From assembly GCA_017465605.1 (NCBI GenBank), contig JAFTVW010000042.1, forward strand, positions 1-60,528: a DNA stretch of 60,528 bases. Direction: 5' to 3'. Both the position numbers and the translations under genes were made by a program. Positions 1 through 60,528 of the stretch are shown here, one piece after another. The notes below the pieces were generated by a model. It searched no databases, was not told the origin of the DNA, and was given only the letters and a program-made list of their open reading frames with translations. The stretch is from Alistipes sp. GTDB lineage: Bacteria; Bacteroidota; Bacteroidia; Bacteroidales; Rikenellaceae. Within the stretch, counting starts at the first letter, position 1. Each line of letters opens with the position of its first letter.

Positions 1-320
1 AGCGAGTTGTACATTGTTATGCAGAATATGGCAGAGAGTAGAAATAGACTCCAACGACCTATAACCTTACCTCGTTATCGGGTAATGATTTGAAAACCGT
101 TCGCCCTCATTACCTTTCATTTCCTTGCACTTTCGCATCGGCGAGGCTTTCATCATAAGTCTTCATAAGTCACTGAACACCAGTGCCACCATCATTATTT
201 CCCCTCATTCGTTAGATTTTTCCAGAGATAATTACTATCTTTGTTATATTGGAGTTGGAAGGCCGTTCTTCGGTCGCAGGCCAACCCCGAAAAGCGAATT
301 TAACTATAATTAATATACCT
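1..320. other. Intergenic left edge, no gene seen
   Basis: No reading frame here looks like a real protein and no RNA gene is recognised. The only signal is a Bacteroidota-type -7 box, TATCTTTG at 236-243, about 80 bases before the aldolase start. A T-rich stretch at 217-221 may be a weak -33 element, but its spacing is too short to match the consensus. Confidence 0.6.
236..243 (+). promoter_or_regulatory. -7 promoter box of the sugar cassette
   Basis: TATCTTTG matches the Bacteroidota -7 consensus TAnnTTTG. It would start a transcript near 250 and read into the aldolase, PfkB kinase and isomerase genes. No good -33 TTTG is visible, so the site rests on the -7 box and its position. Confidence 0.5.
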
Positions 321-1163
321 ATGATTGTATCACTAAAAGAGATGTTGCAACAGGCCAATCGTGGCCACTATGCCGTTGGAGCATTTAACTGTTTGAGCTT
401 AGAGAATGTAGAGGGAGCTATTGCCGCAGCCGAGGAGCTTAACTCTCCTATCATCATACAACTTGCCGAAGTGCAGTTCCCCTGCGCCCCGCTTAATTTG
501 ATGGCACCACTTTATATCGAGGCAGCCCGCAAAGCAAAAGTCCCCGTTGTGGTACACCTCGACCACGGTCAGAGTTTCGAGACCTGCGCCGAAGCTATCC
601 GATTGGGATTCGGCTCGGTGATGTTCGATGGAGCATCACTCCCATTCGAGGAGAATGTACGCATCACAAGTGCCGTTACCCGTATGGCCAAAGCTATGGG
701 TGTTGATGTCGAGGCCGAGTTGGGTAAAGTGGGCGACGTGGGTGTAGATGACGACAAGGTTGACGTATTTACCGATGTCGAGGAGTCTGCTGCATTCGTT
801 GCCCAGACAGGAGTAGATGCCTTGACTGTCGCCATCGGCAACCAACACGGCCGCTACGTTGCTACTCCAAAACTCAACATCGAGCGACTTATCGAACTTC
901 GTGACCGCAACAACAATCTGCCACTCGTACTTCACGGAGGTAGTGGCACAAGTGTCGAGGATTTCAAGGCTTGCATTCACAATGGAATCTGTAAAATCAA
1001 TGTAGCCACAGCTATCCAAGTGGGCGTAACCGAGCAAGTACAGAAGTATCTGCGTGAGAGCACAAATCCCGATTATATCACAATGAAGAGCCACATCGTA
1101 GAGGCATCTAAGCAGGTTGTTGCCGACCATATCAGACTCTTCGAGAGCGACAATCAAGCATAA
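321..1163 (+). CDS. Class II fructose/ketose-bisphosphate aldolase
   Basis: A 280-residue zinc-dependent class II aldolase of the GatY/KbaY/FbaA family, a cytoplasmic TIM barrel that splits a ketose (bis)phosphate into DHAP and an aldehyde. The catalytic Asp and first zinc His are in HLDHG (Asp81, His82). Further zinc ligands fit His176 in GNQHG and His205 in LHGGSG, and the phosphate-binding NVATA follows. The ATG at 321 gives the usual MIVSLKEML-type start; an upstream in-frame ATG at 249 would add 24 residues unlike the family. It is first in a cassette, 37 bp before a PfkB kinase. Substrate specificity cannot be read from the sequence; fructose, tagatose or a ketose 1-phosphate are all possible. 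Confidence 0.9.
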   Translation: MIVSLKEMLQQANRGHYAVGAFNCLSLENVEGAIAAAEELNSPIIIQLAEVQFPCAPLNLMAPLYIEAARKAKVPVVVHLDHGQSFETCAEAIRLGFGSVMFDGASLPFEENVRITSAVTRMAKAMGVDVEAELGKVGDVGVDDDKVDVFTDVEESAAFVAQTGVDALTVAIGNQHGRYVATPKLNIERLIELRDRNNNLPLVLHGGSGTSVEDFKACIHNGICKINVATAIQVGVTEQVQKYLRESTNPDYITMKSHIVEASKQVVADHIRLFESDNQA

Positions 1164-1200
1164 TTAGACCTCAAACCATAGAACCTTAAAACGACAAAAT

Positions 1201-2202
1201 ATGAGAAAAGGAATCGTCTCGGCTGGCAACTGGCTGGTTGACACCATAAAATTCATAGCTACCTATCCTACGGCTGGCAATCTTGTCACCATCGAGCGTC
1301 TCGAATCGGGATTTGGAGGTTGCTCTCACAATGTACTTGCCGACTTGGCACACCTGAAAACCGATCTTCCGCTCTATGCTGGTGGTTGTGTGGGTAAAGA
1401 TGCGCTGGGCGACGATATTATGGCAGGCATCGAGAAGTTGGGCATCAATGCCGACGGAATGTGCCGCGTAGATGCCGCCACATCATACACCGACGTTATG
1501 GCCGATATGAAGGCCGGCACTCGCACCTTCTTCCATCATCGTGGAGCTAATGCATTACTCGGCGAGGAGCATATCGACGCTATCGCAGCCCCCGCAAAGA
1601 TTTTCCACTTGGGCTATCTGTTGCTGCTTGACCGTATGGACGCCCCCGATGCTGAATATGGTATTGTTGCAGCTCGCGTGCTGGACAAACTGCAAAAACG
1701 TGGCTACAAGACCTCGGTTGATGTGGTATCCGAAGAGGGCGACCGTTTCCGCGAGGTTATACTTCCGTGCCTGAAATATATGGATTACTTCATTCTCAAC
1801 GAGGTAGAAGCAGGTGCTTGCTACGGCACCTCGCTTAGAGATGAGAATGGAGAGATTCTTATCGACAAGGTAGAAGAAGCTGCAAAATTTATGCTTGCGA
1901 ATGGCGTAAAGGAGGCTTGCGTGATTCACTTCCCCGAAGGAGGATATGCAGTTAAGGCCAATGGCGATAGCCACTACGAGCCATCGCTCAGAATCCCCGC
2001 ATCGGAGATTGTATCGTCGGTAGGTGCTGGCGATGCTTTCTGCGCCACAATGCTCTATGCACTGCACGAGGAGCTACCATTGCAGCAATCTCTCAGAATG
2101 GCCAATGCAGCAGCGTGGTTTAATCTCCACAACGCCACTTCGACCGACGGTGCGCCAACACTTGCTCAAATCGAGGAGTTTTTAAGCGAGCGTTACCAAT
2201 AG
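1201..2202 (+). CDS. PfkB-family carbohydrate kinase
   Basis: A 333-residue ribokinase/PfkB-family sugar kinase that transfers phosphate from ATP to a sugar or sugar phosphate in the cytoplasm. The N-terminal glycine-rich sugar-binding region (GFGGCSHNVLADLAHL, about residues 38-53) and the C-terminal signature VGAGDAF (about 270-276, catalytic Asp) are both present. It lies 37 bp after the aldolase and 42 bp before the isomerase and is almost certainly co-transcribed with them. The neighbours suggest it makes the phosphorylated ketose cut by the aldolase. The exact substrate is unknown. Confidence 0.88.
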   Translation: MRKGIVSAGNWLVDTIKFIATYPTAGNLVTIERLESGFGGCSHNVLADLAHLKTDLPLYAGGCVGKDALGDDIMAGIEKLGINADGMCRVDAATSYTDVMADMKAGTRTFFHHRGANALLGEEHIDAIAAPAKIFHLGYLLLLDRMDAPDAEYGIVAARVLDKLQKRGYKTSVDVVSEEGDRFREVILPCLKYMDYFILNEVEAGACYGTSLRDENGEILIDKVEEAAKFMLANGVKEACVIHFPEGGYAVKANGDSHYEPSLRIPASEIVSSVGAGDAFCATMLYALHEELPLQQSLRMANAAAWFNLHNATSTDGAPTLAQIEEFLSERYQ

Positions 2203-2244
2203 AGCAATCCAAAAGTAAAATTATTAACCGAAAAATAGAGACAT

Positions 2245-2907
2245 ATGAAACGAAGTGAAATTAACCGCTACATCAACGAGGCCAAAAATTTCTTTGCCGA
2301 GCATCAATTCCACCTACCCGTATGGGTAGATTGGTCGCCTGCCGAGTGGGCCACAAAGGGTGACGAATGCGAGGAGATACGCCGCAACCAATTGGGTTGG
2401 GACGTTACCGACTTTGCAACAGGCAAATTTGAGGAGATTGGACTTACGCTCGTTACAATCCGTAACGGCAATGTTAAATACGACAAAAAGACCTATTGCG
2501 AGAAGATTATGTTTGTTCGCGAGAATCAGGTTACACCCACCCACTTCCACTGGAAGAAGATGGAGGATATTATCCATCGTGGCGGCGGTACTTTCTGCGT
2601 ACGCTTATGGAAAGCCGACGAGAACGAGCAACCAACCGATGCTCCCTGCTCGGTACAGATTGACGGCGTAACGACTGTTATTCCAGCCGGCGAAGTATTG
2701 CGTCTTCAACCGGGCCAGAGTATCAGTTTCGAGCCTTATATGTACCACGAATTCTGGTCAGAGGGTGGTCATAGTATGATTGGCGAGGTATCGACCGTAA
2801 ACGACGATGAGAACGACAATCGCTTCTTGCAGTCACCAGGCCGCTACCCCAGCATCGAGGAGGACGAGCCAGCACAGTATCTGCTCTGCAACGAATACAA
2901 CAAATAG
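2245..2907 (+). CDS. D-lyxose ketol-isomerase family (cupin)
   Basis: A 220-residue cupin-fold sugar isomerase of the D-lyxose/D-mannose isomerase family. The metal site is visible as THFHWKKMED (two His and the Glu, about residues 97-106) and a later YHEFW (His about 170). Family members interconvert D-lyxose with D-xylulose and often D-mannose with D-fructose. Third gene of the cassette, ending just before a strong hairpin terminator. With the kinase and aldolase it completes a plausible isomerase-kinase-aldolase route for an aldose. No transporter or regulator gene is next to it. Confidence 0.85.
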   Translation: MKRSEINRYINEAKNFFAEHQFHLPVWVDWSPAEWATKGDECEEIRRNQLGWDVTDFATGKFEEIGLTLVTIRNGNVKYDKKTYCEKIMFVRENQVTPTHFHWKKMEDIIHRGGGTFCVRLWKADENEQPTDAPCSVQIDGVTTVIPAGEVLRLQPGQSISFEPYMYHEFWSEGGHSMIGEVSTVNDDENDNRFLQSPGRYPSIEEDEPAQYLLCNEYNK

Positions 2908-2939
2908 AAAGCGCAAAGAATTAAAAATTCACACTCAAC

Positions 2940-2979
2940 AAATATCCTGTCTAACATCAAGTTAGGCAGGATATTTTGT
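2940..2979 (+). terminator. Terminator after the sugar cassette
   Basis: AAATATCCTG...CAGGATATTTTG forms a hairpin reinforced by GTCTAAC/GTTAGGC and ends in a T-rich run. It lies 32 bases after the isomerase stop and separates the cassette from gadB. Confidence 0.8.
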
Positions 2980-3138
2980 TTATAATTGCCGCGCCAAGAG
3001 GAAGGCTCTCCTGCTTCAACGAGGCTATAAAAGAGCTAAAAAATCCAAATTTGAACTTCCCAAGAAGTTGTTGGCATAGTTTATGAAACATTGTGCAGAA
3101 ATTATTCCAGTCAAAACAAAAAAAAATAATTCTACACT

Positions 3139-4554
3139 ATGAAAAAAGACAACAAGACTCAGGGAGATGTTGCCACAGCCATATTCGGCTCGGAGCAGAT
3201 GCGACAGCCCGCCCCATCACAGAAAATCCCACAGCACAAAACCTCGCCCGAGATTGCCTATCAGATTGTCAAGGACGAGACGTTTCCACAAACTCAGCCA
3301 CGCCTCAATTTGGCCACCTTTGTCACGACCTATATGGACGACTACGGCACTCGGCTAATGAACGAGGCGGTTGGAATCAACTACATCGACGAAACGGAGT
3401 ACCCACGCGTTGCGGTGATGTGTGGCCGATGTATCAATATGATTGCTGATATGTGGAACTCACCCGAAAAGAGCGATTGGAAAACGGGAGCCGTAGGCAT
3501 TGGCTCCTCGGAGGCGTGTATGCTCGGAGGTGTTGCCGCGTGGTTGCGTTGGCGTGAACGCCGCAAGGCGGCTGGTCAACCCTGCGACAAGCCAAATTTG
3601 GTGATGAGCTCGGCATATCAGGTTGTGTGGGAGAAGTTCTGCCAGCTATGGCAAATTGAGCTTCGCACCGTACCTATCACTCACGAGCACCCCACTCTCG
3701 ACATCAAGCGCGCTATCGAGATGTGCGACCAGAACACCATCTGCGTAGTTCCCATTGCGGGAGTTACTTGGACAGGTATGAACGACGATATTGAGGCTTT
3801 GGACAAGGCTCTTGACAGTTTCAACAAAAAGAGCGGATACGAGATTCCAATCCACGTTGACGCAGCATCAGGCGGATTTATCCTGCCATTCATCGACGCC
3901 AACAAGAAGTGGGATTTCCGACTCAAATGGGTACTATCCATCTCTACTTCGGGTCACAAATACGGACTCGTCTATCCGGGCTTGGGTTGGGTCGTATGGC
4001 GCGACAAGAAATATCTCCCCAAAGAGATGTCGTTCAGCGTAAACTACTTGGGCGCAAACATCACACAAGTTGGTCTAAACTTCTCGCGCCCCGCAGCGCA
4101 GATTTTGGCACAATACTACAACTTCATTCGCTTGGGTTACGAAGGCTACAAGGAGGTTCACGAAAACTCGATGGCCATCGCTCAATACTGTCACGATGCC
4201 ATAGGCAAGATGCCTTGCTTCGAGAATTACTCGAAAGAGATTGTGAATCCATTGTTTATTTGGACCTTGAAACCCGAATACGACAAGCAGGCAAAATGGA
4301 CACTCTTCGATTTGCAGGACAAACTCTTGCAGAGTGGTTGGATGGTTCCAGCATACACGATGCCGAAAGATATTGAGGATATGGTCGTGATGCGTATTGT
4401 GGTGCGTCAAGGTATGTCGCGCGATATGGCCGATATGCTCATTGGAGATATATGCAATGCGGTGGCCGAGTTGGAGAAGTTGGAATACCCCACCCCCACT
4501 CGCATAGCTTGCCAAAACCGACAAAAGAGCAAGGGACACGTCTTTACTCATTAA
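3139..4554 (+). CDS. gadB: Glutamate decarboxylase
   Basis: A 471-residue PLP-dependent group II decarboxylase converting L-glutamate to GABA and CO2, consuming one cytoplasmic proton per turnover. The PLP lysine is in the STSGHKYGLVYPG motif (about residue 275), preceded by the cofactor-binding VDAASGGF. Length and motifs match GadA/GadB. The C-terminus ends in His-containing KGHVFTH; in E. coli GadB a C-terminal His takes part in pH gating, but equivalence here is inference. The antiporter gene follows after a 159-bp structured spacer, so the pair forms the glutamate-dependent acid resistance system. The long leader after the preceding terminator shows no clear promoter. Confidence 0.96.
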   Translation: MKKDNKTQGDVATAIFGSEQMRQPAPSQKIPQHKTSPEIAYQIVKDETFPQTQPRLNLATFVTTYMDDYGTRLMNEAVGINYIDETEYPRVAVMCGRCINMIADMWNSPEKSDWKTGAVGIGSSEACMLGGVAAWLRWRERRKAAGQPCDKPNLVMSSAYQVVWEKFCQLWQIELRTVPITHEHPTLDIKRAIEMCDQNTICVVPIAGVTWTGMNDDIEALDKALDSFNKKSGYEIPIHVDAASGGFILPFIDANKKWDFRLKWVLSISTSGHKYGLVYPGLGWVVWRDKKYLPKEMSFSVNYLGANITQVGLNFSRPAAQILAQYYNFIRLGYEGYKEVHENSMAIAQYCHDAIGKMPCFENYSKEIVNPLFIWTLKPEYDKQAKWTLFDLQDKLLQSGWMVPAYTMPKDIEDMVVMRIVVRQGMSRDMADMLIGDICNAVAELEKLEYPTPTRIACQNRQKSKGHVFTH

Positions 4555-4559
4555 TATCT

Positions 4560-4661
4560 CTTAGGCACAAAACTTTGAAGGGGGCAACCGGCTCTCTTCA
4601 AAGTTTGCCATTTAGAAACAGTTTGAATTTTATTTGAAATATAAACCAAACTGTGCCTAAG
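4560..4661 (+). promoter_or_regulatory. Structured gadB-gadC spacer (three-way junction)
   Basis: The spacer folds into three nested stems. An outer CTTAGGC/GCCTAAG (4560-4566 with 4655-4661) closes it. A perfect 11-bp AAACTTTGAAG/CTTCAAAGTTT (4570-4580 with 4596-4606) and an 8-bp ACAGTTTG/CAAACTGT (4618-4625 with 4647-4654) lie inside. Together they would make a three-way junction in the mRNA. No T-run follows the outer stem, so it is not a plain terminator. A role in setting the GadB:GadC ratio or in RNA processing is inference. Confidence 0.6.
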
Positions 4662-4713
4662 GCGAGCCATACATATAAAGAGAAGTATTAATCCTCAAAA
4701 AAAATAAACTCCT

Positions 4714-6285
4714 ATGGATAGAAAAAAATCGACTGCAAGCAAGGCTTTCAAGCTGAGCGTTATGACACTTGCAATTATGAACATAACGGCTGTGGTGAGC
4801 TTGCGAGGTCTCCCCTCGGAGGCTGTATATGGCCCTTCGTCGGCCTTCTACTACCTATTTGCCGCCATCGTTTTCCTAATTCCAACGGCTATGGTTGCTG
4901 CCGAACTGGCTGCTATGTTTGCCGATAAGCAGGGCGGAGTATTTCGCTGGGTCGGAGAGGCGTTTGGCCCACGAACAGGATTTTTGGCAATCTGGCTACA
5001 ATGGATAGAATCGACCATATGGTATCCCACTGTCCTCACCTTCGGAGCCGTGTCGATTGCCTTTATCGGAATGAACGATGCCCACGATGCCACGCTCGCA
5101 TCAAACAAGATATTCACACTCGTTGTGGTGCTGGCCATCTATTGGGCTGCCACGTTTATCGCACTCCGAGGTCTCAGCTGGGTGGGGAAAATCAGCAAAT
5201 GGGGAGGAATGATTGGCACTATCATACCCGCAGCCCTGCTCATCATATTGGGAATCATATACATCTCGACGGGAGGTCACAACAATATGGATATGTCGCA
5301 GAGTTTCTTTCCCGACCTAACGAAGATGAATAATTTGGTGTTGGCCAGCAGTATATTCCTATTTTACGCAGGAATGGAGATGATGGGAATTCACGTTATG
5401 GACGTAAACAATCCCTCGCGCAACTACCCCAAAGCCATTATCATCGGCTCGCTTGCTACGGTCTGCATATTTGTTTTGGGAACATTTGCACTGGGATTTA
5501 TTATTCCGGCCAAAGATATAAACCTCACTCAGTCGCTTCTTATAGGCTTCGACAACTACTTCAAGCACTTCCACATCACTTGGGCAGGCCCGATTATCGC
5601 CATAGCCCTGATGTTCGGCGTTTTGGCAGGAGTATTGACGTGGGTAGCAGGCCCATCGAAGGGTATATTTACGGTTGGCAAGGCGGGTTATCTACCTCCT
5701 TTCTTCCAGAAGAGTAATAAGCGGGGTGTGCAACGCAACATTTTGATTGTTCAGGGTATTATCGTAACACTGCTTTCGATGCTCTTCGTGGTGATGCCAT
5801 CGGTGCAAGCCTTCTTCCAGATTCTATCGCAGCTCACAGTTCTGCTCTATCTGATTATGTATATGTTGATGTTTGCGGCGGGTATCGTACTGCGCTATAA
5901 AATGAAATCCACCCCTCGCCCATTCCGTTTGGGCAAAGGCAACGGCCTGATGTGGCTGATTGGAGTTGTGGGTTTCTGCGGCTCGCTTTTGGCCTTCGTT
6001 CTGAGCTTTGTTCCGCCCAGCCAAATCGCAACGGGTAGTAATAAGGTGTGGTACTCGGTGCTGATTATCGGTTGTGTGGTTATGGTGGCTCTGCCTTATA
6101 TTATTTATGCAATGCGTAAGCCATCGTGGCGCGACCCAAATGCCGAATTTGCACCATTCCACTGGGAGCAAATCCCTGCTCAACCTATTTTGAATAATTC
6201 CAACTCGGCTAAGCAATACAACAATCGCAACCCACGCAACAACAAATACTCATCGTCTAACGAAAACAGCCAAACAAAGTATTAG
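4714..6285 (+). CDS. gadC: Glutamate:GABA antiporter
   Basis: A 523-residue APC-superfamily transporter with about 12 hydrophobic membrane segments, best matching GadC, which exchanges external glutamate for internal GABA. The first helix has the family pattern around NITAVVSLRGLPSEA (about residues 25-39), and WVAGPSKGIF (about 312-321) is also GadC-like. It is directly downstream of gadB. The C-terminus is a hydrophilic tail very rich in Asn, Ser and Gln (last ~35 residues). In E. coli GadC the C-terminal segment plugs the pore at neutral pH; whether this different tail does so is open. Confidence 0.93.
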   Translation: MDRKKSTASKAFKLSVMTLAIMNITAVVSLRGLPSEAVYGPSSAFYYLFAAIVFLIPTAMVAAELAAMFADKQGGVFRWVGEAFGPRTGFLAIWLQWIESTIWYPTVLTFGAVSIAFIGMNDAHDATLASNKIFTLVVVLAIYWAATFIALRGLSWVGKISKWGGMIGTIIPAALLIILGIIYISTGGHNNMDMSQSFFPDLTKMNNLVLASSIFLFYAGMEMMGIHVMDVNNPSRNYPKAIIIGSLATVCIFVLGTFALGFIIPAKDINLTQSLLIGFDNYFKHFHITWAGPIIAIALMFGVLAGVLTWVAGPSKGIFTVGKAGYLPPFFQKSNKRGVQRNILIVQGIIVTLLSMLFVVMPSVQAFFQILSQLTVLLYLIMYMLMFAAGIVLRYKMKSTPRPFRLGKGNGLMWLIGVVGFCGSLLAFVLSFVPPSQIATGSNKVWYSVLIIGCVVMVALPYIIYAMRKPSWRDPNAEFAPFHWEQIPAQPILNNSNSAKQYNNRNPRNNKYSSSNENSQTKY

Positions 6286-6367
6286 AGCTATGCAATGACG
6301 ATTGGACTTATTAGTTAATCCCATCGAGGCATTGTAAACAGAAAGAGCATTCTTAAACAACACGAAA

Positions 6368-6413
6368 AAGGTGGTGCGTATAAAAATCAGGGACTCCCCA
6401 AACGCACCACCTT
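6368..6413 (+). terminator. Terminator after gadC
   Basis: AAGGTGGTGCGT and ACGCACCACCTT form a perfect 12-bp stem with a ~22-nt loop, 82 bases after the gadC stop. The flanking A-run on one side and TTATAT on the other allow use from either strand, so it may also serve the convergent gene at 6493-7020. Confidence 0.75.
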
Positions 6414-6492
6414 ATATTACGACACCCTATGCGAGATAGCCTCGGCAACAGTGTAACAATCTTTTGTAGCTACCGCACTACAAGTTCTTCTA

Positions 6493-7020
6493 TTACTTCT
6501 TCTTGAAGAGGTCTTTACCCTTGTTAAACACCTTCTTCACGCCACCTGTAACCTTACCCTTTGCTTTGTCGGCAGGATTCTTAGGAACTTCTGCAGACTG
6601 CTCCTTAGCAGGACTGCCAGAAGACTTTTTACCATACACCTTCTCGTGATGAGCATCACGCTGCTTCTCGTCACCAACAACGATAGGGCCTGTCTTATGC
6701 TCCTTATAGATTCGTGTTATGGTTGTCTTTGTCTCGGTAGTAACAATCTCAAAATTCTCGATAAGCATAGTTGGGTCGTTCTTATCATAGACTGCGAAAG
6801 TCTCCTTGTTACCCACCTTCTTGTAGTTCTTGATAATAGCAGTACCATCGCTGTCGCCATCGTAAACACATTGCATTTTTTCTCTGTCAACGATAATCCA
6901 GCTGCCTACCATCATGTCCTCCTGACCCTCAAAGTAGAGATAATAATATTTTTGCGGTTGCGCCGAAACTGTGATGGCTGCCATAAAACAACCCATCACC
7001 AATAAAAATAATTTTTTCAT
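6493..7020 (-). CDS. Small secreted protein of unknown function
   Basis: I do not recognise this 175-residue protein. It starts with a clear signal peptide, MKKLFLLVMGCFMAAITVSA, and so is probably periplasmic or surface-located. The body has several aromatic and Gly-Asp stretches (YYYLYFEGQEDMM) that look like a small beta-rich domain. The last ~40 residues are Lys/Gly/Pro-rich and end in KGKDLFKKK, which is unusually basic for a secreted protein. The start at 7020 is chosen because it begins the signal peptide; the frame is open further upstream. Two -7 boxes, TACCTTTG (7057-7064) and TATCTTTG (7080-7087), lie upstream on the minus strand. Confidence 0.65.
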   Translation of the reverse strand: MKKLFLLVMGCFMAAITVSAQPQKYYYLYFEGQEDMMVGSWIIVDREKMQCVYDGDSDGTAIIKNYKKVGNKETFAVYDKNDPTMLIENFEIVTTETKTTITRIYKEHKTGPIVVGDEKQRDAHHEKVYGKKSSGSPAKEQSAEVPKNPADKAKGKVTGGVKKVFNKGKDLFKKK

Positions 7021-7168
7021 AATTGCTTTGTATATTAGGATTTGTGAATTGTCTCTCAAAGGTACATTTTTTTTTGTAACAAAGATACAACATTGGGCAC
7101 TTTTTAATCGCAACACAAAAAAATTAACACCAGATTCAGCGAAAATGAATACATTGATACTCTATAAG

Positions 7169-7199
7169 AAAAAAAGCAGACTTTACAGTCTGCTTTTTT
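7169..7199 (-). terminator. Terminator of the tRNA-Leu gene
   Basis: An A-run, GCAGACT, a short loop, AGTCTGC and a T-run make a symmetrical intrinsic terminator. It starts right at the 3' end of the minus-strand tRNA and could work in both directions. Confidence 0.85.
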
Positions 7200-7200
7200 G

Positions 7201-7284
7201 TGCCCAGGACAAGACTCGAACTTGCACGAGCTAATGCTCACTACCCCCTCAAAGTAGCGTGTCTACCAATTTCACCACCTGGGC
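7201..7284 (-). tRNA. tRNA-Leu (anticodon GAG)
   Basis: The minus strand reads a full class II cloverleaf of 84 nt. The acceptor stem is GCCCAGG/CCTGGGC with discriminator A, the D-loop contains ATTGGTAGAC, and the anticodon stem CTACT/GGTAG holds the loop TTGAGGG, giving anticodon GAG for CUC codons. There is a long variable arm typical of tRNA-Leu and a T-arm with GTTCGAGTC. No CCA is encoded after the discriminator base. Confidence 0.95.
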
Positions 7285-7425
7285 CTCTTCACTTGTGGCG
7301 GGCGATGCTCCGCCGAAAAGGTGTGCAAATATAGCGACTATTTTATAATCTGCAAAATTTTTGCCCGAAAAATGTGTTTTTATATTCGCTTTTGGGTGCA
7401 ATCACCCAAATATCGCATACTTCCT

Positions 7426-9081
7426 CTACATCAACGCCATCAACACCACCTGCGCAATAACCACTCTAAGGAACATCGACAGCGGATATACCGTAGCGTA
7501 TGCTACCGAGGCGTGTTCGCCCGAAATAATATCGTTGGCATAGTTCAGAGCCATAGGATTGGCCATCGAGCCACACAACATTCCGCACGCTGAGCCAAAA
7601 TCGACCTTCGAGATTCGCATTGCGGCCAATCCCACAATCAAGACAGGGACAACCGTAATCAAAAATCCCAACCCCACCCAAATAAGACCTGCGGGGCTTA
7701 TTGCAGTCTCGAAGAAATCACCTCCCGAACTCAAACCCAAACAAGCCAAATAGAGCGACAGACCAAATCCGCGCAACATAAGGTTGGCACTTCGTGTAGC
7801 ATAGGTTATGAGGTGCAGACGTGGGCCATAAGTTCCAATCAAGATACCCACAATAATAGGGCCTCCCGCCAAACCGAGCTTCACAGGGGCAGAGATTCCT
7901 GGCAATGTGAGCGGCACAGCACCCAAGATAAGACCCAACACGATTCCGATGTATATCGACGTAAGGTTAGGCTCGTTGAGCTCCTTCTGCGCGTTACCAA
8001 GCACCTTCTCCACTTTCAGCACAGCACGCTCGCCTCCCACTACGACCACGCAGTCACCCATCTGCAACGTCAAATCGGGCGTTGCAAGCAGCGACACTCC
8101 ACTACGATAGATTCGCGTGATGTTGATTCCGTAGCTATTACGCAAACGCAATGCACCCAATCGCTTACCATTGATTTCGGGTCGTGTGATAATGATTTGG
8201 CGCGACACAAGTTGGCTATCGAGAGCATTCCAATCGACCTTATCCGAGTTCCAATCAATACTCTCGCGAAGACCTATCATCGCCTCGATAGTGTCGATAT
8301 CCTTGCGGGCTGTCACCACAAGCACCCTATCGCCTTCAAGCAAAACGGTATCATTCGACGGAAGTATCACCTTACCATCACGCCACAAGCGCGAAATTAC
8401 AAACGGAACGTGCACAAGTTCGGCCACCTTATGCATATCACGGCCAAAAACTCCGGGATTCTGAACTCTCAGGGTTGCAAGAAACGTATTACCAACGTGC
8501 TCCTCATTTGGGGCCGCTATATCGCTTTGACGCACAAAGAATTTATTCATCAAAATAATAGCCAAGATAACACCCACAACTCCCAGCGGATATGTCACAG
8601 CACAACTAAGCGCAGGCGCAGCGGTTGGCAACCCGAGCTGCGAAAGTGTCTGCTGCGAAGCTCCCAGCGCAGGGGTATTGGTTGTAGCACCCGACAGGAC
8701 ACCCATCATTTCGGGCAGTGGTACACCGAAACCATAACTCATAGCCACAGCCATAGCCGTTCCTATCAATATCACCGCAATACCCAACATATTAAGTTGC
8801 ACTCCGCCCGAGCGGAACGAGCTCATAAATCCAGGACCGACCTGCACACCGAGCGAATAGACAAAGAGTATAAGTCCAAAATTCTCGGCAAAGAGCAACA
8901 TTCTCTCATCGATAGTCACGCCAAAATGGCCAGCCACGATGCCCGCAAAAAAGACAAACGTAACACCCAACGACACTCCCAGTACCTTCACCTTACCGAA
9001 GATAAGGCCAACAGCACATATAAGCGATACTATTACCACCGCTTGCGTGGCCGAATGAGAGAGAAACAACGATTCAAACAT
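7426..9081 (-). CDS. AspT/YidE-type putative exchanger (AAE family)
   Basis: A 551-residue inner-membrane transporter of the aspartate:alanine exchanger family (YidE/YbjL duplication). Two hydrophobic halves of five or six segments each flank two central soluble TrkA-C/RCK-like domains (about residues 190-370). The duplicated signature appears as GATTNTPALGA in the first half and CGMLCGSMANPMAL in the second. The substrate of this subgroup is not known and should not be assumed to be aspartate. It stands alone, convergent with no close partner. Confidence 0.85.
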   Translation of the reverse strand: MFESLFLSHSATQAVVIVSLICAVGLIFGKVKVLGVSLGVTFVFFAGIVAGHFGVTIDERMLLFAENFGLILFVYSLGVQVGPGFMSSFRSGGVQLNMLGIAVILIGTAMAVAMSYGFGVPLPEMMGVLSGATTNTPALGASQQTLSQLGLPTAAPALSCAVTYPLGVVGVILAIILMNKFFVRQSDIAAPNEEHVGNTFLATLRVQNPGVFGRDMHKVAELVHVPFVISRLWRDGKVILPSNDTVLLEGDRVLVVTARKDIDTIEAMIGLRESIDWNSDKVDWNALDSQLVSRQIIITRPEINGKRLGALRLRNSYGINITRIYRSGVSLLATPDLTLQMGDCVVVVGGERAVLKVEKVLGNAQKELNEPNLTSIYIGIVLGLILGAVPLTLPGISAPVKLGLAGGPIIVGILIGTYGPRLHLITYATRSANLMLRGFGLSLYLACLGLSSGGDFFETAISPAGLIWVGLGFLITVVPVLIVGLAAMRISKVDFGSACGMLCGSMANPMALNYANDIISGEHASVAYATVYPLSMFLRVVIAQVVLMALM

Positions 9082-9180
9082 TTTTCTTAAACATTAGCCA
9101 ACCACACCTAAGCTCTACGCACGAGCGGGTGTGGCGGCAAATACAACTTATACTGATACTCTATTTCAAGAATATTTCTT

Positions 9181-11229
9181 CTATTTCAAATCCATCTCTT
9201 CGAGCAGATAACCAGCTCCACCGATACGGTCAATCACAAACAACACATAGCGGATATCAACCGAAATATTGCGACAGATAGATGGGTCGAACTCAATGTC
9301 GCTCATCGTTGAACGCCAAGTACGGTCGAAGTTGATTCCGATAAGTTCGCCACGAGCATTGATAATTGGAGAGCCTGAATTACCTCCCGATGTGTGGTTG
9401 GTTGCCAAGAAACATACGGGAACACTCTTCTTGCCAGCAATCTCTACGCCCCAACGACCATAATCCTTCTTTGCGTAGATATCGCGCAACTGCTGAGGGA
9501 TATTATAGTCGTAGATATTGGGATCGTCTTTTGCGATAATACCGTCGATTGTAGTTACAGGGTTGTGATACTCGGCATCGGCATACTCGTAACCAGCCAC
9601 CTTACCGTAAGCAACTCGCAACGTAAGGTTAGCATCGGGATAGAATGCACGTTTCTTATCCCACTCACGCAAAGCCTGCATATAAGGACGATACCACTTC
9701 TCGATGGCAGGCACATTGCTCAAATTACGATACGCATAGTGGCGATTGTTCTCGATAATGGGAGTAAACTGCATTGCAAACTCAACCATCGCATCGCCCT
9801 TTATCTGCTCGGCTGTAACACCCGAAGCATTCAACAGACAAGTATTATCATACAACCACGCCACAAACTGCTTGGCTCCACCCTTCTGCTCTACGGCCTG
9901 CTTCATTCCCTTTGGCAGACGCTCCGCAGGCATACGCTGCAAAAACTCATCAAGCATAGCGACGGCAATCTGCTCATCAATCGTGCGGTTATACGACTTA
10001 ACAAAATTGGCAATCTGCGCAGAGAGTTTATCGTTATCCATATCCTGCTTACCAGCATTGGCCGCAATGCTTCGAGCAAAACCAAATATTGAGACTGCTC
10101 CCACCGACTCGTTGTACAACTCGCGAATATAATACTCGGGGGTTACGGCCTTGTAAGCCGCCTTCATTGAATCGAGCAGCGAAGCGTATTCGGGCTTAGA
10201 CTTTGCCCACGCTGCAAACTCACGCTCATAGGCCTGTTTCTTGGCAACTGTACCCAAACGACGCAAGCCCAGAACCTCACCCTGCCACTTCTTCCACGCA
10301 TTGGCAATCGACGCGTGAACAGCCGCAAAGGCAATACGCACCTCTACGCTCTTAGCCTGCTCGGCAGAGATGATATCCAGACGCTTCGTGCGGAGCGCAA
10401 TCTTCATTGGGTCAGACACCTCGGCCACATACTCCACCGCATCGGCAGTAACATACTCCTGTGTATTGCCGGGGAAACCGTAAATCATCGTAAAATCACC
10501 CTCCTTTACGCCTTTGGTCGATACTGCGAAGTGGCGCGCAGGGCGGTAAGGCTTGTTCGACTTCGAGTACTTCGCTGGACGATTATTCTCGTCGGCATAT
10601 ACTCGGAAAATCGAAAAGTCGCCCGTATGGCGTGGCCAAATCCAGTTGTCGGTATCACCACCAAACTTACCGATTGACGAGGGAGGTGCACCCACCAAAC
10701 GCACGTCGGTAAATATCTCATAGACAAACAGGAACTGCTGATTACCATAATACATCTGCTCGATTCGGGCAGTATAGCCGCCCTCCATTGCTTTGGCGAT
10801 AATATCCTTTGCCGACTCACCCGCAGCCATTCGCTCCGTTACGTCTTCCATACGCACCAATCGACGTACCGAAAGTCCCGGAACGGGGAGCTCCTCCTCA
10901 CGCGACTTTGCCCAAAAGCCGTCGGTGAGATAGTCGTGAGCAACCGATGAGAGCTGCTGAATCGAGCCGTAGCCGCAATGGTGGTTGGTCAAAAGCAGGC
11001 CCTCCTCCGATACATACTCGCCCGTACAACCTCCACCAAACAAGACCACAGCATCTTTCATCGAAGCCTCGTTTATCGAATAGATATCCTCTGCCGAGAG
11101 CTTAAAACCCTTCTGACGCATATCTTTGATGCGCGAGCCAATCAAGCTCGGCAACCACATACCCTCGTCTGCGCTTACGCTCAAAAACGAGCAGCAGAGC
11201 AAGAGTGAAATAAAAATCTTACGAATCAT
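9181..11229 (-). CDS. S46 dipeptidyl-peptidase, DPP11-like
   Basis: A 682-residue S46-family serine exopeptidase, exported to the periplasm (signal peptide MIRKIFISLLLCCSFLSVSA). It releases N-terminal dipeptides, a key step in peptide use by Bacteroidales. The catalytic His is in LTNHHCGYG (about residue 83), the Asp in the DNWIWPRHTGDF region, and the Ser in GNSGSP (about 618). Just after the Ser, the S1-determining residue is Arg (INFDRTW). DPP11 has Arg here and DPP7 has Gly, so Asp/Glu specificity at P1 is predicted. The start at 11229 is chosen over 11280 because it begins the signal peptide. A TATATTTG box is at 11268-11275. Confidence 0.92.
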   Translation of the reverse strand: MIRKIFISLLLCCSFLSVSADEGMWLPSLIGSRIKDMRQKGFKLSAEDIYSINEASMKDAVVLFGGGCTGEYVSEEGLLLTNHHCGYGSIQQLSSVAHDYLTDGFWAKSREEELPVPGLSVRRLVRMEDVTERMAAGESAKDIIAKAMEGGYTARIEQMYYGNQQFLFVYEIFTDVRLVGAPPSSIGKFGGDTDNWIWPRHTGDFSIFRVYADENNRPAKYSKSNKPYRPARHFAVSTKGVKEGDFTMIYGFPGNTQEYVTADAVEYVAEVSDPMKIALRTKRLDIISAEQAKSVEVRIAFAAVHASIANAWKKWQGEVLGLRRLGTVAKKQAYEREFAAWAKSKPEYASLLDSMKAAYKAVTPEYYIRELYNESVGAVSIFGFARSIAANAGKQDMDNDKLSAQIANFVKSYNRTIDEQIAVAMLDEFLQRMPAERLPKGMKQAVEQKGGAKQFVAWLYDNTCLLNASGVTAEQIKGDAMVEFAMQFTPIIENNRHYAYRNLSNVPAIEKWYRPYMQALREWDKKRAFYPDANLTLRVAYGKVAGYEYADAEYHNPVTTIDGIIAKDDPNIYDYNIPQQLRDIYAKKDYGRWGVEIAGKKSVPVCFLATNHTSGGNSGSPIINARGELIGINFDRTWRSTMSDIEFDPSICRNISVDIRYVLFVIDRIGGAGYLLEEMDLK

Positions 11230-11390
11230 ATCATTCAGTTTTAACGTTATTTGCTTAATTTTCACCGCAAATATAACCAAAATTCAGAGAATCCGACACC
11301 TGCGCCACAGCTAATTTATCGGAAAGTTTTTTTTCACCCCACAAAACAAGCATAATAATCTATCAATCAACATAATAACATCTTGAATTC

Positions 11391-11399
11391 GGGGGGGGG
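11391..11399 (+). repeat. G9 homopolymer tract
   Basis: Nine consecutive G residues in intergenic DNA about 90 bases before the first propeller lipoprotein gene. Such tracts can slip during replication; an effect on expression is only a possibility. Confidence 0.9.
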
Positions 11400-11488
11400 A
11401 GATATTCCGCCGAAAAAAGTATTACGAAAATTTTGATATGGAATAAAATTTCCATATCTTCGCATCAGCATTTTCAAAAACTATTTTT

Positions 11489-12643
11489 ATGAAACCTACA
11501 ACAATTACAAAGTTAATTTTATCGCTCCTGCTCCTTGCTGCGGCAAGTAACGTGGCGTGCAACAAAGCGCAATCATCGCAAAGCGAAATCACCACCATCA
11601 CAATCAGCGACAAGGAGAAAATCTCACCCGACCAGTTTTTAGATTCGCATCGACTTGTGCGACTCAGCCCAACAAAGACCCCTGTTGGTGAGATTGAAAA
11701 AACAATCATCACCGACAAATACATCATCTTGGTCGATAACGAACAGGCTAACACCATCTTCGTTTTCAACCACAAAGGCGAGATTCTAAGCGAGATATGC
11801 CGTTTGGGACGAGGCCCGCAGGAGTACACTTTTATTCAAGATGTGGCACTACTCGACTACAAGGGTCAAGAGGCTATTGCAGTAGCAGATAGCAGACAAG
11901 AGAAATTGTTGCTCTACACTATTGACGGCAAATACATTAACTCTATCGAATACCTATTCGATTTCGACAATATTGTACAGAGTGGCTCGAAAAGCTGGCT
12001 CTGCCTCACAAGTGGCGACAACCAAAAGTCCGTTGCCTTCAAGGAGCGCAACGACGGCAAATCGCTGCTCGTATTTACCGATTCGGATATGAAGATAAAA
12101 TCTACGGCAATGCCAAGCCCATTTGAGCGCGTAAATTTTGTCACCCCCGATATCTCAACAAATGCAAAGGAGGTATTGATTACTCCTCAATTCCAAGACA
12201 CGGTATATCGCGTAGAGAACTGCACAATAACTCCTGCCTACCGCATCGACCTCGCTGAATTTGGCGGAGTAACCAACACCAACGATTGGAGTACCGACAA
12301 AATAATAGCTGATTTCGACTCGTTTGTCCACATATATAATTTATATGAGGCCAAGAATAATATTATAATCAATGCCGTAACTAAAAACTCCTTTATCAAC
12401 ACATATATCTACAACAAAGCAAGCGGCAAAACCTACCGTTTAGATGGAGAGCGTACCACATCGTTTGCAGAACTGAACGTTTACGACGTATGCGCCACCT
12501 ACAAAGATGAGTTCGCAGTTATAATCGATGCCGTCACAATCGAGGAATACAATCAGGAGTTCCCCGACCAAGCCGTAATGAAAGATATTAAGGATAGCGA
12601 CAACCCTGTGATTATGTTCTTCACGATGAAAAAAGAGTTTTAA
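11489..12643 (+). CDS. 6-bladed beta-propeller lipoprotein
   Basis: A 384-residue predicted lipoprotein of the 6-bladed beta-propeller family widespread in Bacteroidota (BF3164-like). The signal peptide ends in a lipobox-like AASNVAC, so the mature protein would start at Cys. Repeating blades with hydrophobic strands and FNHKGEILSEICRLGRGPQE (about residues 90-109) show the typical family motif, G-[RK]-GPQE. Function is not established; extracytoplasmic ligand binding or sensing is the usual guess. It lies 17 bp before a diverged paralogue and is probably co-transcribed with it. Confidence 0.8.
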   Translation: MKPTTITKLILSLLLLAAASNVACNKAQSSQSEITTITISDKEKISPDQFLDSHRLVRLSPTKTPVGEIEKTIITDKYIILVDNEQANTIFVFNHKGEILSEICRLGRGPQEYTFIQDVALLDYKGQEAIAVADSRQEKLLLYTIDGKYINSIEYLFDFDNIVQSGSKSWLCLTSGDNQKSVAFKERNDGKSLLVFTDSDMKIKSTAMPSPFERVNFVTPDISTNAKEVLITPQFQDTVYRVENCTITPAYRIDLAEFGGVTNTNDWSTDKIIADFDSFVHIYNLYEAKNNIIINAVTKNSFINTYIYNKASGKTYRLDGERTTSFAELNVYDVCATYKDEFAVIIDAVTIEEYNQEFPDQAVMKDIKDSDNPVIMFFTMKKEF

Positions 12644-12660
12644 TATAAGCCGCAAAATCT

Positions 12661-13779
12661 ATGAGAGTTGCCTTTGCCATAATTGCGTTACTTTTCGCCG
12701 CGTGCAACCGAACAATACCTACCAAAAGCTATTTGGTACAACAAGTTACGCCAACCGAAATTGCCGACTTCATCGACACCACAAATGTCCGACACATTGA
12801 ATTGGAGAGCTGCGATGAGGCTTTAATGGGTAACCTGATTCTCAAACTCAAAATCGAGGACAACGACATTTATTTTCTCGATTCGGGCAATGCAACCATA
12901 TTTAGATTCGATGCCAATACAGGCAAATTCAAAAATCGCATCTGTCACAAAGGACGCGGGCCACAAGAGGTAATACTAATCGAAGATTTCGATGTTCGCG
13001 ATGGAAGAGTCTATATCCTTTCAATGGGCGACAACAGAGTATTGACATTTGATATTGACGGGAAATTCATCACCTCCATCAAGACAAAATATCCGTTTTA
13101 CAGCATACTAGCCGACAAGGATTACAAGGTGTGGCTATCATCAAAAAAGTGCAATAAATCGGGATATGAGCTACACCTCATAGATGCCACTACGGCTCAA
13201 ACTATTATGCAAATAGGCGAGTTTGACCCCAATATGCAAATGAGCTTAATTGATGGATTCTGCACATTCAAAAGTTCAAGTTCAAATAACATTATCGTCA
13301 CTGAGCCTTATGACAATACACTCTACCGCATTGAGAACGATACGATAACACCATACATAACTCTCAAATTTGAAGATTTCAGCACAGAACTTACTGCAAA
13401 ACAGAAAAAGGATTTAACTTATAGTGAGAAATCGGAACTTTATAGCAATGCCGATCAATTGAAACACTATGTTGATGTTGTGGAGAACAATAACACCATA
13501 TTTGTTACCGCTAATTGCACTTTCAACAAACTTGGAGGTCGAAACTGCTTAATCAAAATAAACAAACACTCAGCAGAGGCAAAGCTCATATCATTAGAGA
13601 ACTACCAGCCAAATAAATATCAACCGCACTATAACCGCATATTCCCCTATTCAGGAGGTATCGGCTCAGCAGGGTTGGTTGCCCTCAGATACCCCAATGA
13701 ATTGCGTCACAACCCTAAGTTTGCAAATTTAGACCAATATGCTAACCCTATTGTATTTTTCTACCCGCTGAAACTATAA
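12661..13779 (+). CDS. 6-bladed beta-propeller lipoprotein, paralogue
   Basis: A 372-residue protein with the same architecture as the gene before it: short signal peptide, lipobox ALLFAAC, and propeller repeats including a HKGRGPQEV motif (about residues 99-107). Similarity to its neighbour is clear in the N-terminal blades and the GRGPQE turn but low elsewhere, so it is an old tandem duplication. Substrate and role are unknown. The gene is followed by a strong terminator. Confidence 0.78.
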   Translation: MRVAFAIIALLFAACNRTIPTKSYLVQQVTPTEIADFIDTTNVRHIELESCDEALMGNLILKLKIEDNDIYFLDSGNATIFRFDANTGKFKNRICHKGRGPQEVILIEDFDVRDGRVYILSMGDNRVLTFDIDGKFITSIKTKYPFYSILADKDYKVWLSSKKCNKSGYELHLIDATTAQTIMQIGEFDPNMQMSLIDGFCTFKSSSSNNIIVTEPYDNTLYRIENDTITPYITLKFEDFSTELTAKQKKDLTYSEKSELYSNADQLKHYVDVVENNNTIFVTANCTFNKLGGRNCLIKINKHSAEAKLISLENYQPNKYQPHYNRIFPYSGGIGSAGLVALRYPNELRHNPKFANLDQYANPIVFFYPLKL

Positions 13780-13804
13780 TTTCGGAATAGTCTCCAAAAA
13801 ACGA

Positions 13805-13845
13805 GTAATGAGTGCCACGAAAACGCGACACTCATTACTTTTTTT
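13805..13845 (+). terminator. Terminator after the propeller genes
   Basis: GTAATGAGTG and CACTCATTAC form a 10-bp stem followed by seven Ts. It is a canonical intrinsic terminator on the + strand, 25 bases after the stop codon. Confidence 0.9.
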
Positions 13846-13851
13846 CACTCC

Positions 13852-13987
13852 TTGAAAATTGTATAATGTAGGCTATTTTACCCCACCACAAGGGTGGTGT
13901 TTCCTCCTCGCGACTCGGCATAGTGCGTAAACGCCCTCTGCTCTCGCCCGCAGCGTCGGTTGAGGCTGCTCGCAGATGGGGGAACCG
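13852..13987 (+). repeat. Hairpin element, left part plus inserted module (truncated)
   Basis: The left arm of the dispersed hairpin family (GAAAATTGTATAATGTAGGC, then CTATTTT) is followed by a ~90-bp module (about 13880-13970) and then GAGGCTGCTCGCAGATGGG. The sequence then diverges before the core. The right arm is absent, so this copy is broken. The inserted module recurs at the same place in the copy at 38739. Confidence 0.8.
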
Positions 13988-14056
13988 TAAGAGTATTTTT
14001 ACACAAAAGGTATCGCGACTACCCAAGTCACGACACCTTTCGTTCAATTTATTCCT

Positions 14057-14178
14057 AAAAAGTGGATAGTTGAGATTGTTTTTAGGCTTGCGAAGGCATT
14101 GAAACCGCAGCATACTCAGCGTATGTGAGGATTTCAATGACAAGCGTAACGACAAAACAATCCAACTTGCCGCTTTTT
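14057..14178 (+). repeat. Covarying hairpin element, copy 1
   Basis: Full copy. The outer arms are AAAAAGTGG...GATTGTTTT and AAAACAATCC...CGCTTTTT, quite unlike other copies in sequence but fully paired. The middle stem is GCTTG/CAAGC. The core has the 6-bp tip stem GCATAC/GTATGT. It overlaps the last two bases of the pgi stop codon. Confidence 0.9.
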
Positions 14179-15508
14179 ATAGGCGGGCTTTAATAGCCTT
14201 CGACTCCTCCTCATACCCAGGCTTGTCAAGAAGCGCAAACATATTCTTCTTGTAAGCCTCTACTCCGGGCTGGTTGAAAGGATTAACACCCAAGATATAA
14301 CCACTAATACCGCACGCCTTCTCGAAGAAGTAGATAAGCGCACCGATAGAGGTCTCGTCTATTGTAGGAATCTCGATGCAGAGCTGAGGAACACCACCGT
14401 CGATGTGAGCCAAACGAACACCCAACTCGGCCATCTTGTTAATCTCCGAGATACGCTTGCCAGCCAAGAAATTCAAACCGTCGAGGTTCTCGCCATCGGT
14501 CTCAACCTTCACAGTGTGCTTTGCATTCTCTACCGAGATAATTGTCTCAAACAGAGTGCGCTCACCCTCCTGAATGTACTGACCCATAGAGTGAAGGTCG
14601 GCAGTGAGTGTAACGCTTGCAGGGAAAATACCCTTGCCCTCTTTACCTTCGCTCTCGCCATAAAGTTGCTTCCACCACTCGGCAACATACTGCAACTTAG
14701 GCTCATATGAACCCAAAATCTCAGTCTTCTTGCCTGCTTTGTAGAGCTCGTTACGCACGATAGCATATTGCGCTGCAAGGTTGTCCTCTACTGCTACATC
14801 AACACCTGTTGCGCGCTCCATAGCCTGCGCACCAGCCACCAACGCCTTGATATCGATACCAGCCACTGCCAAAGGCAACAAACCTACGGGAGTGAGAACC
14901 GAGAAACGGCCACCCACATTGTCGGGGATTACGAAAGTAGGATAACCCTCGTTTGTAGAGAGAGTCTTCAACGCACCGCGTGCAGCATCTGTAACAGCCA
15001 CGATGCGCTCCGAAGCACCTTGCTTACCATAACGCTTCTCAATCTCGGCCTTGATGATACGGAATGCGATAGCTGGCTCGGTTGTAGTACCCGACTTAGA
15101 GATTACGATAGCAGCAATCGAATAATCCTTCACCGCGTCTAAAAGCTCGTAGGTATAATCCTCCGAAATATTCTGACCAGCAAATACTACTGTGGGGTTT
15201 TCGTGCTGACGCTTCAAGTACTCAAAAGAGTTGTTCATAGCCTCGATTACAGCCTTTGCTCCCAAGTATGAGCCACCGATACCGATGCAGATTACAACAT
15301 CGGCCTTAGCACGCAACGCAGCAGCCTGAGCCTCGATAGCAGCAATCTGCTCTGCGTCAATTGAAGAGGGTAGATTTACCCAACCCAAAAAGTCATTTCC
15401 AGCACCCTCGCCCGAGTGAAGCAAAGCATTGGCCTTAGCAGCCTCGGCCTTCATAGCCTCGGTGATTGTTACGCCTGATTTGGCGATGTCTAATTTCATC
15501 AAACTCAT
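14177..15508 (-). CDS. pgi: Glucose-6-phosphate isomerase
   Basis: A 443-residue cytoplasmic phosphoglucose isomerase interconverting glucose 6-phosphate and fructose 6-phosphate, of the shorter type also found in Firmicutes and Thermotoga. The SIS sugar-phosphate fold is shown by [13 protein letters not shown] (about residues 80-92) and [12 protein letters not shown]. The active-site Glu region follows in [13 protein letters not shown]. The start at 15508 (MSLMKLD) is chosen over an upstream ATG that adds basic, unlikely residues; 15499 is an alternative. A hairpin element overlaps the stop codon and may form the mRNA 3' end. Confidence 0.95.
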
Positions 15509-15601
15509 CGTTTTGTTAAATTTTAGTTTATAATTATTTCTCTTATATTCCGTTCTCATGCAAAATACTCCGCAAAATTAGTAAAATTTTCCGCAAAAAA
15601 G

Positions 15602-15634
15602 TTGGAAAAGTTACCCATCTTTTCACTACCTTTG
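15602..15634 (+). promoter_or_regulatory. Promoter of the rod-shape operon
   Basis: TACCTTTG at 15627-15634 matches the -7 consensus, with TTGG at 15602-15605 as a weak -33 element 21 bases upstream. It is about 100 bases before the mreB start. Confidence 0.65.
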
Positions 15635-15736
15635 TGCAGTCGGACAACAATCGACATTGTCCGCCACCTCGCAAAGCCGTCAAACGGGGGTCTTTTGCGA
15701 GGCTTAAAGAGTTGATTTATAATTAGAAACAAAAAT

Positions 15737-16762
15737 ATGGGCTTTTTTTCGTTAACACAAGAGTTGGCCATCGACCTCGGTACGGCCAATACTCTGATTA
15801 TCTACAACGGTAAGGTTGTGGTCGATGAGCCATCTATCGTAGCTCTCGATGTACACACCGGCAAAGTTATGGCCATAGGCCAGCAGGCTCGTCAGATGCA
15901 CGAGCGTACCAACCCCAACATCAAGACTATCCGCCCACTGAAAGATGGTGTTATTGCCGATTTCAGTGCTACCGAGCTTATGCTTCGCGGCTTGATTAAG
16001 AAGGTTCGCACTACAAGCAGTATGTTCGCACCATCGCTCTGTATGGTTATTTGTATCCCATCGGGCTCTACTAACGTCGAGATTCGCGCAGTGCGCGACT
16101 CAGCCGAGCACGCAGGAGGCCGCGATATCTATATGATTTTCGAGCCTATGGCAGCAGCTTTGGGCGCAGGACTCGATGTGGAGGCTCCCGAGGGTAATAT
16201 GGTTATCGACATCGGTGGCGGTACTTCGGAGATTGCTTGTATCTCGCTTGGCGGTATCGTATGCTCGGAGTCAATCAACGTTGCAGGTGATGTATTCACT
16301 GCCGACATTCAGAACTATGTACGCCAGCAGCACAATATCCGTATCGGTGAGCGCACAGCAGAGGATATCAAGTGTGCAATCGGTGCAGCCGTATCGGAGT
16401 TGGACGAGGAGCCCGAGGATTATGTAATCACAGGCCCTAATATGCTTACAGCCCTTCCACAGACCGTTACTCTCTCATACAACGAGATTGCATACGCTTT
16501 GGAGAAGTCGCTTGTTAAGTTGGACGCAGCCTTGATGAAGGTTTTGGAGGCTATGCCACCTGAGCTCTATGCCGACATCGTGAAGAACGGTATCTACTTG
16601 GCTGGTGGTGGAGCCTTGATTAAGGGTCTTGATAAGCGACTCTCGAACAAGTGCGGATTGCCCGTTCACATTGCCGAGGATCCGTTGCGTGCCATTGCTC
16701 GCGGTACAGGTATCGCAATGAAGAACCGCGACAAGTTCTCATTCTTGATGCGAGGTATCTAA
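15737..16762 (+). CDS. mreB: Rod-shape actin homologue MreB
   Basis: A 341-residue bacterial actin that polymerises on the inner membrane and directs the elongasome. Actin-fold ATP motifs are clear: AIDLGTANTL (phosphate 1, about residues 11-20), VIDIGGGTSEIA (phosphate 2, about 158-169) and YLAGGGALIKG (adenosine). Length is typical. It heads mreB-mreC-mreD-mrdA-rodA but is separated from mreC by a 13-bp perfect hairpin and two dispersed hairpin elements. MreB may therefore be expressed above the rest of the operon, a common need. Confidence 0.97.
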   Translation: MGFFSLTQELAIDLGTANTLIIYNGKVVVDEPSIVALDVHTGKVMAIGQQARQMHERTNPNIKTIRPLKDGVIADFSATELMLRGLIKKVRTTSSMFAPSLCMVICIPSGSTNVEIRAVRDSAEHAGGRDIYMIFEPMAAALGAGLDVEAPEGNMVIDIGGGTSEIACISLGGIVCSESINVAGDVFTADIQNYVRQQHNIRIGERTAEDIKCAIGAAVSELDEEPEDYVITGPNMLTALPQTVTLSYNEIAYALEKSLVKLDAALMKVLEAMPPELYADIVKNGIYLAGGGALIKGLDKRLSNKCGLPVHIAEDPLRAIARGTGIAMKNRDKFSFLMRGI

Positions 16763-16778
16763 TCAAAATTATACATCA

Positions 16779-16808
16779 GTTTAGGGAGCGGAAATCCGCT
16801 CCCTAAAC
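16779..16808 (+). terminator. Hairpin after mreB, possible partial terminator
   Basis: GTTTAGGGAGCGG and CCGCTCCCTAAAC form a perfect 13-bp stem with a 4-nt loop, 16 bases after the mreB stop. There is no T-run, only AATAGAAT, so it may stop transcription weakly or protect the mreB mRNA end while allowing read-through into mreC. Confidence 0.6.
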
Positions 16809-16882
16809 AATAGAATAGGGCTCATAACGTTTACTCTTTGGCCGCGCTCCGTTGCCCGCCACAAATGAGTATATCGGAGATG

Positions 16883-16972
16883 TTTGAAGTTCGAGAAACC
16901 GCAGTTTGCCCTGCGCAAATGAGGATTTCGAGAACGAGGCAGATGCCAAAAGAGCCTTGTTAGAGAATTTTT
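16883..16972 (+). repeat. Covarying hairpin element, copy 2 (left arm lost)
   Basis: Core and right arm are intact, while the left outer arm is replaced by unrelated sequence. The tip stem here is GTTTGC/GCAAAT, a third paired version that differs from GTTTAC/GTAAAT by a compensated A-T to G-C change. Confidence 0.88.
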
Positions 16973-17004
16973 ATATTGAACTTGGTTTATTACCCTTCAT
17001 CTTC

Positions 17005-17127
17005 AAAAATTATATAACAAGAGCTATTTTGAAGATGCACGAAGTTCGAGAATCCGCAGTTTACTATGCGTAAATGAGGATTTCGAGAACGAGGCAGATG
17101 CCGAAAGAGCCTTGTTAGAGAATTTTT
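17005..17127 (+). repeat. Covarying hairpin element, copy 3
   Basis: Full copy just before mreC. The outer arms AAAAATTATATAACAAG and CTTGTTAGAGAATTTTT pair, and the tip stem is GTTTAC/GTAAAT with loop TATGC. It ends 13 bases before the preferred mreC start. Confidence 0.92.
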
Positions 17128-17140
17128 GCCGAGTGTTTTT

Positions 17141-18055
17141 ATGTACAGACTTATAGAGTTTATACGCCGAATATATGTTGTGCTATTGTTCGTAATAATC
17201 GAAACAGTAGCACTCTATTGCTATTCCCACTCGACCCAATACACCGAAGCAAAGATTCTCTCTCACGCCCATAGCGTAACGGGAGCATTGCATAGCTCGG
17301 TATATGGCGTGATTCACTTCTTCTCGCTTCGCCGCGAGAATCAGAACCTCTCGGAACGTGTTGCGTGGCTCGAAAACCAACTTTCGCTCTATCGCGAGCG
17401 CAACGAGGAGTTGACTGCTACTGCAAGCGATTCACTGACTTTCTCACAATTGGATTCGCTCACCGCCCAGAATCTCACCAAATACCGATATATGACGGCC
17501 AGAGTGGTTGCCAACTCAACTAATCGCCTGCGCAACTACATCACGCTCAATCGTGGTCTGATGCACGGTGTAGTGCCACATATGGGAGTTATCACGCCCG
17601 ATGGTATGATGGTAGGCTACGTTGCAGCGTGCTCGGAGCGTTACTCGGTGGTGATTCCATTGCTTAATGCCGACTACCGCACAAGTGGAAAGATTGTGGA
17701 CGACGACCACATCGGCTCAATTCGCTGGAACGGCCATAGCCCATATAAGGTCGAGATGGAGGAGCTATCGAAAAATGCCAATATCGAGGTGGGTGACGAG
17801 GTGATAGGCTCTGGCGTATCGCACTACTTCCCATCTGATGTAAGAATCAAGATTGGTTACATCGACAGCTACACCCTAAACGAGAGTCAGACTGCCTACC
17901 ACGTAGTAATCCGACTCGCCAGCGACCTTTCCCGCCTTAGCAATGTCATACTTATAGAAAACGCCGATTTCAAGGAGGTGACCGACCTCGAAGAGTCGGT
18001 TAAGAACGGCAGCTATCTGCGCTCAATGAGCATCGGCGAAGGGGCCGAGAACTAA
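17141..18055 (+). CDS. mreC: Rod-shape determining protein MreC
   Basis: A 304-residue bitopic inner-membrane protein linking the MreB filament to periplasmic PBP2. One N-terminal membrane segment (about residues 8-28) precedes a coiled coil (about 65-90, SLRRENQNLSERVAWLENQL) and the beta-rich periplasmic domain with the GLMHGVVPHMGV pattern. The start at 17141 (MYRLIEFIRR) is preferred; an in-frame ATG at 17126 lies inside the right arm of the hairpin repeat. It is 18 bp before mreD. Confidence 0.94.
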   Translation: MYRLIEFIRRIYVVLLFVIIETVALYCYSHSTQYTEAKILSHAHSVTGALHSSVYGVIHFFSLRRENQNLSERVAWLENQLSLYRERNEELTATASDSLTFSQLDSLTAQNLTKYRYMTARVVANSTNRLRNYITLNRGLMHGVVPHMGVITPDGMMVGYVAACSERYSVVIPLLNADYRTSGKIVDDDHIGSIRWNGHSPYKVEMEELSKNANIEVGDEVIGSGVSHYFPSDVRIKIGYIDSYTLNESQTAYHVVIRLASDLSRLSNVILIENADFKEVTDLEESVKNGSYLRSMSIGEGAEN

Positions 18056-18073
18056 TTTTGATTCTGAGGATTT

Positions 18074-18589
18074 ATGCATAGATATTTAACATACGCAGGA
18101 GTTTTTGTTGGTTTGGTGTTGATACAGGTATTCCTTATCGACAACATCTCGCTCGGCATATACTTCCACCCCCTTATATATATCGGTTTTCTAATCATTC
18201 TGCCGCTCGATACCAAACCCATATGGGTATTGCTTCTATCGGCCTTGCTGGGTCTTGTAATCGACTCTATGACGGGTATGGGTGGATTGAATGTGATTGC
18301 CACTACTGCCACAGGATTTATGCGTGGCACGCTGCTCGGAATCACAAGCGGTCATAACACCTCAACCGACGACTCCATTCCATCGCTATATCGACTAACG
18401 GAGAAGAATTTGGCGTGGTTCATTGCACTCGTCATATTGCTTCATAGCTCTATATATTTTCTGCTCGAAGCTCTCTCGCTGCAACACATCTTCCATACGT
18501 TGCTAAGAGTTATCCTCAGTGGCATTGGAGCAGGAGCTTTTGTGTGGTTCTTCGTTAAGTTATTCATCGAAAAAATCTTCAACAAGTAA
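18074..18589 (+). CDS. mreD: Rod-shape determining protein MreD
   Basis: A 171-residue integral membrane protein with five or six hydrophobic segments. Its assignment rests on position between mreC and the PBP2 gene plus size and topology (LLSALLGLVIDSMTGMGGLN resembles the MreD middle region), since MreD is poorly conserved. It works in the elongasome with MreC. The stop is 2 bp before mrdA. Confidence 0.85.
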   Translation: MHRYLTYAGVFVGLVLIQVFLIDNISLGIYFHPLIYIGFLIILPLDTKPIWVLLLSALLGLVIDSMTGMGGLNVIATTATGFMRGTLLGITSGHNTSTDDSIPSLYRLTEKNLAWFIALVILLHSSIYFLLEALSLQHIFHTLLRVILSGIGAGAFVWFFVKLFIEKIFNK

Positions 18590-18591
18590 CA

Positions 18592-20427
18592 ATGGGAGCA
18601 AACGACGCATATATCCGACGCACAATACTTCGCCTTATTGTGCTGGGCATATTTGGCCTTATCGCGTGCCGTGTGGGTTATCTGCAACTCATCGACCGCC
18701 GCTACAAGAGCCTTGCCGAGGGTAACGTTCTGCGTTACGAGGTGCAGTATGCTCCACGAGGTGAGATTGTTGACCGCAATGGCGAGTTCTTGGTGCATAG
18801 TAAGGAGTGCTACGACTTGATGGTCACCTACCGCCATATCGGCAAGCAAGGATTCGACACTTTGAGTCTGTGTAATTTGGTTGGAATCAGCAAGGAGAAA
18901 CTTGTGCGTGTTTTACGAGATGCTCGCTCGGCACCTCGCAAGGCTACGCTCGTGGCCAACTATGTTCCCAAAGAGGTAAAGGTGCTTCTCGACGAGTACA
19001 ACTTCCCCGGATTCCACACCGTATATCGTACTATGCGCGAATATCCCCGCAAAATCGGAGGTAATCTGTTGGGATATGTGGGCGAAGTTAGCAAGAACGA
19101 CATCAACCGCAACCCCGACGAGTATCGTATGGGCGACTACATCGGCAAGAGTGGCGTGGAACGTGCCTACGAGAGCGACCTAAGAGGTAAAGATGGAGTG
19201 AAGATTCTTGAACGCGATGCTCACGGAGCCATCAAGAACTCATATATGGACGGAGCTTTCGACTCTCTGCCCATACCCGGCAAACGTCTCACCTGCACAA
19301 TTGATGCTCGTCTGCAAGCCTTCGCCGAGGAGCTTATGGCTGGCAAGGTGGGTGCTGTGGTGGCCATCGAGCCTAAGACGGGTGAAATTTTGGTTATGGC
19401 ATCATCTCCGAGTTACGACCCCGACGAATTGGTTGGTCGCAACAGAGGTAACAACTATATGAAGATGCTCGGCAACAAGCGTAAGCCTCTGTTCAACCGT
19501 GCCGTATCGGCTAAGTATCCTCCGGGCTCAACATTCAAACTTGTGCAAGGCCTTATCGGTTTGCAGGAGGGTGTACTAACGCCCGATAGAGCTTACCCCT
19601 GTCACGGAGGTTATCACGTTGGCCGTATCAGCCAAAAGTGCCACGCGCACTACTCTCCGCTCGATTTACGCAATGCGGTGGCTCACTCGTGCAACGCCTA
19701 CTTCTGTTATGTGTTCCGCGATATCATCGAAAACCGCAAATATGGTAGCGTGAAGGAGGGTTTGGACGTATGGGCTGAATATGTACGCAGTTTCGGATAT
19801 GGCCGTAAGCTCGACTCCGATTTTATCGACGAAGGCTCAGGCTACGTTCCAACTCGCAAGCTCTACGACCGCAACTACAATGGTTCGTGGAACGGCCTAA
19901 CGGTACTATCGCTCTCGATTGGACAGGGAGAGTTGGGTTGTACACCGTTGCAGATGGCCAATTTGGCAGCTACGGTTGCCAACCGAGGCTACTACTACAT
20001 TCCCCACATCGTGAAAGCCATCGAGGGCCGCGACTCTTTGGACAGACGCTTCTACGAGAAGCAATACACCAAAGTTGACCCCAAGCACTTTGAGCCTATT
20101 GCCGAGGGTATGTGGCGAGGAGTAAACATTCCGGGTGGTGGAACATCAAATCGCGCAATGATTGTGGGTCAAGATGTCTGCGGAAAAACTGGCACGGCTC
20201 AAAACCCGCACGGTCGCGACCACTCGACCTTCCTCTCATTTGCTCCGAAGGATAATCCTAAGATTGCCATCTCGGTATATGTGGAGTTTGGAGGTTTCGG
20301 TGCTACCATAGCACTTCCAATCGCCAGCCTTATCGAGGAGATGTACCTGACCGACACCATCAAACGACCTGAGTTGGTGGAATATGTAAAGAATATACCT
20401 TATAACCCACGACACTATGCCGAGTAG
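18592..20427 (+). CDS. mrdA: Penicillin-binding protein 2
   Basis: A 611-residue class B PBP, the elongasome transpeptidase that cross-links new peptidoglycan in the periplasm. It has an N-terminal membrane anchor (about residues 10-30), the dimerisation/pedestal domain with RGEIVDRNGE (about 55-64), and a transpeptidase domain. The three active-site motifs are STFK (Ser about 313), SCN (about 366) and KTGT (about 530). It overlaps rodA by 11 bases, consistent with coupled production of the PBP2-RodA pair. Confidence 0.96.
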   Translation: MGANDAYIRRTILRLIVLGIFGLIACRVGYLQLIDRRYKSLAEGNVLRYEVQYAPRGEIVDRNGEFLVHSKECYDLMVTYRHIGKQGFDTLSLCNLVGISKEKLVRVLRDARSAPRKATLVANYVPKEVKVLLDEYNFPGFHTVYRTMREYPRKIGGNLLGYVGEVSKNDINRNPDEYRMGDYIGKSGVERAYESDLRGKDGVKILERDAHGAIKNSYMDGAFDSLPIPGKRLTCTIDARLQAFAEELMAGKVGAVVAIEPKTGEILVMASSPSYDPDELVGRNRGNNYMKMLGNKRKPLFNRAVSAKYPPGSTFKLVQGLIGLQEGVLTPDRAYPCHGGYHVGRISQKCHAHYSPLDLRNAVAHSCNAYFCYVFRDIIENRKYGSVKEGLDVWAEYVRSFGYGRKLDSDFIDEGSGYVPTRKLYDRNYNGSWNGLTVLSLSIGQGELGCTPLQMANLAATVANRGYYYIPHIVKAIEGRDSLDRRFYEKQYTKVDPKHFEPIAEGMWRGVNIPGGGTSNRAMIVGQDVCGKTGTAQNPHGRDHSTFLSFAPKDNPKIAISVYVEFGGFGATIALPIASLIEEMYLTDTIKRPELVEYVKNIPYNPRHYAE

Positions 20428-21856
20428 AAATAAAATATCACTCTTCGAGGGCGTTGACCGCGTTGCAATATGCTGCTACTTCCTGCTTGTATTGGTGGGT
20501 TTTGTCAACATAATCTCAGCCTCGTACAACGACGAGATGGAGGTATTGGCCTTCGGTCAGAACTACATCAAACAGATAGTCTGGACCGCAGCCGCATTCT
20601 GCATAGGGTTGTTTATCCTTCTGCTCGACTCTCGCTTCTATCATATGTACGCCTACTATGCCTACGGAGCGGGTATTCTGATGCTTATAGCCGTACTCAT
20701 CTTTGGTAAGGAGGTTAACGGAGCAAAGGCGTGGTTTGAGTTTGGTGCAGTGCGAATACAACCCGTAGAGTTTGCCAAGATTGCAACGGCTTTGGCCGTA
20801 GCCCGATTGATGAGTAACTATTCGTTCTCAATTAAAAAGCCGAGCCATCTGTTCCACGTCGGATTCATCATTCTCCTGCCACTGGCTATCATCATTTTGC
20901 AGAACGATACGGGCTCAGGAGTAGTACTTTGCTCATTTATATTCGTGCTTTATCGTGAGGGGTTGAACAAGTGGATATGTATTCCGCTGATTATGGTGGC
21001 CACGCTCTTCATCTGCTCGTTCCTCTTTACGCCGATGTTGCTTCTATTGCTGCTGTTGTTTATCTTCACGCTGTCGAATGCGATGATGATTGGCGAGTGG
21101 AAGATGCACCTTACGTTTGTAACATCACTCTGCTTTTTGGCACTCCTGCTCTACGGCCTATCACTACTCTTTTGGCAAGGAGCGTTGAGCGGATACGCCT
21201 GCTTGGTTATCGCCACGCTTACGGGAGTTGTTGTGGCGGGCATCTACGCTGTGCGCAAAAATATTGCAGCTATATTCCTTACGCTGGCACTCTTCATCGG
21301 CTCTATGGTCTTTGTACCGACGGCCGATATGATATTCGAGTCGATTCTCAAACCCCACCAGCGCGAGCGAATACTCAGTTTCTTGGGCATTGTGAGCGAC
21401 CCCAGCGGTGCCGACTACAACGTGAATCAGTCGAAGATTGCCATCGGCTCAGGAGGTCTATTCGGCAAGGGATTTATGGAGGGAACGCAGATTAAATACA
21501 ACTTTGTACCCGAGAAGCACACCGACTTCATCTTCTGCACCGTAGGCGAGGAGTGGGGATTCTTGGGAGCGATGCTTGTGTTGGGCTTGCTCTGCACGCT
21601 CATCTTGCGACTTATGCAGATGGGAGAACGCCAACAAGAGCCTTTCAGCCGAATATATAGCTACTGCGTTGCGGCGATTCTATTGTTCCACGTCTTGGTG
21701 AACGTGGGTATGACCATAGGTTTGATGCCTGTGATGGGTATTCCGCTGCCATTCCTAAGCTACGGAGGTTCATCGCTTGTGGCCTTCACCATATTGGTAT
21801 TTATCGCCATACGATTAGATGCCACACCCCGCAAGGGCCTTGTATCGAACATTTAA
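20417..21856 (+). CDS. rodA: SEDS peptidoglycan glycosyltransferase RodA
   Basis: A 479-residue SEDS-family polytopic membrane protein, the glycan polymerase partner of PBP2. Signature segments include GAKAWFEFGAVRIQPVEFAKIA (about residues 103-124), the conserved GEEWGFLG, and the final GIPLPFLSYGGSS. It is about 100 residues longer than E. coli RodA because of extra hydrophobic segments in the middle (about 190-300), a size I believe common in Bacteroidota. Its ATG lies inside the end of mrdA. Confidence 0.95.
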   Translation: MPSRNKISLFEGVDRVAICCYFLLVLVGFVNIISASYNDEMEVLAFGQNYIKQIVWTAAAFCIGLFILLLDSRFYHMYAYYAYGAGILMLIAVLIFGKEVNGAKAWFEFGAVRIQPVEFAKIATALAVARLMSNYSFSIKKPSHLFHVGFIILLPLAIIILQNDTGSGVVLCSFIFVLYREGLNKWICIPLIMVATLFICSFLFTPMLLLLLLLFIFTLSNAMMIGEWKMHLTFVTSLCFLALLLYGLSLLFWQGALSGYACLVIATLTGVVVAGIYAVRKNIAAIFLTLALFIGSMVFVPTADMIFESILKPHQRERILSFLGIVSDPSGADYNVNQSKIAIGSGGLFGKGFMEGTQIKYNFVPEKHTDFIFCTVGEEWGFLGAMLVLGLLCTLILRLMQMGERQQEPFSRIYSYCVAAILLFHVLVNVGMTIGLMPVMGIPLPFLSYGGSSLVAFTILVFIAIRLDATPRKGLVSNI

Positions 21857-21905
21857 CACAAACACATATTCCGAAAATCATATAATTAATAACCCAACTA
21901 TCCAA

Positions 21906-22889
21906 ATGTTATACATCAGCTACATCATCACCGTCGCAGCCGTCGTATGGTTCTCGATTTTGGCATCACGTTATATCGATATGATTGACCGCTCGACCAA
22001 ACTCTCAGGAGCATTTTTGGGCGGTGTTCTGCTCTCGGCCATCACCTCGCTACCCGAACTTTTCACCAGCATATCGGCTACGGTGCTTATCGACAACCCT
22101 TCGCTCTGTATTGGCAATATATTGGGCAGCAACCTATTTAACTTTGCGATGCTGGCCGTTGTGATACTCTGCTTCCTAAAAGGATTCTCCTCGGCACATT
22201 TGGCTTGCAGCCATAAAAAGGTATTGATACTTCTACTTGCGATGTATGTGGCCGTAACGCTCAATTGGAGAGGCATCGTCGATGCTGAAATTATCCTCGG
22301 CAACCCATCGTCACCGTGGTTTTATGTGAGTCTCACTTCGATTATTATCTTTGCCCTCTATGCCCTATCGGTGAAATATTTGGCAACTGACAACGGTCCA
22401 GAGTGCGGTGAGGCGGAGGAGGATTGCCCACCAGTAACGCTTTCGCTAAAAGCTATCGTGATTCGTTTTATATTGGCCAGCTTGGGTATTATTATAGCAA
22501 GTGTGATACTTACATATATCACCGACGACATCGCCACCGAACTAAATCTCGGCTCAGGATTGGCAGGTGCAATCTTCTTGGGCGTTGCCACATCGCTGCC
22601 AGAAGTAACCTCAACCATCTCGCTATTCCGTATGCGCAACTTCGACATAGCCTTTGGGAATATCGCAGGTAGTAACATATTCAACTATTTTGTGCTGGGC
22701 GTGGCCGACCTATTGTATTTGGGTGGCACGACCTACTACTTCGACGATAGCAAGGTTATCGGGCTCACCATATTTGGAGCATTGGCATCGGTTGCAATGT
22801 ATGTGATGCTACGCAATAGCAACAAATGGGTAAAGGCCATCTGTGCAGTTTTGGCCATCGCCTGCTACATAGCCTTCCTAACGGCTTAA
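21906..22889 (+). CDS. Calcium/sodium antiporter (CaCA family)
   Basis: A 327-residue YrbG-like cation exchanger. The two inverted alpha repeats are plain: GAFLGGVLLSAITSLPELFTS with GNILGSNLFNF in the first half, and GAIFLGVATSLPEVTS with GNIAGSNIFNY in the second. The Glu in each SLPE motif is the ion-binding residue of the family. About ten membrane segments are expected. It starts 49 bp after rodA and is probably in the same transcript, without an obvious functional link. The frame is open to 21819, but the ATG at 21906 starts the first hydrophobic segment. Confidence 0.9.
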   Translation: MLYISYIITVAAVVWFSILASRYIDMIDRSTKLSGAFLGGVLLSAITSLPELFTSISATVLIDNPSLCIGNILGSNLFNFAMLAVVILCFLKGFSSAHLACSHKKVLILLLAMYVAVTLNWRGIVDAEIILGNPSSPWFYVSLTSIIIFALYALSVKYLATDNGPECGEAEEDCPPVTLSLKAIVIRFILASLGIIIASVILTYITDDIATELNLGSGLAGAIFLGVATSLPEVTSTISLFRMRNFDIAFGNIAGSNIFNYFVLGVADLLYLGGTTYYFDDSKVIGLTIFGALASVAMYVMLRNSNKWVKAICAVLAIACYIAFLTA

Positions 22890-22913
22890 TCAACAAAACG
22901 ATAAGGAAAAGAA

Positions 22914-23507
22914 ATGATACTACACGAAAAACTCAAATCTTTTCGCCTCATATTGGCATCTCAATCACCTCGCCGCCGACAGCTACTCTCGGAGGCGGGT
23001 TTGGAGTATGAACTTGCTCCCCGCTTTGAGTGTGAGGAGCTCTATCCCGACAATATTGCAGCAGCCGATGTTGCCGAATATCTCTCACGCTTAAAGAGCG
23101 AGGCATACCCCACCACTCTGGGCGATAAAGACATTTTGCTTACGGCCGATACGGTTGTGGTTGCCAATGGGGAGATTTTGGGTAAACCCGCAAACCGCGA
23201 CGAAGCCTTCGCTATGCTGAAAATGCTTTCGGGTCGTCAGCACGAGGTCATTACAGGTGTCACCCTACGCAGTGCCGAGCAGACAAAGAGTTTTTCGGCT
23301 CACTCGAAGGTGCGATTCCGCAACCTAACCGACGAGGAGATTTGCTACTACATTGACACCTACCACCCGATGGACAAGGCTGGCAGCTATGGTATTCAAG
23401 AGTGGATTGGATATGTTGGAATCGAGGGTATCGAAGGCTCATTTTTCAATGTTATGGGCCTGCCTATTCAACGCGTTTGGTGTGAGTTGGATAAGTTTAT
23501 TGAGTAA
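22914..23507 (+). CDS. Maf-family nucleoside triphosphate pyrophosphatase
   Basis: A 197-residue Maf protein, a cytoplasmic house-cleaning pyrophosphatase acting on non-canonical or modified nucleotides (dTTP/UTP or m7GTP in characterised members). The N-terminal signature ASQSPRRRQLLSEAG (about residues 15-29) and the middle TADTVV, GKP and DKAGSYGIQ motifs are all present. It starts 24 bp after the antiporter gene and ends with a strong terminator. The DKAGSYGIQ motif favours the dTTP/UTP group. Confidence 0.93.
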   Translation: MILHEKLKSFRLILASQSPRRRQLLSEAGLEYELAPRFECEELYPDNIAAADVAEYLSRLKSEAYPTTLGDKDILLTADTVVVANGEILGKPANRDEAFAMLKMLSGRQHEVITGVTLRSAEQTKSFSAHSKVRFRNLTDEEICYYIDTYHPMDKAGSYGIQEWIGYVGIEGIEGSFFNVMGLPIQRVWCELDKFIE

Positions 23508-23532
23508 GCATACACATATATTTATATAAAGG

Positions 23533-23570
23533 AATGGTGTTATCGCGAACAAATCCGATAACACCATTTT
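23533..23570 (+). terminator. Terminator after maf
   Basis: AATGGTGTTATCG and CGATAACACCATT form a perfect 13-bp stem with a short loop, followed by TT. It ends the mre-rod-maf transcript. Confidence 0.85.
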
Positions 23571-23573
23571 CAC

Positions 23574-23602
23574 ATCAAGGCAGATGCCGAAATAGCCAGC
23601 AC
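23574..23602 (+). repeat. Hairpin element fragment (right arm)
   Basis: CATCAAGGCAGATGCCGAAATAGCCAGC repeats, with one mismatch, the right half of the full element that follows at 23616-23738. It is a solo right arm, suggesting an older neighbouring copy lost by deletion between repeats. Confidence 0.8.
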
Positions 23603-23615
23603 CTCTTTAACCTCT

Positions 23616-23738
23616 GAAAATCGTATAGGCTGTGATATTTTGAAGCTGCTCGCAGATGGGAAAACCGCAGCATACCTGACGTATGTGAGGATTTTCTCAT
23701 CAAGGCAGATGCCAAAATAGCCAGCTTATACGGTTTTC
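23616..23738 (+). repeat. Covarying hairpin element, copy 4
   Basis: Full copy. The outer arms GAAAATCGTATAGGCTG and AGCTTATACGGTTTTC pair, using a different sequence from copies 3, 5, 6 and 9. The tip stem is GCATAC/GTATGT with loop CTGAC. It ends two bases before the stop codon of the FAH hydrolase gene, between convergent genes. Confidence 0.92.
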
Positions 23739-23740
23739 AC

Positions 23741-24364
23741 CTACATAACGTCGAAGTCGAGAAGAGTATAACCACCAATTCGAGCTTTAATATTATCCCC
23801 AGCCTTGACTGCCCCCACACCTACGGGAGTACCTGTATATATAAGGTCACCTATACGCAGAGTCATATATCGCGAAATATGGCTTATAATCTCATCTACG
23901 GTAAATAACATCTCGCAAGTGCGGCCACGCTGACGCACCTCACCATTTAGCTCCATCTCAAACTCCAAGTTCTGCACATCGCCACCCAACTCAGCCAACG
24001 ACACAAACTGATTCGACAGAGCTGCCGAGTGGTCAAAGCCTTTGCAAAGCTCCCACGGAAGCCCCTTCTGTATGGCCTCGCGCTGCAAGTCACGAGCCGT
24101 AAAATCGATTCCGAGCCCTACCTCCTTGTAGCAACGTGACGCAAACTTTTTGTCGATACACTTTGCCAAACGGGTGATTCGCACCACCAATTCACACTCA
24201 TAATGCACCTCACGCGAGAACGACGGAATGTAGAAAGGGTCGTTGTTCCTCAGCAGGGCAGTGTCGGGTTTTAGAAAAAACAGCGGCTCTTTGGGTATCT
24301 CCGCACCATCGTTGAGTTCCTTAGCGTGGTCGGCATAGTTGCGACCAATACAGATTATCTTCAT
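23741..24364 (-). CDS. Fumarylacetoacetate hydrolase (FAH) family protein
   Basis: A 207-residue FAH-fold enzyme of the short, single-domain type (FAHD1/YcgM-like). The metal-binding Glu pair is in HYECELVV (about residues 54-61) and the Asp in GIDFTARD (about 85-92); the GTPVGVG loop follows near the C-terminus. Members act as acylpyruvate hydrolases, oxaloacetate tautomerases or decarboxylases, so the substrate is uncertain. It starts 2 bp after the DUF3784 gene in the same direction. Confidence 0.85.
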   Translation of the reverse strand: MKIICIGRNYADHAKELNDGAEIPKEPLFFLKPDTALLRNNDPFYIPSFSREVHYECELVVRITRLAKCIDKKFASRCYKEVGLGIDFTARDLQREAIQKGLPWELCKGFDHSAALSNQFVSLAELGGDVQNLEFEMELNGEVRQRGRTCEMLFTVDEIISHISRYMTLRIGDLIYTGTPVGVGAVKAGDNIKARIGGYTLLDFDVM

Positions 24365-24366
24365 AT

Positions 24367-24669
24367 CTATTTTTCAAATTTCTTTTTACACACGTTTACA
24401 TATATTGCCACTGCCACAACCAATCCCGCAGGAATCCACACCAGCATCAGCGTATATAGTTCATAGCTGGGCATCAGCGGTGAGAGCAGAACAAATGGCA
24501 CACCCGCATACATTGCTCGCGACACCACACGGCCAATCTTTTCAACGTCAATCCGTGCTCGTTTCTCTTTGGGCATTGTATTGTAACCCGCCATCGTTTC
24601 AGGATAGCTACGCAAAAACAGGGCTATCAAACACCAAACTACACCAAATACAAGCGCACCGAGAAGCAT
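24367..24669 (-). CDS. Small DUF3784-like membrane protein
   Basis: A 100-residue protein with an N-terminal hydrophobic segment, a conserved polar linker AGYNTMPKEKRARID (about residues 27-41) and two more hydrophobic segments. The YNT...EK pattern and size fit DUF3784, whose function is unknown. It lies between lpxB, across a hairpin element, and the FAH gene, which it nearly touches. Confidence 0.7.
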   Translation of the reverse strand: MLLGALVFGVVWCLIALFLRSYPETMAGYNTMPKEKRARIDVEKIGRVVSRAMYAGVPFVLLSPLMPSYELYTLMLVWIPAGLVVAVAIYVNVCKKKFEK

Positions 24670-24705
24670 CTATTTTGAATTTATTCACTATTTAGCACTT
24701 TCTTC

Positions 24706-24828
24706 AAAAGTCGTATAACAAGAGCTATTTTGAAGCTGCTCGAAGGTCGAGAAACCGCAGTTTACTTGGCGTAAATGAGGATTTCAAGACCGAGGCAGAT
24801 GCCAAAAGAGCCTTGTTAGACGGCTTTT
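24706..24828 (+). repeat. Covarying hairpin element, copy 5
   Basis: Full copy between lpxB and the DUF3784 gene (tandem minus-strand genes). The outer arms AAAAGTCGTATAACAAG and CTTGTTAGACGGCTTTT pair, the middle stem is CTGCTCG/CGAGGCAG, and the tip stem is GTTTAC/GTAAAT with loop TTGGC. It overlaps the lpxB stop codon by two bases. Confidence 0.93.
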
Positions 24829-25960
24829 ACTTTGAATTTTGAATTTCTTCGACTATCGCTTTGGCAAACCTATCGCTTGCTCCTGCCCCGCCGATAATTG
24901 CACGCAACTCGGCAAAGTCGGCAAGCATCTTCTCGCGTTTATCGCCACCAATCATTATCGAGCGAAGCTCCTTTTCGGCCTCGTCAACCGAAGGGTGATA
25001 AACCACCATCTCGCGTACCGCCTCGCGCTGCAAATTCAAATTCACAAGCGACACATAAGGGATTTTGAGCAGATATGGTTTCATCTTCTCGTAGAACCAC
25101 GGAATACCATAGACCACCAATTCGGGAATACCTATCAACGCCGTTTCGAGCGTTGCCGTTCCCGATGTCACCACCGCAACCTCCGATATTTGCAGCAACT
25201 CGTATGTCTTGTCGCAGACAAACTTTACGGGCATATCGGCAGTGAATGTTTCATACTGCTCACGCGCAATCCAATCCACACCCGCAACCACAAATTGGTG
25301 TTCTGGCATACGCTCGGCCAAGCGAGCCATAAATCGCAGATTGGCCTTAATCTCGCTCACTCTACTGCCTGCAAGCAGAGCCACGATAGGTCGCTCATCG
25401 AGACCATTCTCGCGGCGAAAATCGCTCTCGGCAGGGGCTTCGGCACATCGTTTGGTGATGGCGTCCATAATTGGATTACCTTCGAAGTGAGGCTCAATGC
25501 CCTTCGAGCGGAAATACTCCTTCTCAAATGGGAATATGATATAGAGTTTATCGACAAATCGCCTAAGGGCCTTCACTCTATGCTCCTTCCACGCCCACAC
25601 TTTCGGTGCAATATAATAGTGAACGGGAATACCCTTCGAGTGTGCAAACTCGGCAATCTTAATATTGAATCCCGGATAGTCAATCAGAATAACCACATCG
25701 GGCTGGAAGGCCAAAATATCTCTGCAACACTCGCCCATCTGCGAGAGAATGGTGCGGATATTGAGTGCCACCTGCACAAATCCAAAAAACGACATCTCAC
25801 GGTAGTGCTTCACAAGATTCTCGCGACCTCCCACCTCGGCCATCATATCACCTCCGCAAAAACGGAACTTGGCCTCAGGGTCACTTTTTCGGATACCTTT
25901 CATAAGGTTTGAACCGTGCAAATCACCCGACGGCTCACCAGCAATAATATAATATTTCAT
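24827..25960 (-). CDS. lpxB: Lipid-A-disaccharide synthase
   Basis: A 377-residue GT-B glycosyltransferase (GT19) joining UDP-2,3-diacylglucosamine and lipid X to form the lipid A disaccharide at the inner face of the cytoplasmic membrane. Diagnostic pieces are IAGEPSGDLHG (about residues 5-15), DYPGFNIKIA, YYIAPKVWAWKEHR and LLAGSRVSEI, then TSGTATLETAL near the C-terminus. The last residues, EIQNSK, are encoded by a TTCAAAA-type heptad repeat also found at the end of trmD. Confidence 0.96.
   Translation of the reverse strand: MKYYIIAGEPSGDLHGSNLMKGIRKSDPEAKFRFCGGDMMAEVGGRENLVKHYREMSFFGFVQVALNIRTILSQMGECCRDILAFQPDVVILIDYPGFNIKIAEFAHSKGIPVHYYIAPKVWAWKEHRVKALRRFVDKLYIIFPFEKEYFRSKGIEPHFEGNPIMDAITKRCAEAPAESDFRRENGLDERPIVALLAGSRVSEIKANLRFMARLAERMPEHQFVVAGVDWIAREQYETFTADMPVKFVCDKTYELLQISEVAVVTSGTATLETALIGIPELVVYGIPWFYEKMKPYLLKIPYVSLVNLNLQREAVREMVVYHPSVDEAEKELRSIMIGGDKREKMLADFAELRAIIGGAGASDRFAKAIVEEIQNSK
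24829..24848 (-). repeat. TTCAAAA-type repeat at the lpxB end
   Basis: A short run of the heptad TTCAAAA (minus strand) encodes the C-terminal EIQNSK of LpxB. The same unit occurs at 25972, 26518, 44312 and 52590. Confidence 0.7.
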
Positions 25961-25971
25961 ATTTTATTATA

Positions 25972-26000
25972 ATTCAAAATTCAAAATTCAAAATTCAAAC
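25972..26000 (+). repeat. TTCAAAA heptad array
   Basis: About four copies of the heptad on the + strand, between lpxB and the four-helix-bundle gene. With the opposite-facing array at 26517 it forms inverted flanks around that gene. Confidence 0.85.
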
Positions 26001-26050
26001 TTACTCTTTATTCGAGCACTATGATTTTGAATCTCAAACTTAAATAAAAT

Positions 26051-26425
26051 CTATTTACTACTCAACTCTGAATCCTTTGCCTTTGTGGTCAATATAATTT
26101 GTGACAAAATATTTGTCAATTCTCTACATTCTGGGAAGATACTATTATACTCTTTCTCCGAAATATACTCTGTTCTATAAAGCAGCTCTAACCAATACTC
26201 CGTTTCATAAGCCTCCTTCAACGAGATATTCATCTTTGCCACAAAATCTTTGCGAGAAGAACTTCGCAAAGCTTCTCTGATATTCGCGCCTATACTTGTT
26301 CCGCTTTTTAATACTTGCGTGGACATCACTCGCTCGTCAATTGTATAGCGAAGATACTTATACAATTTCACAACTCGCACAGCAAAGTCAAAACTTTTAT
26401 CCAAAACAATATTATTGCTTTTCAT
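26051..26425 (-). CDS. Four-helix bundle protein (S23/IVP family)
   Basis: A 124-residue, mostly helical protein of the family first named from 23S rRNA intervening sequences and structurally similar to the Avd proteins of diversity-generating retroelements. The family pattern SFDFAVRVVKLYKYL near the start and KSGTSIGANIREA (about residues 41-53) are clear. Its function outside these settings is unknown. It sits between trmD and lpxB with gaps of ~90 bp on each side, and the gene plus flanks is bracketed by inverted TTCAAAA arrays, as if it entered the operon as a unit. Its AT content is higher than its neighbours. Confidence 0.85.
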   Translation of the reverse strand: MKSNNIVLDKSFDFAVRVVKLYKYLRYTIDERVMSTQVLKSGTSIGANIREALRSSSRKDFVAKMNISLKEAYETEYWLELLYRTEYISEKEYNSIFPECRELTNILSQIILTTKAKDSELSSK

Positions 26426-26511
26426 ATTAATTATAAGCCACTTAGAGAGTCTAAATTCAAATCGGAATCCTACTATTCTTTAATTGACGAGGGAAAAAGA
26501 TTTCAGCTTTA

Positions 26512-27216
26512 TCAATTTTGACTTTTGAATTTTGAATTTTGAATTTCAAGAAGGTCGGGACGTAACTGCTTGGTGCGCTCATACGCCTGCTCTTCTTGCC
26601 ACTTTTCAATCTCTGCAAAATTACCCGAGAGCAATACATCGGGTACTCGCCAACCACGAAACTCCGCAGGGCGAGTATATACGGGCGGAGCCAACAAATC
26701 GTCTTGGAAACAATCCGTCAAGGCCGAAGCCTCGTCACCTATCGCACCCGGAATCAATCGCACCACCGAGTCGGCAATCACACAAGCCGCCAACTCGCCA
26801 CCTGTCAAGACATAGTCGCCGATAGATATTTCGCGCGTGATGAGATGCTCACGAATACGATGGTCGATACCTTTATAGTGACCGCAGAGAATAATGATAT
26901 TCTCGCACATCGACAAACGGTTGGCCTCGTGCTGATTGTAGGTGATGCCATCGGGCGAGGTGTAGATAATCTCGTCGTAGTTTCGCTCGGCCTGCAACTT
27001 CTCGACAAGTTCAAACACAGGCTCGCACTTCATCACCATACCAGCCTCACCGCCAAATGGATAGTCGTCGGTAGTCTTACGCTTATCGTGAGCGTAGTCG
27101 TGAAGGTTGTGCACCACAATCTCCACCAGACCCTTCTCTTGGGCACGTTTCAGGATAGACTCGCTGAGAGGAGATGAGACCAACTCGGGAACAACTGTAA
27201 TAATATCTATTCTCAT
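26512..27216 (-). CDS. trmD: tRNA (guanine-37-N1)-methyltransferase
   Basis: A 234-residue SPOUT methyltransferase that makes m1G37 in tRNAs and prevents frameshifting. The trefoil-knot SAM site appears as LCGHYKGID (about residues 111-119) and [14 protein letters not shown] (about 131-144). The protein begins [13 protein letters not shown], close to the family start. The last ~10 residues ([11 protein letters not shown]) come from a TTCAAAA repeat that runs through the stop codon. The stop is 1 bp before the FkbM gene's end in the same direction. Confidence 0.96.
26517..26548 (-). repeat. TTCAAAA heptad array inside the trmD 3' end
   Basis: Three to four imperfect heptads on the minus strand overlap the last codons of trmD. 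They face the array at 25972-26000 in the opposite direction. Confidence 0.85.
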
Positions 27217-27217
27217 A

Positions 27218-27949
27218 TTATTTGTATCTGAAAATTATATCTTTATCGCTATCTATATCAAGTGGTATTTCAACTCCACCTCTAAGCATTGTTGCTCGGT
27301 AACCCATCTCGGCAAACATTCCGACCATCGCGTGGCGGGTCTGGCCATCGGTCTCGATAAGCACTGTGGGGTGGTCACGCTCCAACAACGGGCGTAATTC
27401 GGGCATCATCACACGCTCGTAACCTTCAATGTCGCACTTAATAAAGTCTATCTTCCCGACCTCGGCAAAGAGTTTGCTACCACGTCGCATCTGAGCCGTA
27501 AAACGAATTGCCTCAGCCGACAAATCACCGTCGCTCACAAAGTTACGACCCGTACCGAAATATCCTCCCGCAGCTACCGAATCGTTGGCCATCTCTATCG
27601 TGCGCTCCTCCTCGCCCAAAGCATAATTGAGCAGAGTGACATTGTTTCTGCCGCCCACATTGCGCTTCAACACATTGAAAATAACAGGCACAGGCTCAAC
27701 CGCATAGACTCTACCCTCCGAGCCTACGATATCCGACAATGGGCAAGTATAATAACCCAAATTTGCTCCAATATCAACGACCGTATCGCCACGCTTCACA
27801 AGCCGAGGAAGGTGGTAGTTGTATTCCATTGCGCGAGAGTGGCGACCCAGCCCCAGCGCACGATATACGAACAGCATACGGCTCACCACCCGCAGATACC
27901 ATTCAAGCGGCAGCGCACGATACAATATGCGATGTAAAAGTTTTCCCAT
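27218..27949 (-). CDS. FkbM-family methyltransferase
   Basis: A 243-residue SAM-dependent methyltransferase of the FkbM family. Motif I is [12 protein letters not shown] (about residues 56-67), followed by [10 protein letters not shown] and the family's acidic motif [11 protein letters not shown] (about 165-175). Members usually O-methylate small molecules or glycans. The N-terminus is basic and hydrophobic, suggesting membrane association. It is tightly packed between the retropepsin-like gene (no gap) and trmD (1 bp). Confidence 0.85.
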
Positions 27950-29266
27950 TTATTTCTCAATTCTATAAAACATTCTCTTCAAATCGAAGGTGACCACCTC
28001 ACTTGCCGTCACAAAATCAACACCCACCACACCATCGTACTGCTCGATGTAGGGCGTGCCATCTTCGTATTGTGCTGGCATATTGACCGCTACATTTTTG
28101 AGTTGTAGTGTTTGACCTCCGACTTCAAATTCAATTTTCGGCATAGTACGGACATCACACCAAACTACACCGCCAAATCCGCCACTGCGAGAACGCTCCA
28201 CTTTGCCACCTTCTTGCTCAACTCGCTCCTTGAAACGCTCATAATATTTTGATGAAAGGCTGGTTTTAGTATTGCCCGTATCGAACTGCATTGCAACACA
28301 CTGGCCACTATCATTGCACCGTATAAAGTATTGCGAGTCAAAGAATAGGCTACTCTGCTCGGGCACAACACTCTCCTGCGCAGGCAAAACAAAGCAACTG
28401 CGCTCACGCTCAAAACGTATTTCGCCCATCTTGCGAATAATATGCGTTCCCAACACCGCCTCACACATACCCTCAATTTCGGCATTTTCGGGCACAACGT
28501 TGTCCGCGACATAGAAAGTTGCATTGCGTACTACAATATCGCCAATTCGCATTTCGGGTAAAAAGCCCAATTTGACATATCCCTCCGAGACACCTCTGAT
28601 TATGATATCCTCGGCAATAATCTCAATACCCAGTCGCTTGGCCGCTGCGGTCGAAATAAAGTTTGCATTCATACAACCCGTATCAAAGATAAAATCCTCG
28701 CTCACGTCACCCACGTTCACATCGACAATAAGGTGTTTGCCCCGACCTATCTTGCGCACTTCGACTGGAATAACCACATCTTGCTTGGGACGCTCCACTA
28801 CAACGCTCGGCTTTGATGACAAGGCGCTAAACCAACGCGACATAGACTCTAAATTACGACGGCCCTCGCGAGCAGAATCATCTTCGGGCAGCGACCCCAA
28901 GAAAAGTTCGACAACACTAAGGGCCGACTTATAATCCTCCAATGAAAGGTAGTTGACGAGTGACAAGTTCTGCATACCAAAAATCACGTCACCGCCCAAC
29001 TCAGGAGCAAACTCACACACTCTATCGATAGCTTTATTACTATCCTCGAATCGGGCCTCATGGTGTGCCACCAGCGCATCGGCCAATGCCAAAAGTGGCT
29101 TGGCAACTTCCGCACGCAACGCTGGCAACTCCTTGCTGAGGGTTAAATAATCGAAGCTATTAATTAACTCTCCAACGCGGGCATTAGCATCGCTACCTGC
29201 AAACTGTTGAGCAAACAACTGAACCGAGAAAGAGAATGCTAATATTAGGGTCAGCAAATATCGCAT
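27950..29266 (-). CDS. Secreted retropepsin-like aspartic protease
   Basis: A 438-residue exported protein (signal peptide MRYLLTLILAFSFSVQLFA). The N-terminal ~150 residues are helical, TPR-like. Two retropepsin-type domains follow, each with a DTG motif: FDTGCMNANF (about residue 192) and FDTGNTKTS (about 330), so both catalytic Asp residues of a pepsin-like pair are present in one chain. Likely periplasmic; substrate unknown. It is part of the minus-strand operon with the FkbM and metallo-hydrolase genes. Confidence 0.82.
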   Translation of the reverse strand: MRYLLTLILAFSFSVQLFAQQFAGSDANARVGELINSFDYLTLSKELPALRAEVAKPLLALADALVAHHEARFEDSNKAIDRVCEFAPELGGDVIFGMQNLSLVNYLSLEDYKSALSVVELFLGSLPEDDSAREGRRNLESMSRWFSALSSKPSVVVERPKQDVVIPVEVRKIGRGKHLIVDVNVGDVSEDFIFDTGCMNANFISTAAAKRLGIEIIAEDIIIRGVSEGYVKLGFLPEMRIGDIVVRNATFYVADNVVPENAEIEGMCEAVLGTHIIRKMGEIRFERERSCFVLPAQESVVPEQSSLFFDSQYFIRCNDSGQCVAMQFDTGNTKTSLSSKYYERFKERVEQEGGKVERSRSGGFGGVVWCDVRTMPKIEFEVGGQTLQLKNVAVNMPAQYEDGTPYIEQYDGVVGVDFVTASEVVTFDLKRMFYRIEK

Positions 29267-29286
29267 AACTAATTATAGGGGTTCGG

Positions 29287-29958
29287 TTAGTTTCTATAAT
29301 TCACCTCTTGATTCATTACCTCTACAACGAATGGATTGTACATCGACTCGTGACCGATGTCGGTTGTCTCGCCGTGACCCGGATAAACCTTCACCTCGTC
29401 GCCCAAAGGCATAATCTTCTCCAAGATTGATTTCATAATCCACGAATAGTCACCACCGGGCAAATCGGTTCGACCAATGCTCTCGCGGAAGAGCGTATCT
29501 CCCGTAAAGAGAATCTTCGCATTGGGCTCATAAAAAGCAACGTGACCCGGAGTATGTCCCGGAGTAGAGATAATCTGCAACTCACTCTGACCAAACGAGA
29601 TACTCTGCATACCCTCCAAATCAACATCAATCTTTTCGGGCATATCACCAGCTCTAATGCCAAACAACTCGGCCGACTGCGCAGCATTCTCAACCAAAAA
29701 CTTATCCTTCGACGATACGGCGAACTTCGCACCATAACGCTGGCGCAGAAACTCCACTCCCATCAAGTGGTCGAAATGGCCGTGAGTGTTGAGAGCATAA
29801 ACGGGTGTAAGGCCTCGCTCCGAAAGGAATTGTTCGAGCGTGGCATTCTCACGCTCCGACATATTGCCCGCGTCAATCACCACAGCCTCCAACGACTCGT
29901 CCCACACTACATAGGTATTCTCCTGCAAAGGGTTAAATATCAATCTTGCAATCTTCAT
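29287..29958 (-). CDS. MBL-fold metallo-hydrolase (glyoxalase II-like)
   Basis: A 223-residue metallo-beta-lactamase-fold hydrolase. The metal motif NTHGHFDHLMG (about residues 57-67) gives HxHxDH, followed by STPGHTPGHVAF (about 131-142) and the Asp of FTGDTLF (about 151). Closest in style to hydroxyacylglutathione hydrolase-like (YcbL) enzymes that act on thioesters. The exact substrate is not known. It is 20 bp upstream of the retropepsin-like gene. Confidence 0.88.
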   Translation of the reverse strand: MKIARLIFNPLQENTYVVWDESLEAVVIDAGNMSERENATLEQFLSERGLTPVYALNTHGHFDHLMGVEFLRQRYGAKFAVSSKDKFLVENAAQSAELFGIRAGDMPEKIDVDLEGMQSISFGQSELQIISTPGHTPGHVAFYEPNAKILFTGDTLFRESIGRTDLPGGDYSWIMKSILEKIMPLGDEVKVYPGHGETTDIGHESMYNPFVVEVMNQEVNYRN

Positions 29959-29985
29959 ATCTGCTTAAATTATTTGATTTTCATA

Positions 29986-30690
29986 TTATTTGGTATTCAG
30001 CACAAACTTAGCCGAGACATTATAATTAATAACAATCTGCTCAAACTCCACATTCGGCTCCGCAGCCTCCTCTACGGCCATATCTGCCGCCACCGAATTC
30101 TTCATCATAACACGAGAAGCCGTAAAGCGTGCCTCGTTTGTATAGTCGTTAATCTCGTAGCACGCACCGATTGACTGTCCCACCGCCTCGGCCAACTCTC
30201 GCGCACGCATCTGGGCATTGCGGATTGCCTGCTGACGAGCCTCCTTGCGATATTCATCAATCTTTGAACTTGTGGTACGGGTGACATTGACATTGGTAAT
30301 ACCCGCCTCGTCAAGTCGCGAAAATACTTCGCGCACCTGCTCTGCCGACGAGAGTTTCAACTCATACTGCGTAGCGGCCAACGCTCCACGCTTGCGGAAG
30401 AATGAACTCGACATATCGACTACCGAGAGTTGCTTTTCGGCATCTACACCGCATTTTTTCAACGCCGCAAACATTCTTCTGCGCTGCTCCTCCAAAGTAT
30501 CCTTGCCTTTGGTGTCGCCCTCATCAAGATTGATTGTGAGGTATATAACGTCGGGGGTAACTTTAACCTGCGCCGAGCCATTCACCGAAACCGTTGGAAT
30601 GGTCTGATGAAAATCCTGAGCCTGAACATTGTTTGCCGACAAAAGTAGCATCACAGCTACTGCTGCCAAGCCAAAAAGCATCTTTTTCAT
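29986..30690 (-). CDS. Exported SIMPL-domain protein
   Basis: A 234-residue periplasmic protein of the SIMPL/DUF541 family (signal peptide MKKMLFGLAAVAVMLLLSANNVQA). The family start VSVNGSAQVKVTPDVIYL (about residues 34-51) and the later RKEARQQAIRNAQMRARELA stretch are typical. Members form oligomeric barrels; their role is unclear, with stress links in some bacteria. It is the first gene of the run leading to lpxB, 110 bp after rlmD. Confidence 0.88.
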   Translation of the reverse strand: MKKMLFGLAAVAVMLLLSANNVQAQDFHQTIPTVSVNGSAQVKVTPDVIYLTINLDEGDTKGKDTLEEQRRRMFAALKKCGVDAEKQLSVVDMSSSFFRKRGALAATQYELKLSSAEQVREVFSRLDEAGITNVNVTRTTSSKIDEYRKEARQQAIRNAQMRARELAEAVGQSIGACYEINDYTNEARFTASRVMMKNSVAADMAVEEAAEPNVEFEQIVINYNVSAKFVLNTK

Positions 30691-30800
30691 AATTTTTCTG
30701 TTTTAAGAATTCAGAGGATTATTCCTCACTATTAAAACGCGTCAACTTGCAAATTTCTTGCATTACTGCATAATTTTTCCTTGCGCCTCAACTCGCCGCA

Positions 30801-32213
30801 TTATCGTTTTACCAGCTTAACGACATTCTCGACGTGGTGCGTATGTGGAAACATATCGACAGGTTGCACCGCCTCGACCCTATACATTCCGTCCATCAAA
30901 GCCAAATCACGCGCCTGAGTAGCTGGATTACAGCTCACATACACCATACGCTCGGGTGCAGCACGCAAGATAACATCAATCACTCGCTCATCAACTCCTG
31001 CTCGCGGTGGGTCGAGAATAATAACATCGGGGCGACCATTGCGAGCCACAAAATCGTCTGACAAGACATCTTTCATATCGCCTGCATAGAACGAGGTATT
31101 ATCGATTCCATTGATAGCCGAATTGACCTTTGCATCTTCAATCGCCTCTGGGACATACTCCACGCCCACAACCTTCTTGGCCCGACGAGCGCAGAAGTTT
31201 GCGATTGTTCCTGTGCCTGTATAGAGGTCATATAACACCTCATCGCCCTGCAAATCGGCAAATTCACGAGCTACCTTATAGAGCTCGTATGCCTGCTCGG
31301 AGTTGGTCTGATAGAACGACTTAGGGCCAACTTTGAATTGCAAGCCCTCCATCTGCTCGATGATATGGTCTTTGCCGCTCCACAAGATGTGCTCCAAATC
31401 ACCCACCGAGTCGTTCCACTTGGTATTCACCACATAGAAGAGCGAAGTGATTCGCTCAAATTCGCTCTGCAAATAATTCATCAACGCAGAGATACGCTCC
31501 ATATCGGCCTCATTGAAGATTACAATCACCATAATCTCGCCCGTAGAAGCAGTGCGGATAATGATGTTGCGCATCAGTCCTGCGTGTTCACGGCAGTTAT
31601 GGAACGAATAGCCATTTTCGATGCAGAAGCGTTTTGTTGCCTCACGAATCGCATTCGAGGGGTCGGCCTGCAAATAACATTTATCAATATCCAACACCTT
31701 GTCGAAGCAGTTGGGGATATGGAATCCGAGTGCTGGCTCGCGCTCGATATCACCCCCCTCAGCAATCTCCTCGTAGGTAAGCCAACGCTTATCGGCAAAG
31801 GTAAACTCCAACTTATTGCGATAGAACTGCTGGCGAGCCGAGCCTAAGCACTCCCGCACCTCTGGCAATTCGATTTTACCTATACGGGTGAGTTGGTCAC
31901 GCACCTGCTCGGTCTTGAATCTGAGCTGCTCCGAGTAGGGTAGATTCTGCCACTTACAGCCACCGCACACTCCAAAATGGGGGCAGAAAGGCTCCTCGCG
32001 AAGCGGAGAACGCTTCACATAGTTTACCACCACGCCCTCCATAAAACGGCGGCGTTTATTGCGAATCTGCACATCAACCACATCACCCGGAACAGTCATC
32101 GGGACAAAGACTACCTGTTCGTTGTATCGGCCCATAGCTTTACCCTCGGCTGCCAAAGTTGTGATTTCAAGACCCTCGATAAGAGGATAATTCTGACGTT
32201 TTCTTCTTGACAT
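30801..32213 (-). CDS. rlmD: 23S rRNA (uracil-C5)-methyltransferase, RlmD family
   Basis: A 470-residue class I RNA m5U methyltransferase. An N-terminal TRAM domain (about residues 5-65) is followed by a 4Fe-4S site in CPHFGVCGGCKWQ (about 75-87), a SAM site DLYTGTGTIANF (about 325), and the catalytic Cys in YVSCNPATQARD near the C-terminus. U1939 of 23S rRNA is the usual RlmD target, though a related site is possible. The start at 32213 (MSRRKRQ) is preferred over 32261 because the TRAM domain follows at once. Confidence 0.9.
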   Translation of the reverse strand: MSRRKRQNYPLIEGLEITTLAAEGKAMGRYNEQVVFVPMTVPGDVVDVQIRNKRRRFMEGVVVNYVKRSPLREEPFCPHFGVCGGCKWQNLPYSEQLRFKTEQVRDQLTRIGKIELPEVRECLGSARQQFYRNKLEFTFADKRWLTYEEIAEGGDIEREPALGFHIPNCFDKVLDIDKCYLQADPSNAIREATKRFCIENGYSFHNCREHAGLMRNIIIRTASTGEIMVIVIFNEADMERISALMNYLQSEFERITSLFYVVNTKWNDSVGDLEHILWSGKDHIIEQMEGLQFKVGPKSFYQTNSEQAYELYKVAREFADLQGDEVLYDLYTGTGTIANFCARRAKKVVGVEYVPEAIEDAKVNSAINGIDNTSFYAGDMKDVLSDDFVARNGRPDVIILDPPRAGVDERVIDVILRAAPERMVYVSCNPATQARDLALMDGMYRVEAVQPVDMFPHTHHVENVVKLVKR

Positions 32214-32276
32214 AACGTTATATTTTCTACTTTCTATTACTTCAAAACCTTCCTTTCCCAATATTTAGCAGTCGGA

Positions 32277-33200
32277 TTAACTGATACCCTTTTTGCGTGA
32301 CTTTGCTCGGCGGATTGCTACCATTTGGTCGCTGGCGACAAGCACCATAACTCCCGATATTATCACCATAATACCCACAAAAATCCTCAGCGACATAGCC
32401 TCTCCAAAGACCAGCGTACCGCACAATACCGCTGTAACGGGCTCCATTGCGCCCAAAATAGAGGTAATGGTCGAGCCGACATATCGAATCGACAACACAA
32501 GTGACGTACAAGACACCACCGTAGGCACAAATGCAAGCAGCAACACCAAACACCACCCCTCGAAAGATGGTATCGCCTGCAAATTCTCGCCAAAACCCGT
32601 ACGGGCAAAAAAGAGCACGCTACCCACCACAAGCGACCAAAAAGCCACCTTCGAGCCGCTGGCGTGACGCATTCGCGACTGATTGGTGATGACGATATAG
32701 ATTGCATAGACCAATGCTGTGGCAAACGTAAGGCCCACACCCATCAAACTCATACGGTCGTTTCCATCGGATACATACAGAAGTCCCACTCCGCCAATGG
32801 TCATCAAAAGCGACAGAATTCTACCCCACGACATCTTCTCGCCATAGACGGTAGCCATAATCAGAGCCGTAAACACTGGATAGACGAAGTACATCGTCGA
32901 AACCAATCCTGTGGCCATATAATCGAAGGCACGAAACATAAACACCGACGAGAAGGCATACAAAAGACCCAGAACCAAGACAAATGGAATCTCATCACGA
33001 CGCAAGGCGAGCGATTTCAGATGACCACGCACCATCATAATAACAGCCAAAGCGAGGGCAGCCAACAGATAACGATACAACAACAGAGAGTTGAAATCGA
33101 CCCCTTGACGCATCACAGGCAACGAAAAAAGCGGGATAAGGCCATACGAAGCACCCGATATAGCACCGCAAAAATATCCTTTTAACTTATCACTCTGCAT
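32277..33200 (-). CDS. EamA-family transporter
   Basis: A 307-residue DMT-superfamily permease with ten hydrophobic segments arranged as two five-helix EamA repeats. The second repeat shows the characteristic ILGAMEPVTAVLCGTLVFGE (about residues 240-259). The substrate is unknown; family members export amino acids, purines or other metabolites. It is 63 bp upstream of rlmD in the same direction, with a TATCTTTG -7 box at 33220-33227. Confidence 0.87.
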   Translation of the reverse strand: MQSDKLKGYFCGAISGASYGLIPLFSLPVMRQGVDFNSLLLYRYLLAALALAVIMMVRGHLKSLALRRDEIPFVLVLGLLYAFSSVFMFRAFDYMATGLVSTMYFVYPVFTALIMATVYGEKMSWGRILSLLMTIGGVGLLYVSDGNDRMSLMGVGLTFATALVYAIYIVITNQSRMRHASGSKVAFWSLVVGSVLFFARTGFGENLQAIPSFEGWCLVLLLAFVPTVVSCTSLVLSIRYVGSTITSILGAMEPVTAVLCGTLVFGEAMSLRIFVGIMVIISGVMVLVASDQMVAIRRAKSRKKGIS

Positions 33201-33320
33201 TTATAATTGTTTTATGTGCCAAAGATACACAAAATTATAGTATTGCGCAGTCCAAAACGGGGTTTATATTATTATTTTGACCACATCTTGGCCCTACGGG
33301 CCATATTCGAGCAGCAATAT

Positions 33321-33351
33321 TTTGATTCTTGCTCCGATTATTGTATTTTTG
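33321..33351 (+). promoter_or_regulatory. Promoter of cdd
   Basis: TTTG (33321-33324), a spacer of exactly 19 bases, and TATTTTTG (33344-33351) match the Bacteroidota -33/-7 consensus closely. The start of transcription would be about 20 bases before the cdd ATG. Confidence 0.85.
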
Positions 33352-33377
33352 TAGAGCAATGAACAACTTTTACCACT

Positions 33378-33833
33378 ATGAAACAACAGTTGAACATAGC
33401 CTACGAGCATTACGATAGCATCGAGCAGATGAACGAGGCGGATTGCGATTTGATTATGGCGGCACGCAAGGCCACTGCACAATCGTATGCACCCTACTCC
33501 AAATTCAAAGTTGGAGCAGCAGCCCGACTCAAAAGCGGTCGCATAATAACGGGTGCGAATCGCGAGAGCGAGGTATATCCTTCGGGGTTGTGCGCCGAGC
33601 GTTCACTGCTTTTTATGCACCAGTCAAACTACGCCGACGATGCAATCGAAGCCATCGCCATAGCTTCCAATCCCGCACCCTCGGAGTGCTATCCGTGTGG
33701 TGCTTGTCGCCAAACTTTGGTCGATGTGGAGAGTCGCCAACAAACTCCCATCAGGGTAATTATGGCTGGCCAGAGTTCGGCTACTATGGTCGAGAAGGCC
33801 GAGGTGCTGATGCCGTTCCGTTTCAAGTTGTAG
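33378..33833 (+). CDS. cdd: Cytidine deaminase
   Basis: A 151-residue homotetrameric-type cytidine deaminase converting (deoxy)cytidine to (deoxy)uridine in pyrimidine salvage. The zinc site is CAERSLLF (Cys ligand and catalytic Glu, about residues 72-79) and PCGACRQTL (two Cys, about 106-114). AYAPYSKFKVGAAA-type substrate contacts are near the N-terminus. It heads a plus-strand series with rluA-like, dtd and nuclease genes. Confidence 0.95.
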   Translation: MKQQLNIAYEHYDSIEQMNEADCDLIMAARKATAQSYAPYSKFKVGAAARLKSGRIITGANRESEVYPSGLCAERSLLFMHQSNYADDAIEAIAIASNPAPSECYPCGACRQTLVDVESRQQTPIRVIMAGQSSATMVEKAEVLMPFRFKL

Positions 33834-33880
33834 TCCCGAATAAAGCCGAATAGTTAACAATACGAAACCCATAACAAGAT

Positions 33881-34567
33881 ATGTTTAATCCGAAAGATAT
33901 TCTCTACGAAGACAATCACCTGATTGTTGTCAACAAACACTGTGGCGAGTTGGTACAACCCGACCGCGAGAGCGAGGAGGCTTTGGAGAACGATATAAAA
34001 GCGATGATTAAGGTGCGAGACCACAAACCCGGAGATGTATTTTTGGGTGTTGTGCATCGCATTGACCGCCCCGTAAGTGGAGCGGTGGTATTTGCCAAAA
34101 CCTCAAAGGCTCTCACTCGCCTCAACGAGATGATTCGCAATGGCCAAATTCGCAAAACCTATTGGGCCATAACCGAATCTACACCCAACCCCGAGCAGGG
34201 AAGCCTCACTCATTACATTGTCCGCGATGGACGTACCAATCGCTCACGCGCCTACGACAAGCCAAAGGCTGATGGCAAGAAGGCTATGCTCAATTATCAG
34301 GTGTTGGGTTGCTCAAACCGCTATACGCTGGTGGAGGTTGAGCTTCTCACAGGCCGCCACCACCAAATCCGAGCGCAGCTATCGAAGATAGGTTGTCCAA
34401 TCAAGGGTGACTTGAAATATGGAGCAAAACGCTCAAACCCCGATGGTGGAATATCGCTACACTCACGCCGAGTGGAATTGCTCCACCCTGTACGCAAGGA
34501 GTTGTTGCAAATTGAAGCACCGACCCCTGCGAAGGATAATTTATGGGCATTTTTCGAGGAGATGTAG
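33881..34567 (+). CDS. RluA-family pseudouridine synthase
   Basis: A 228-residue pseudouridine synthase without an S4 domain. The catalytic Asp is in VHRIDRPVSGAVVFAKT (HRxD, about residues 50-66), and GRHHQIRAQLSKIG (about 152-165) is the second family motif. The RNA target (rRNA or tRNA) cannot be inferred. It starts 47 bp after cdd. Confidence 0.88.
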   Translation: MFNPKDILYEDNHLIVVNKHCGELVQPDRESEEALENDIKAMIKVRDHKPGDVFLGVVHRIDRPVSGAVVFAKTSKALTRLNEMIRNGQIRKTYWAITESTPNPEQGSLTHYIVRDGRTNRSRAYDKPKADGKKAMLNYQVLGCSNRYTLVEVELLTGRHHQIRAQLSKIGCPIKGDLKYGAKRSNPDGGISLHSRRVELLHPVRKELLQIEAPTPAKDNLWAFFEEM

Positions 34568-34639
34568 TATCTTGCGGGACATTTAACAAACGAGGTTGCT
34601 CAACAATCGGTTGAGCAGAAAATTTACATTCAGAAGAAT

Positions 34640-35092
34640 ATGAGATTACTTATACAGCGAGTCCGTCAAGCCAAAGTTGTAATTGCCGAAAAAGAGTTTT
34701 CAAGCATCGGCAAAGGATTGTTGGTTTTGGTGGGAATCGAAGAGGCCGACTCGCAAGAAGATATTGATTGGCTCGTAGGGAAACTATGCCGCCTGCGCAT
34801 TTTTGACGATGAGCAGGGTGTAATGAATCTCGACGTTCAGCAAATCGAGGGAGATGTGATGGTTGTGAGCCAATTCACCCTGCACGCATCTACCAAGAAG
34901 GGAAATCGCCCGTCGTATTTCCGAGCAGCCCCCGAGGCCATATCGCGCCCTATGTACGAAAAGTTCGTGGCAAGTTGCCAGCAGGCATTAGGCAAAGAGG
35001 TCGCAACGGGCAGTTTTGGAGCCGATATGCAGGTGGAACTTGTAAACGACGGCCCTGTAACTATTTGGATTGATTCTAAAAACAAGGAGTAA
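34640..35092 (+). CDS. dtd: D-aminoacyl-tRNA deacylase
   Basis: A 150-residue Dtd that removes D-amino acids (and Gly from mischarged tRNA-Ala) from tRNA. Start MRLLIQRVRQAKV, the SQFTLHA motif (about residues 77-83) and NDGPVTIWID near the C-terminus, which includes the cross-subunit Gly-cisPro motif, are all characteristic. A small inverted repeat, TGCTCAAC/GTTGAGCA, lies 25-45 bases before the start. Confidence 0.95.
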   Translation: MRLLIQRVRQAKVVIAEKEFSSIGKGLLVLVGIEEADSQEDIDWLVGKLCRLRIFDDEQGVMNLDVQQIEGDVMVVSQFTLHASTKKGNRPSYFRAAPEAISRPMYEKFVASCQQALGKEVATGSFGADMQVELVNDGPVTIWIDSKNKE

Positions 35093-35112
35093 AGAGCTCA
35101 CGCAGACCAACA

Positions 35113-36198
35113 ATGAGACGCACAAGAACGATGAGACGCCGAACAAAAAAGAAAAACATAAGCCCCAGACGTGCGGTGATTTACCTCGCCGTGCTTGCCA
35201 TCGTGTGGCTTACGGATTATGTATATACCAGATTCATTGAACCTCAGAAAGAGCCAATCGAAACCATTGCAGAGAGCAGCTCTGTCAGCCAAACAATCAA
35301 CCCCCCAGCTGCCGACAAGAAGCCTTCGGCCGACAATAGCACTCAAAAGACCGAAGCGACAAAGAGCAACAGGCCCACAAAGTCGAGCAATGAGGCCAAA
35401 AGCAATCTCACGACCTACCGTAGTGGTTGGGCGGAACTTCCCGCCACACCCAAGCAGGCACACCTCTACACAACACATCACCTCTACGAGCAGGGGCGCA
35501 ACTACTCAGCTTGTTATAGCAGCGAGCATCACTGCCCTGTGTGGGTAGCAGCTCCGTTACATTCCAGCTACAAAGGAGATGTCAAGCGTGGTGATAGCTT
35601 TACATTCGACCCCACACTTTCGATAGATATACAACCGTCAATCTCTCGTTCATATGGAGAATACACGCGAGGTCATCTGCTTGGCTCGGCCGCACGCACC
35701 GCAACACGCCTGATGAATAAACAGACGTTCTATGCAACCAACATCGCCCCACAACTCCAAAATGGCTTTAACGCGCAAGGCGGAGCGTGGAACAACGTCG
35801 AAGCCATTGTCGATAAGCAGATTTGTACCGACACGCTATATGTGGTAACGGGTTGCCTGTTCGATGATTACACCCACTCGGACGGTCGCACAGTAAAAGC
35901 CTCAACAACCACAAATAAGAACGATGGCAAAAAGATTGGTGTACCTACGGCATACTACAAGGCTCTGCTCCGCACCAAGCGTGGCACGACGGGTAAGAGT
36001 GTTATGGAGTGCAAAGGCGAAGAGCTAAAATGTGTAGCCATAATCGTTCCACACATTTCTGCTACAAAATACAAGCTCTCGAAAGCCGATTTAATCAGCA
36101 TCAAGGAGTTAGAAAAGCGTAGCGGTGTGGTCTTTTTCGCCAACGTACAAAATGCTCCAAAGGAAAAAGTCACCCCATCGGATTGGGGACTTAAATAA
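35113..36198 (+). CDS. Membrane-anchored DNA/RNA non-specific endonuclease
   Basis: A 361-residue protein with a basic N-terminus, one membrane segment (about residues 18-34), a low-complexity Ser/Lys/Thr linker (about 50-98) and a C-terminal NUC (beta-beta-alpha metal) nuclease domain. The active-site motif is present as YTRGHLLGSA (His about 190), with Thr in place of the usual Asp of DRGH. The metal-binding Asn fits ATNIAPQLQNGFN (about 210-222). Probably periplasmic, possibly for nutrient DNA or defence. It follows dtd by 20 bp. Confidence 0.85.
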   Translation: MRRTRTMRRRTKKKNISPRRAVIYLAVLAIVWLTDYVYTRFIEPQKEPIETIAESSSVSQTINPPAADKKPSADNSTQKTEATKSNRPTKSSNEAKSNLTTYRSGWAELPATPKQAHLYTTHHLYEQGRNYSACYSSEHHCPVWVAAPLHSSYKGDVKRGDSFTFDPTLSIDIQPSISRSYGEYTRGHLLGSAARTATRLMNKQTFYATNIAPQLQNGFNAQGGAWNNVEAIVDKQICTDTLYVVTGCLFDDYTHSDGRTVKASTTTNKNDGKKIGVPTAYYKALLRTKRGTTGKSVMECKGEELKCVAIIVPHISATKYKLSKADLISIKELEKRSGVVFFANVQNAPKEKVTPSDWGLK

Positions 36199-36314
36199 CA
36201 TAGCAGAGCAAGGCCCACTCACCCCCGCCCACAAAACACGAGGGCAAAAGAGAGAACCCGAAACTAACGCACAACAAAATAGAAAACACTAAAAAGAGTA
36301 AAAACCGATAAAAT

Positions 36315-36872
36315 ATGGATATAGCACAAGCAAAACGCAAAGAGAACATCGCCGAATATATTCTCTACCTATGGCAGTTGGAAGATTTGCTCCGAGCCTT
36401 GCAATTCAGCCCCGAAGCGATATACTCACAACTCGTAGCACCTCGCGAGGTTGACGAGGAGCAGAAACACATCTACCTGCTTTGGTATATGGATATTGTA
36501 AACCTGCTTCGCAAAGAGGACAAGGAGGAGAGCGGGCATCTGGAACACACTCTGCACCTAATTGCCGACATGCACAATCTGCATCTGCAACTAATGCACA
36601 ACCCCATTGGAGAGCATTATCGTTCAACCTTTGCCCGACTGCTACCTCAGCTGCCTCAGCTACGCACGATGATAAAGAAGGAGGAGATATCCGACACCGA
36701 AATCTGCTTTCGTGCGCTCTACGCCGCAATGCTCTACCGTATAAAAGGTGATGCAAAACGCGCCGAAGCAATCAAGGACACCATCGAATTGGTCTCACCC
36801 GTTGTGGCCGAACTTGCCGATATGTATAGAAAGGTCGAACAGGGTGAAATTGACCTCTTTAAGGATATGTAA
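36315..36872 (+). CDS. DUF4924 family protein
   Basis: A 185-residue all-helical cytoplasmic protein. The start IAQAKRKENIAEYILYLWQLEDLLRA and the overall pattern match DUF4924, a Bacteroidota-specific family of unknown function. No catalytic motif is visible. It is 116 bp after the nuclease gene and 200 bp before rpmH. Confidence 0.78.
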   Translation: MDIAQAKRKENIAEYILYLWQLEDLLRALQFSPEAIYSQLVAPREVDEEQKHIYLLWYMDIVNLLRKEDKEESGHLEHTLHLIADMHNLHLQLMHNPIGEHYRSTFARLLPQLPQLRTMIKKEEISDTEICFRALYAAMLYRIKGDAKRAEAIKDTIELVSPVVAELADMYRKVEQGEIDLFKDM

Positions 36873-36967
36873 CCACGAAAAACAGGTGTTAATCGGCTGC
36901 TGCAAGGCCATTTCCTCCGCAAAATCGGGGATAAAAACGGGTATAGAAACGTTTTTATTTGAAATAT

Positions 36968-36998
36968 TTTGCTAAATAGGAAAATTGTCTTACCTTTG
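36968..36998 (+). promoter_or_regulatory. Promoter of rpmH
   Basis: TTTG (36968-36971), 19 bases, then TACCTTTG (36991-36998) is a near-perfect Bacteroidota promoter. The leader to the rpmH ATG is about 70 nt. Confidence 0.9.
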
Positions 36999-37071
36999 CA
37001 CCTCGCAGAAGATTACGAACAGACGTAATTGATGTGAAATTAATTGACACAAACACAAAAACGATATCGTT

Positions 37072-37239
37072 ATGGCAATGAAAAGAACTTACCAGCCTTC
37101 TCGCCGCAAGAGAATCAACAAGCATGGATTCCGTCAGAGAATGGCTACTGCTAACGGCCGCAAGGTTTTGGCAGCACGTCGCGCAAAGGGACGTAAGAAG
37201 TTGACCGTATCTGATGAGTCAACATTCAAGTATGCTTAG
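37072..37239 (+). CDS. rpmH: 50S ribosomal protein L34
   Basis: A 55-residue, very basic protein beginning [20 protein letters not shown], with the universal L34 core [19 protein letters not shown]. It is a component of the large ribosomal subunit. The C-terminal ESTFKYA extends a little past the usual end. Translation may begin at 37072 or at the second ATG (37078), which gives the more typical MKRTYQP start. The gene stands alone between its own promoter and terminator, away from rnpA. Confidence 0.97.
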
Positions 37240-37257
37240 TTTTCCGACTTAATCGGA

Positions 37258-37296
37258 AAGACAAGAGGGAATCGGACGCGATTCCCTCTTGTCTTT
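37258..37296 (+). terminator. Terminator of rpmH
   Basis: AAGACAAGAGGGAATCG and CGATTCCCTCTTGTCTT form a 17-bp perfect stem with a very short loop, followed by T residues. It is a strong intrinsic terminator. Confidence 0.95.
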
Positions 37297-37353
37297 TATG
37301 CCGCCGACCCCTCCGCCCTCCACTCGCGGCATAATTTATGCTCCGAAGAGGGT

Positions 37354-38028
37354 ATGAAACGAATCATCACACCATTTATCGTGGCCATAGCGGTTGGGGC
37401 GATAGCTCTGATTGCCGTATATCTCGAAAGCCACATTCGACCACAAGGACAACGCAACGATTATCTGTGGTACGACACACTGCAAAAGCTAAACAACTTG
37501 GCACGAATCAAACATCGCCAAAGTCTGCGTTATGCCCAATACGCCGCCTATGCCGAGCAAGAGGGATTGCACAACGAAGCCACCCTACTGCGTGCCATCT
37601 CGCAGGCCGACGCCATACAATGTCAAAACTGCATAAAAGCAATCGAATCATTAGGAGGAGTGCATCACGTTCCAATAAGCGTTGATGCCAATATGCAGAC
37701 CACACGTCAACATCTTCAACTCATCTGCGATGAGAAGAGCCAATACCACTCCGAACATATACATCACATAATCTCGCAGACTCTAAACGAAGGGAATCGT
37801 TACATCGCCCGCATGCTAACGTGGTGCGACGCAAGCGACGTGGAGCAGATTCTTATCCTACGACACGCTTTGCAGCAAGCTCAAAACACCGAATCGAAGG
37901 CCGACACCCTGCGGCAATGCCAATACTCCGTATGTCCCGTATGTGGCAAGCTGAGCGACAAGGAGTTAAGCACCTTTCGTTGCGCCCATTGTATGACCTC
38001 GCACGAGGAGTTTTTGATATTTAAGTAA
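37354..38028 (+). CDS. Rubrerythrin-like membrane-anchored protein
   Basis: A 224-residue protein with an N-terminal membrane segment (about residues 5-24), two helical stretches resembling a ferritin-like bundle, and a C-terminal rubredoxin-type zinc/iron ribbon (CPVCGKL about 198-204 and CAHC about 212-215). The helix AYAEQEGLHNEATLLRAISQ looks like the rubrerythrin ExxA..EG pattern. The expected ExxH metal ligands of the next turn are replaced (ADAIQCQN), so the diiron site seems incomplete. Function is unknown. The signal anchor is unusual for the family, whose members are mostly soluble. Confidence 0.65.
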   Translation: MKRIITPFIVAIAVGAIALIAVYLESHIRPQGQRNDYLWYDTLQKLNNLARIKHRQSLRYAQYAAYAEQEGLHNEATLLRAISQADAIQCQNCIKAIESLGGVHHVPISVDANMQTTRQHLQLICDEKSQYHSEHIHHIISQTLNEGNRYIARMLTWCDASDVEQILILRHALQQAQNTESKADTLRQCQYSVCPVCGKLSDKELSTFRCAHCMTSHEEFLIFK

Positions 38029-38076
38029 GACAACACTCTCTCAAGCCAACCCTCACCCACTCAGGGCCACAAAAAA

Positions 38077-38108
38077 GTGGTTGTCCAACAAGTGCGTCGG
38101 ACAACCAC
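38077..38108 (+). terminator. Hairpin terminator, GTGGTTGTCC type
   Basis: A-run, GTGGTTGTCC, a 12-nt loop, GGACAACCAC and CTTTT: an intrinsic terminator on the + strand. Nearly the same sequence occurs at 43330-43361, and in both places a dispersed hairpin element begins about 10 bases later. Confidence 0.85.
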
Positions 38109-38118
38109 CTTTTCGTTA

Positions 38119-38238
38119 GAAGCTGTATAACAAGAGCTATTTTTAGGCTCTCGAAACTCGAAAAACCGCAGTTTACTGGGCGTAAATGAGGATTTTGAGA
38201 GTGAGAGAAACGACAAAAGAGCCTTGTTAGACGGCTTC
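38119..38238 (+). repeat. Covarying hairpin element, copy 6
   Basis: Full copy between convergent genes (rubrerythrin-like and rnpB). The outer arms GAAGCTGTATAACAAG and CTTGTTAGACGGCTTC pair, the middle stem is GCTCTC/GAGAGT, and the tip stem is GTTTAC/GTAAAT with loop TGGGC. It directly abuts the rnpB terminator. Confidence 0.93.
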
Positions 38239-38271
38239 AAAAAAGCCCGACTGCCATTAAGACAGTCGGGC
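38239..38271 (-). terminator. Terminator of rnpB
   Basis: On the minus strand GCCCGACTG, a short loop and CAGTCGGGC are followed by six Ts, immediately after the RNase P RNA 3' end. Confidence 0.93.
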
Positions 38272-38276
38272 ATACT

Positions 38277-38639
38277 TTTGCAAGCACTATAAGCCGAGTT
38301 CTGTACCCCCACAGGGGCCTCTATCATTTATCTACAACTACGGTCACCCGCAGCTTCTAGCAACCTACCCCCCGACATTGGGCGAGCAACCCTTAATTGT
38401 CGGTATATGCGGTCTTGCAACCCGCAAGGCGTACTGCCGAGTGACATTACTGCCCTCGCGGTGGGCTCTTACCCCACCTTTTCACCCTTACCTGCCAGCC
38501 AAAGCCGACATAGGCGGTTATTCTCTGTTACGCTACTACACCCTCACGGACATCGAGCCGTTAACTCGTGCGGTGCTCTATGTTGCTCGGACTTTCCTCT
38601 CCCTGACTCGCAGGCAGCGATAGAGCGCACTTGCAAATT
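38277..38639 (-). ncRNA. rnpB: RNase P RNA, bacterial class A
   Basis: The minus strand carries the conserved 5' block GAGGAAAGTCCGAGC (near 38594) and the 3' block ACAGAACTCGGCTTAT (near 38290), which mark RNase P RNA. The termini pair as P1: TTTGCAAGTGC at the 5' end with GTGCTTGCAAA at the 3' end, which fixes the length at about 363 nt. It is the catalytic RNA of tRNA 5' maturation. A canonical terminator follows. Confidence 0.96.
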
Positions 38640-38738
38640 TTTCGTCCACGATGCGGCTGAACACGTTCCTGATGGAATAGTCACAACCTGCATCTCATAC
38701 TATTTATTAGTAATCTCTAATAACAATTATCCACCTCT

Positions 38739-38932
38739 AAAATCGTATAATTTGAGCTATTTTACCCCACCACAAGGGTGGTGTTTCCTCCTCGCGGCTC
38801 GGCAAAGCGTCTAAACACTCTTTGCTCTCGCTCCGCAGCGTCGGTTGAGGCTGGCCGCAGTTCGAGAATCCGCAGTTTACTCAGTGTAAATGAGGAATTC
38901 GAGAACAAGCCAGATGCCAAAAGAGCCAAACC
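38739..38932 (+). repeat. Covarying hairpin element, copy 7, with inserted module
   Basis: The left arm AAAATCGTATAATTTGAGC is followed by an ~88-bp module (about 38764-38851) between CTATTTT and GAGGCTG, then by the core with tip stem GTTTAC/GTGTAAAT and loop TCAGT. The right arm stops after AAAAGAGCCAAA, so the outermost pairing is lost. The module begins ACCCCACCAC and holds CACCAC/GTGGTG and GCAAAG/CTTTGC stems. Confidence 0.88.
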
Positions 38933-38941
38933 CATCACCAC

Positions 38942-39062
38942 AAAATCGTATAATTTGAGCTATTTTGAGGCTGGTCGCAGATGGAGAAACCGCAGCATAC
39001 TCAAAGTATGTGAGGATTTCAACATCAAGCCAGACGCCAAAAGAGCCAAATTAGACGGTTTT
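38942..39062 (+). repeat. Covarying hairpin element, copy 8
   Basis: Full copy. The outer arms AAAATCGTATAATTTG and CAAATTAGACGGTTTT pair, the middle stem is GGCTGG/AAGCCAG, and the tip stem is GCATAC/GTATGT with loop TCAAA. It ends four bases before the recJ stop codon. Confidence 0.93.
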
Positions 39063-39066
39063 ACTA

Positions 39067-40824
39067 CTACACGGTTTTAATATCCTTAATACGGAGCTGA
39101 GTAGTCACTACCCCTCGGTAATGATTCTCAACAATCTGATAGCAAACATCTATCGGTCTTCCCGCACGAATCCACTCATAATGAGTAGGCTGCTGGAAGG
39201 CGATGGTCTGAATGGCGGTATTAGGTTTCTGACGCTGTACCAAATCCATTCTCAGATGCTCCATCTCCGCACCCACCAACTTAACTTCGCCGTGTGAACT
39301 TGCACCATAGGTCACAAACACAGGAGCCGTATTACCCGGTCCAAACGGCTGGAAGCTATTGAGTTGGCGATGGAACGCAGGCGTAATGTCGGAGAACAGC
39401 AACTCGCTATCTATATCAACCTGCGGCACCAAAATCTGTGGGTCTATATGCTCATCGACATAGTCGTTGAATCGCTTTGTGAAGGCCTCCACATTCTCAG
39501 GCTTCATAGTAAGACCCGCAGCGTACATATGGCCACCAAAGTTCTCCAACAGATCCGAGCAAGACTCCACAGCTTGATAGAGGTCGAATCCCGGAACCGA
39601 GCGTGCCGAACCCGTAACAAAACCGTTGCTCATCGTAAGCACCACCGTTGGACGATAGTAGGTCTCAATCAGGCGTGATGCCACAATACCCACGATACCC
39701 TTCATCCACTTGGGATTATAGATTACCGTGCTCTTCTGCTCCTTCATCTCAGGGTGAGACTCGATATAGTCGTGAGCCTCCTGCGTAACGCTACGGTCGA
39801 TGTTCTTACGATCCTGATTATAGGCATCAATCACATCACAGAACTCACGCGCCTGCTTCTCGTTACCCTCAACGAGCAACTCGACAGCCGCAAAACCTCC
39901 CGAGGGAGCTGCATTTTCATCATTCTCGTCCATACGCATACGCCCTGCGGCATTGATGCGTGGACCAATCTTAAATACAATGTCGTCGATGGTGATATTG
40001 TGACGCTCCAAGCCACAAATCTTGATTATTGACAACAATCCCGACGAAGGCATACGATTCAATCGCTCCAAACCATAATAGGCCAAGATACGATTCTCGC
40101 CCGTAAGCGGTACAATGTCGGACGCAATACTCACTACCAGCAAATCCAACAGATGCTCAATATCCCTGAACGGAATATTATGCTTCTGCGCATAAGCCTG
40201 AACGAGTTTGAAACCCACTCCGCAACCCGACAACTCATCGAATGGATAGTTGCAATCGCTGCGCTTGGGATCGAGAACTGCTACGGCCGAAGGAATCTCC
40301 TCTGCCGGAAGATGGTGGTCGCAGATAATACAATCTACGCCCTTCTCGCTCGCATAAACAACCTTTTCTACGGCCTTAATGCCGCAATCGAGGGCAATCA
40401 TCAACGTCACACCCTTTCGTGCCGCCGAGTCGATGCCCTTAACCGATATACCATAACCGTCGTTATAACGGTCGGGAATGTAGAAAACAAGGTTTTTGTG
40501 ACCTATCTGCCGCAAAAACTTATAAACCAAAGCTACGGCTGTTGTGCCGTCCACATCGTAGTCGCCATAAACCATTATCTTCTCGTTGTTGGCTACGGCA
40601 CGCTCGATGCGCTCGACTGCCTTATCCATATCCTTCATCAGGAATGGGTCGTGCAAGTCGGAGAGCTGCGGATTAAAAAATTTATTGGCCTTTTCTACGG
40701 TGTCTATGCCTCTCTGAACTAGTAGGTTCGTGAGAACGGGCGACATACGGAGGTGGTTCGACAATCGAACAACAGCCTCCTGCGCGCCTTGGGGTCTCAC
40801 TACCCAACGCTTCTGTATAGGCAT
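39067..40824 (-). CDS. recJ: Single-stranded-DNA-specific exonuclease RecJ
   Basis: A 585-residue DHH-family 5'-3' ssDNA exonuclease for recombination and mismatch repair. The DHH phosphoesterase motifs are GDYDVDGTTA (about residues 82-91), ALDCGIKA and IICDHHLP (about 166-173), followed by the DHHA1 domain with its glycine-rich motif NFGGHMYAAGLTM (about 430) and the C-terminal OB domain. It lies 14 bp after lipB in the same direction. Confidence 0.95.
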   Translation of the reverse strand: MPIQKRWVVRPQGAQEAVVRLSNHLRMSPVLTNLLVQRGIDTVEKANKFFNPQLSDLHDPFLMKDMDKAVERIERAVANNEKIMVYGDYDVDGTTAVALVYKFLRQIGHKNLVFYIPDRYNDGYGISVKGIDSAARKGVTLMIALDCGIKAVEKVVYASEKGVDCIICDHHLPAEEIPSAVAVLDPKRSDCNYPFDELSGCGVGFKLVQAYAQKHNIPFRDIEHLLDLLVVSIASDIVPLTGENRILAYYGLERLNRMPSSGLLSIIKICGLERHNITIDDIVFKIGPRINAAGRMRMDENDENAAPSGGFAAVELLVEGNEKQAREFCDVIDAYNQDRKNIDRSVTQEAHDYIESHPEMKEQKSTVIYNPKWMKGIVGIVASRLIETYYRPTVVLTMSNGFVTGSARSVPGFDLYQAVESCSDLLENFGGHMYAAGLTMKPENVEAFTKRFNDYVDEHIDPQILVPQVDIDSELLFSDITPAFHRQLNSFQPFGPGNTAPVFVTYGASSHGEVKLVGAEMEHLRMDLVQRQKPNTAIQTIAFQQPTHYEWIRAGRPIDVCYQIVENHYRGVVTTQLRIKDIKTV

Positions 40825-40838
40825 AACTTACAATTTTA

Positions 40839-41585
40839 TTATTTATATATTTTAACATTTAATCTCTCAGCTAAGTGTTTTACAATCTGCTCCTTAACCT
40901 CTTCAAGAGCAATTTCGCGGCCAACCTCGCGGCTAAGGCTCGTAACCCCCTTATCAACAAATCCACAGGGGTTGATATGCGAGAAATATCGCAAATCGGT
41001 GGTAACATTCATTGCAAAGCCGTGCATAGTAACATAACGCGAAGAGCGCACTCCTATTGCGCAAATCTTCCTTGCACGCACACTTTCGGGCTCAATCCAC
41101 ACACCCGAAGCACCCTCGATACGACCAGCTACAATGCTCCAATCGGCACATACGTCAATGATGGCTTGTTCCAACGAGTCGATATATTGGCGCAGGCCAA
41201 TACCCAACTTCTCCAAATCGAGGATTGGATAACCTACAATCTGGCCGGGCCCGTGATAGGTCACATCGCCACCACGCTCAATGCGATAAAATTCGGCACC
41301 TATCTGACGCAAGTACTCCTCAGAGACAAGCATATTCTCCGACTTACCGCTTTTACCCAAAGTATATACAGGATTGTGCTCAACCAAAAGCAATTCGCCA
41401 CCGCAATCGGCCCCGATGATTGAATCCCACTCTGGAATATTCATCGCCCGAGAATCGCTCAACGCCAAAGAGTCCGCCGCAGCACTCGATTTTGAATCAA
41501 GTACACGTCCAAATAGCAAACGCTGTAACTCCCAGCATTCACCATAGCCCATACGGCCCAAATCTCTGTACAATACCTCCACCAT
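40839..41585 (-). CDS. lipB: Octanoyltransferase LipB
   Basis: A 248-residue lipoyl(octanoyl) transferase moving octanoyl from ACP to lipoyl domains. Key motifs are RGGDVTYHGPGQ (about residues 88-99), the catalytic Lys in KICAIGVR, and the catalytic Cys in HINPCGFVD near the C-terminus. The start at 41585 (MVEVLYRDLG) fits the family; the frame is open to 41627. Between WELQRLLFG and LLLVEHNPVYTLG there are roughly 15-20 extra, Ser/Ala-rich residues. lipA is 86 bp upstream, so the two steps of lipoate synthesis are encoded together. Confidence 0.93.
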   Translation of the reverse strand: MVEVLYRDLGRMGYGECWELQRLLFGRVLDSKSSAAADSLALSDSRAMNIPEWDSIIGADCGGELLLVEHNPVYTLGKSGKSENMLVSEEYLRQIGAEFYRIERGGDVTYHGPGQIVGYPILDLEKLGIGLRQYIDSLEQAIIDVCADWSIVAGRIEGASGVWIEPESVRARKICAIGVRSSRYVTMHGFAMNVTTDLRYFSHINPCGFVDKGVTSLSREVGREIALEEVKEQIVKHLAERLNVKIYK

Positions 41586-41671
41586 CTCGCCTAAAAGTTC
41601 GCCACCTAATGCATAAGCCTCAGCCACGCACCCACCGCGTCCGACCTATCGGAGCAACGAGGAGTGGCAGC

Positions 41672-42571
41672 CTACGCTTTCTCGGCAGCAATTTTACTCT
41701 TGACGCTCTCTAATGCGGCATCAGCCAAATACGACGAGCGCACCATAGGCGCACTTGCACAATAGCTGAACCCCATCTCCAAGGCTTGGAGTCTGTACCA
41801 TTCAAATTTCTCAGGAGTGATATACGCCGCAACGGGATAATGCTCCAAAGAGGGTCGAAGGTACTGACCAAGCGTCACAATTTCGACACCCACCTCGCGT
41901 AGGTCTCGAAGAGTTTGTAAAACTTCATCATCGCTCTCGCCAAGTCCGACCATCAGTCCACTCTTCGAGACTGCACCCATCTGTGAGATAATCTCCAACG
42001 TACGGAGGCTGGTGCGATACTTCGCACGAACACGCACTTCGGGGGTGAGTCGCTCGACGGTTTCGATGTTATGCCCAATAATATCGGGCTTAGATGCGGC
42101 CACAATTTCAATTAAATCGGCCCTTGCATCCAAATCGGGAATAAGGAGCTCAATTGTTGCGTCGGGATTCTCTTTGCGGATAGCCTCTACCGTTGCGGCC
42201 CAATGCGCGGCACCGCCATCGGGTAGGTCATCACGCGTGACAGAAGTCACGACAACGTGTCGAAGTCCCATTAGCCTTACACTCTCCGCCACTTTTTCGG
42301 GCTCGGAGGCTACGGGAGCAAGGGGTTTGCCTGTTTTTGTCGCGCAGAACTTACACCCACGCGTACAAATATCACCCAAAATCATAAAGGTAGCCGTACG
42401 ACGCCGCCAGCACTCGGCCTTATTGGGGCATAGCCCACTGCTACAAATCGTATGCAGTGAGTGCTCTCTGACGATGCGTTCCACCTCGGCAGAACCTTCG
42501 TCACTTTGCAGACGAATTTTCAGCCATTCGGGTTTTTTCAGCACATTTACCTTGTCATAAAACTTCGGCAT
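41672..42571 (-). CDS. lipA: Lipoyl synthase LipA
   Basis: A 299-residue radical SAM enzyme inserting two sulfurs into protein-bound octanoate. Both clusters are visible: the auxiliary cluster motif CSSGLCPNKAEC (C-x4-C-x5-C, about residues 39-50) and the radical SAM CTRGCKFC (C-x3-C-x2-C, about 65-72). The family RSSYLADA sequence is near the C-terminus. A TATCTTTG box at 42601-42608 is a likely minus-strand -7 element. Confidence 0.96.
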   Translation of the reverse strand: MPKFYDKVNVLKKPEWLKIRLQSDEGSAEVERIVREHSLHTICSSGLCPNKAECWRRRTATFMILGDICTRGCKFCATKTGKPLAPVASEPEKVAESVRLMGLRHVVVTSVTRDDLPDGGAAHWAATVEAIRKENPDATIELLIPDLDARADLIEIVAASKPDIIGHNIETVERLTPEVRVRAKYRTSLRTLEIISQMGAVSKSGLMVGLGESDDEVLQTLRDLREVGVEIVTLGQYLRPSLEHYPVAAYITPEKFEWYRLQALEMGFSYCASAPMVRSSYLADAALESVKSKIAAEKA

Positions 42572-42672
42572 TTTTTAAGTTCATTATTTTCCAATTGATG
42601 CAAAGATATGAAAAAAAACAAAAATCACCTCATTTTCGGAATAAAAACGATAGGTAATGCCAAAAAAAAGAG

Positions 42673-42680
42673 TACTTTTG
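42673..42680 (+). promoter_or_regulatory. -7 promoter box of apt
   Basis: TACTTTTG matches TAnnTTTG and lies 67 bases before the apt start. A convincing -33 element is not visible. Confidence 0.5.
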
Positions 42681-42746
42681 TAGAGACTTATTCCGCATAG
42701 GCCACAATTAGGCCCTGCGAAGACCACTAACCAGAGATTAACAACA

Positions 42747-43307
42747 ATGAAAAACGCACTTAAATTTTACCCCGACTTCCCCAAAAAGGGCATCGTTTTC
42801 GTGGACATCATTCCCCTTTTGCAGGACAAAAAGATTTTCGCTCAACTCATTGATGAGATTAGCAATCGCCTGTCGGCTCCCAACATCGCAGCCCCCGAGG
42901 CACGAGGTTTTCTCTTCTCGGCTCCACTGATGCTCGCCAAGGAGGAGGTTCAATCCATCATTCCCATTCGCAAAAGTGGCAAACTGCCTTATAATGAGGG
43001 TGATTTATGCGACGTTGAGATTGAGAAAGAGTACGGCTCCGACCACCTTTTCTATCGCCTGAGCGACATCGCTGCGGCTAAGACCGTGGGTGATGAAATC
43101 CACATCTCGATACTCGATGATTTGCTTGCAACAGGAGGCACAGCCGAAGGTATTGCCCAATCGATGATGGAGCAGAAAATCATAAAGGAGGGCAAAGAGT
43201 ATAAAGTTGTAATCGATGAATTTATATTTTTGGTCGAGCTCGATTTCTTGAAGGGCGCAGAACGCTTGGAGAAGATTGCCCCCGTAAAGTCGATAATTCA
43301 CCTGTAA
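42747..43307 (+). CDS. apt: Adenine phosphoribosyltransferase
   Basis: A 186-residue type I phosphoribosyltransferase making AMP from adenine and PRPP in purine salvage. The N-terminal FPKKGIVFVDIIPLL (about residues 12-26) and the PRPP loop SILDDLLATGGTA (about 127-139) are diagnostic. APEARGFLFSAP is also conserved. It has its own -7 box and ends before a GTGGTTGTCC-type terminator. Confidence 0.94.
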   Translation: MKNALKFYPDFPKKGIVFVDIIPLLQDKKIFAQLIDEISNRLSAPNIAAPEARGFLFSAPLMLAKEEVQSIIPIRKSGKLPYNEGDLCDVEIEKEYGSDHLFYRLSDIAAAKTVGDEIHISILDDLLATGGTAEGIAQSMMEQKIIKEGKEYKVVIDEFIFLVELDFLKGAERLEKIAPVKSIIHL

Positions 43308-43329
43308 CAAAATATTGCAAAACAAAAAA

Positions 43330-43361
43330 GTGGTTGTCCAACAAGTTTGTCGGACAACCAC
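43330..43361 (+). terminator. Terminator of apt, GTGGTTGTCC type
   Basis: A-run, GTGGTTGTCC, loop, GGACAACCAC and TTCT. Near-identical to 38077-38108, including most of the loop, although the preceding genes are unrelated. Confidence 0.82.
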
Positions 43362-43370
43362 TTCTATCTC

Positions 43371-43492
43371 AGAAGTTGTATAACAAGAGCTATTTTTAGG
43401 CCCTCGAAGCCCGACAAACCGCAGCATACTCTGGGTATGTGAGGATTTTGAGGGCAAGAGAAACAACAAAAGAGCCTTGTTAGACAGCTTCT
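43371..43492 (+). repeat. Covarying hairpin element, copy 9
   Basis: Full copy between convergent genes. The outer arms AGAAGTTGTATAACAAG and CTTGTTAGACAGCTTCT pair, the middle stem is GCCCTC/GAGGGC, and the tip stem is GCATAC/GTATGT with loop TCTGG. The arms resemble copy 6 but the tip stem resembles copies 4 and 8, so the parts have mixed. Confidence 0.93.
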
Positions 43493-43503
43493 TAACTCAT
43501 AAA

Positions 43504-43896
43504 TCATTTAACAACCCCTGCCTTTTGGCTTTTTATATTTTCAATATATTTGTTATTCTTTTCAGCCCACTTTTTCACTGCCTGATACAACTCCTCCGAC
43601 ATATTTGCATCTGCGGCTGATTTTTTGCTTAGGTAATACCCTTTTTTCTCGCTCCATCGCATTATACGCTCTTTCGCTTGCCAGCTAACCTCATAATCCT
43701 TGTGATTACTATCGGTAATGGCAAAAGCTCCACCTTCGCTGAGCTCCAAATATGCATTTTTCTCAGCCTTCGGGATTACCGTTTTCTCACCATCAACATT
43801 TACCACCTCAATATTCCTGGAAGCACACCCCCCAACAAAAATTACCGACAAAAGGATAAGTACGTAACTTACCACAAAACTTTCAACACGTTTCAT
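43504..43896 (-). CDS. Small lipoprotein of unknown function
   Basis: A 130-residue predicted lipoprotein. The signal peptide MKRVESFVVSYVLILLSVIF leads to a lipobox VGGC, so the mature protein starts at Cys25. The rest is charged and mostly helical near the C-terminus (LYQAVKKWAEKNNKY). I recognise no domain. The convergent apt gene is across copy 9 of the hairpin element. Confidence 0.65.
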   Translation of the reverse strand: MKRVESFVVSYVLILLSVIFVGGCASRNIEVVNVDGEKTVIPKAEKNAYLELSEGGAFAITDSNHKDYEVSWQAKERIMRWSEKKGYYLSKKSAADANMSEELYQAVKKWAEKNNKYIENIKSQKAGVVK

Positions 43897-44141
43897 AACA
43901 GTAACTTTTTTAATTGGTTAATAATAAATATTTAACACCTGCAATAGGCATTACATCACCAACCTTGAAAAAGCAAAAACACAAAGAACTTTACTTCTGC
44001 TGCATAAAGTTAGTATGTTTTTTTGAATTCACAACACATAAGCCGACATTTTGAGAAAAAAATCATTTTTTTGTAAAATATTTATTTTACACCCGCTTTT
44101 TATTCCACTTTTTAGCCGTAAAAATGGAACAGAAACACAAA

Positions 44142-44258
44142 ACCTTATAATAAGCCGCGCCCCAAAGAATAAATTTTGCAACAAAGACACACTCCCCCCC
44201 CTTCGGGTACTCCCTCTTGCCTTAGAGGGAGAGTTTTTGTCGCACACTGCAAGGCTGT
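44142..44258 (-). repeat. Dispersed repeat, inverted copy
   Basis: The minus strand matches the two direct copies near 52.0 and 52.3 kb: GCCTTGCAGTGTGCGACAA, the CTCCCTCTAAG...AGAGGGAG hairpin, CGAAGGGG, and GTGTCTTTG...TTTATTCTTTGGGGCG. It holds a C8 tract. Confidence 0.85.
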
Positions 44259-44311
44259 AAATAGCCTCAAAAACACTCCGACGGCCCGAAAAACAATAAC
44301 ACAACAACAAA

Positions 44312-44340
44312 TTTTGAATTTTGAATTCTGAATTTTGAAT
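44312..44340 (-). repeat. TTCAAAA-type heptad array
   Basis: Four imperfect heptads (TTTTGAA on the + strand) directly before the ileS promoter region. It is nearly identical to 52590-52620. Confidence 0.8.
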
Positions 44341-44479
44341 TAATATATGTATATTTGCACGTTTTAGCTACTGCGCCGAGCGGTTAAAGCCCAAAAACTG
44401 GACAAAAGAGGCTCGAAAGTTCACAAAACAAGCCAAAACGACCCAAAAACGGAACAAAAAAATAAAAACAATATAGACT

Positions 44480-47400
44480 ATGAAGTTCAACGAGTACAAA
44501 GGTCTCGATCTGCCAAAGATTGCAGACGAGGTATTGAAACAGTGGGATACCAACGACACTTTCCACAAGAGTATCACCACACGAGAAGGTCACCCCACAT
44601 TCGTATTCTACGAGGGCCCTCCCTCGGCTAACGGTATGCCGGGTATTCACCACGTTATGGCTCGAACAATCAAAGATGTCATCTGCCGCTACAAGACTCA
44701 GCAGGGATACCTCGTTCACCGCAAGGCTGGTTGGGACACTCACGGTCTGCCCGTTGAGCTTGGTGTCGAGAAGAAACTCGGCATCACCAAAGAGGATATT
44801 GGCAAGAAAATCACCATCGAGGAGTACAACGACACCTGCCGCAAGGCTGTGATGGAGTTCACCGACATTTGGGAGGATTTGACTCACAAGATGGGTTATT
44901 GGGTGAATATGGACGACCCATATATCACCTACGACAACAAATATATCGAGACTCTATGGTGGCTTTTGAAGCAGCTCTTCGACAAGGGATTGCTCTACAA
45001 AGGCTACACCATTCAGCCCTACTCGCCCGCAGCAGGTACAGGCCTTTCGACTCACGAGTTGAACCAGCCGGGTTGCTACCGCGACGTGAAGGATACCACT
45101 ATGGTTGCTCAGTTCCGCATCTTGGAGCCTAAGGCCGAGATGGAGGGTTGGGGTACTCCCGTATTCTTGGCGTGGACCACAACACCCTGGACTTTGCCAT
45201 CAAATACTGCGCTCTGCGTTGGTCCAAAGATTGACTATGTAGCAGTTCGCACCTACAACGGCTATACAGGCGAGAAGATTACAGCCGTACTTGCCGAGCC
45301 ATTGCTCTACACTCACTTCAACAAGAAGGCCGAAGGTCTTGCTCTCGACTCATACAAGCAGGGCGACAAACTCATTCCTTTCGAGGTGGTTGGTCGTTGG
45401 AAAGGCCCTGAGTTGGTGGGTATGCACTACGAGCAGCTCATCAGCTGGGTTAAGCCCGTCGAGATGGACGAGGCAGGCAACTGGAAGTCGGCAGCCGACA
45501 AGGCATTCCGCGTAATTCCGGGAGATTATGTAACTGTGGAGGACGGTACAGGTATCGTTCACATTGCTCCCACATTTGGTGCCGACGATGCCTTCGTAGC
45601 TCGTCAGGCAGGAATCCCCTCGCTCTTTATGATTAACAAGCGCGGCGAGACTCGCCCGATGGTTGACTTGCAGGGTAAATTCTACTTAATGGAGGAGTTG
45701 GACGAGCAGTTTGTCAAGGAGTGTGTTGATGCTGAGGCTTACAAGGAGTACGAGGGCCGCTGGGTGAAGAATGCCTACGACCCACAATTCACCGTTGACG
45801 GAAAGTATGACGAGGCTGCGGCACAAGCCGCCGAGTCACTCGACGTATATATCGCTATCAACTTGAAGGGCGTAAACAAAGCCTTCAAGATTGAGAAGCA
45901 CACCCACAACTATCCCCACTGCTGGCGTACCGACAAGCCTGTGCTTTACTACCCACTGGATTCGTGGTTTATCCGCACAACAGCTCTCAAAGAGCGTATG
46001 ATGGAGCTCAACACCACAATCCACTGGAAGCCTGAGTCAACAGGTACGGGTCGTTTCGGCAAGTGGTTGGAGAATCTGAACGATTGGAACTTGTCGCGTT
46101 CACGTTTCTGGGGCACTCCATTGCCTGTATGGGCTACTGAGGATCGCTCGGAATTGAAGTGCATCGGCTCAATCGAGGAGCTTATGGCTGAGATTGAGAA
46201 GAGTATCGCAGCAGGCAATATGACCGAAAATCCATACAAGAACTTCAAGGTGGGCGATATGTCGAAGGAGAACTACTCAACAGAGAATATCGACCTGCAC
46301 CGTCCCTACGTTGATTCAATCATCTTGACCTCATCGAAGGGTGAGCCTATGAAGCGCGAGAGCGACCTTATCGACGTATGGTTTGATTCGGGCGCTATGC
46401 CTTACGCTCAGATTCACTACCCATTCGAGAACGGCGGTACGGACTTCAACGAGGTATTCCCAGCTGATTTCATCGCCGAAGGTGTTGACCCGACTCGTGG
46501 TTGGTTCTTCACATTGCACGCCATCGCGACAATGCTCTTCGACTCGGTTGCATTCAAGAATATCATCTCTAACGGTTTGGTATTGGACAAGAACGGCAAC
46601 AAGATGTCGAAGCGTTTGGGCAATGCAGTTGACCCATTTGAGGTACTCTCAACCTACGGTGCCGACGCTACTCGCTGGTATATGATTTCAAACTCACAGC
46701 CCTGGGATAACTTGAAGTTCGACAAAGAGGGTGTTGACGAGGTACGTCGCAAGTTCTTCGGCACACTCTACAACACATACTCATTCTTCGCTTTGTATGC
46801 CAACGTCGATGGCTTCACAGGCAAGGAGGCTGAGATTCCCGTTGAGCAGCGTCCCGAGATTGACCGTTGGATTATCTCATTGCTGAATACTTTGGTTAAA
46901 GACGTAACTACATACCTGAACGACTACGACCCAACCCCTGCGGCACGAGCTATTCAGGAGTTTGTGGGCGAGAATCTCTCGAACTGGTATGTGCGCTTGA
47001 ATCGTAAGCGTTTCTGGGGTGGCGGTATGAGCGAAGATAAGTTGGCTGCTTACCAGACTCTCTACACTTGCTTGGAGACTGTGGCTAAGTTGGCTGCTCC
47101 ATTTGCACCATTTATTGCCGACCGTATCTTCACCGATTTGAATGCTTTGAGCGGCCGTCACTCGGAGGAGTCGGTACACATTGCTCAGTTCCCGACAGCC
47201 GACGAGTCACTCATCAACAACGATTTGGAGCAAACTATGGATATCGCACAGCGCGTTTCGTCGATGGTACTCGCTCTGCGTCGCAAGGTAAACATCAAGG
47301 TTCGCCAGCCACTCACAAAGATTCTTATCCCCGTACTTGACCCCGATATGGCTCGCCACATTGAGGCTGTGAAGGGCTTGATTATGAGCGAGGTGAACGT

Positions 47401-47968
47401 GAAGGACATCGAGCTTTTGAACGATACGACGGGCATTATCACCAAGCGTATCAAGCTCAACTTCAAGCACTTCTGCCAGCGTTACGCAAAGCTCGCCAAG
47501 CAGATGGCAGCTATGGCCGCAACATTCTCGCAGGAGCAGATTGCAGCCATCGAGTCAGCAGCCGAAACCACTCTCGACATCGCAGGCGAGACTATCACAG
47601 TAACCGCTGCCGACTTTGAAATCACCTCGGAGGATATGCCGGGTTGGTTGGTTGCATCGGAGGGTAAGCTCACCGTAGCACTCGATATCACCGTGACCGA
47701 CGAGTTGCGTCGCGAAGGTGTGGCACGCGAGTTGATTAATCGAATTCAGAATATCCGCAAGGATTCGGGATTCGAGGTGACCGACAAGATTCGTGTTGAG
47801 ATTGAGCAGAAAGAGCTTGTTGCAGGTGCAATCGAGCATTTTGCCGACTACATCGCATCGCAGACTTTGGCAACCGAGGTTAAGGCATCGGCAGCTCCAC
47901 AAGGTGCTGTGGTGGTAGATTCGGAGGTTGACGACGAGAGTTTGAAGATTGCTGTCACTCGCTTGTAG
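44480..47968 (+). CDS. ileS: Isoleucyl-tRNA synthetase
   Basis: A 1162-residue class Ia synthetase charging tRNA-Ile. The HIGH-type motif is GPPSANGMPGIHH (about residues 46-58) and KMSKR is GNKMSKRLGN (about 705). Between them is the large CP1 editing domain with the WTTTPWTLPSNTAL motif (about 232-245). The anticodon-binding domain and a C-terminal extension follow. It is longer than E. coli IleS (938) and lacks its C-terminal zinc finger. It resembles the IleS2/eukaryote-like type, in which characterised members are less sensitive to mupirocin; resistance here is inference. Confidence 0.95.
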   Translation: MKFNEYKGLDLPKIADEVLKQWDTNDTFHKSITTREGHPTFVFYEGPPSANGMPGIHHVMARTIKDVICRYKTQQGYLVHRKAGWDTHGLPVELGVEKKLGITKEDIGKKITIEEYNDTCRKAVMEFTDIWEDLTHKMGYWVNMDDPYITYDNKYIETLWWLLKQLFDKGLLYKGYTIQPYSPAAGTGLSTHELNQPGCYRDVKDTTMVAQFRILEPKAEMEGWGTPVFLAWTTTPWTLPSNTALCVGPKIDYVAVRTYNGYTGEKITAVLAEPLLYTHFNKKAEGLALDSYKQGDKLIPFEVVGRWKGPELVGMHYEQLISWVKPVEMDEAGNWKSAADKAFRVIPGDYVTVEDGTGIVHIAPTFGADDAFVARQAGIPSLFMINKRGETRPMVDLQGKFYLMEELDEQFVKECVDAEAYKEYEGRWVKNAYDPQFTVDGKYDEAAAQAAESLDVYIAINLKGVNKAFKIEKHTHNYPHCWRTDKPVLYYPLDSWFIRTTALKERMMELNTTIHWKPESTGTGRFGKWLENLNDWNLSRSRFWGTPLPVWATEDRSELKCIGSIEELMAEIEKSIAAGNMTENPYKNFKVGDMSKENYSTENIDLHRPYVDSIILTSSKGEPMKRESDLIDVWFDSGAMPYAQIHYPFENGGTDFNEVFPADFIAEGVDPTRGWFFTLHAIATMLFDSVAFKNIISNGLVLDKNGNKMSKRLGNAVDPFEVLSTYGADATRWYMISNSQPWDNLKFDKEGVDEVRRKFFGTLYNTYSFFALYANVDGFTGKEAEIPVEQRPEIDRWIISLLNTLVKDVTTYLNDYDPTPAARAIQEFVGENLSNWYVRLNRKRFWGGGMSEDKLAAYQTLYTCLETVAKLAAPFAPFIADRIFTDLNALSGRHSEESVHIAQFPTADESLINNDLEQTMDIAQRVSSMVLALRRKVNIKVRQPLTKILIPVLDPDMARHIEAVKGLIMSEVNVKDIELLNDTTGIITKRIKLNFKHFCQRYAKLAKQMAAMAATFSQEQIAAIESAAETTLDIAGETITVTAADFEITSEDMPGWLVASEGKLTVALDITVTDELRREGVARELINRIQNIRKDSGFEVTDKIRVEIEQKELVAGAIEHFADYIASQTLATEVKASAAPQGAVVVDSEVDDESLKIAVTRL

Positions 47969-48090
47969 TCCATCATATTATATGTTTTTAGGGTAAAGAT
48001 TTGTTTATTAGTAAAATTTAACTTATCTTTACATAAACAAGGGGTGGCTACAACTCCCCAAAACCTTGCTAACCTAAAACATTTACGATT

Positions 48091-48471
48091 ATGGCAGAAG
48101 AGAGTTTGAGATATGGAGATGCCGATTTGGCTGAATTCAAGAAGATTATCTTGAAGAAACTCGAGCAGGCAAAAGCCGATTACGAGTTGTTGCGTTCTAA
48201 CATCACTCACTCGGGAGATAACGACACGCAAGACACCTCTCCTACTTTCAAAGTATTGGAGGAGGGTGCTGCCACTCTTTCGAAGGAGGAGACAGGTCGT
48301 TTGGCTGCTCACCAGATGAAGTTTATCCGCAATTTGGAGATGGCTTTGGTGAGAGTAGAGAACAAGACCTATGGAATCTGCAAGACCACAGGAAAGCTAA
48401 TTCCAAAGGAGCGTCTGATGCGTGTTCCCCACGCAACAGAGTGCATTGAGGCAAAGGAGCGACGCAAATAA
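48091..48471 (+). CDS. TraR/DksA-family protein with reduced zinc site
   Basis: A 126-residue DksA-like RNA-polymerase secondary-channel protein: a long N-terminal coiled-coil hairpin (about residues 10-90) and a C-terminal zinc-finger region YGICKTTGKLIPKERL (about 95-110). Only two Cys remain (CKTTGK and ATECIEA). In DksA four Cys bind zinc, so metal binding is doubtful, though the fold may persist. It starts 122 bp after ileS, with a TATCTTTA -7-like box in between. Confidence 0.85.
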   Translation: MAEESLRYGDADLAEFKKIILKKLEQAKADYELLRSNITHSGDNDTQDTSPTFKVLEEGAATLSKEETGRLAAHQMKFIRNLEMALVRVENKTYGICKTTGKLIPKERLMRVPHATECIEAKERRK

Positions 48472-48481
48472 ATTGTTCCCG

Positions 48482-48602
48482 AGGGGCGTGTGATGTGCAG
48501 AGGGCGTGTGAAGTGCAGGGGGCGTGACTGCGCACTCGGAAAGGAGCAAGCGACGAAGCCGAAAATGAGCAAGCGTATGATTGGAAAGAGCAAGCGTGTG
48601 AT
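48482..48602. repeat. Degenerate tandem repeats
   Basis: Three imperfect ~18-bp units built on GGGCGTGTGAwGTGCAG (48485-48535) are followed by three ~25-bp units built on GAGCAAGCG (48543-48600). No gene overlaps them. Confidence 0.75.
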
Positions 48603-48708
48603 GCGAAGGCTCGGAGCTAAGTAGGATATGCAGGTTTGGGGCAGTTATGTTATGCACAGTCCCAAATAGTGGTAAGTTGCGAGCTCAGATAGAGGCAATA
48701 TGCAAAAG

Positions 48709-48757
48709 CGTAGCGGTCAGTCTAACTACGAAAGGTTAGGCGGACCGCTATGTTTTA
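48709..48757. terminator. Hairpin between the DksA-like and cupin genes
   Basis: TAGCGGTC/GACCGCTA (48711-48718 with 48743-48750) encloses CTAAC/GTTAG. TTTT follows on the + strand. It lies between convergent genes and could end both transcripts. Confidence 0.7.
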
Positions 48758-48776
48758 TATCTCCATCAAATCTAAA

Positions 48777-49328
48777 TCACTCCACAACCTCGTACGTTAG
48801 ACCTTGCAGAGCATCATCGGAGTAGATATGCAGACTATGTCCCCTCTCACTCAGGCAGGTTATACGGTGAATATGGTTATCGAATTGCCCCTCCTCTCCC
48901 ACCGAGTAGAGCGACAGCGGAGCTTTTATCTCCAAAGTCTTGACCAATCGTGCGCGCCCCTCACCAGCAGGCTCGAAAATTTCAACACGAAATTCACCAT
49001 CGGCAAAGTTATAACCTGCAAATTGCGGGTGCGAATGAACGCTGGTCGTATTGCCACGTTTCCAGCCCATAACTATCGCCTCCCAACCCGATTTGGAACG
49101 GCCTAAATATGTGCGGCTATAAGCCGTATCTGAAAAATTATCGAACTCAGCCAATGAGTTATGTGCGAGCCACTCGGAAACATACTCTTTAAGCAGCTCC
49201 CCCAGCTCATTATCAATCACTCGGTTGTCACACATAGCCACAACACCGTCAAAGAAGTTCTCATAACCCGTTTTAGAGTTCACCGGCTCCGAAAATTTAT
49301 CTGCTACTCTCTGTTGCTTCATAATCAT
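48777..49328 (-). CDS. Cysteine dioxygenase-like cupin protein
   Basis: A 183-residue cupin resembling type I cysteine dioxygenase, which oxidises cysteine to cysteine sulfinate with a non-haem iron. The three-His iron site fits TTSVHSHPQFAGYNFADGEF (HxH, about residues 95-99) and NHIHRI (about 149-154). The bacterial form lacks the Cys-Tyr cofactor Cys at the G of the first cupin motif. Substrate could be cysteine or another thiol. Monocistronic, with a TAATTTTG -7-like box at 49345-49352. Confidence 0.75.
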   Translation of the reverse strand: MIMKQQRVADKFSEPVNSKTGYENFFDGVVAMCDNRVIDNELGELLKEYVSEWLAHNSLAEFDNFSDTAYSRTYLGRSKSGWEAIVMGWKRGNTTSVHSHPQFAGYNFADGEFRVEIFEPAGEGRARLVKTLEIKAPLSLYSVGEEGQFDNHIHRITCLSERGHSLHIYSDDALQGLTYEVVE

Positions 49329-49464
49329 AGAATGCTTACTTTGACAAAATTATAAAGCCTCGATGGATTCTTTATTAGTATAAATACCTAATTTACTCTC
49401 TCTTCCACTTCTCCACTCTCTATTCCACACACTTCCACCCCACTCCGAGCATAAAGAAACAACA

Positions 49465-49491
49465 AAGGCTGCCCAATTGATGGACAGCCTT
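49465..49491 (-). terminator. Terminator of rplS
   Basis: AAGGCTGTCC and GGGCAGCCTT on the minus strand form a hairpin 27 bases after the rplS stop, followed by TGTTGTTTC. Confidence 0.75.
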
Positions 49492-49518
49492 GTTTCTGAA
49501 CGAAGTAGCAACAGTGTA

Positions 49519-49887
49519 CTACTTTGAAATGCGACGCTCCTTGATACGAGCCTTCTTACCTGTAAGGTTACGCAAGTAGTAGATACGAGCACGACGTACA
49601 ACACCATACTTGTTCACCTCGATCTTGTCGATGTGTGGTGAGTAAAGTGGGAAGATACGCTCAACGCCTACACCGTTAGAAATCTTACGGATTGTAAACA
49701 TCTTAGTCTTGCCTGTACCCTTAATCTGGATAACTACACCACGGAAGCTCTGCAAACGCTCCTTGTTACCCTCTACGATACGGTAAGTTACGGTGATTGT
49801 GTCACCTGCTGCGAACTGAGGTACATCTGCCTCGCCCTTAGTCCACATCTGCTCGTTAACGAGCTTAATGATAGCATCTTTGTTCAT
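49519..49887 (-). CDS. rplS: 50S ribosomal protein L19
   Basis: A 122-residue L19, at the 30S-50S interface. The diagnostic core [20 protein letters not shown] and [20 protein letters not shown] (about residues 46-90) is present, and the end is lysine/arginine-rich. The start at 49887 ([10 protein letters not shown]) is chosen over an upstream ATG because it gives the family start. It has a strong promoter and an unusually long ~165-nt leader. Confidence 0.96.
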
Positions 49888-50053
49888 TGTTGCAACAAAT
49901 ATTAAAATTAATCGTTCAACATTATCGCTGCGCAAGATTTACCATACAGCCCATTGGCTTGTAATCCCGATGGTGATACTCCTTGCTTGAAGCCTAAGCC
50001 CCACACAAAAGTTCCATCTTTTAACCTTACACCCTATATAAGAGGTTGATACG
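49888..50053 (-). promoter_or_regulatory. Long 5' leader of rplS
   Basis: From the predicted start near 50053 to the ATG is ~165 nt without a credible reading frame. It contains a TACAAGCC...GGGCTGTA hairpin and GGCTTAGGCTTCAAGC. Ribosomal protein leaders of this kind often bind their own product; that is inference here. Confidence 0.45.
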
Positions 50054-50059
50054 GGAGTG

Positions 50060-50090
50060 CAAAGATATGCCTAAAATTTCAAAAATCAAA
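50060..50090 (-). promoter_or_regulatory. Promoter of rplS
   Basis: On the minus strand TTTG (50090-50087), a 19-base spacer, and TATCTTTG (50067-50060) match the Bacteroidota consensus exactly. Confidence 0.88.
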
Positions 50091-50178
50091 ATCTTGCAAT
50101 TAAAAATTGCTCTCCAAGAGCCAGATGCGCCAATTCCTACCGCCCGAAACGCCCTCCCAAAAGCCAACTCTGCCACAC

Positions 50179-51168
50179 CTACAAGCACATCACCACGCAA
50201 TTCAGCGCAACGGCAAGCAGTAGCAAGCGGTACATTGTCTCGGTAAAACCCGTACCCATACGCACAAAGATAAGCGGCAACATCATCGACACAGGCACTG
50301 CAAACAGAGCAAACTGAGTAGCCGTACAACTCGGCAAAAAGAACATACCCACAAGCAGAGCAAGCATCAAGCCATTGAATTGCATCGCCACGCGCGACTT
50401 CACCTTCAAAGAGTATTTATCGGAGATAATCAGCGTCAGAGCACACATCGTCATCACGAGCAACACTCCCAAAAGCAACACACTCGCAGGATTGATTGTT
50501 CCAAAGAAACTGAACTCGCTCGGCGTAAATACAGCATTGTAAATTTGTATGGCAGGCTCTACGAAACCTTTACCCGCACACCAGCTCCAATAGCATATCG
50601 CAGCAGGCGGGAACAACAAACTTGCCAACGTCACCAACTCATCGCGCCACGAAGCCCGCACAAACAACACTATAATCGGCAGTGCCACATAAAACAGAGA
50701 GGCAGGTGCATAGACCAGTGGCAACAATCCAAAATAGAGCATCGATAGCGATAGGTCGGAATATGAGCCACTACGCATAATAAATCGCTGCATATATTTG
50801 GTTGCAAGCAACATAACCGCCATTGCCACAGCCGACAGCAGATAGTCGCCACTAACCATTACAGCCGTTGCAACCACACCAAAAAGCGAAATTCCCATCA
50901 ACGTATATGCAGGATAGAGCGACAACCTCACACCATATCGGCCCGCGTTCAATCCCGCCACGATAATTGCCAATGCCCAAATTAAGGCCGCAAAAACGGG
51001 AATACGCAACTGCACAGTCTGCAACAGATGACCTATGGGAGTCGAGACATTGGGGATTGCCTCATCGCCCGATGGGAATATCGTAGAGCGTAAAGTACAG
51101 ACTACGGCTACAACGATGAGTGTTACCGTAAGGTCAAATATGCGGTGTTGAGATACTTTTCGTGCCAT
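50179..51168 (-). CDS. Polytopic membrane protein of unknown function
   Basis: A 329-residue protein with about nine or ten hydrophobic segments and short loops (for example PSGDEAIPNVSTPIG, about residues 32-46, probably periplasmic). I recognise no transporter or enzyme motif. Size and topology resemble uncharacterised Bacteroidota membrane proteins that accompany envelope genes. It is alone, divergent from rnhB, and its end is ~90 bp upstream of the rplS promoter. Confidence 0.7.
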   Translation of the reverse strand: MARKVSQHRIFDLTVTLIVVAVVCTLRSTIFPSGDEAIPNVSTPIGHLLQTVQLRIPVFAALIWALAIIVAGLNAGRYGVRLSLYPAYTLMGISLFGVVATAVMVSGDYLLSAVAMAVMLLATKYMQRFIMRSGSYSDLSLSMLYFGLLPLVYAPASLFYVALPIIVLFVRASWRDELVTLASLLFPPAAICYWSWCAGKGFVEPAIQIYNAVFTPSEFSFFGTINPASVLLLGVLLVMTMCALTLIISDKYSLKVKSRVAMQFNGLMLALLVGMFFLPSCTATQFALFAVPVSMMLPLIFVRMGTGFTETMYRLLLLAVALNCVVMCL

Positions 51169-51259
51169 CAGTACTGAATTAATATAAAAGCGGCCTACGG
51201 CCGTAGGCTTCCAACGTTACAAATTTACGAAAAAAGCGTGCAAGTCGCCAAAATATTCG

Positions 51260-51267
51260 TAACTTTG
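51260..51267 (+). promoter_or_regulatory. -7 box just before rnhB
   Basis: TAACTTTG matches TAnnTTTG and lies only 7 bases before the rnhB ATG. If used, the mRNA would start at or next to the start codon and be leaderless. No good -33 is evident. Confidence 0.5.
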
Positions 51268-51274
51268 TTCAGCT

Positions 51275-51871
51275 ATGCTTGAAAATTCTTTTCAAACCTC
51301 TCTCCGAGAGGCAGGTTGCGACGAGGCAGGACGTGGGTGCTTGGCGGGTAGTGTATTCGCCGCAGCTGTCATTTTGCCGACCGATTTCTATCACCCGCTA
51401 CTCAACGATTCAAAGCAGATGACTGAGCGTCAGCGCAATATGCTACGCCCAATAATCGAGCAAGAGGCCATCGCTTGGGCCGTAGCCGAGATTACAGCCG
51501 AGCGTATCGACGAGATAAACATCTTGAAGGCTTCGATAGAGGGTATGAACACTGCCGCCGCAAACCTGAAAGTGCCAGCCGAATTTTTAGCCATCGACGG
51601 CAATAGATTTATCTCCTACTCAGGCTTGCCCTACGAGTGCATCGTTAAGGGAGATGGGAAGTATGCCAACATAGCAGCTGCATCGGTATTGGCAAAGACT
51701 CACCGCGACGAGTATATGCTGCGTCTGCACGAGGAGTACCCTCACTATGGCTGGGACCGCAATAAAGGCTATCCCACCAAAGAGCATCGCTTGGCTATCC
51801 GAGAGTATGGTCTTACCCCATACCATCGCCTATCGTTCAACCACGACCGAGGACAGTTGGAGTTGTTTTAG
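51275..51871 (+). CDS. rnhB: Ribonuclease HII
   Basis: A 198-residue type 2 RNase H that cuts at ribonucleotides in DNA and RNA-DNA hybrids. The active-site start AGCDEAGRGCLAG (about residues 13-25) holds the first Asp and Glu; further acidic residues fit NDSKQMT and the AIDGN region (about 109). GDGKYANIAAASVLAKTHRD is also typical. The ATG at 51275 gives a family-like N-terminus, so the close -7 box suggests a leaderless mRNA. Confidence 0.95.
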   Translation: MLENSFQTSLREAGCDEAGRGCLAGSVFAAAVILPTDFYHPLLNDSKQMTERQRNMLRPIIEQEAIAWAVAEITAERIDEINILKASIEGMNTAAANLKVPAEFLAIDGNRFISYSGLPYECIVKGDGKYANIAAASVLAKTHRDEYMLRLHEEYPHYGWDRNKGYPTKEHRLAIREYGLTPYHRLSFNHDRGQLELF

Positions 51872-51890
51872 CAGAACGCATCTAAATACG

Positions 51891-52185
51891 TCATTTCATA
51901 TTTTCGAGGTCTCGCGACCTTTTTATGAGTGTAAGTAAAATAATCATAGAAGAGTTGTAAAACTCAAAATGTTGAAATCAACCGCTTATTTAAGGCCTTG
52001 CAGTGTGCGACAACAAAAAACTCTCCCTCTAAGGCAAGAGGGAGTGCCCGAAGGGGAGGGAGTGTGTCTTTTGCTGCAATGTTTATTCTTTGGGGCGTGG
52101 TGTATTATAAGGTAGATTCTTACATTTTTGTATGGTAGCTGATAGCATCACCGACCCTTTCCAATACAAAAATGTCAGAATGACG
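51891..52185 (+). repeat. Dispersed repeat, direct copy 1
   Basis: First of two direct ~270-300-bp copies. It starts TCATTTCATATTTTCG and ends at TGTCAGAATGACG. It contains CTCCCTCTAAGGCAAGAGGGAG and ACATTTTTGTAT...ATACAAAAATGT inverted repeats. It is non-coding. Confidence 0.88.
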
Positions 52186-52228
52186 TATTTGTTTTTTATA
52201 CACACGTTATTACACAATAAATATCACA

Positions 52229-52500
52229 TCATTTCATATTTTCGCATCAACAGCCAGCGGTGATATTATCAGCATCTATGCGAAAATGTTGAAATCTACC
52301 GCTTAATTACGGCCTTGCAGTGTGCGACAACAAAAAACTCTCCCTCTAAGTTAGAGGGAGTCCCCAAAGGGGAGGGAGTGTGTCTTTGCTGCAATGTTTA
52401 TTCTTTAGGGCGTGGTGTATTATAAGGTAGATTCTTACATTTTTGTATGGTAGCTGATAGCATCACCGACCCTTTCCAATACAAAAATGTCAGAATGACG
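52229..52500 (+). repeat. Dispersed repeat, direct copy 2
   Basis: Second copy, ~90% alike over the last 200 bases. The left portion has a TTTCATATTTTCGCAT...ATGCGAAAATGTTGAAA inverted repeat. Together with copy 1 it fills most of the 786-base gap between rnhB and the VOC gene, in which I see no gene. Confidence 0.88.
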
Positions 52501-52589
52501 CAGTCTTACGACTGTTTTATGATTCCCTCGACACCCAATAATAAAGGAATACTCTATCCAACTCGATGTTAGATAGAGTATTAACTGAT

Positions 52590-52620
52590 TTTGAATTTTG
52601 AATTCTGAATTTTGAATTTC
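52590..52620 (-). repeat. TTCAAAA-type heptad array
   Basis: Four imperfect heptads (TTTTGAA on the + strand), nearly identical to 44312-44340. Confidence 0.8.
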
Positions 52621-52628
52621 TTTTGGCA

Positions 52629-52657
52629 GCCGCCAAAAGAGCCAAATTAGACGATTT
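52629..52657 (+). repeat. Hairpin element fragment (right arm)
   Basis: CCGCCAAAAGAGCCAAATTAGACGATTTTTA matches the right arm of copy 8 and ends against the stop codon of the VOC gene. Core and left arm are missing. Confidence 0.8.
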
Positions 52658-52969
52658 TTACTTGAATTCGTTGAACTCAATAGCTACACCCTCCTCCTCT
52701 ACAAAGGCCAAAAGCATATGTCCCATATCGAATGGGCCAAAGAGAAGTTTTGTGTCTTTGATAGCCTCCTCGATATTGGGGACTGCATAAGCTATATGAG
52801 CCTGCTGCTGCATAAGCTGTGGGAGCGGAGTATCGGGCTCGAAATACAAAAACTCAATCTTATTGGGGCTCTGCGAGCAATCGGTGATATGAACCTTCAA
52901 AGGCTCAACATAAATCATACCCTCCATCTTCTCTTGGAGGACCATACCTACGTGATTAAATGTTCTCAT
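52658..52969 (-). CDS. VOC-superfamily protein
   Basis: A 103-residue single-module vicinal-oxygen-chelate (glyoxalase-fold) protein. FNHVGMVL at the start gives a His ligand, and GHMLLAFVEEEGVAIEFNEF at the end gives the usual C-terminal Glu. Members are isomerases, lyases, dioxygenases or binding proteins, and no more precise call is justified. It is 20 bp after the cupin gene at 52990 and probably shares its function. Confidence 0.72.
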   Translation of the reverse strand: MRTFNHVGMVLQEKMEGMIYVEPLKVHITDCSQSPNKIEFLYFEPDTPLPQLMQQQAHIAYAVPNIEEAIKDTKLLFGPFDMGHMLLAFVEEEGVAIEFNEFK

Positions 52970-52989
52970 ATCGTCTCTATTTTAAGGTA

Positions 52990-53568
52990 TTACAAACTTG
53001 CTTTGGGGTTAGTGAAACGCAAACCTGCGTTGTCGTGGAATGTGCCATACTCGGTAACCACCGCACCCTCATCACCTGCCATCAGGAAGTGGCGGCTCTC
53101 CAACACCTGCAAAGAACTGATATCACCCACACGCATAATGTGGAAATTCTGAGCTGTAATAAACTCTTTCTGACTCTCAGGGAGTGCGGGAGCATTGGGC
53201 GTAGGCTCGCCAATTCCGAAGTTATAGACCCAGCCGTTGCGCACCTGCCAGCTCTCGTGCTTGGCAGCATACTCCGAAGGAACGTGATAGTGCTCGGCAA
53301 TCATCTGACCCGGGAGGAGATAAATCTCGTGACCGAAGTAGAGATGGTCGGGGTTGTTAATCCAAAACACACCGCCCATACCTGTATTCTCAAAGTCACC
53401 CAAGCCAAAATCGTTGACCCAAAAATTCTCCTCCAAGAATGGAGTGAATGGAATTCCATAATGCTCAAACATATCGAGGAATGCCTTTTTGGCCACATCT
53501 TGATTGAATACACCGTCGGTATAGTAGTCGGCATTGGTGTACTTTTTAGTGTAAGGTTTCTGCTGCAT
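52990..53568 (-). CDS. Cupin-fold protein, possible sugar isomerase
   Basis: A 192-residue protein with a cupin metal site: AEHYHVPSEYAAKHESWQ (HxH and a later His/Glu, about residues 91-108) and RHFLMAGDEGAVVTEYGTFH further on. It loosely resembles the D-lyxose/D-mannose isomerase group, also present at 2245-2907, but the motifs differ (EHYHVPSEY in place of THFHWKKMED). The function is therefore open. It forms a two-gene unit with the VOC protein. Confidence 0.65.
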   Translation of the reverse strand: MQQKPYTKKYTNADYYTDGVFNQDVAKKAFLDMFEHYGIPFTPFLEENFWVNDFGLGDFENTGMGGVFWINNPDHLYFGHEIYLLPGQMIAEHYHVPSEYAAKHESWQVRNGWVYNFGIGEPTPNAPALPESQKEFITAQNFHIMRVGDISSLQVLESRHFLMAGDEGAVVTEYGTFHDNAGLRFTNPKASL

Positions 53569-53735
53569 AGTTTTATACTTTTTTAGTGTTGTAATCGGTT
53601 AGTACCTGCCATCGTCGCCATCGTTTTGGCCAATTCTTGTTCTGTTGACCCACAAAGCTACGATACGCTACCCAAAATTAGTTGATATTTTTCATATCTG
53701 CAACCCAACGAAGGTCTAAACTCGGATTATTTTTT

Positions 53736-53743
53736 TATCTTTG
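53736..53743 (+). promoter_or_regulatory. -7 box before surE
   Basis: TATCTTTG matches TAnnTTTG, 67 bases before the surE start. A -33 element is not obvious. Confidence 0.5.
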
Positions 53744-53810
53744 TCAAAAGCTAATATTGATTTTGGGCCTTTGCCCTATGCCGTTAAGGCATAAATATAC
53801 CGACAAGAGT

Positions 53811-54611
53811 ATGAAAAACAAAGATAGATTGATATTTGTAACCAACGACGATGGCTATCAAGCCAAAGGATTTGAAGCCGCATTGGAGGTCGCACGCGAA
53901 TTTGGCCGAGTGCTGGCCGTTGCTCCTGCCACAGCTCAGAGTGGCAAGAGCCAAGCTATCACGATGTACGACCCGCTCTTCTTGGATAAACGCCGCTCAG
54001 AGGAGGGTTTGGAGGTGTATTCGTTCTCTGGCACACCTGTCGATTGCGTGAAGGTAACATTCGACCACCTCATCGGCGAGCAGAAGGTCGATTTGGTGAT
54101 TTCGGGTATCAATCACGGCTCAAATGCAGCCACAAACGTACTCTACTCAGGAACGATGGGAGCCGCAATCGAGGGCAGTTTCTACGGAGTGCCTTCTGTT
54201 GGGTTGTCGCTTACGAGCCACGATACCGATGCCGATTTTGAGGCTACCAAAGAGTATGCCCGTCGCATTATCTCATCGCTCTTGGAGCGTGAGGGCAGCG
54301 AGCAAAATAGAGGTATATGCTTGAATGTAAATATCCCCGACATCAAGGCCGACGAGATTCGTGGCATACGCATCTGCCGCCAATGTCGAGGTCTGTGGAA
54401 AGATGAATTTTTCCGCCACGAAGACCCACGAGGCCGCACCTACTTTTGGCTTTCGGGAGGTTTTTCCAATGCCGAGCCCTGCGCCGAAGATACCGACGAG
54501 TGGGCTCTGAGCAACGGATATGTGGCCGTTGTCCCCGTTCAGATTGACCTTACGGACTACAAAAGAGTGCCATACTTGCAGGATATTTTGGCGAAAGTGA
54601 CCGACCAATAG
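53811..54611 (+). CDS. surE: 5'/3'-nucleotidase SurE
   Basis: A 266-residue SurE acid phosphatase acting on nucleoside monophosphates. The metal site motifs are FVTNDDGYQAKG (about residues 8-19) and VISGINHGSNAATNVLYSGT (about 93-112). The start at 53811 (MKNKDRLIFVTNDDG) is chosen; the frame is open to 53682 but upstream residues are unlike the family and would cross the -7 box. It is 43 bp before the histidine kinase gene. Confidence 0.94.
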   Translation: MKNKDRLIFVTNDDGYQAKGFEAALEVAREFGRVLAVAPATAQSGKSQAITMYDPLFLDKRRSEEGLEVYSFSGTPVDCVKVTFDHLIGEQKVDLVISGINHGSNAATNVLYSGTMGAAIEGSFYGVPSVGLSLTSHDTDADFEATKEYARRIISSLLEREGSEQNRGICLNVNIPDIKADEIRGIRICRQCRGLWKDEFFRHEDPRGRTYFWLSGGFSNAEPCAEDTDEWALSNGYVAVVPVQIDLTDYKRVPYLQDILAKVTDQ

Positions 54612-54654
54612 ATTGAATTTACCCACAACGTTTAACAGATAAACCCTAAGCTCT

Positions 54655-55659
54655 ATGATGATTCACGTTTTGCTCTATTTGGCTATCATTGTTCAGTTTA
54701 TAGCAATGTACTACGCCGTACGCTTGGTACGCCTGACCAAATACAACTCGATATGGATTCTCTTTATCATTGGATTTGTTGTGCTGGCAGGAGAACGCGT
54801 ACTACAACTCATAATGACATACGGCAACCCTGTGCCTGTCGAGGCAATGGTGTGGCTCGACATTGTGGTTTCGATATGTATTTCGATTGGTATTGTTATG
54901 CTCAACAGGCTCTTTGAGTATATCGACCGCTTGAATCACCACCGCCAACTTACCGACAAACGAGTCCTAACAGCCGTTCTGCGTGCCGAGGAGAAGACAC
55001 GTTCCGACTTCTCGAAGGAGCTACACGACGGATTGGGCCCGTTGCTCTCGTCTGCAAAGATTTCACTCTCGGCCATATCGCGTGATGAGATAGAGGAATC
55101 ACGACGTGAGATTTTCGACAATACGCTCTATGTTGTCGAGGAGGCTCTACGCTCTCTGCGCGAGATATCAAACAACCTCTCGCCCCACGTTTTGAGCGAC
55201 TTTGGCCTTGCGCGTGGGATTCAGAATTTCATTGACCGCTCATCGAAGCTCCACAACGTGAAAATTTCATTTGTGACCAATCTGAGAGCCGAGCGATACA
55301 ACTCCGATATAGAGGTTATTATGTATCGCGTAGTGTGCGAACTTGTTACCAACTCGCTCAAACACTCAGGTTGCAGCGACATACGCCTGTCACTCACCTC
55401 ATCGGGCGACATTCTCGAACTACAATACACCGACAACGGTCGAGGCTTCAATCCACAGGCCGTGATGGATTGCGGTATGGGTCTATCGAATATGAATTCA
55501 CGCATCAATTCGCTCAACGGCACATTCGATATTCGCTCAACGAAGGGTAAAGGAATGGGTGCAACGGTGAAGGTCAACGTGCGAGGTGAGACCCGTATGG
55601 TCGCTCGCCCTGCCGCAATCGACCAAGCACGCCCCAAACGTAAAAAACAGAAGAGATAA
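54655..55659 (+). CDS. Sensor histidine kinase, HisKA_3 type
   Basis: A 334-residue NarX/LiaS/DesK-type kinase. Three membrane segments (about residues 3-22, 32-52 and 66-84) leave almost no extracytoplasmic domain, so sensing is probably within the membrane. The phospho-acceptor is His124 in FSKELHDGLGPLLSSAK. The ATPase domain has the N-box ELVTNSLKHSG (about 229-239) and G-box DNGRGF and GMGLSNM. The stop overlaps the regulator's ATG by one base (TAATG). Confidence 0.92.
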   Translation: MMIHVLLYLAIIVQFIAMYYAVRLVRLTKYNSIWILFIIGFVVLAGERVLQLIMTYGNPVPVEAMVWLDIVVSICISIGIVMLNRLFEYIDRLNHHRQLTDKRVLTAVLRAEEKTRSDFSKELHDGLGPLLSSAKISLSAISRDEIEESRREIFDNTLYVVEEALRSLREISNNLSPHVLSDFGLARGIQNFIDRSSKLHNVKISFVTNLRAERYNSDIEVIMYRVVCELVTNSLKHSGCSDIRLSLTSSGDILELQYTDNGRGFNPQAVMDCGMGLSNMNSRINSLNGTFDIRSTKGKGMGATVKVNVRGETRMVARPAAIDQARPKRKKQKR

Positions 55660-56321
55660 TGGTACGCATAGCTTTGGTTGACGACCACTCGCTCTTTCGT
55701 CACGGATTGAAGGTGCTGCTGTCATCGAACAAGAATTTCGAAGTTGTAGCCGATGTAGGCAGCGGACAAGAGTTCCTATCTGTGCTAAACGAGAGTTGCC
55801 CCGATGTGGTCTTTATGGATTACTCGATGCCCGAAATGAACGGAGCCGAGACAACTCGTCAAGCCCTCGCCATAATGCCTGATTTGAAGGTTATTACACT
55901 ATCAATGTTTGGTGACAACGCCTACTATTCCGATATGGTCGAGAGCGGAGCCAAAGGATTTTTGCTGAAAGATTCTCCCTTCGACGAGGTTATTTCGGCT
56001 GTGGAGACAGTGACTGACGGGGGTACATATTTTAGCGATTCGCTACTTAAATCATTCTCGGAGTCGCTGCGCCGAGTACCGACTCCAATTGGCGGAAGTG
56101 TCCACGACGATATAGCCGAAGCCGACCGACTCTCGGAACGAGAGGAGGAGATTTTGGTTGCGATTTGTCGAGGTCTTTCGACACAAGAGATTGCCGACAC
56201 GCTCTACATTTCAAAACGAACTGTGGATAAGCATCGCGCCAATATTTTGGAGAAGAGCGGCTGCAAAAACACCGCCAGCCTTGTGGTTTATGCCATCAAA
56301 CACGGAATAGTGGAGATATAA
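55659..56321 (+). CDS. NarL/LuxR-family response regulator
   Basis: A 220-residue regulator. The receiver has the acidic pair VDDH (residues 7-10), the phospho-acceptor Asp54 in VFMDYSMPEMNG and a Lys in FLLKDSPF (about 104). The C-terminal LuxR-type HTH spans about 155-215 (LSEREEEILVAICRGLSTQEIADTLYIS). It is the cognate partner of the kinase by gene overlap. Targets are unknown; there is no obvious regulated gene adjacent except the permease on the other strand. Confidence 0.93.
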   Translation: MVRIALVDDHSLFRHGLKVLLSSNKNFEVVADVGSGQEFLSVLNESCPDVVFMDYSMPEMNGAETTRQALAIMPDLKVITLSMFGDNAYYSDMVESGAKGFLLKDSPFDEVISAVETVTDGGTYFSDSLLKSFSESLRRVPTPIGGSVHDDIAEADRLSEREEEILVAICRGLSTQEIADTLYISKRTVDKHRANILEKSGCKNTASLVVYAIKHGIVEI

Positions 56322-56370
56322 ACTCTGCGCCCAATCGGCATAGCAATCGGAGCAACCAGCGAGCAAATAG

Positions 56371-57576
56371 CTACAATCTCGATAGCAGCTCCGCCATCAC
56401 CACGCCCAGATGGTTACCCAAAGCATATCCCACGATACCTGCACCCAAGCCCGTCACAATCACACGTTTATTACGCATCGCAACGGCTGCCATCGGCACA
56501 AAGGGTGGAGAGTTTATAAAAGCCACAGAAGATATCATCATCGAATCGGCATCGACCCTGATAAGACGGCACACCACAGCGTGGATAATGAGCGACAGGA
56601 AAACCGCCACCGACATAAACGCCAACTGATTGATTCCTCCCCTCAAATCGAGCGACGAGAAATCGGCCATCGAGGCAATCGTAAGGCTGAAAATATAAAT
56701 CAGATACATACCAACGTCGTAGCTCAGCTCCATCTCACGAACTCGTCTAACAAACGAGCTCGCAACGCCAAGCGTCGTAAGCATCAATATAAAGACCACC
56801 ATAAACCACTCCGCAGGAAACGCCAGCGTAGTAGCAGCCGACAACGCCACGATAACAAGCGTAACACCCACAATCTGCGCCAACTGCTTTAAGCCTTTGC
56901 GAGTCAATAGTTTGTAATATTGACTACCCTCGCTCTTTGGCTCCTCGACAGTAACTCCATCAGCCGATGTATCATCGGCCCGAACTTCTGCCGCTACACG
57001 TTGTTCCTCACTCTGTATTGCACCCTGCGATTGCCCATACAATCGGCGGAACATCTTGATACCCACGCTGAACAAGAATACAAAGTAGAGAAACGAGATG
57101 ATTATGTCGTATGAGTTTATCAAAATAAAAGTCTCACTCTTGATGCGGAAAATCGCCTGCAAAGCCGCCGCATTGAGCGTTCCACCCGTGTACATTCCCG
57201 AAATTATTCCGCCCACCTCGGCACCTCCGTTCACGTTACGGCCAAACATAAGATAACCGACCACCACCGCCACGCACACCGCAAAAAAGCCACTCATCAC
57301 AAGTCGCAGTTGCAGCCCTGCCTCACGACGCGAGAAATGCGAACCATAAAGCATCATCGGAATCGCCAGCGGAATCATCACATTGGGCAACACATCTTGC
57401 AACGGTTTGAGATAAGAGCCAACGACAGGCAAATTTCCCACCACCATACCGATAGCATAAAGCACCATAATAGGCCCTAACTTCGCAAGCATCGACGAGC
57501 GATTGCATAGCCACACGACCCCAGCCGGCAGCACACACAACACGAAGGCCAACACGATGTATATAATAATCGACAT
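56371..57576 (-). CDS. DUF819-family membrane protein
   Basis: A 401-residue polytopic protein with about 11 hydrophobic segments, resembling the YjcL/DUF819 permease-like family (MYTGGTLNAAALQAIF and SVAFINSPPFVPMAAVAM patterns). A hydrophilic Glu/Ser-rich loop near residues 205-225 interrupts the membrane part. Substrate unknown. The ATG at 57576 is chosen; a TACATTTG box at 57597-57604 would be too close for the longer frame. Confidence 0.8.
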   Translation of the reverse strand: MSIIIYIVLAFVLCVLPAGVVWLCNRSSMLAKLGPIMVLYAIGMVVGNLPVVGSYLKPLQDVLPNVMIPLAIPMMLYGSHFSRREAGLQLRLVMSGFFAVCVAVVVGYLMFGRNVNGGAEVGGIISGMYTGGTLNAAALQAIFRIKSETFILINSYDIIISFLYFVFLFSVGIKMFRRLYGQSQGAIQSEEQRVAAEVRADDTSADGVTVEEPKSEGSQYYKLLTRKGLKQLAQIVGVTLVIVALSAATTLAFPAEWFMVVFILMLTTLGVASSFVRRVREMELSYDVGMYLIYIFSLTIASMADFSSLDLRGGINQLAFMSVAVFLSLIIHAVVCRLIRVDADSMMISSVAFINSPPFVPMAAVAMRNKRVIVTGLGAGIVGYALGNHLGVVMAELLSRL

Positions 57577-57635
57577 ACTCTCTGAATTTTCTTTGGCAAA
57601 TGTACAAATGTTTATGAATATGAGCAATTCGTACA

Positions 57636-58205
57636 CTATAATATCGCCTCAAACATCACACGATAGGCGTCGGCCTTGCGCTCCAATTTCAATGGATAGG
57701 CTCGCGACGACGAGGGCATACGCCAAAAATCTATCTCACGCCCCGCAACCACTATTCGCTCACACCGCCCAACCGTGGGCTCTTTGCAACCGAACTGCTC
57801 GACAACCACATCGGTCGCCTTCTGACCCGTTGTCACTATCGCCCGACACGACGGCAAAGATTCCACAATGGCTGTAATATCGGTTGAGCGGACCACTTCA
57901 AGAAACTTATCCGACGCATTGTCCTTCAACCGTCGCACCTCACAAGCCGCATCATAGAGCGCAATACCCCGCTCCTCGCAGAAACGCACAATGCGCTGCT
58001 TGTCAAACCTTTTCTCGGCCGCAATTTCAAAGTAATGCTTGTCGTCAAAAAAGATATGCCCCACGATACGCCACATATCGTTCAGCCAATTGGGATAGAA
58101 AAACTCCATCGACCAACGCTCACGCTTGGGCGGAAAACTCCCCAGCATCAGCACCTTCGCCCCCTCTGGCAAAAACGGCCTTAACGGATGTCGCTCTGTT
58201 GTCAT
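57636..58205 (-). CDS. Uracil-DNA glycosylase superfamily protein
   Basis: A 189-residue protein with motif A KVLMLGSFPPKRERW (about residues 15-29) and motif B RMPSSSRAY (about 165-173), the pattern of MUG-like and deoxyinosine-type glycosylases. It probably removes deaminated or mismatched bases; specificity is uncertain. The start at 58205 gives a family-like N-terminus. A TATCTTTG box at 58221-58228 lies just upstream on the minus strand. Confidence 0.8.
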   Translation of the reverse strand: MTTERHPLRPFLPEGAKVLMLGSFPPKRERWSMEFFYPNWLNDMWRIVGHIFFDDKHYFEIAAEKRFDKQRIVRFCEERGIALYDAACEVRRLKDNASDKFLEVVRSTDITAIVESLPSCRAIVTTGQKATDVVVEQFGCKEPTVGRCERIVVAGREIDFWRMPSSSRAYPLKLERKADAYRVMFEAIL

Positions 58206-58281
58206 AGTTTTTGATTTTCTCAAAGATAGCGATAATTTCTGATTTTCTAAGCCCACTGTACAATAGTAATTTTATAATGAA

Positions 58282-58313
58282 CTTGATTATTTATGATAGT
58301 TTGATTATATTTG
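58282..58313 (+). promoter_or_regulatory. Promoter of the structured RNA
   Basis: CTTG (58282-58285), a 20-base spacer and TATATTTG (58306-58313) resemble the Bacteroidota promoter. The start would be near 58320, about 50 bases before the structured region and far (~270 bp) from the next protein gene. Confidence 0.6.
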
Positions 58314-58367
58314 TAATAATCAAAATTAATAAGCCTATGGTTAAATAACGACAAAAGACATATAAAT

Positions 58368-58540
58368 AAAAGGCGTTAGCTTTTATTCACATTCGCAAAA
58401 CTTGGACACTTTTGTATGAATAACAAGGAATAAAGGTTGATGTTCTCGCTGTTTATCGGCGTGGACATTTACTTTATTGCTTCTTTATTAGGTAGTCCAA
58501 GACCTGCGAATGAACAATAATAGTGTAGTCCGCGCTTTTT
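58368..58540 (+). ncRNA. Structured small RNA, family not identified
   Basis: About 173 nt fold into one extended hairpin with nested stems. These are AAAAGGCG/CGCTTTTT (58368-58375 with 58533-58540), ATTCGC/GCGAAT (58391-58396 with 58506-58511), CTTGGAC/GTCCAAG (58401-58407 with 58495-58501), AATAAAG/CTTTATT (58429-58435 with 58472-58478), and ATGTTCTCGC/GCGTGGACAT (58440-58449 with 58459-58468). A T-run at 58536-58540 could end it. The long rod with internal loops recalls 6S RNA, but I cannot confirm that, and a Bacteroidales-specific RNA family is as likely. A 26-codon ATG frame inside (58440-58520) is explained by the pairing and is not called. Confidence 0.65.
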
Positions 58541-58591
58541 GTTTGTGGTATATTTGAAATCTAATATTACTAACCAACATAATCTACAACA

Positions 58592-59251
58592 ATGAAAAAG
58601 CTATTATTTTCTATTTTATCACTTTCTTTTGCTATAACAACGTTCGCTCAAGAAAAAGATGTAACAAAATTCTTAGGTATTCCTATTGACGGTTCTAAAA
58701 ATGAAATGATTACCAAACTCAAGAATAAGGGATTTACCCAGATTCCTTATGATAAGGAAGTAATACTTGAAGGTGAATTTAATGGAACTGCTGTTGAAAT
58801 ATACATCTCGACCAATAATAATAAAGTGCATAGAATAATGGTTTGCGACAAAAATTATAAGAATGAGGCAGATATAAGGATTCGCTTCAACAAACTATAC
58901 TGTCAATTTATAGGAAATAGTAAATATATTACATTAGGAGGAGACTATCCTATATCAGAAGATGAAGATATTTCGTATCAAATGAGCGTAAATAACAAAC
59001 GATACCAAGCTGCATTCTACCAAATAGATAAAGATTTTACATCAAAATATCTTTTAGGCGAATACACTGAAGAACAGATAAATAATTATGAAAATTTGAG
59101 TTTAGAAAATAAAATCAAAATTATGGAAATAGTAGAAAAACATTGTTCAAATAAATTAGTCTGGTTCATGATTAGTGAAGCATATGGGAAGTACTACATA
59201 TCAATGTTCTACGATAATGTGTTGAATCAGGCAAACGGAGATGATTTATAA
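58592..59251 (+). CDS. AT-rich exported protein of unknown function
   Basis: I do not recognise this 219-residue protein. It has a signal peptide (MKKLLFSILSLSFAITTFA) and no lipobox. The start of the mature part, VTKFLGIPIDGSKNEMITKLKNKGF, resembles small periplasmic proteins of Bacteroidota with a helix-then-sheet layout. Codon use is much more AT-rich (many AAA, AAT, ATA) than in genes up to 58.2 kb, as in the next gene, suggesting acquisition. A TATATTTG -7 box lies at 58549-58556. Confidence 0.65.
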   Translation: MKKLLFSILSLSFAITTFAQEKDVTKFLGIPIDGSKNEMITKLKNKGFTQIPYDKEVILEGEFNGTAVEIYISTNNNKVHRIMVCDKNYKNEADIRIRFNKLYCQFIGNSKYITLGGDYPISEDEDISYQMSVNNKRYQAAFYQIDKDFTSKYLLGEYTEEQINNYENLSLENKIKIMEIVEKHCSNKLVWFMISEAYGKYYISMFYDNVLNQANGDDL

Positions 59252-59307
59252 ACGCGCATTGACGTTCCACAAAATTAAACTATCTTTATAAAAACATACA
59301 TCACACA

Positions 59308-60057
59308 ATGAAGTTTGCATTTGTCAATAATGAAAAGAGTGAAGCCCAAAAGGGATTGAAAGGTATATGTCCAATATGTGGAGAAAATGTTATAGCTAAA
59401 TGCGGGACTAAAAAGATAAATCATTGGGCACACTGTAACAAAACTAAATGTGATGTATGGAAAGAACACGAAACTGCTTGGCATCGGGAATGGAAAAATA
59501 ATTTTCCTAACGACTGGCAAGAAGTTATTACACGAGATAAAAAGACTGGAGAAAAACACATCGCAGACGTTAGAACCCCAAGTGGTATCGTTCTCGAATT
59601 TCAACATTCACCTATAGATCCCAAAGAACAATCATCAAGAGAGAAACATTATCAAAAGCTCATTTGGATTGTAGATTGTTCAAAAGTAAATGACAAGAAA
59701 CGTATCCAAAAGGCAATTAACGAAAATGCGATAAGAGAGATATTACCAAATGATGGAATATGGATGATTAGAAACGAAGACGAATATCTACCCGGACATT
59801 GGTGTAATAGACCAGTAATGGTTATATATGATTACAAAGATAATAATGATGACCGTCTATTATTATGCAAATATCCAGGTCTTCCATATATAATACAATT
59901 AGAAAAAACTGAACTGGTTAACAGCATAATAAACCCGACAATGAAAGATGGATTGTTTAACAAGATTAGTAAATTAAAAATCTATTATCAAAATCAATTA
60001 AACCAAAGAAGATTTATTACTATTCGACGCTCTATTAAAAAGAACAATCGTTTATAG
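59308..60057 (+). CDS. CoiA-like nuclease-domain protein
   Basis: A 249-residue protein resembling competence protein CoiA. A zinc-ribbon-like N-terminus (CPICGENVIAKCGTKKINHW, about residues 21-40, then HCNKTKC) precedes a PD-(D/E)XK-type core. ETAWHREWK (about 53-61) and HIADVRTPSGIVLEFQHS (about 91-108) supply the Asp and the Glu-x-Gln of the family. CoiA promotes recombination of taken-up DNA in Gram-positive bacteria; here no other competence gene is near, so a defence or mobile-DNA role is possible. The gene is very AT-rich, next to an rRNA operon. Confidence 0.72.
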   Translation: MKFAFVNNEKSEAQKGLKGICPICGENVIAKCGTKKINHWAHCNKTKCDVWKEHETAWHREWKNNFPNDWQEVITRDKKTGEKHIADVRTPSGIVLEFQHSPIDPKEQSSREKHYQKLIWIVDCSKVNDKKRIQKAINENAIREILPNDGIWMIRNEDEYLPGHWCNRPVMVIYDYKDNNDDRLLLCKYPGLPYIIQLEKTELVNSIINPTMKDGLFNKISKLKIYYQNQLNQRRFITIRRSIKKNNRL

Positions 60058-60453
60058 TCTATTCTCATAAAGTGAGAGTATATCAAAATATAACGCACTA
60101 TGAGCTTAACTTGCCGAGGAATGCCTGGGCAATCTATTTCTCGTCTTCAGTGGGCGGCGCCTCGGCATAGCATATATATAATATAGGCATATATACTCTT
60201 CCAAAGAAGACCGAACTTCGATCTCTCATTTTTTTTTATTTGCAGTGGAATTATGCGTGTAATATCTGCAATTAGCTATAATAGCACAGACATTTATAGT
60301 CCCCCTTTGACAAAGGGGGATTTAGGGGGAATGTCAATATAATCGGCGGAACGCCTCTTCAAGCTACAAGTTGAGATATTCCGACTCGGGGTAAATGAAA
60401 CTCACACCCTCGTCACCCCTGAAACAATCCATAACTCCGAAATGCATACAAAG
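60058..60453. other. Intergenic region before the 5S rRNA gene
   Basis: About 400 bases without a gene. Notable are a CCCCCTTTG...CAAAGGGGG inverted repeat followed by ATTTAGGGGG (60301-60332), a type of dispersed repeat, and GGCGGAACGCC (60344-60354). Nothing else is supported. Confidence 0.55.
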
Positions 60454-60486
60454 AAAAAGCCGAGTCGGAATAATCCAACTCGGCTT
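60454..60486 (-). terminator. Terminator of the rRNA operon
   Basis: On the minus strand AAGCCGAGTTGG, a loop and CCGACTCGGCTT are followed by TTT. It lies right after the 5S rRNA 3' end. Confidence 0.92.
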
Positions 60487-60489
60487 GAA

Positions 60490-60528
60490 GAGGCGGCTAC
60501 CTACTCTCCCACCTAAATAGGCAGTACC
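60490..60528 (-). rRNA. rrf: 5S rRNA, 3' end (partial)
   Basis: The minus strand from the right edge reads GGTACTGCC, then GTGGGAGAGTAGGTAGCCGCC, the conserved 3' part of bacterial 5S rRNA. The gene continues past the window, so 23S and 16S genes are expected to the right, transcribed leftward. Confidence 0.9.

Follow-up and report, generated by a model that had tools for sequence, protein, structure and literature searches.

Nine copies of a long hairpin lie scattered through a 60,528-nt stretch of Alistipes sp. DNA (hereafter the window, meaning the whole stretch analyzed), and the question they raise is what keeps such a structure intact and what spreads it. The nine-copy family described in the original prediction is real. 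A pattern search located eight exact cores of the form CCGCAG-16 nt-GAGGAT at 14105, 16899, 17054, 23665, 24755, 38166, 38990 and 43419; the + strand carries every one of them and the - strand none. The ninth copy, which had been placed at 38739, proved to be split. A covariance model whose seed alignment includes two of the window's copies recovers all eight exact cores plus the split copy at 38845-38920, with E values from 1e-14 to 5e-33. When the nine stretches were folded, seven gave an end-to-end hairpin of about 125 nt; among these, the 43419 copy has a predicted apex other than the conserved one. The left outer arm of the 16899 copy has no match, and the 38870 stretch is interrupted by another sequence.

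The copies, all on the + strand, are arranged as follows. Copy 1 (14055..14180, apex 14105; model match 4e-30) folds end to end, and its right end abuts the stop codon, at core+72, of a PGI family gene (Pfam; 14177-15559, - strand). Copy 2 (16847..16974, apex 16899; 1.5e-14), which forms no end-to-end hairpin, lies between mreB- and mreC-like genes (Pfam MreB, MreC) and adjoins copy 3 (17003..17129, apex 17054; 1.7e-28). The right end of copy 4 (23614..23740, apex 23665; 1.9e-28) is at the stop codon of the frame 23741-24364 (- strand; core+76), and inspection of its flank revealed, just before it, a remnant consisting of the right part alone of another copy. Copy 5 (24704..24830, apex 24755; 2e-32) separates an lpxB-like gene (Pfam LpxB; 24827-25960, - strand) from the next gene, and copy 6 (38116..38241, apex 38166; 5e-33) adjoins the 3' end of the RNase P RNA gene (Rfam RNase P; 38274-38636, - strand). 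The left half of copy 7 starts near 38739 and is split from its apex part (38845..38920; 1.3e-15, model positions 27-101) by another dispersed repeat at about 38783-38846 that also recurs in relatives. Copy 8 (38939..39065, apex 38990; 3e-30) abuts the stop codon of a recJ-like gene (Pfam; 39067-40824, - strand; core+77). Finally, copy 9 (43369..43494, apex 43419; 5e-30) belongs to a near-identical subfamily, type A. The terminator-like hairpin at 43330..43361 (+ strand) is found again on the left side of several type A copies despite their differing outer flanks, and a near-identical hairpin stands left of copy 6 (38077..38108, + strand).

The stems had been predicted to covary, and they do so against controls: in an alignment of 55 diverse copies, its rows pre-filtered for pairing, pairing is kept in 92% of paired cells, double changes occur at 32 of 38 pairs, and the covariation score is 0.608, compared with at most 0.167 in slid controls. 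The unpaired base said to keep its position in the left arm corresponds to alignment column 21, a partnerless A, G or T in 53 of the 55 copies. Other details needed revision. Instead of three tip stem versions there are two common ones (29 and 26 of 55) plus rarer ones. The core, GSA facing GA, has G.A and A.G oppositions that are invariant in 55/55 copies, but one of its pairs covaries as well, changing from C-G to G-C in 8/55. Given the covariation and these invariant oppositions, it is plausible that the hairpin is read in the form of a folded single strand. Of 107 unfiltered copies, 83 fold better on the given (top) strand than on the complement, as do 77/108 when the core is masked. In the pairing-filtered set G.T oppositions outnumber A.C by 102 to 24; we considered the filter as the source of this excess and rejected it because the unfiltered repeat still favors top-strand folding. 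These counts show that it is folding of the top strand that has been maintained. Strong covariation, the G.T excess and better top-strand folding are also what would be expected of a functional structured RNA, such as a 3' UTR hairpin, terminator or small RNA, whose copies spread as useful, and we weigh that explanation below as further evidence comes in.

Comparing homologous sites among relatives revealed a different behavior. The site of copy 5, beside lpxB, is filled in two relatives, and the flanking genes abut in three others. Likewise, the site of copy 8, between the RNase P gene and recJ, is empty in 7/8 relatives, and the eighth is filled by a different copy. Filled and empty sites of this kind are the behavior of a mobile repeat, and our preferred explanation is that the element is a mobile, non-autonomous hairpin. 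At the 43419 site, the upstream gene of seven relatives is followed by no visible core, but the downstream gene is a different one, so this is not a clean empty site. The original prediction had offered selection on RNA structure or a protein that reads a cruciform; covariation around a conserved core stands, but what carries it is a mobile repeat, and part of the variation comes in blocks. Two filled copies of the same site differ at 28/121 positions, all within 27-102 and none in the outer arms, so that some paired changes arrive together, by conversion or re-insertion, rather than singly under RNA selection. This blockwise difference counts against the structured RNA.

Small size, lack of coding capacity, inverted outer arms, intergenic spread and filled and empty sites are all features of an ordinary MITE, in which the outer arms would be the terminal inverted repeats recognized by a DDE transposase. 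Here, however, the outer arms vary between copies within one genome and the apex is nearly constant, the reverse of what a transposase-read end should look like. Nor is a target-site duplication clear: the sole candidate lies inside a heptamer array, and none was seen by eye at type A copies. Together with the replication-strand bias described below, these properties make a MITE rather improbable. The same layout led us to reject the integron attC site, which has conserved outer boxes and a variable apex, as a model for an element with variable outer arms and a near-invariant apex.

The genome from which the window comes holds about 96 copies by the covariance model, with up to 150 candidates scored. 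A whole-genome pattern search allowing one mismatch gave 70 matches, a few of the one-mismatch ones clearly not element copies, against 0 for the reversed pattern, and a looser pattern listed 67 places on the fetched stretches. Among hand-chosen genomes scored with the model, seven of the same genus hold 96, 76, 52, 47, 46, 38 and 23 copies, and there are zero in seven others of the genus, all of them already zero by pattern search, and in three outgroups. Two genomes of another genus in the same family have 17 and 1. Such dozens-or-none numbers inside one genus are not expected of a useful structured RNA. Relatives of the element also occur in E. coli, at a median of 5 places per genome, and in other phyla. 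If the mobile-hairpin model holds, this scattered presence would reflect horizontal transfer. A search of plasmids with copy 5 as the query gave no match. We rejected the E. coli qseG-qseE stretch as a polymorphic site, since 24 of 25 matches sampled evenly down the ranking contain it, repeat included, as one full-length piece and the site thus looks fixed.

Copies also tend to sit in certain places. The stop codon of an opposing gene abuts the right end, 70-82 nt from the core, in 50/105 rightmost copies, which are 50 of the 80 that face an opposing frame; the other 55/105 abut no such stop. Among 72 single copies, 32 have a left flank that folds at z<-2 and 6 have such a right flank, or 32/69 and 6/69 once alike left flanks are collapsed; insertion next to dyad symmetry therefore holds for about half of single copies. 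Lying past a stop codon, with a terminator-like hairpin close by, would suit a structured RNA, but the folded strand is antisense to the abutted gene. The right end of the element is T-rich and the insertion place A-rich, as they would be if a reverse transcriptase copied a folded RNA into an A-tract behind the stop codon. Remnants keeping the right part only, seen by eye in at least 8 places, point the same way; as 5'-truncated retro-insertions we rejected them, because partial model matches show no such asymmetry and lack both arms alike. A reverse transcriptase domain (RVT_1) is present in the copy-rich genomes G507, G508 and G523, but it also occurs in several zero-copy genomes and has no match in seven copy-bearing ones, some of them incomplete (G000, the window's genome, and G089, G544, G509, G526, G535 and G052). 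We give a retroelement a small chance.

The copies also have a preferred orientation with respect to replication. In three genomes, 89/101 loci (51/60, 24/26 and 14/15) carry the folded strand on the GC-skew-negative side of the duplex, and three further genomes give 41/57 (12/15, 12/15 and 17/27), the last of these, G095, not being significant (17/27, and 1/3 in an earlier set). These results show that the top strand is mostly the strand of lagging identity. The bias goes beyond gene orientation, as 61/68 right-end genes are on the skew-positive strand compared with 637/1120 ORFs, and at convergent sites the figure is 38/43. As a check on strand identity, rpoB lies opposite its contig's listed elements in G089 and G508, and in G095 with one weaker exception; 16S rRNA was not found in these three genomes. 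Of three E. coli copies inspected, two face one way and the third the opposite way on a single replichore, going by the E. coli map and the position of ffh, and copies there lie between same-direction genes in both orientations. A strand bias exceeding gene orientation and E. coli copies facing both ways add to the evidence against a functional structured RNA, and, all told, we regard that explanation as unlikely, though the least so of the alternatives.

A palindromic, intergenic and clustered element also recalls REP sequences moved by a RAYT (Y1) transposase. However, the Y1 family (PF01797) is absent from all eight copy-bearing genomes among 22 tested, including that of the window, and its sole match is in G060, which has zero copies. 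GTAG or CGTC tags, expected from the REP features given in passages of PMC3733652, occur at both ends in 0/131 copies and near either end in 16 and 13 of 131. Thus, although REP/BIME sequences are dispersed palindromes too, this element has neither tags nor RAYT, and we consider a RAYT-moved REP very improbable. Our family searches for a mover covered Y1 and RVT_1. Inspection by eye of the ORFs near copies in 11 loci turned up no linked mobility gene, and the neighbors there, like those of two inverted copies in L117, were ordinary.

The statement that no named family matches needs qualifying. At the Rfam gathering score, none does, in the window or in 14 loci from several phyla, but the nearest, below its threshold, is sX9 (RF02228), which matches proteobacterial relatives. 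Its 76-nt model aligns end to end with the other strand of a Lysobacterales relative (L128; 40.5 bits, E 2e-6) and, with an internal gap, with the other strand of an E. coli relative (L183; 31.7 bits, E 3e-4), both scores falling short of the gathering score of 44. The match covers the tip and one arm of the hairpin. Copy 5 has no sX9 match up to E 5. The link to the window's family runs through the proteobacterial relatives. A match to an sRNA family again favors the structured RNA; sX9, however, is filed as a one-strand Xanthomonas sRNA rather than one half of a palindrome that moves.

The Yersinia element YPAL, or RU-2 (168 bp), reportedly inserts close behind stop codons. Like the element described here, it is an intergenic palindrome with filled and empty sites and, according to the passages covered of PMC2229807, targets sequences at or beside dyad symmetry and is co-expressed with upstream genes. 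Its target duplications, given there as variable (3-26 bp), set it apart from our element, which has no clear one. As printed in PMC2759123, RU-2 shares TGAGGAT, and no CCGSAG tip partner was seen in a comparison by eye. Two other Yersinia repeats, Kristensenii39 (142 bp) and Aldovae3 (154 bp), have five copies each in E. coli in the portion of PMC2847712 consulted and resemble the E. coli relative in that count, from which their identity would be a guess. E. coli BoxC, also a dispersed palindromic repeat, was rejected as the same family because the part of PMC4666352 seen assigns it a triplex motif. The open-licence literature, covered through titles, abstract starts and text passages, yielded no description of this hairpin family in Bacteroidota.

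We judge the chances to be about even that a non-autonomous mobile hairpin spreads by having its folded strand taken up at the replication fork. The mobile form would be a single strand (DNA, less likely RNA), folded as a hairpin and recognized by its G.A/A.G core. At the fork, this strand would be incorporated into the new lagging strand, perhaps through annealing of the hairpin ends to exposed lagging-strand template, and its target would be an A-rich spot following a stop codon, in many cases beside a terminator-like hairpin. Weighing against this account are the absence of a linked mobility gene in the loci inspected and of Y1 and RVT_1 in the window's genome, the non-significant strand bias in G095, the lack of a clear target-site duplication, the 55/105 copies that abut no opposing stop and the mixed orientation in E. 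coli. More tentatively, hairpins of this kind may form a cross-phylum group of parasites, keyed by G.A/A.G and inserted as folded single strands at forks behind stops without a transposase of their own, with sX9 as a half-copy.

For palindromic repeats of the YPAL type, the passages covered in the literature name no mover. In this hairpin family such a repeat is linked with one folded strand, one replication strand, and filled and empty sites. Because copy number is in the tens or zero within one clade, a comparison of gene content offers a way to look for the missing factor. The family is also a warning that covariation alone is not proof of an RNA gene. The counts for sX9, which a table in PMC9029176 places in the top 20 bacterial sRNAs by prevalence, may partly reflect copies of such repeats.

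A pattern search of the window found eight exact cores, on the + strand every time, and a covariance model built from aligned Bacteroidota copies recovered all eight as well as the split ninth copy, confirming that the hairpins form a dispersed family. End-to-end hairpins formed in seven of the nine folded stretches. Across the whole genome (G000; 2.3 Mb, 64 contigs), the core pattern CCGCAG-16 nt-GAGGAT with at most one mismatch gave 70 matches, and the reversed pattern gave none. A looser pattern reached 67 places in the fetched stretches of this genome, and the covariance model, with up to 150 candidates scored, reported 96 copies. Contigs C17, C20, C34, C38, C40, C44, C51 and others start or stop within near-identical copies of two subfamilies, types A and B, so the assembly seems to have been broken by the element itself. 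The split copy (copy 7) is interrupted by a second dispersed repeat at 38783-38846, which has many copies in close relatives, above all G507.

Of 191 distinct copies gathered, 88 were left once we had filtered for pairing and capped identity at 80%; the working alignment holds 55 of the 70 filtered copies listed, which were picked by hand without a fixed rule. Paired cells made up 91.8% of this alignment versus 68.8% in shuffles, percentages that are biased upward because copies with weak outer pairing had been removed before counting. Both sides have changed in 32 of 38 pairs, and the covariation score was 0.608; shuffles scored 0.191 and slid versions no more than 0.167. The covarying stems of the original prediction hold, as does invariance in the unpaired part of its core: the oppositions G57.A79 and A59.G78 occur in all 55 aligned copies. 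In these 55 copies, G.T outnumbered A.C by 102 to 24, with G.T in excess in 20 of 24 informative columns. Because the filter scores G.U as a pair, we repeated the strand comparison without it. Among unfiltered copies less than 80% identical (n = 108), the top strand, on which the core reads CCGCAG...GAGGAT, folded with a lower RNA energy than its complement in 83 of 107; with the core plus 8 nt to either side held unpaired, this was so in 77 of 108. We conclude that, of the two strands, it is the given + strand that folds.

The element often has a terminator-like hairpin at its left. Counting single copies only (n = 72, after exclusion of 59 that have another core match beside them), the 60-nt left flank folds at z<-2 in 32 and the right flank in 6; with alike left flanks collapsed, the counts are 32/69 versus 6/69. 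By eye, a G-poor linker of ~10-20 nt separates this hairpin from the left outer arm. Next to that arm are an unpaired base and additional arms containing mismatches, and then AAACC-GSA-G and the tip stem. Beyond the 5-nt loop, the other side of the tip stem leads into T-GA-GG-A-TTT, after which the right arms run to a T-rich end. Near-identical type A and B copies bring the terminator-like hairpin with them, and their left and right borders are sharp. Tandem units of ~120-125 bp each also occur, with the outer arms absent from inner units. To the left of the G000 copies C1:12667, C43:13072 and C53:83970 lies a related hairpin that includes part of the element's left half but has a different tip (CGnnGTCTTACGACnG and similar). 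Heptamer arrays, (CAAAATT)n, are found at gene ends and some element borders in the clade, including window positions 24830-24850 (also loci L276 and L277).

Homologous sites were compared with and without the element. The lpxB-like gene adjoining copy 5 (24704..24830) is present in 57 of 61 genus genomes, and a core lies behind it in 3 of 30 fetched loci: the window's own, G507 and G544. This gene and the next one abut in G523, G535 and G509. At this site, the G000 and G507 copies have letter-identical outer arms (positions 1-26 and 103-121), and all 28 differences over 121 positions fall between them. The RNase P gene has element copies on either side (38116-39065). Those on its 5' side, copies 7 and 8 (38739-39065), sit between recJ and the RNA, where the anchors are 426 bp apart in the window versus 13-41 bp in seven of eight relatives; in the eighth, G509, another, different family member fills the gap. 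These filled and empty sites, together with the inner differences at a shared site, show that the copies are insertions whose inner parts can differ as blocks.

Insertions often lie at gene ends. We took the rightmost copies from four genomes (n = 105) and looked for an opposing open frame that spans 150 codons or more and has its stop no further than 400 nt away; 80 copies face one. In 50 of these 80, core and stop are 70-82 nt apart, which puts the stop at the element's right end; in another 4 it falls within the right arm, 60-61 nt from the core. At the lpxB site of G507 and G544, the element itself provides the stop codon. In three further genomes, an opposing stop falls -20 to +60 nt from the model end in 38 of 57 copies. 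All near stops are TAA or TAG (59 in the four genomes, 38 in the further three), but the missing TGA carries little meaning because it accounts for only ~6% of stops in the regions examined (69/1085).

The element also lies mostly in one orientation with respect to replication. Judged by local GC skew (10 kb on each side where sequence was available), the folded strand is the skew-negative strand at 51/60 loci in G000, 24/26 in G089, 14/15 in G052 and 1/3 in G095; the coding majority at these loci does not track this orientation. An opposing gene faces the right end at 45/51, 24/26 and 9/14 loci with a known right-hand gene. Of 68 right-end genes, 61 are encoded on the skew-positive strand, versus 637 of 1120 for all ORFs; convergent sites, which offer a choice between two genes, give 38 of 43. 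Among further model-found copies, in regions chosen from the matches listed, the folded strand was skew-negative in 12/15 (G508), 12/15 (G091) and, not significantly, 17/27 (G095, two of which are already in the 1/3 count); skew is weak at many of the 16 exceptions. The leading-strand gene rpoB is on + in G089 C3, G508 C4 and G095 C4, and the elements listed there are on -, except for one weaker copy in G095 C4. Neighbouring loci on one contig share an orientation in 27/32, 17/18 and 6/6 cases.

The strict pattern occurs in 15 of 101 family genomes and, apart from the window's genome, is absent from 394 phylum genomes; it undercounts, finding 4 copies in G095 and 2 in G091 versus 52 and 47 by model. 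The 80 matches listed from a public genome scan are mostly from Rikenellaceae and other Bacteroidota MAGs; in nine, the locus belongs to another phylum, and a similar hairpin surrounds the core there. Outside the searched core, RAGGC is found on the left in 5/9 of these, RACGC on the right in 5/9 and both in 3/9, compared to a frequency of 0.07 each in random windows. With E-values that are partly circular, as the loci were reached via the core, the Bacteroidota-built model detects copies in E. coli between qseG and qseE (6e-9) and between pheM and pheS (4e-9), a second, unselected copy in locus L081 (6e-9) and weaker MG1655 copies (3e-6, 1e-4); a 50-kb MG1655 stretch (L185) gave no match. A relative is present in 5375 of 5426 E. 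coli genomes, at a median of 5 places. In a record named Escherichia phage 613R3 (ON470592), ffh-rpsP-rimM-trmD-rplS genes stand beside the repeat, so this record seems to contain host DNA. In a Peduoviridae Yersinia phage (OM046624), the repeat occupies 3001-3118, between the phage M and L genes, and a 93-nt hypothetical gene is annotated within it; this phage is a possible vehicle.

The original prediction knew of no named family that matches. No Rfam match to the element reaches threshold, which leaves that statement nearly right; sX9, the sole named Rfam family above chance, matches the proteobacterial relatives only, below its threshold. YPAL is the best functional parallel. Taken together, our results place the element among the mobile hairpins of the YPAL/MITE kind, with three features not seen in the published passages compared here: conservation of a folded strand whose internal loop is invariant, a replication-strand bias and a reach across phyla.
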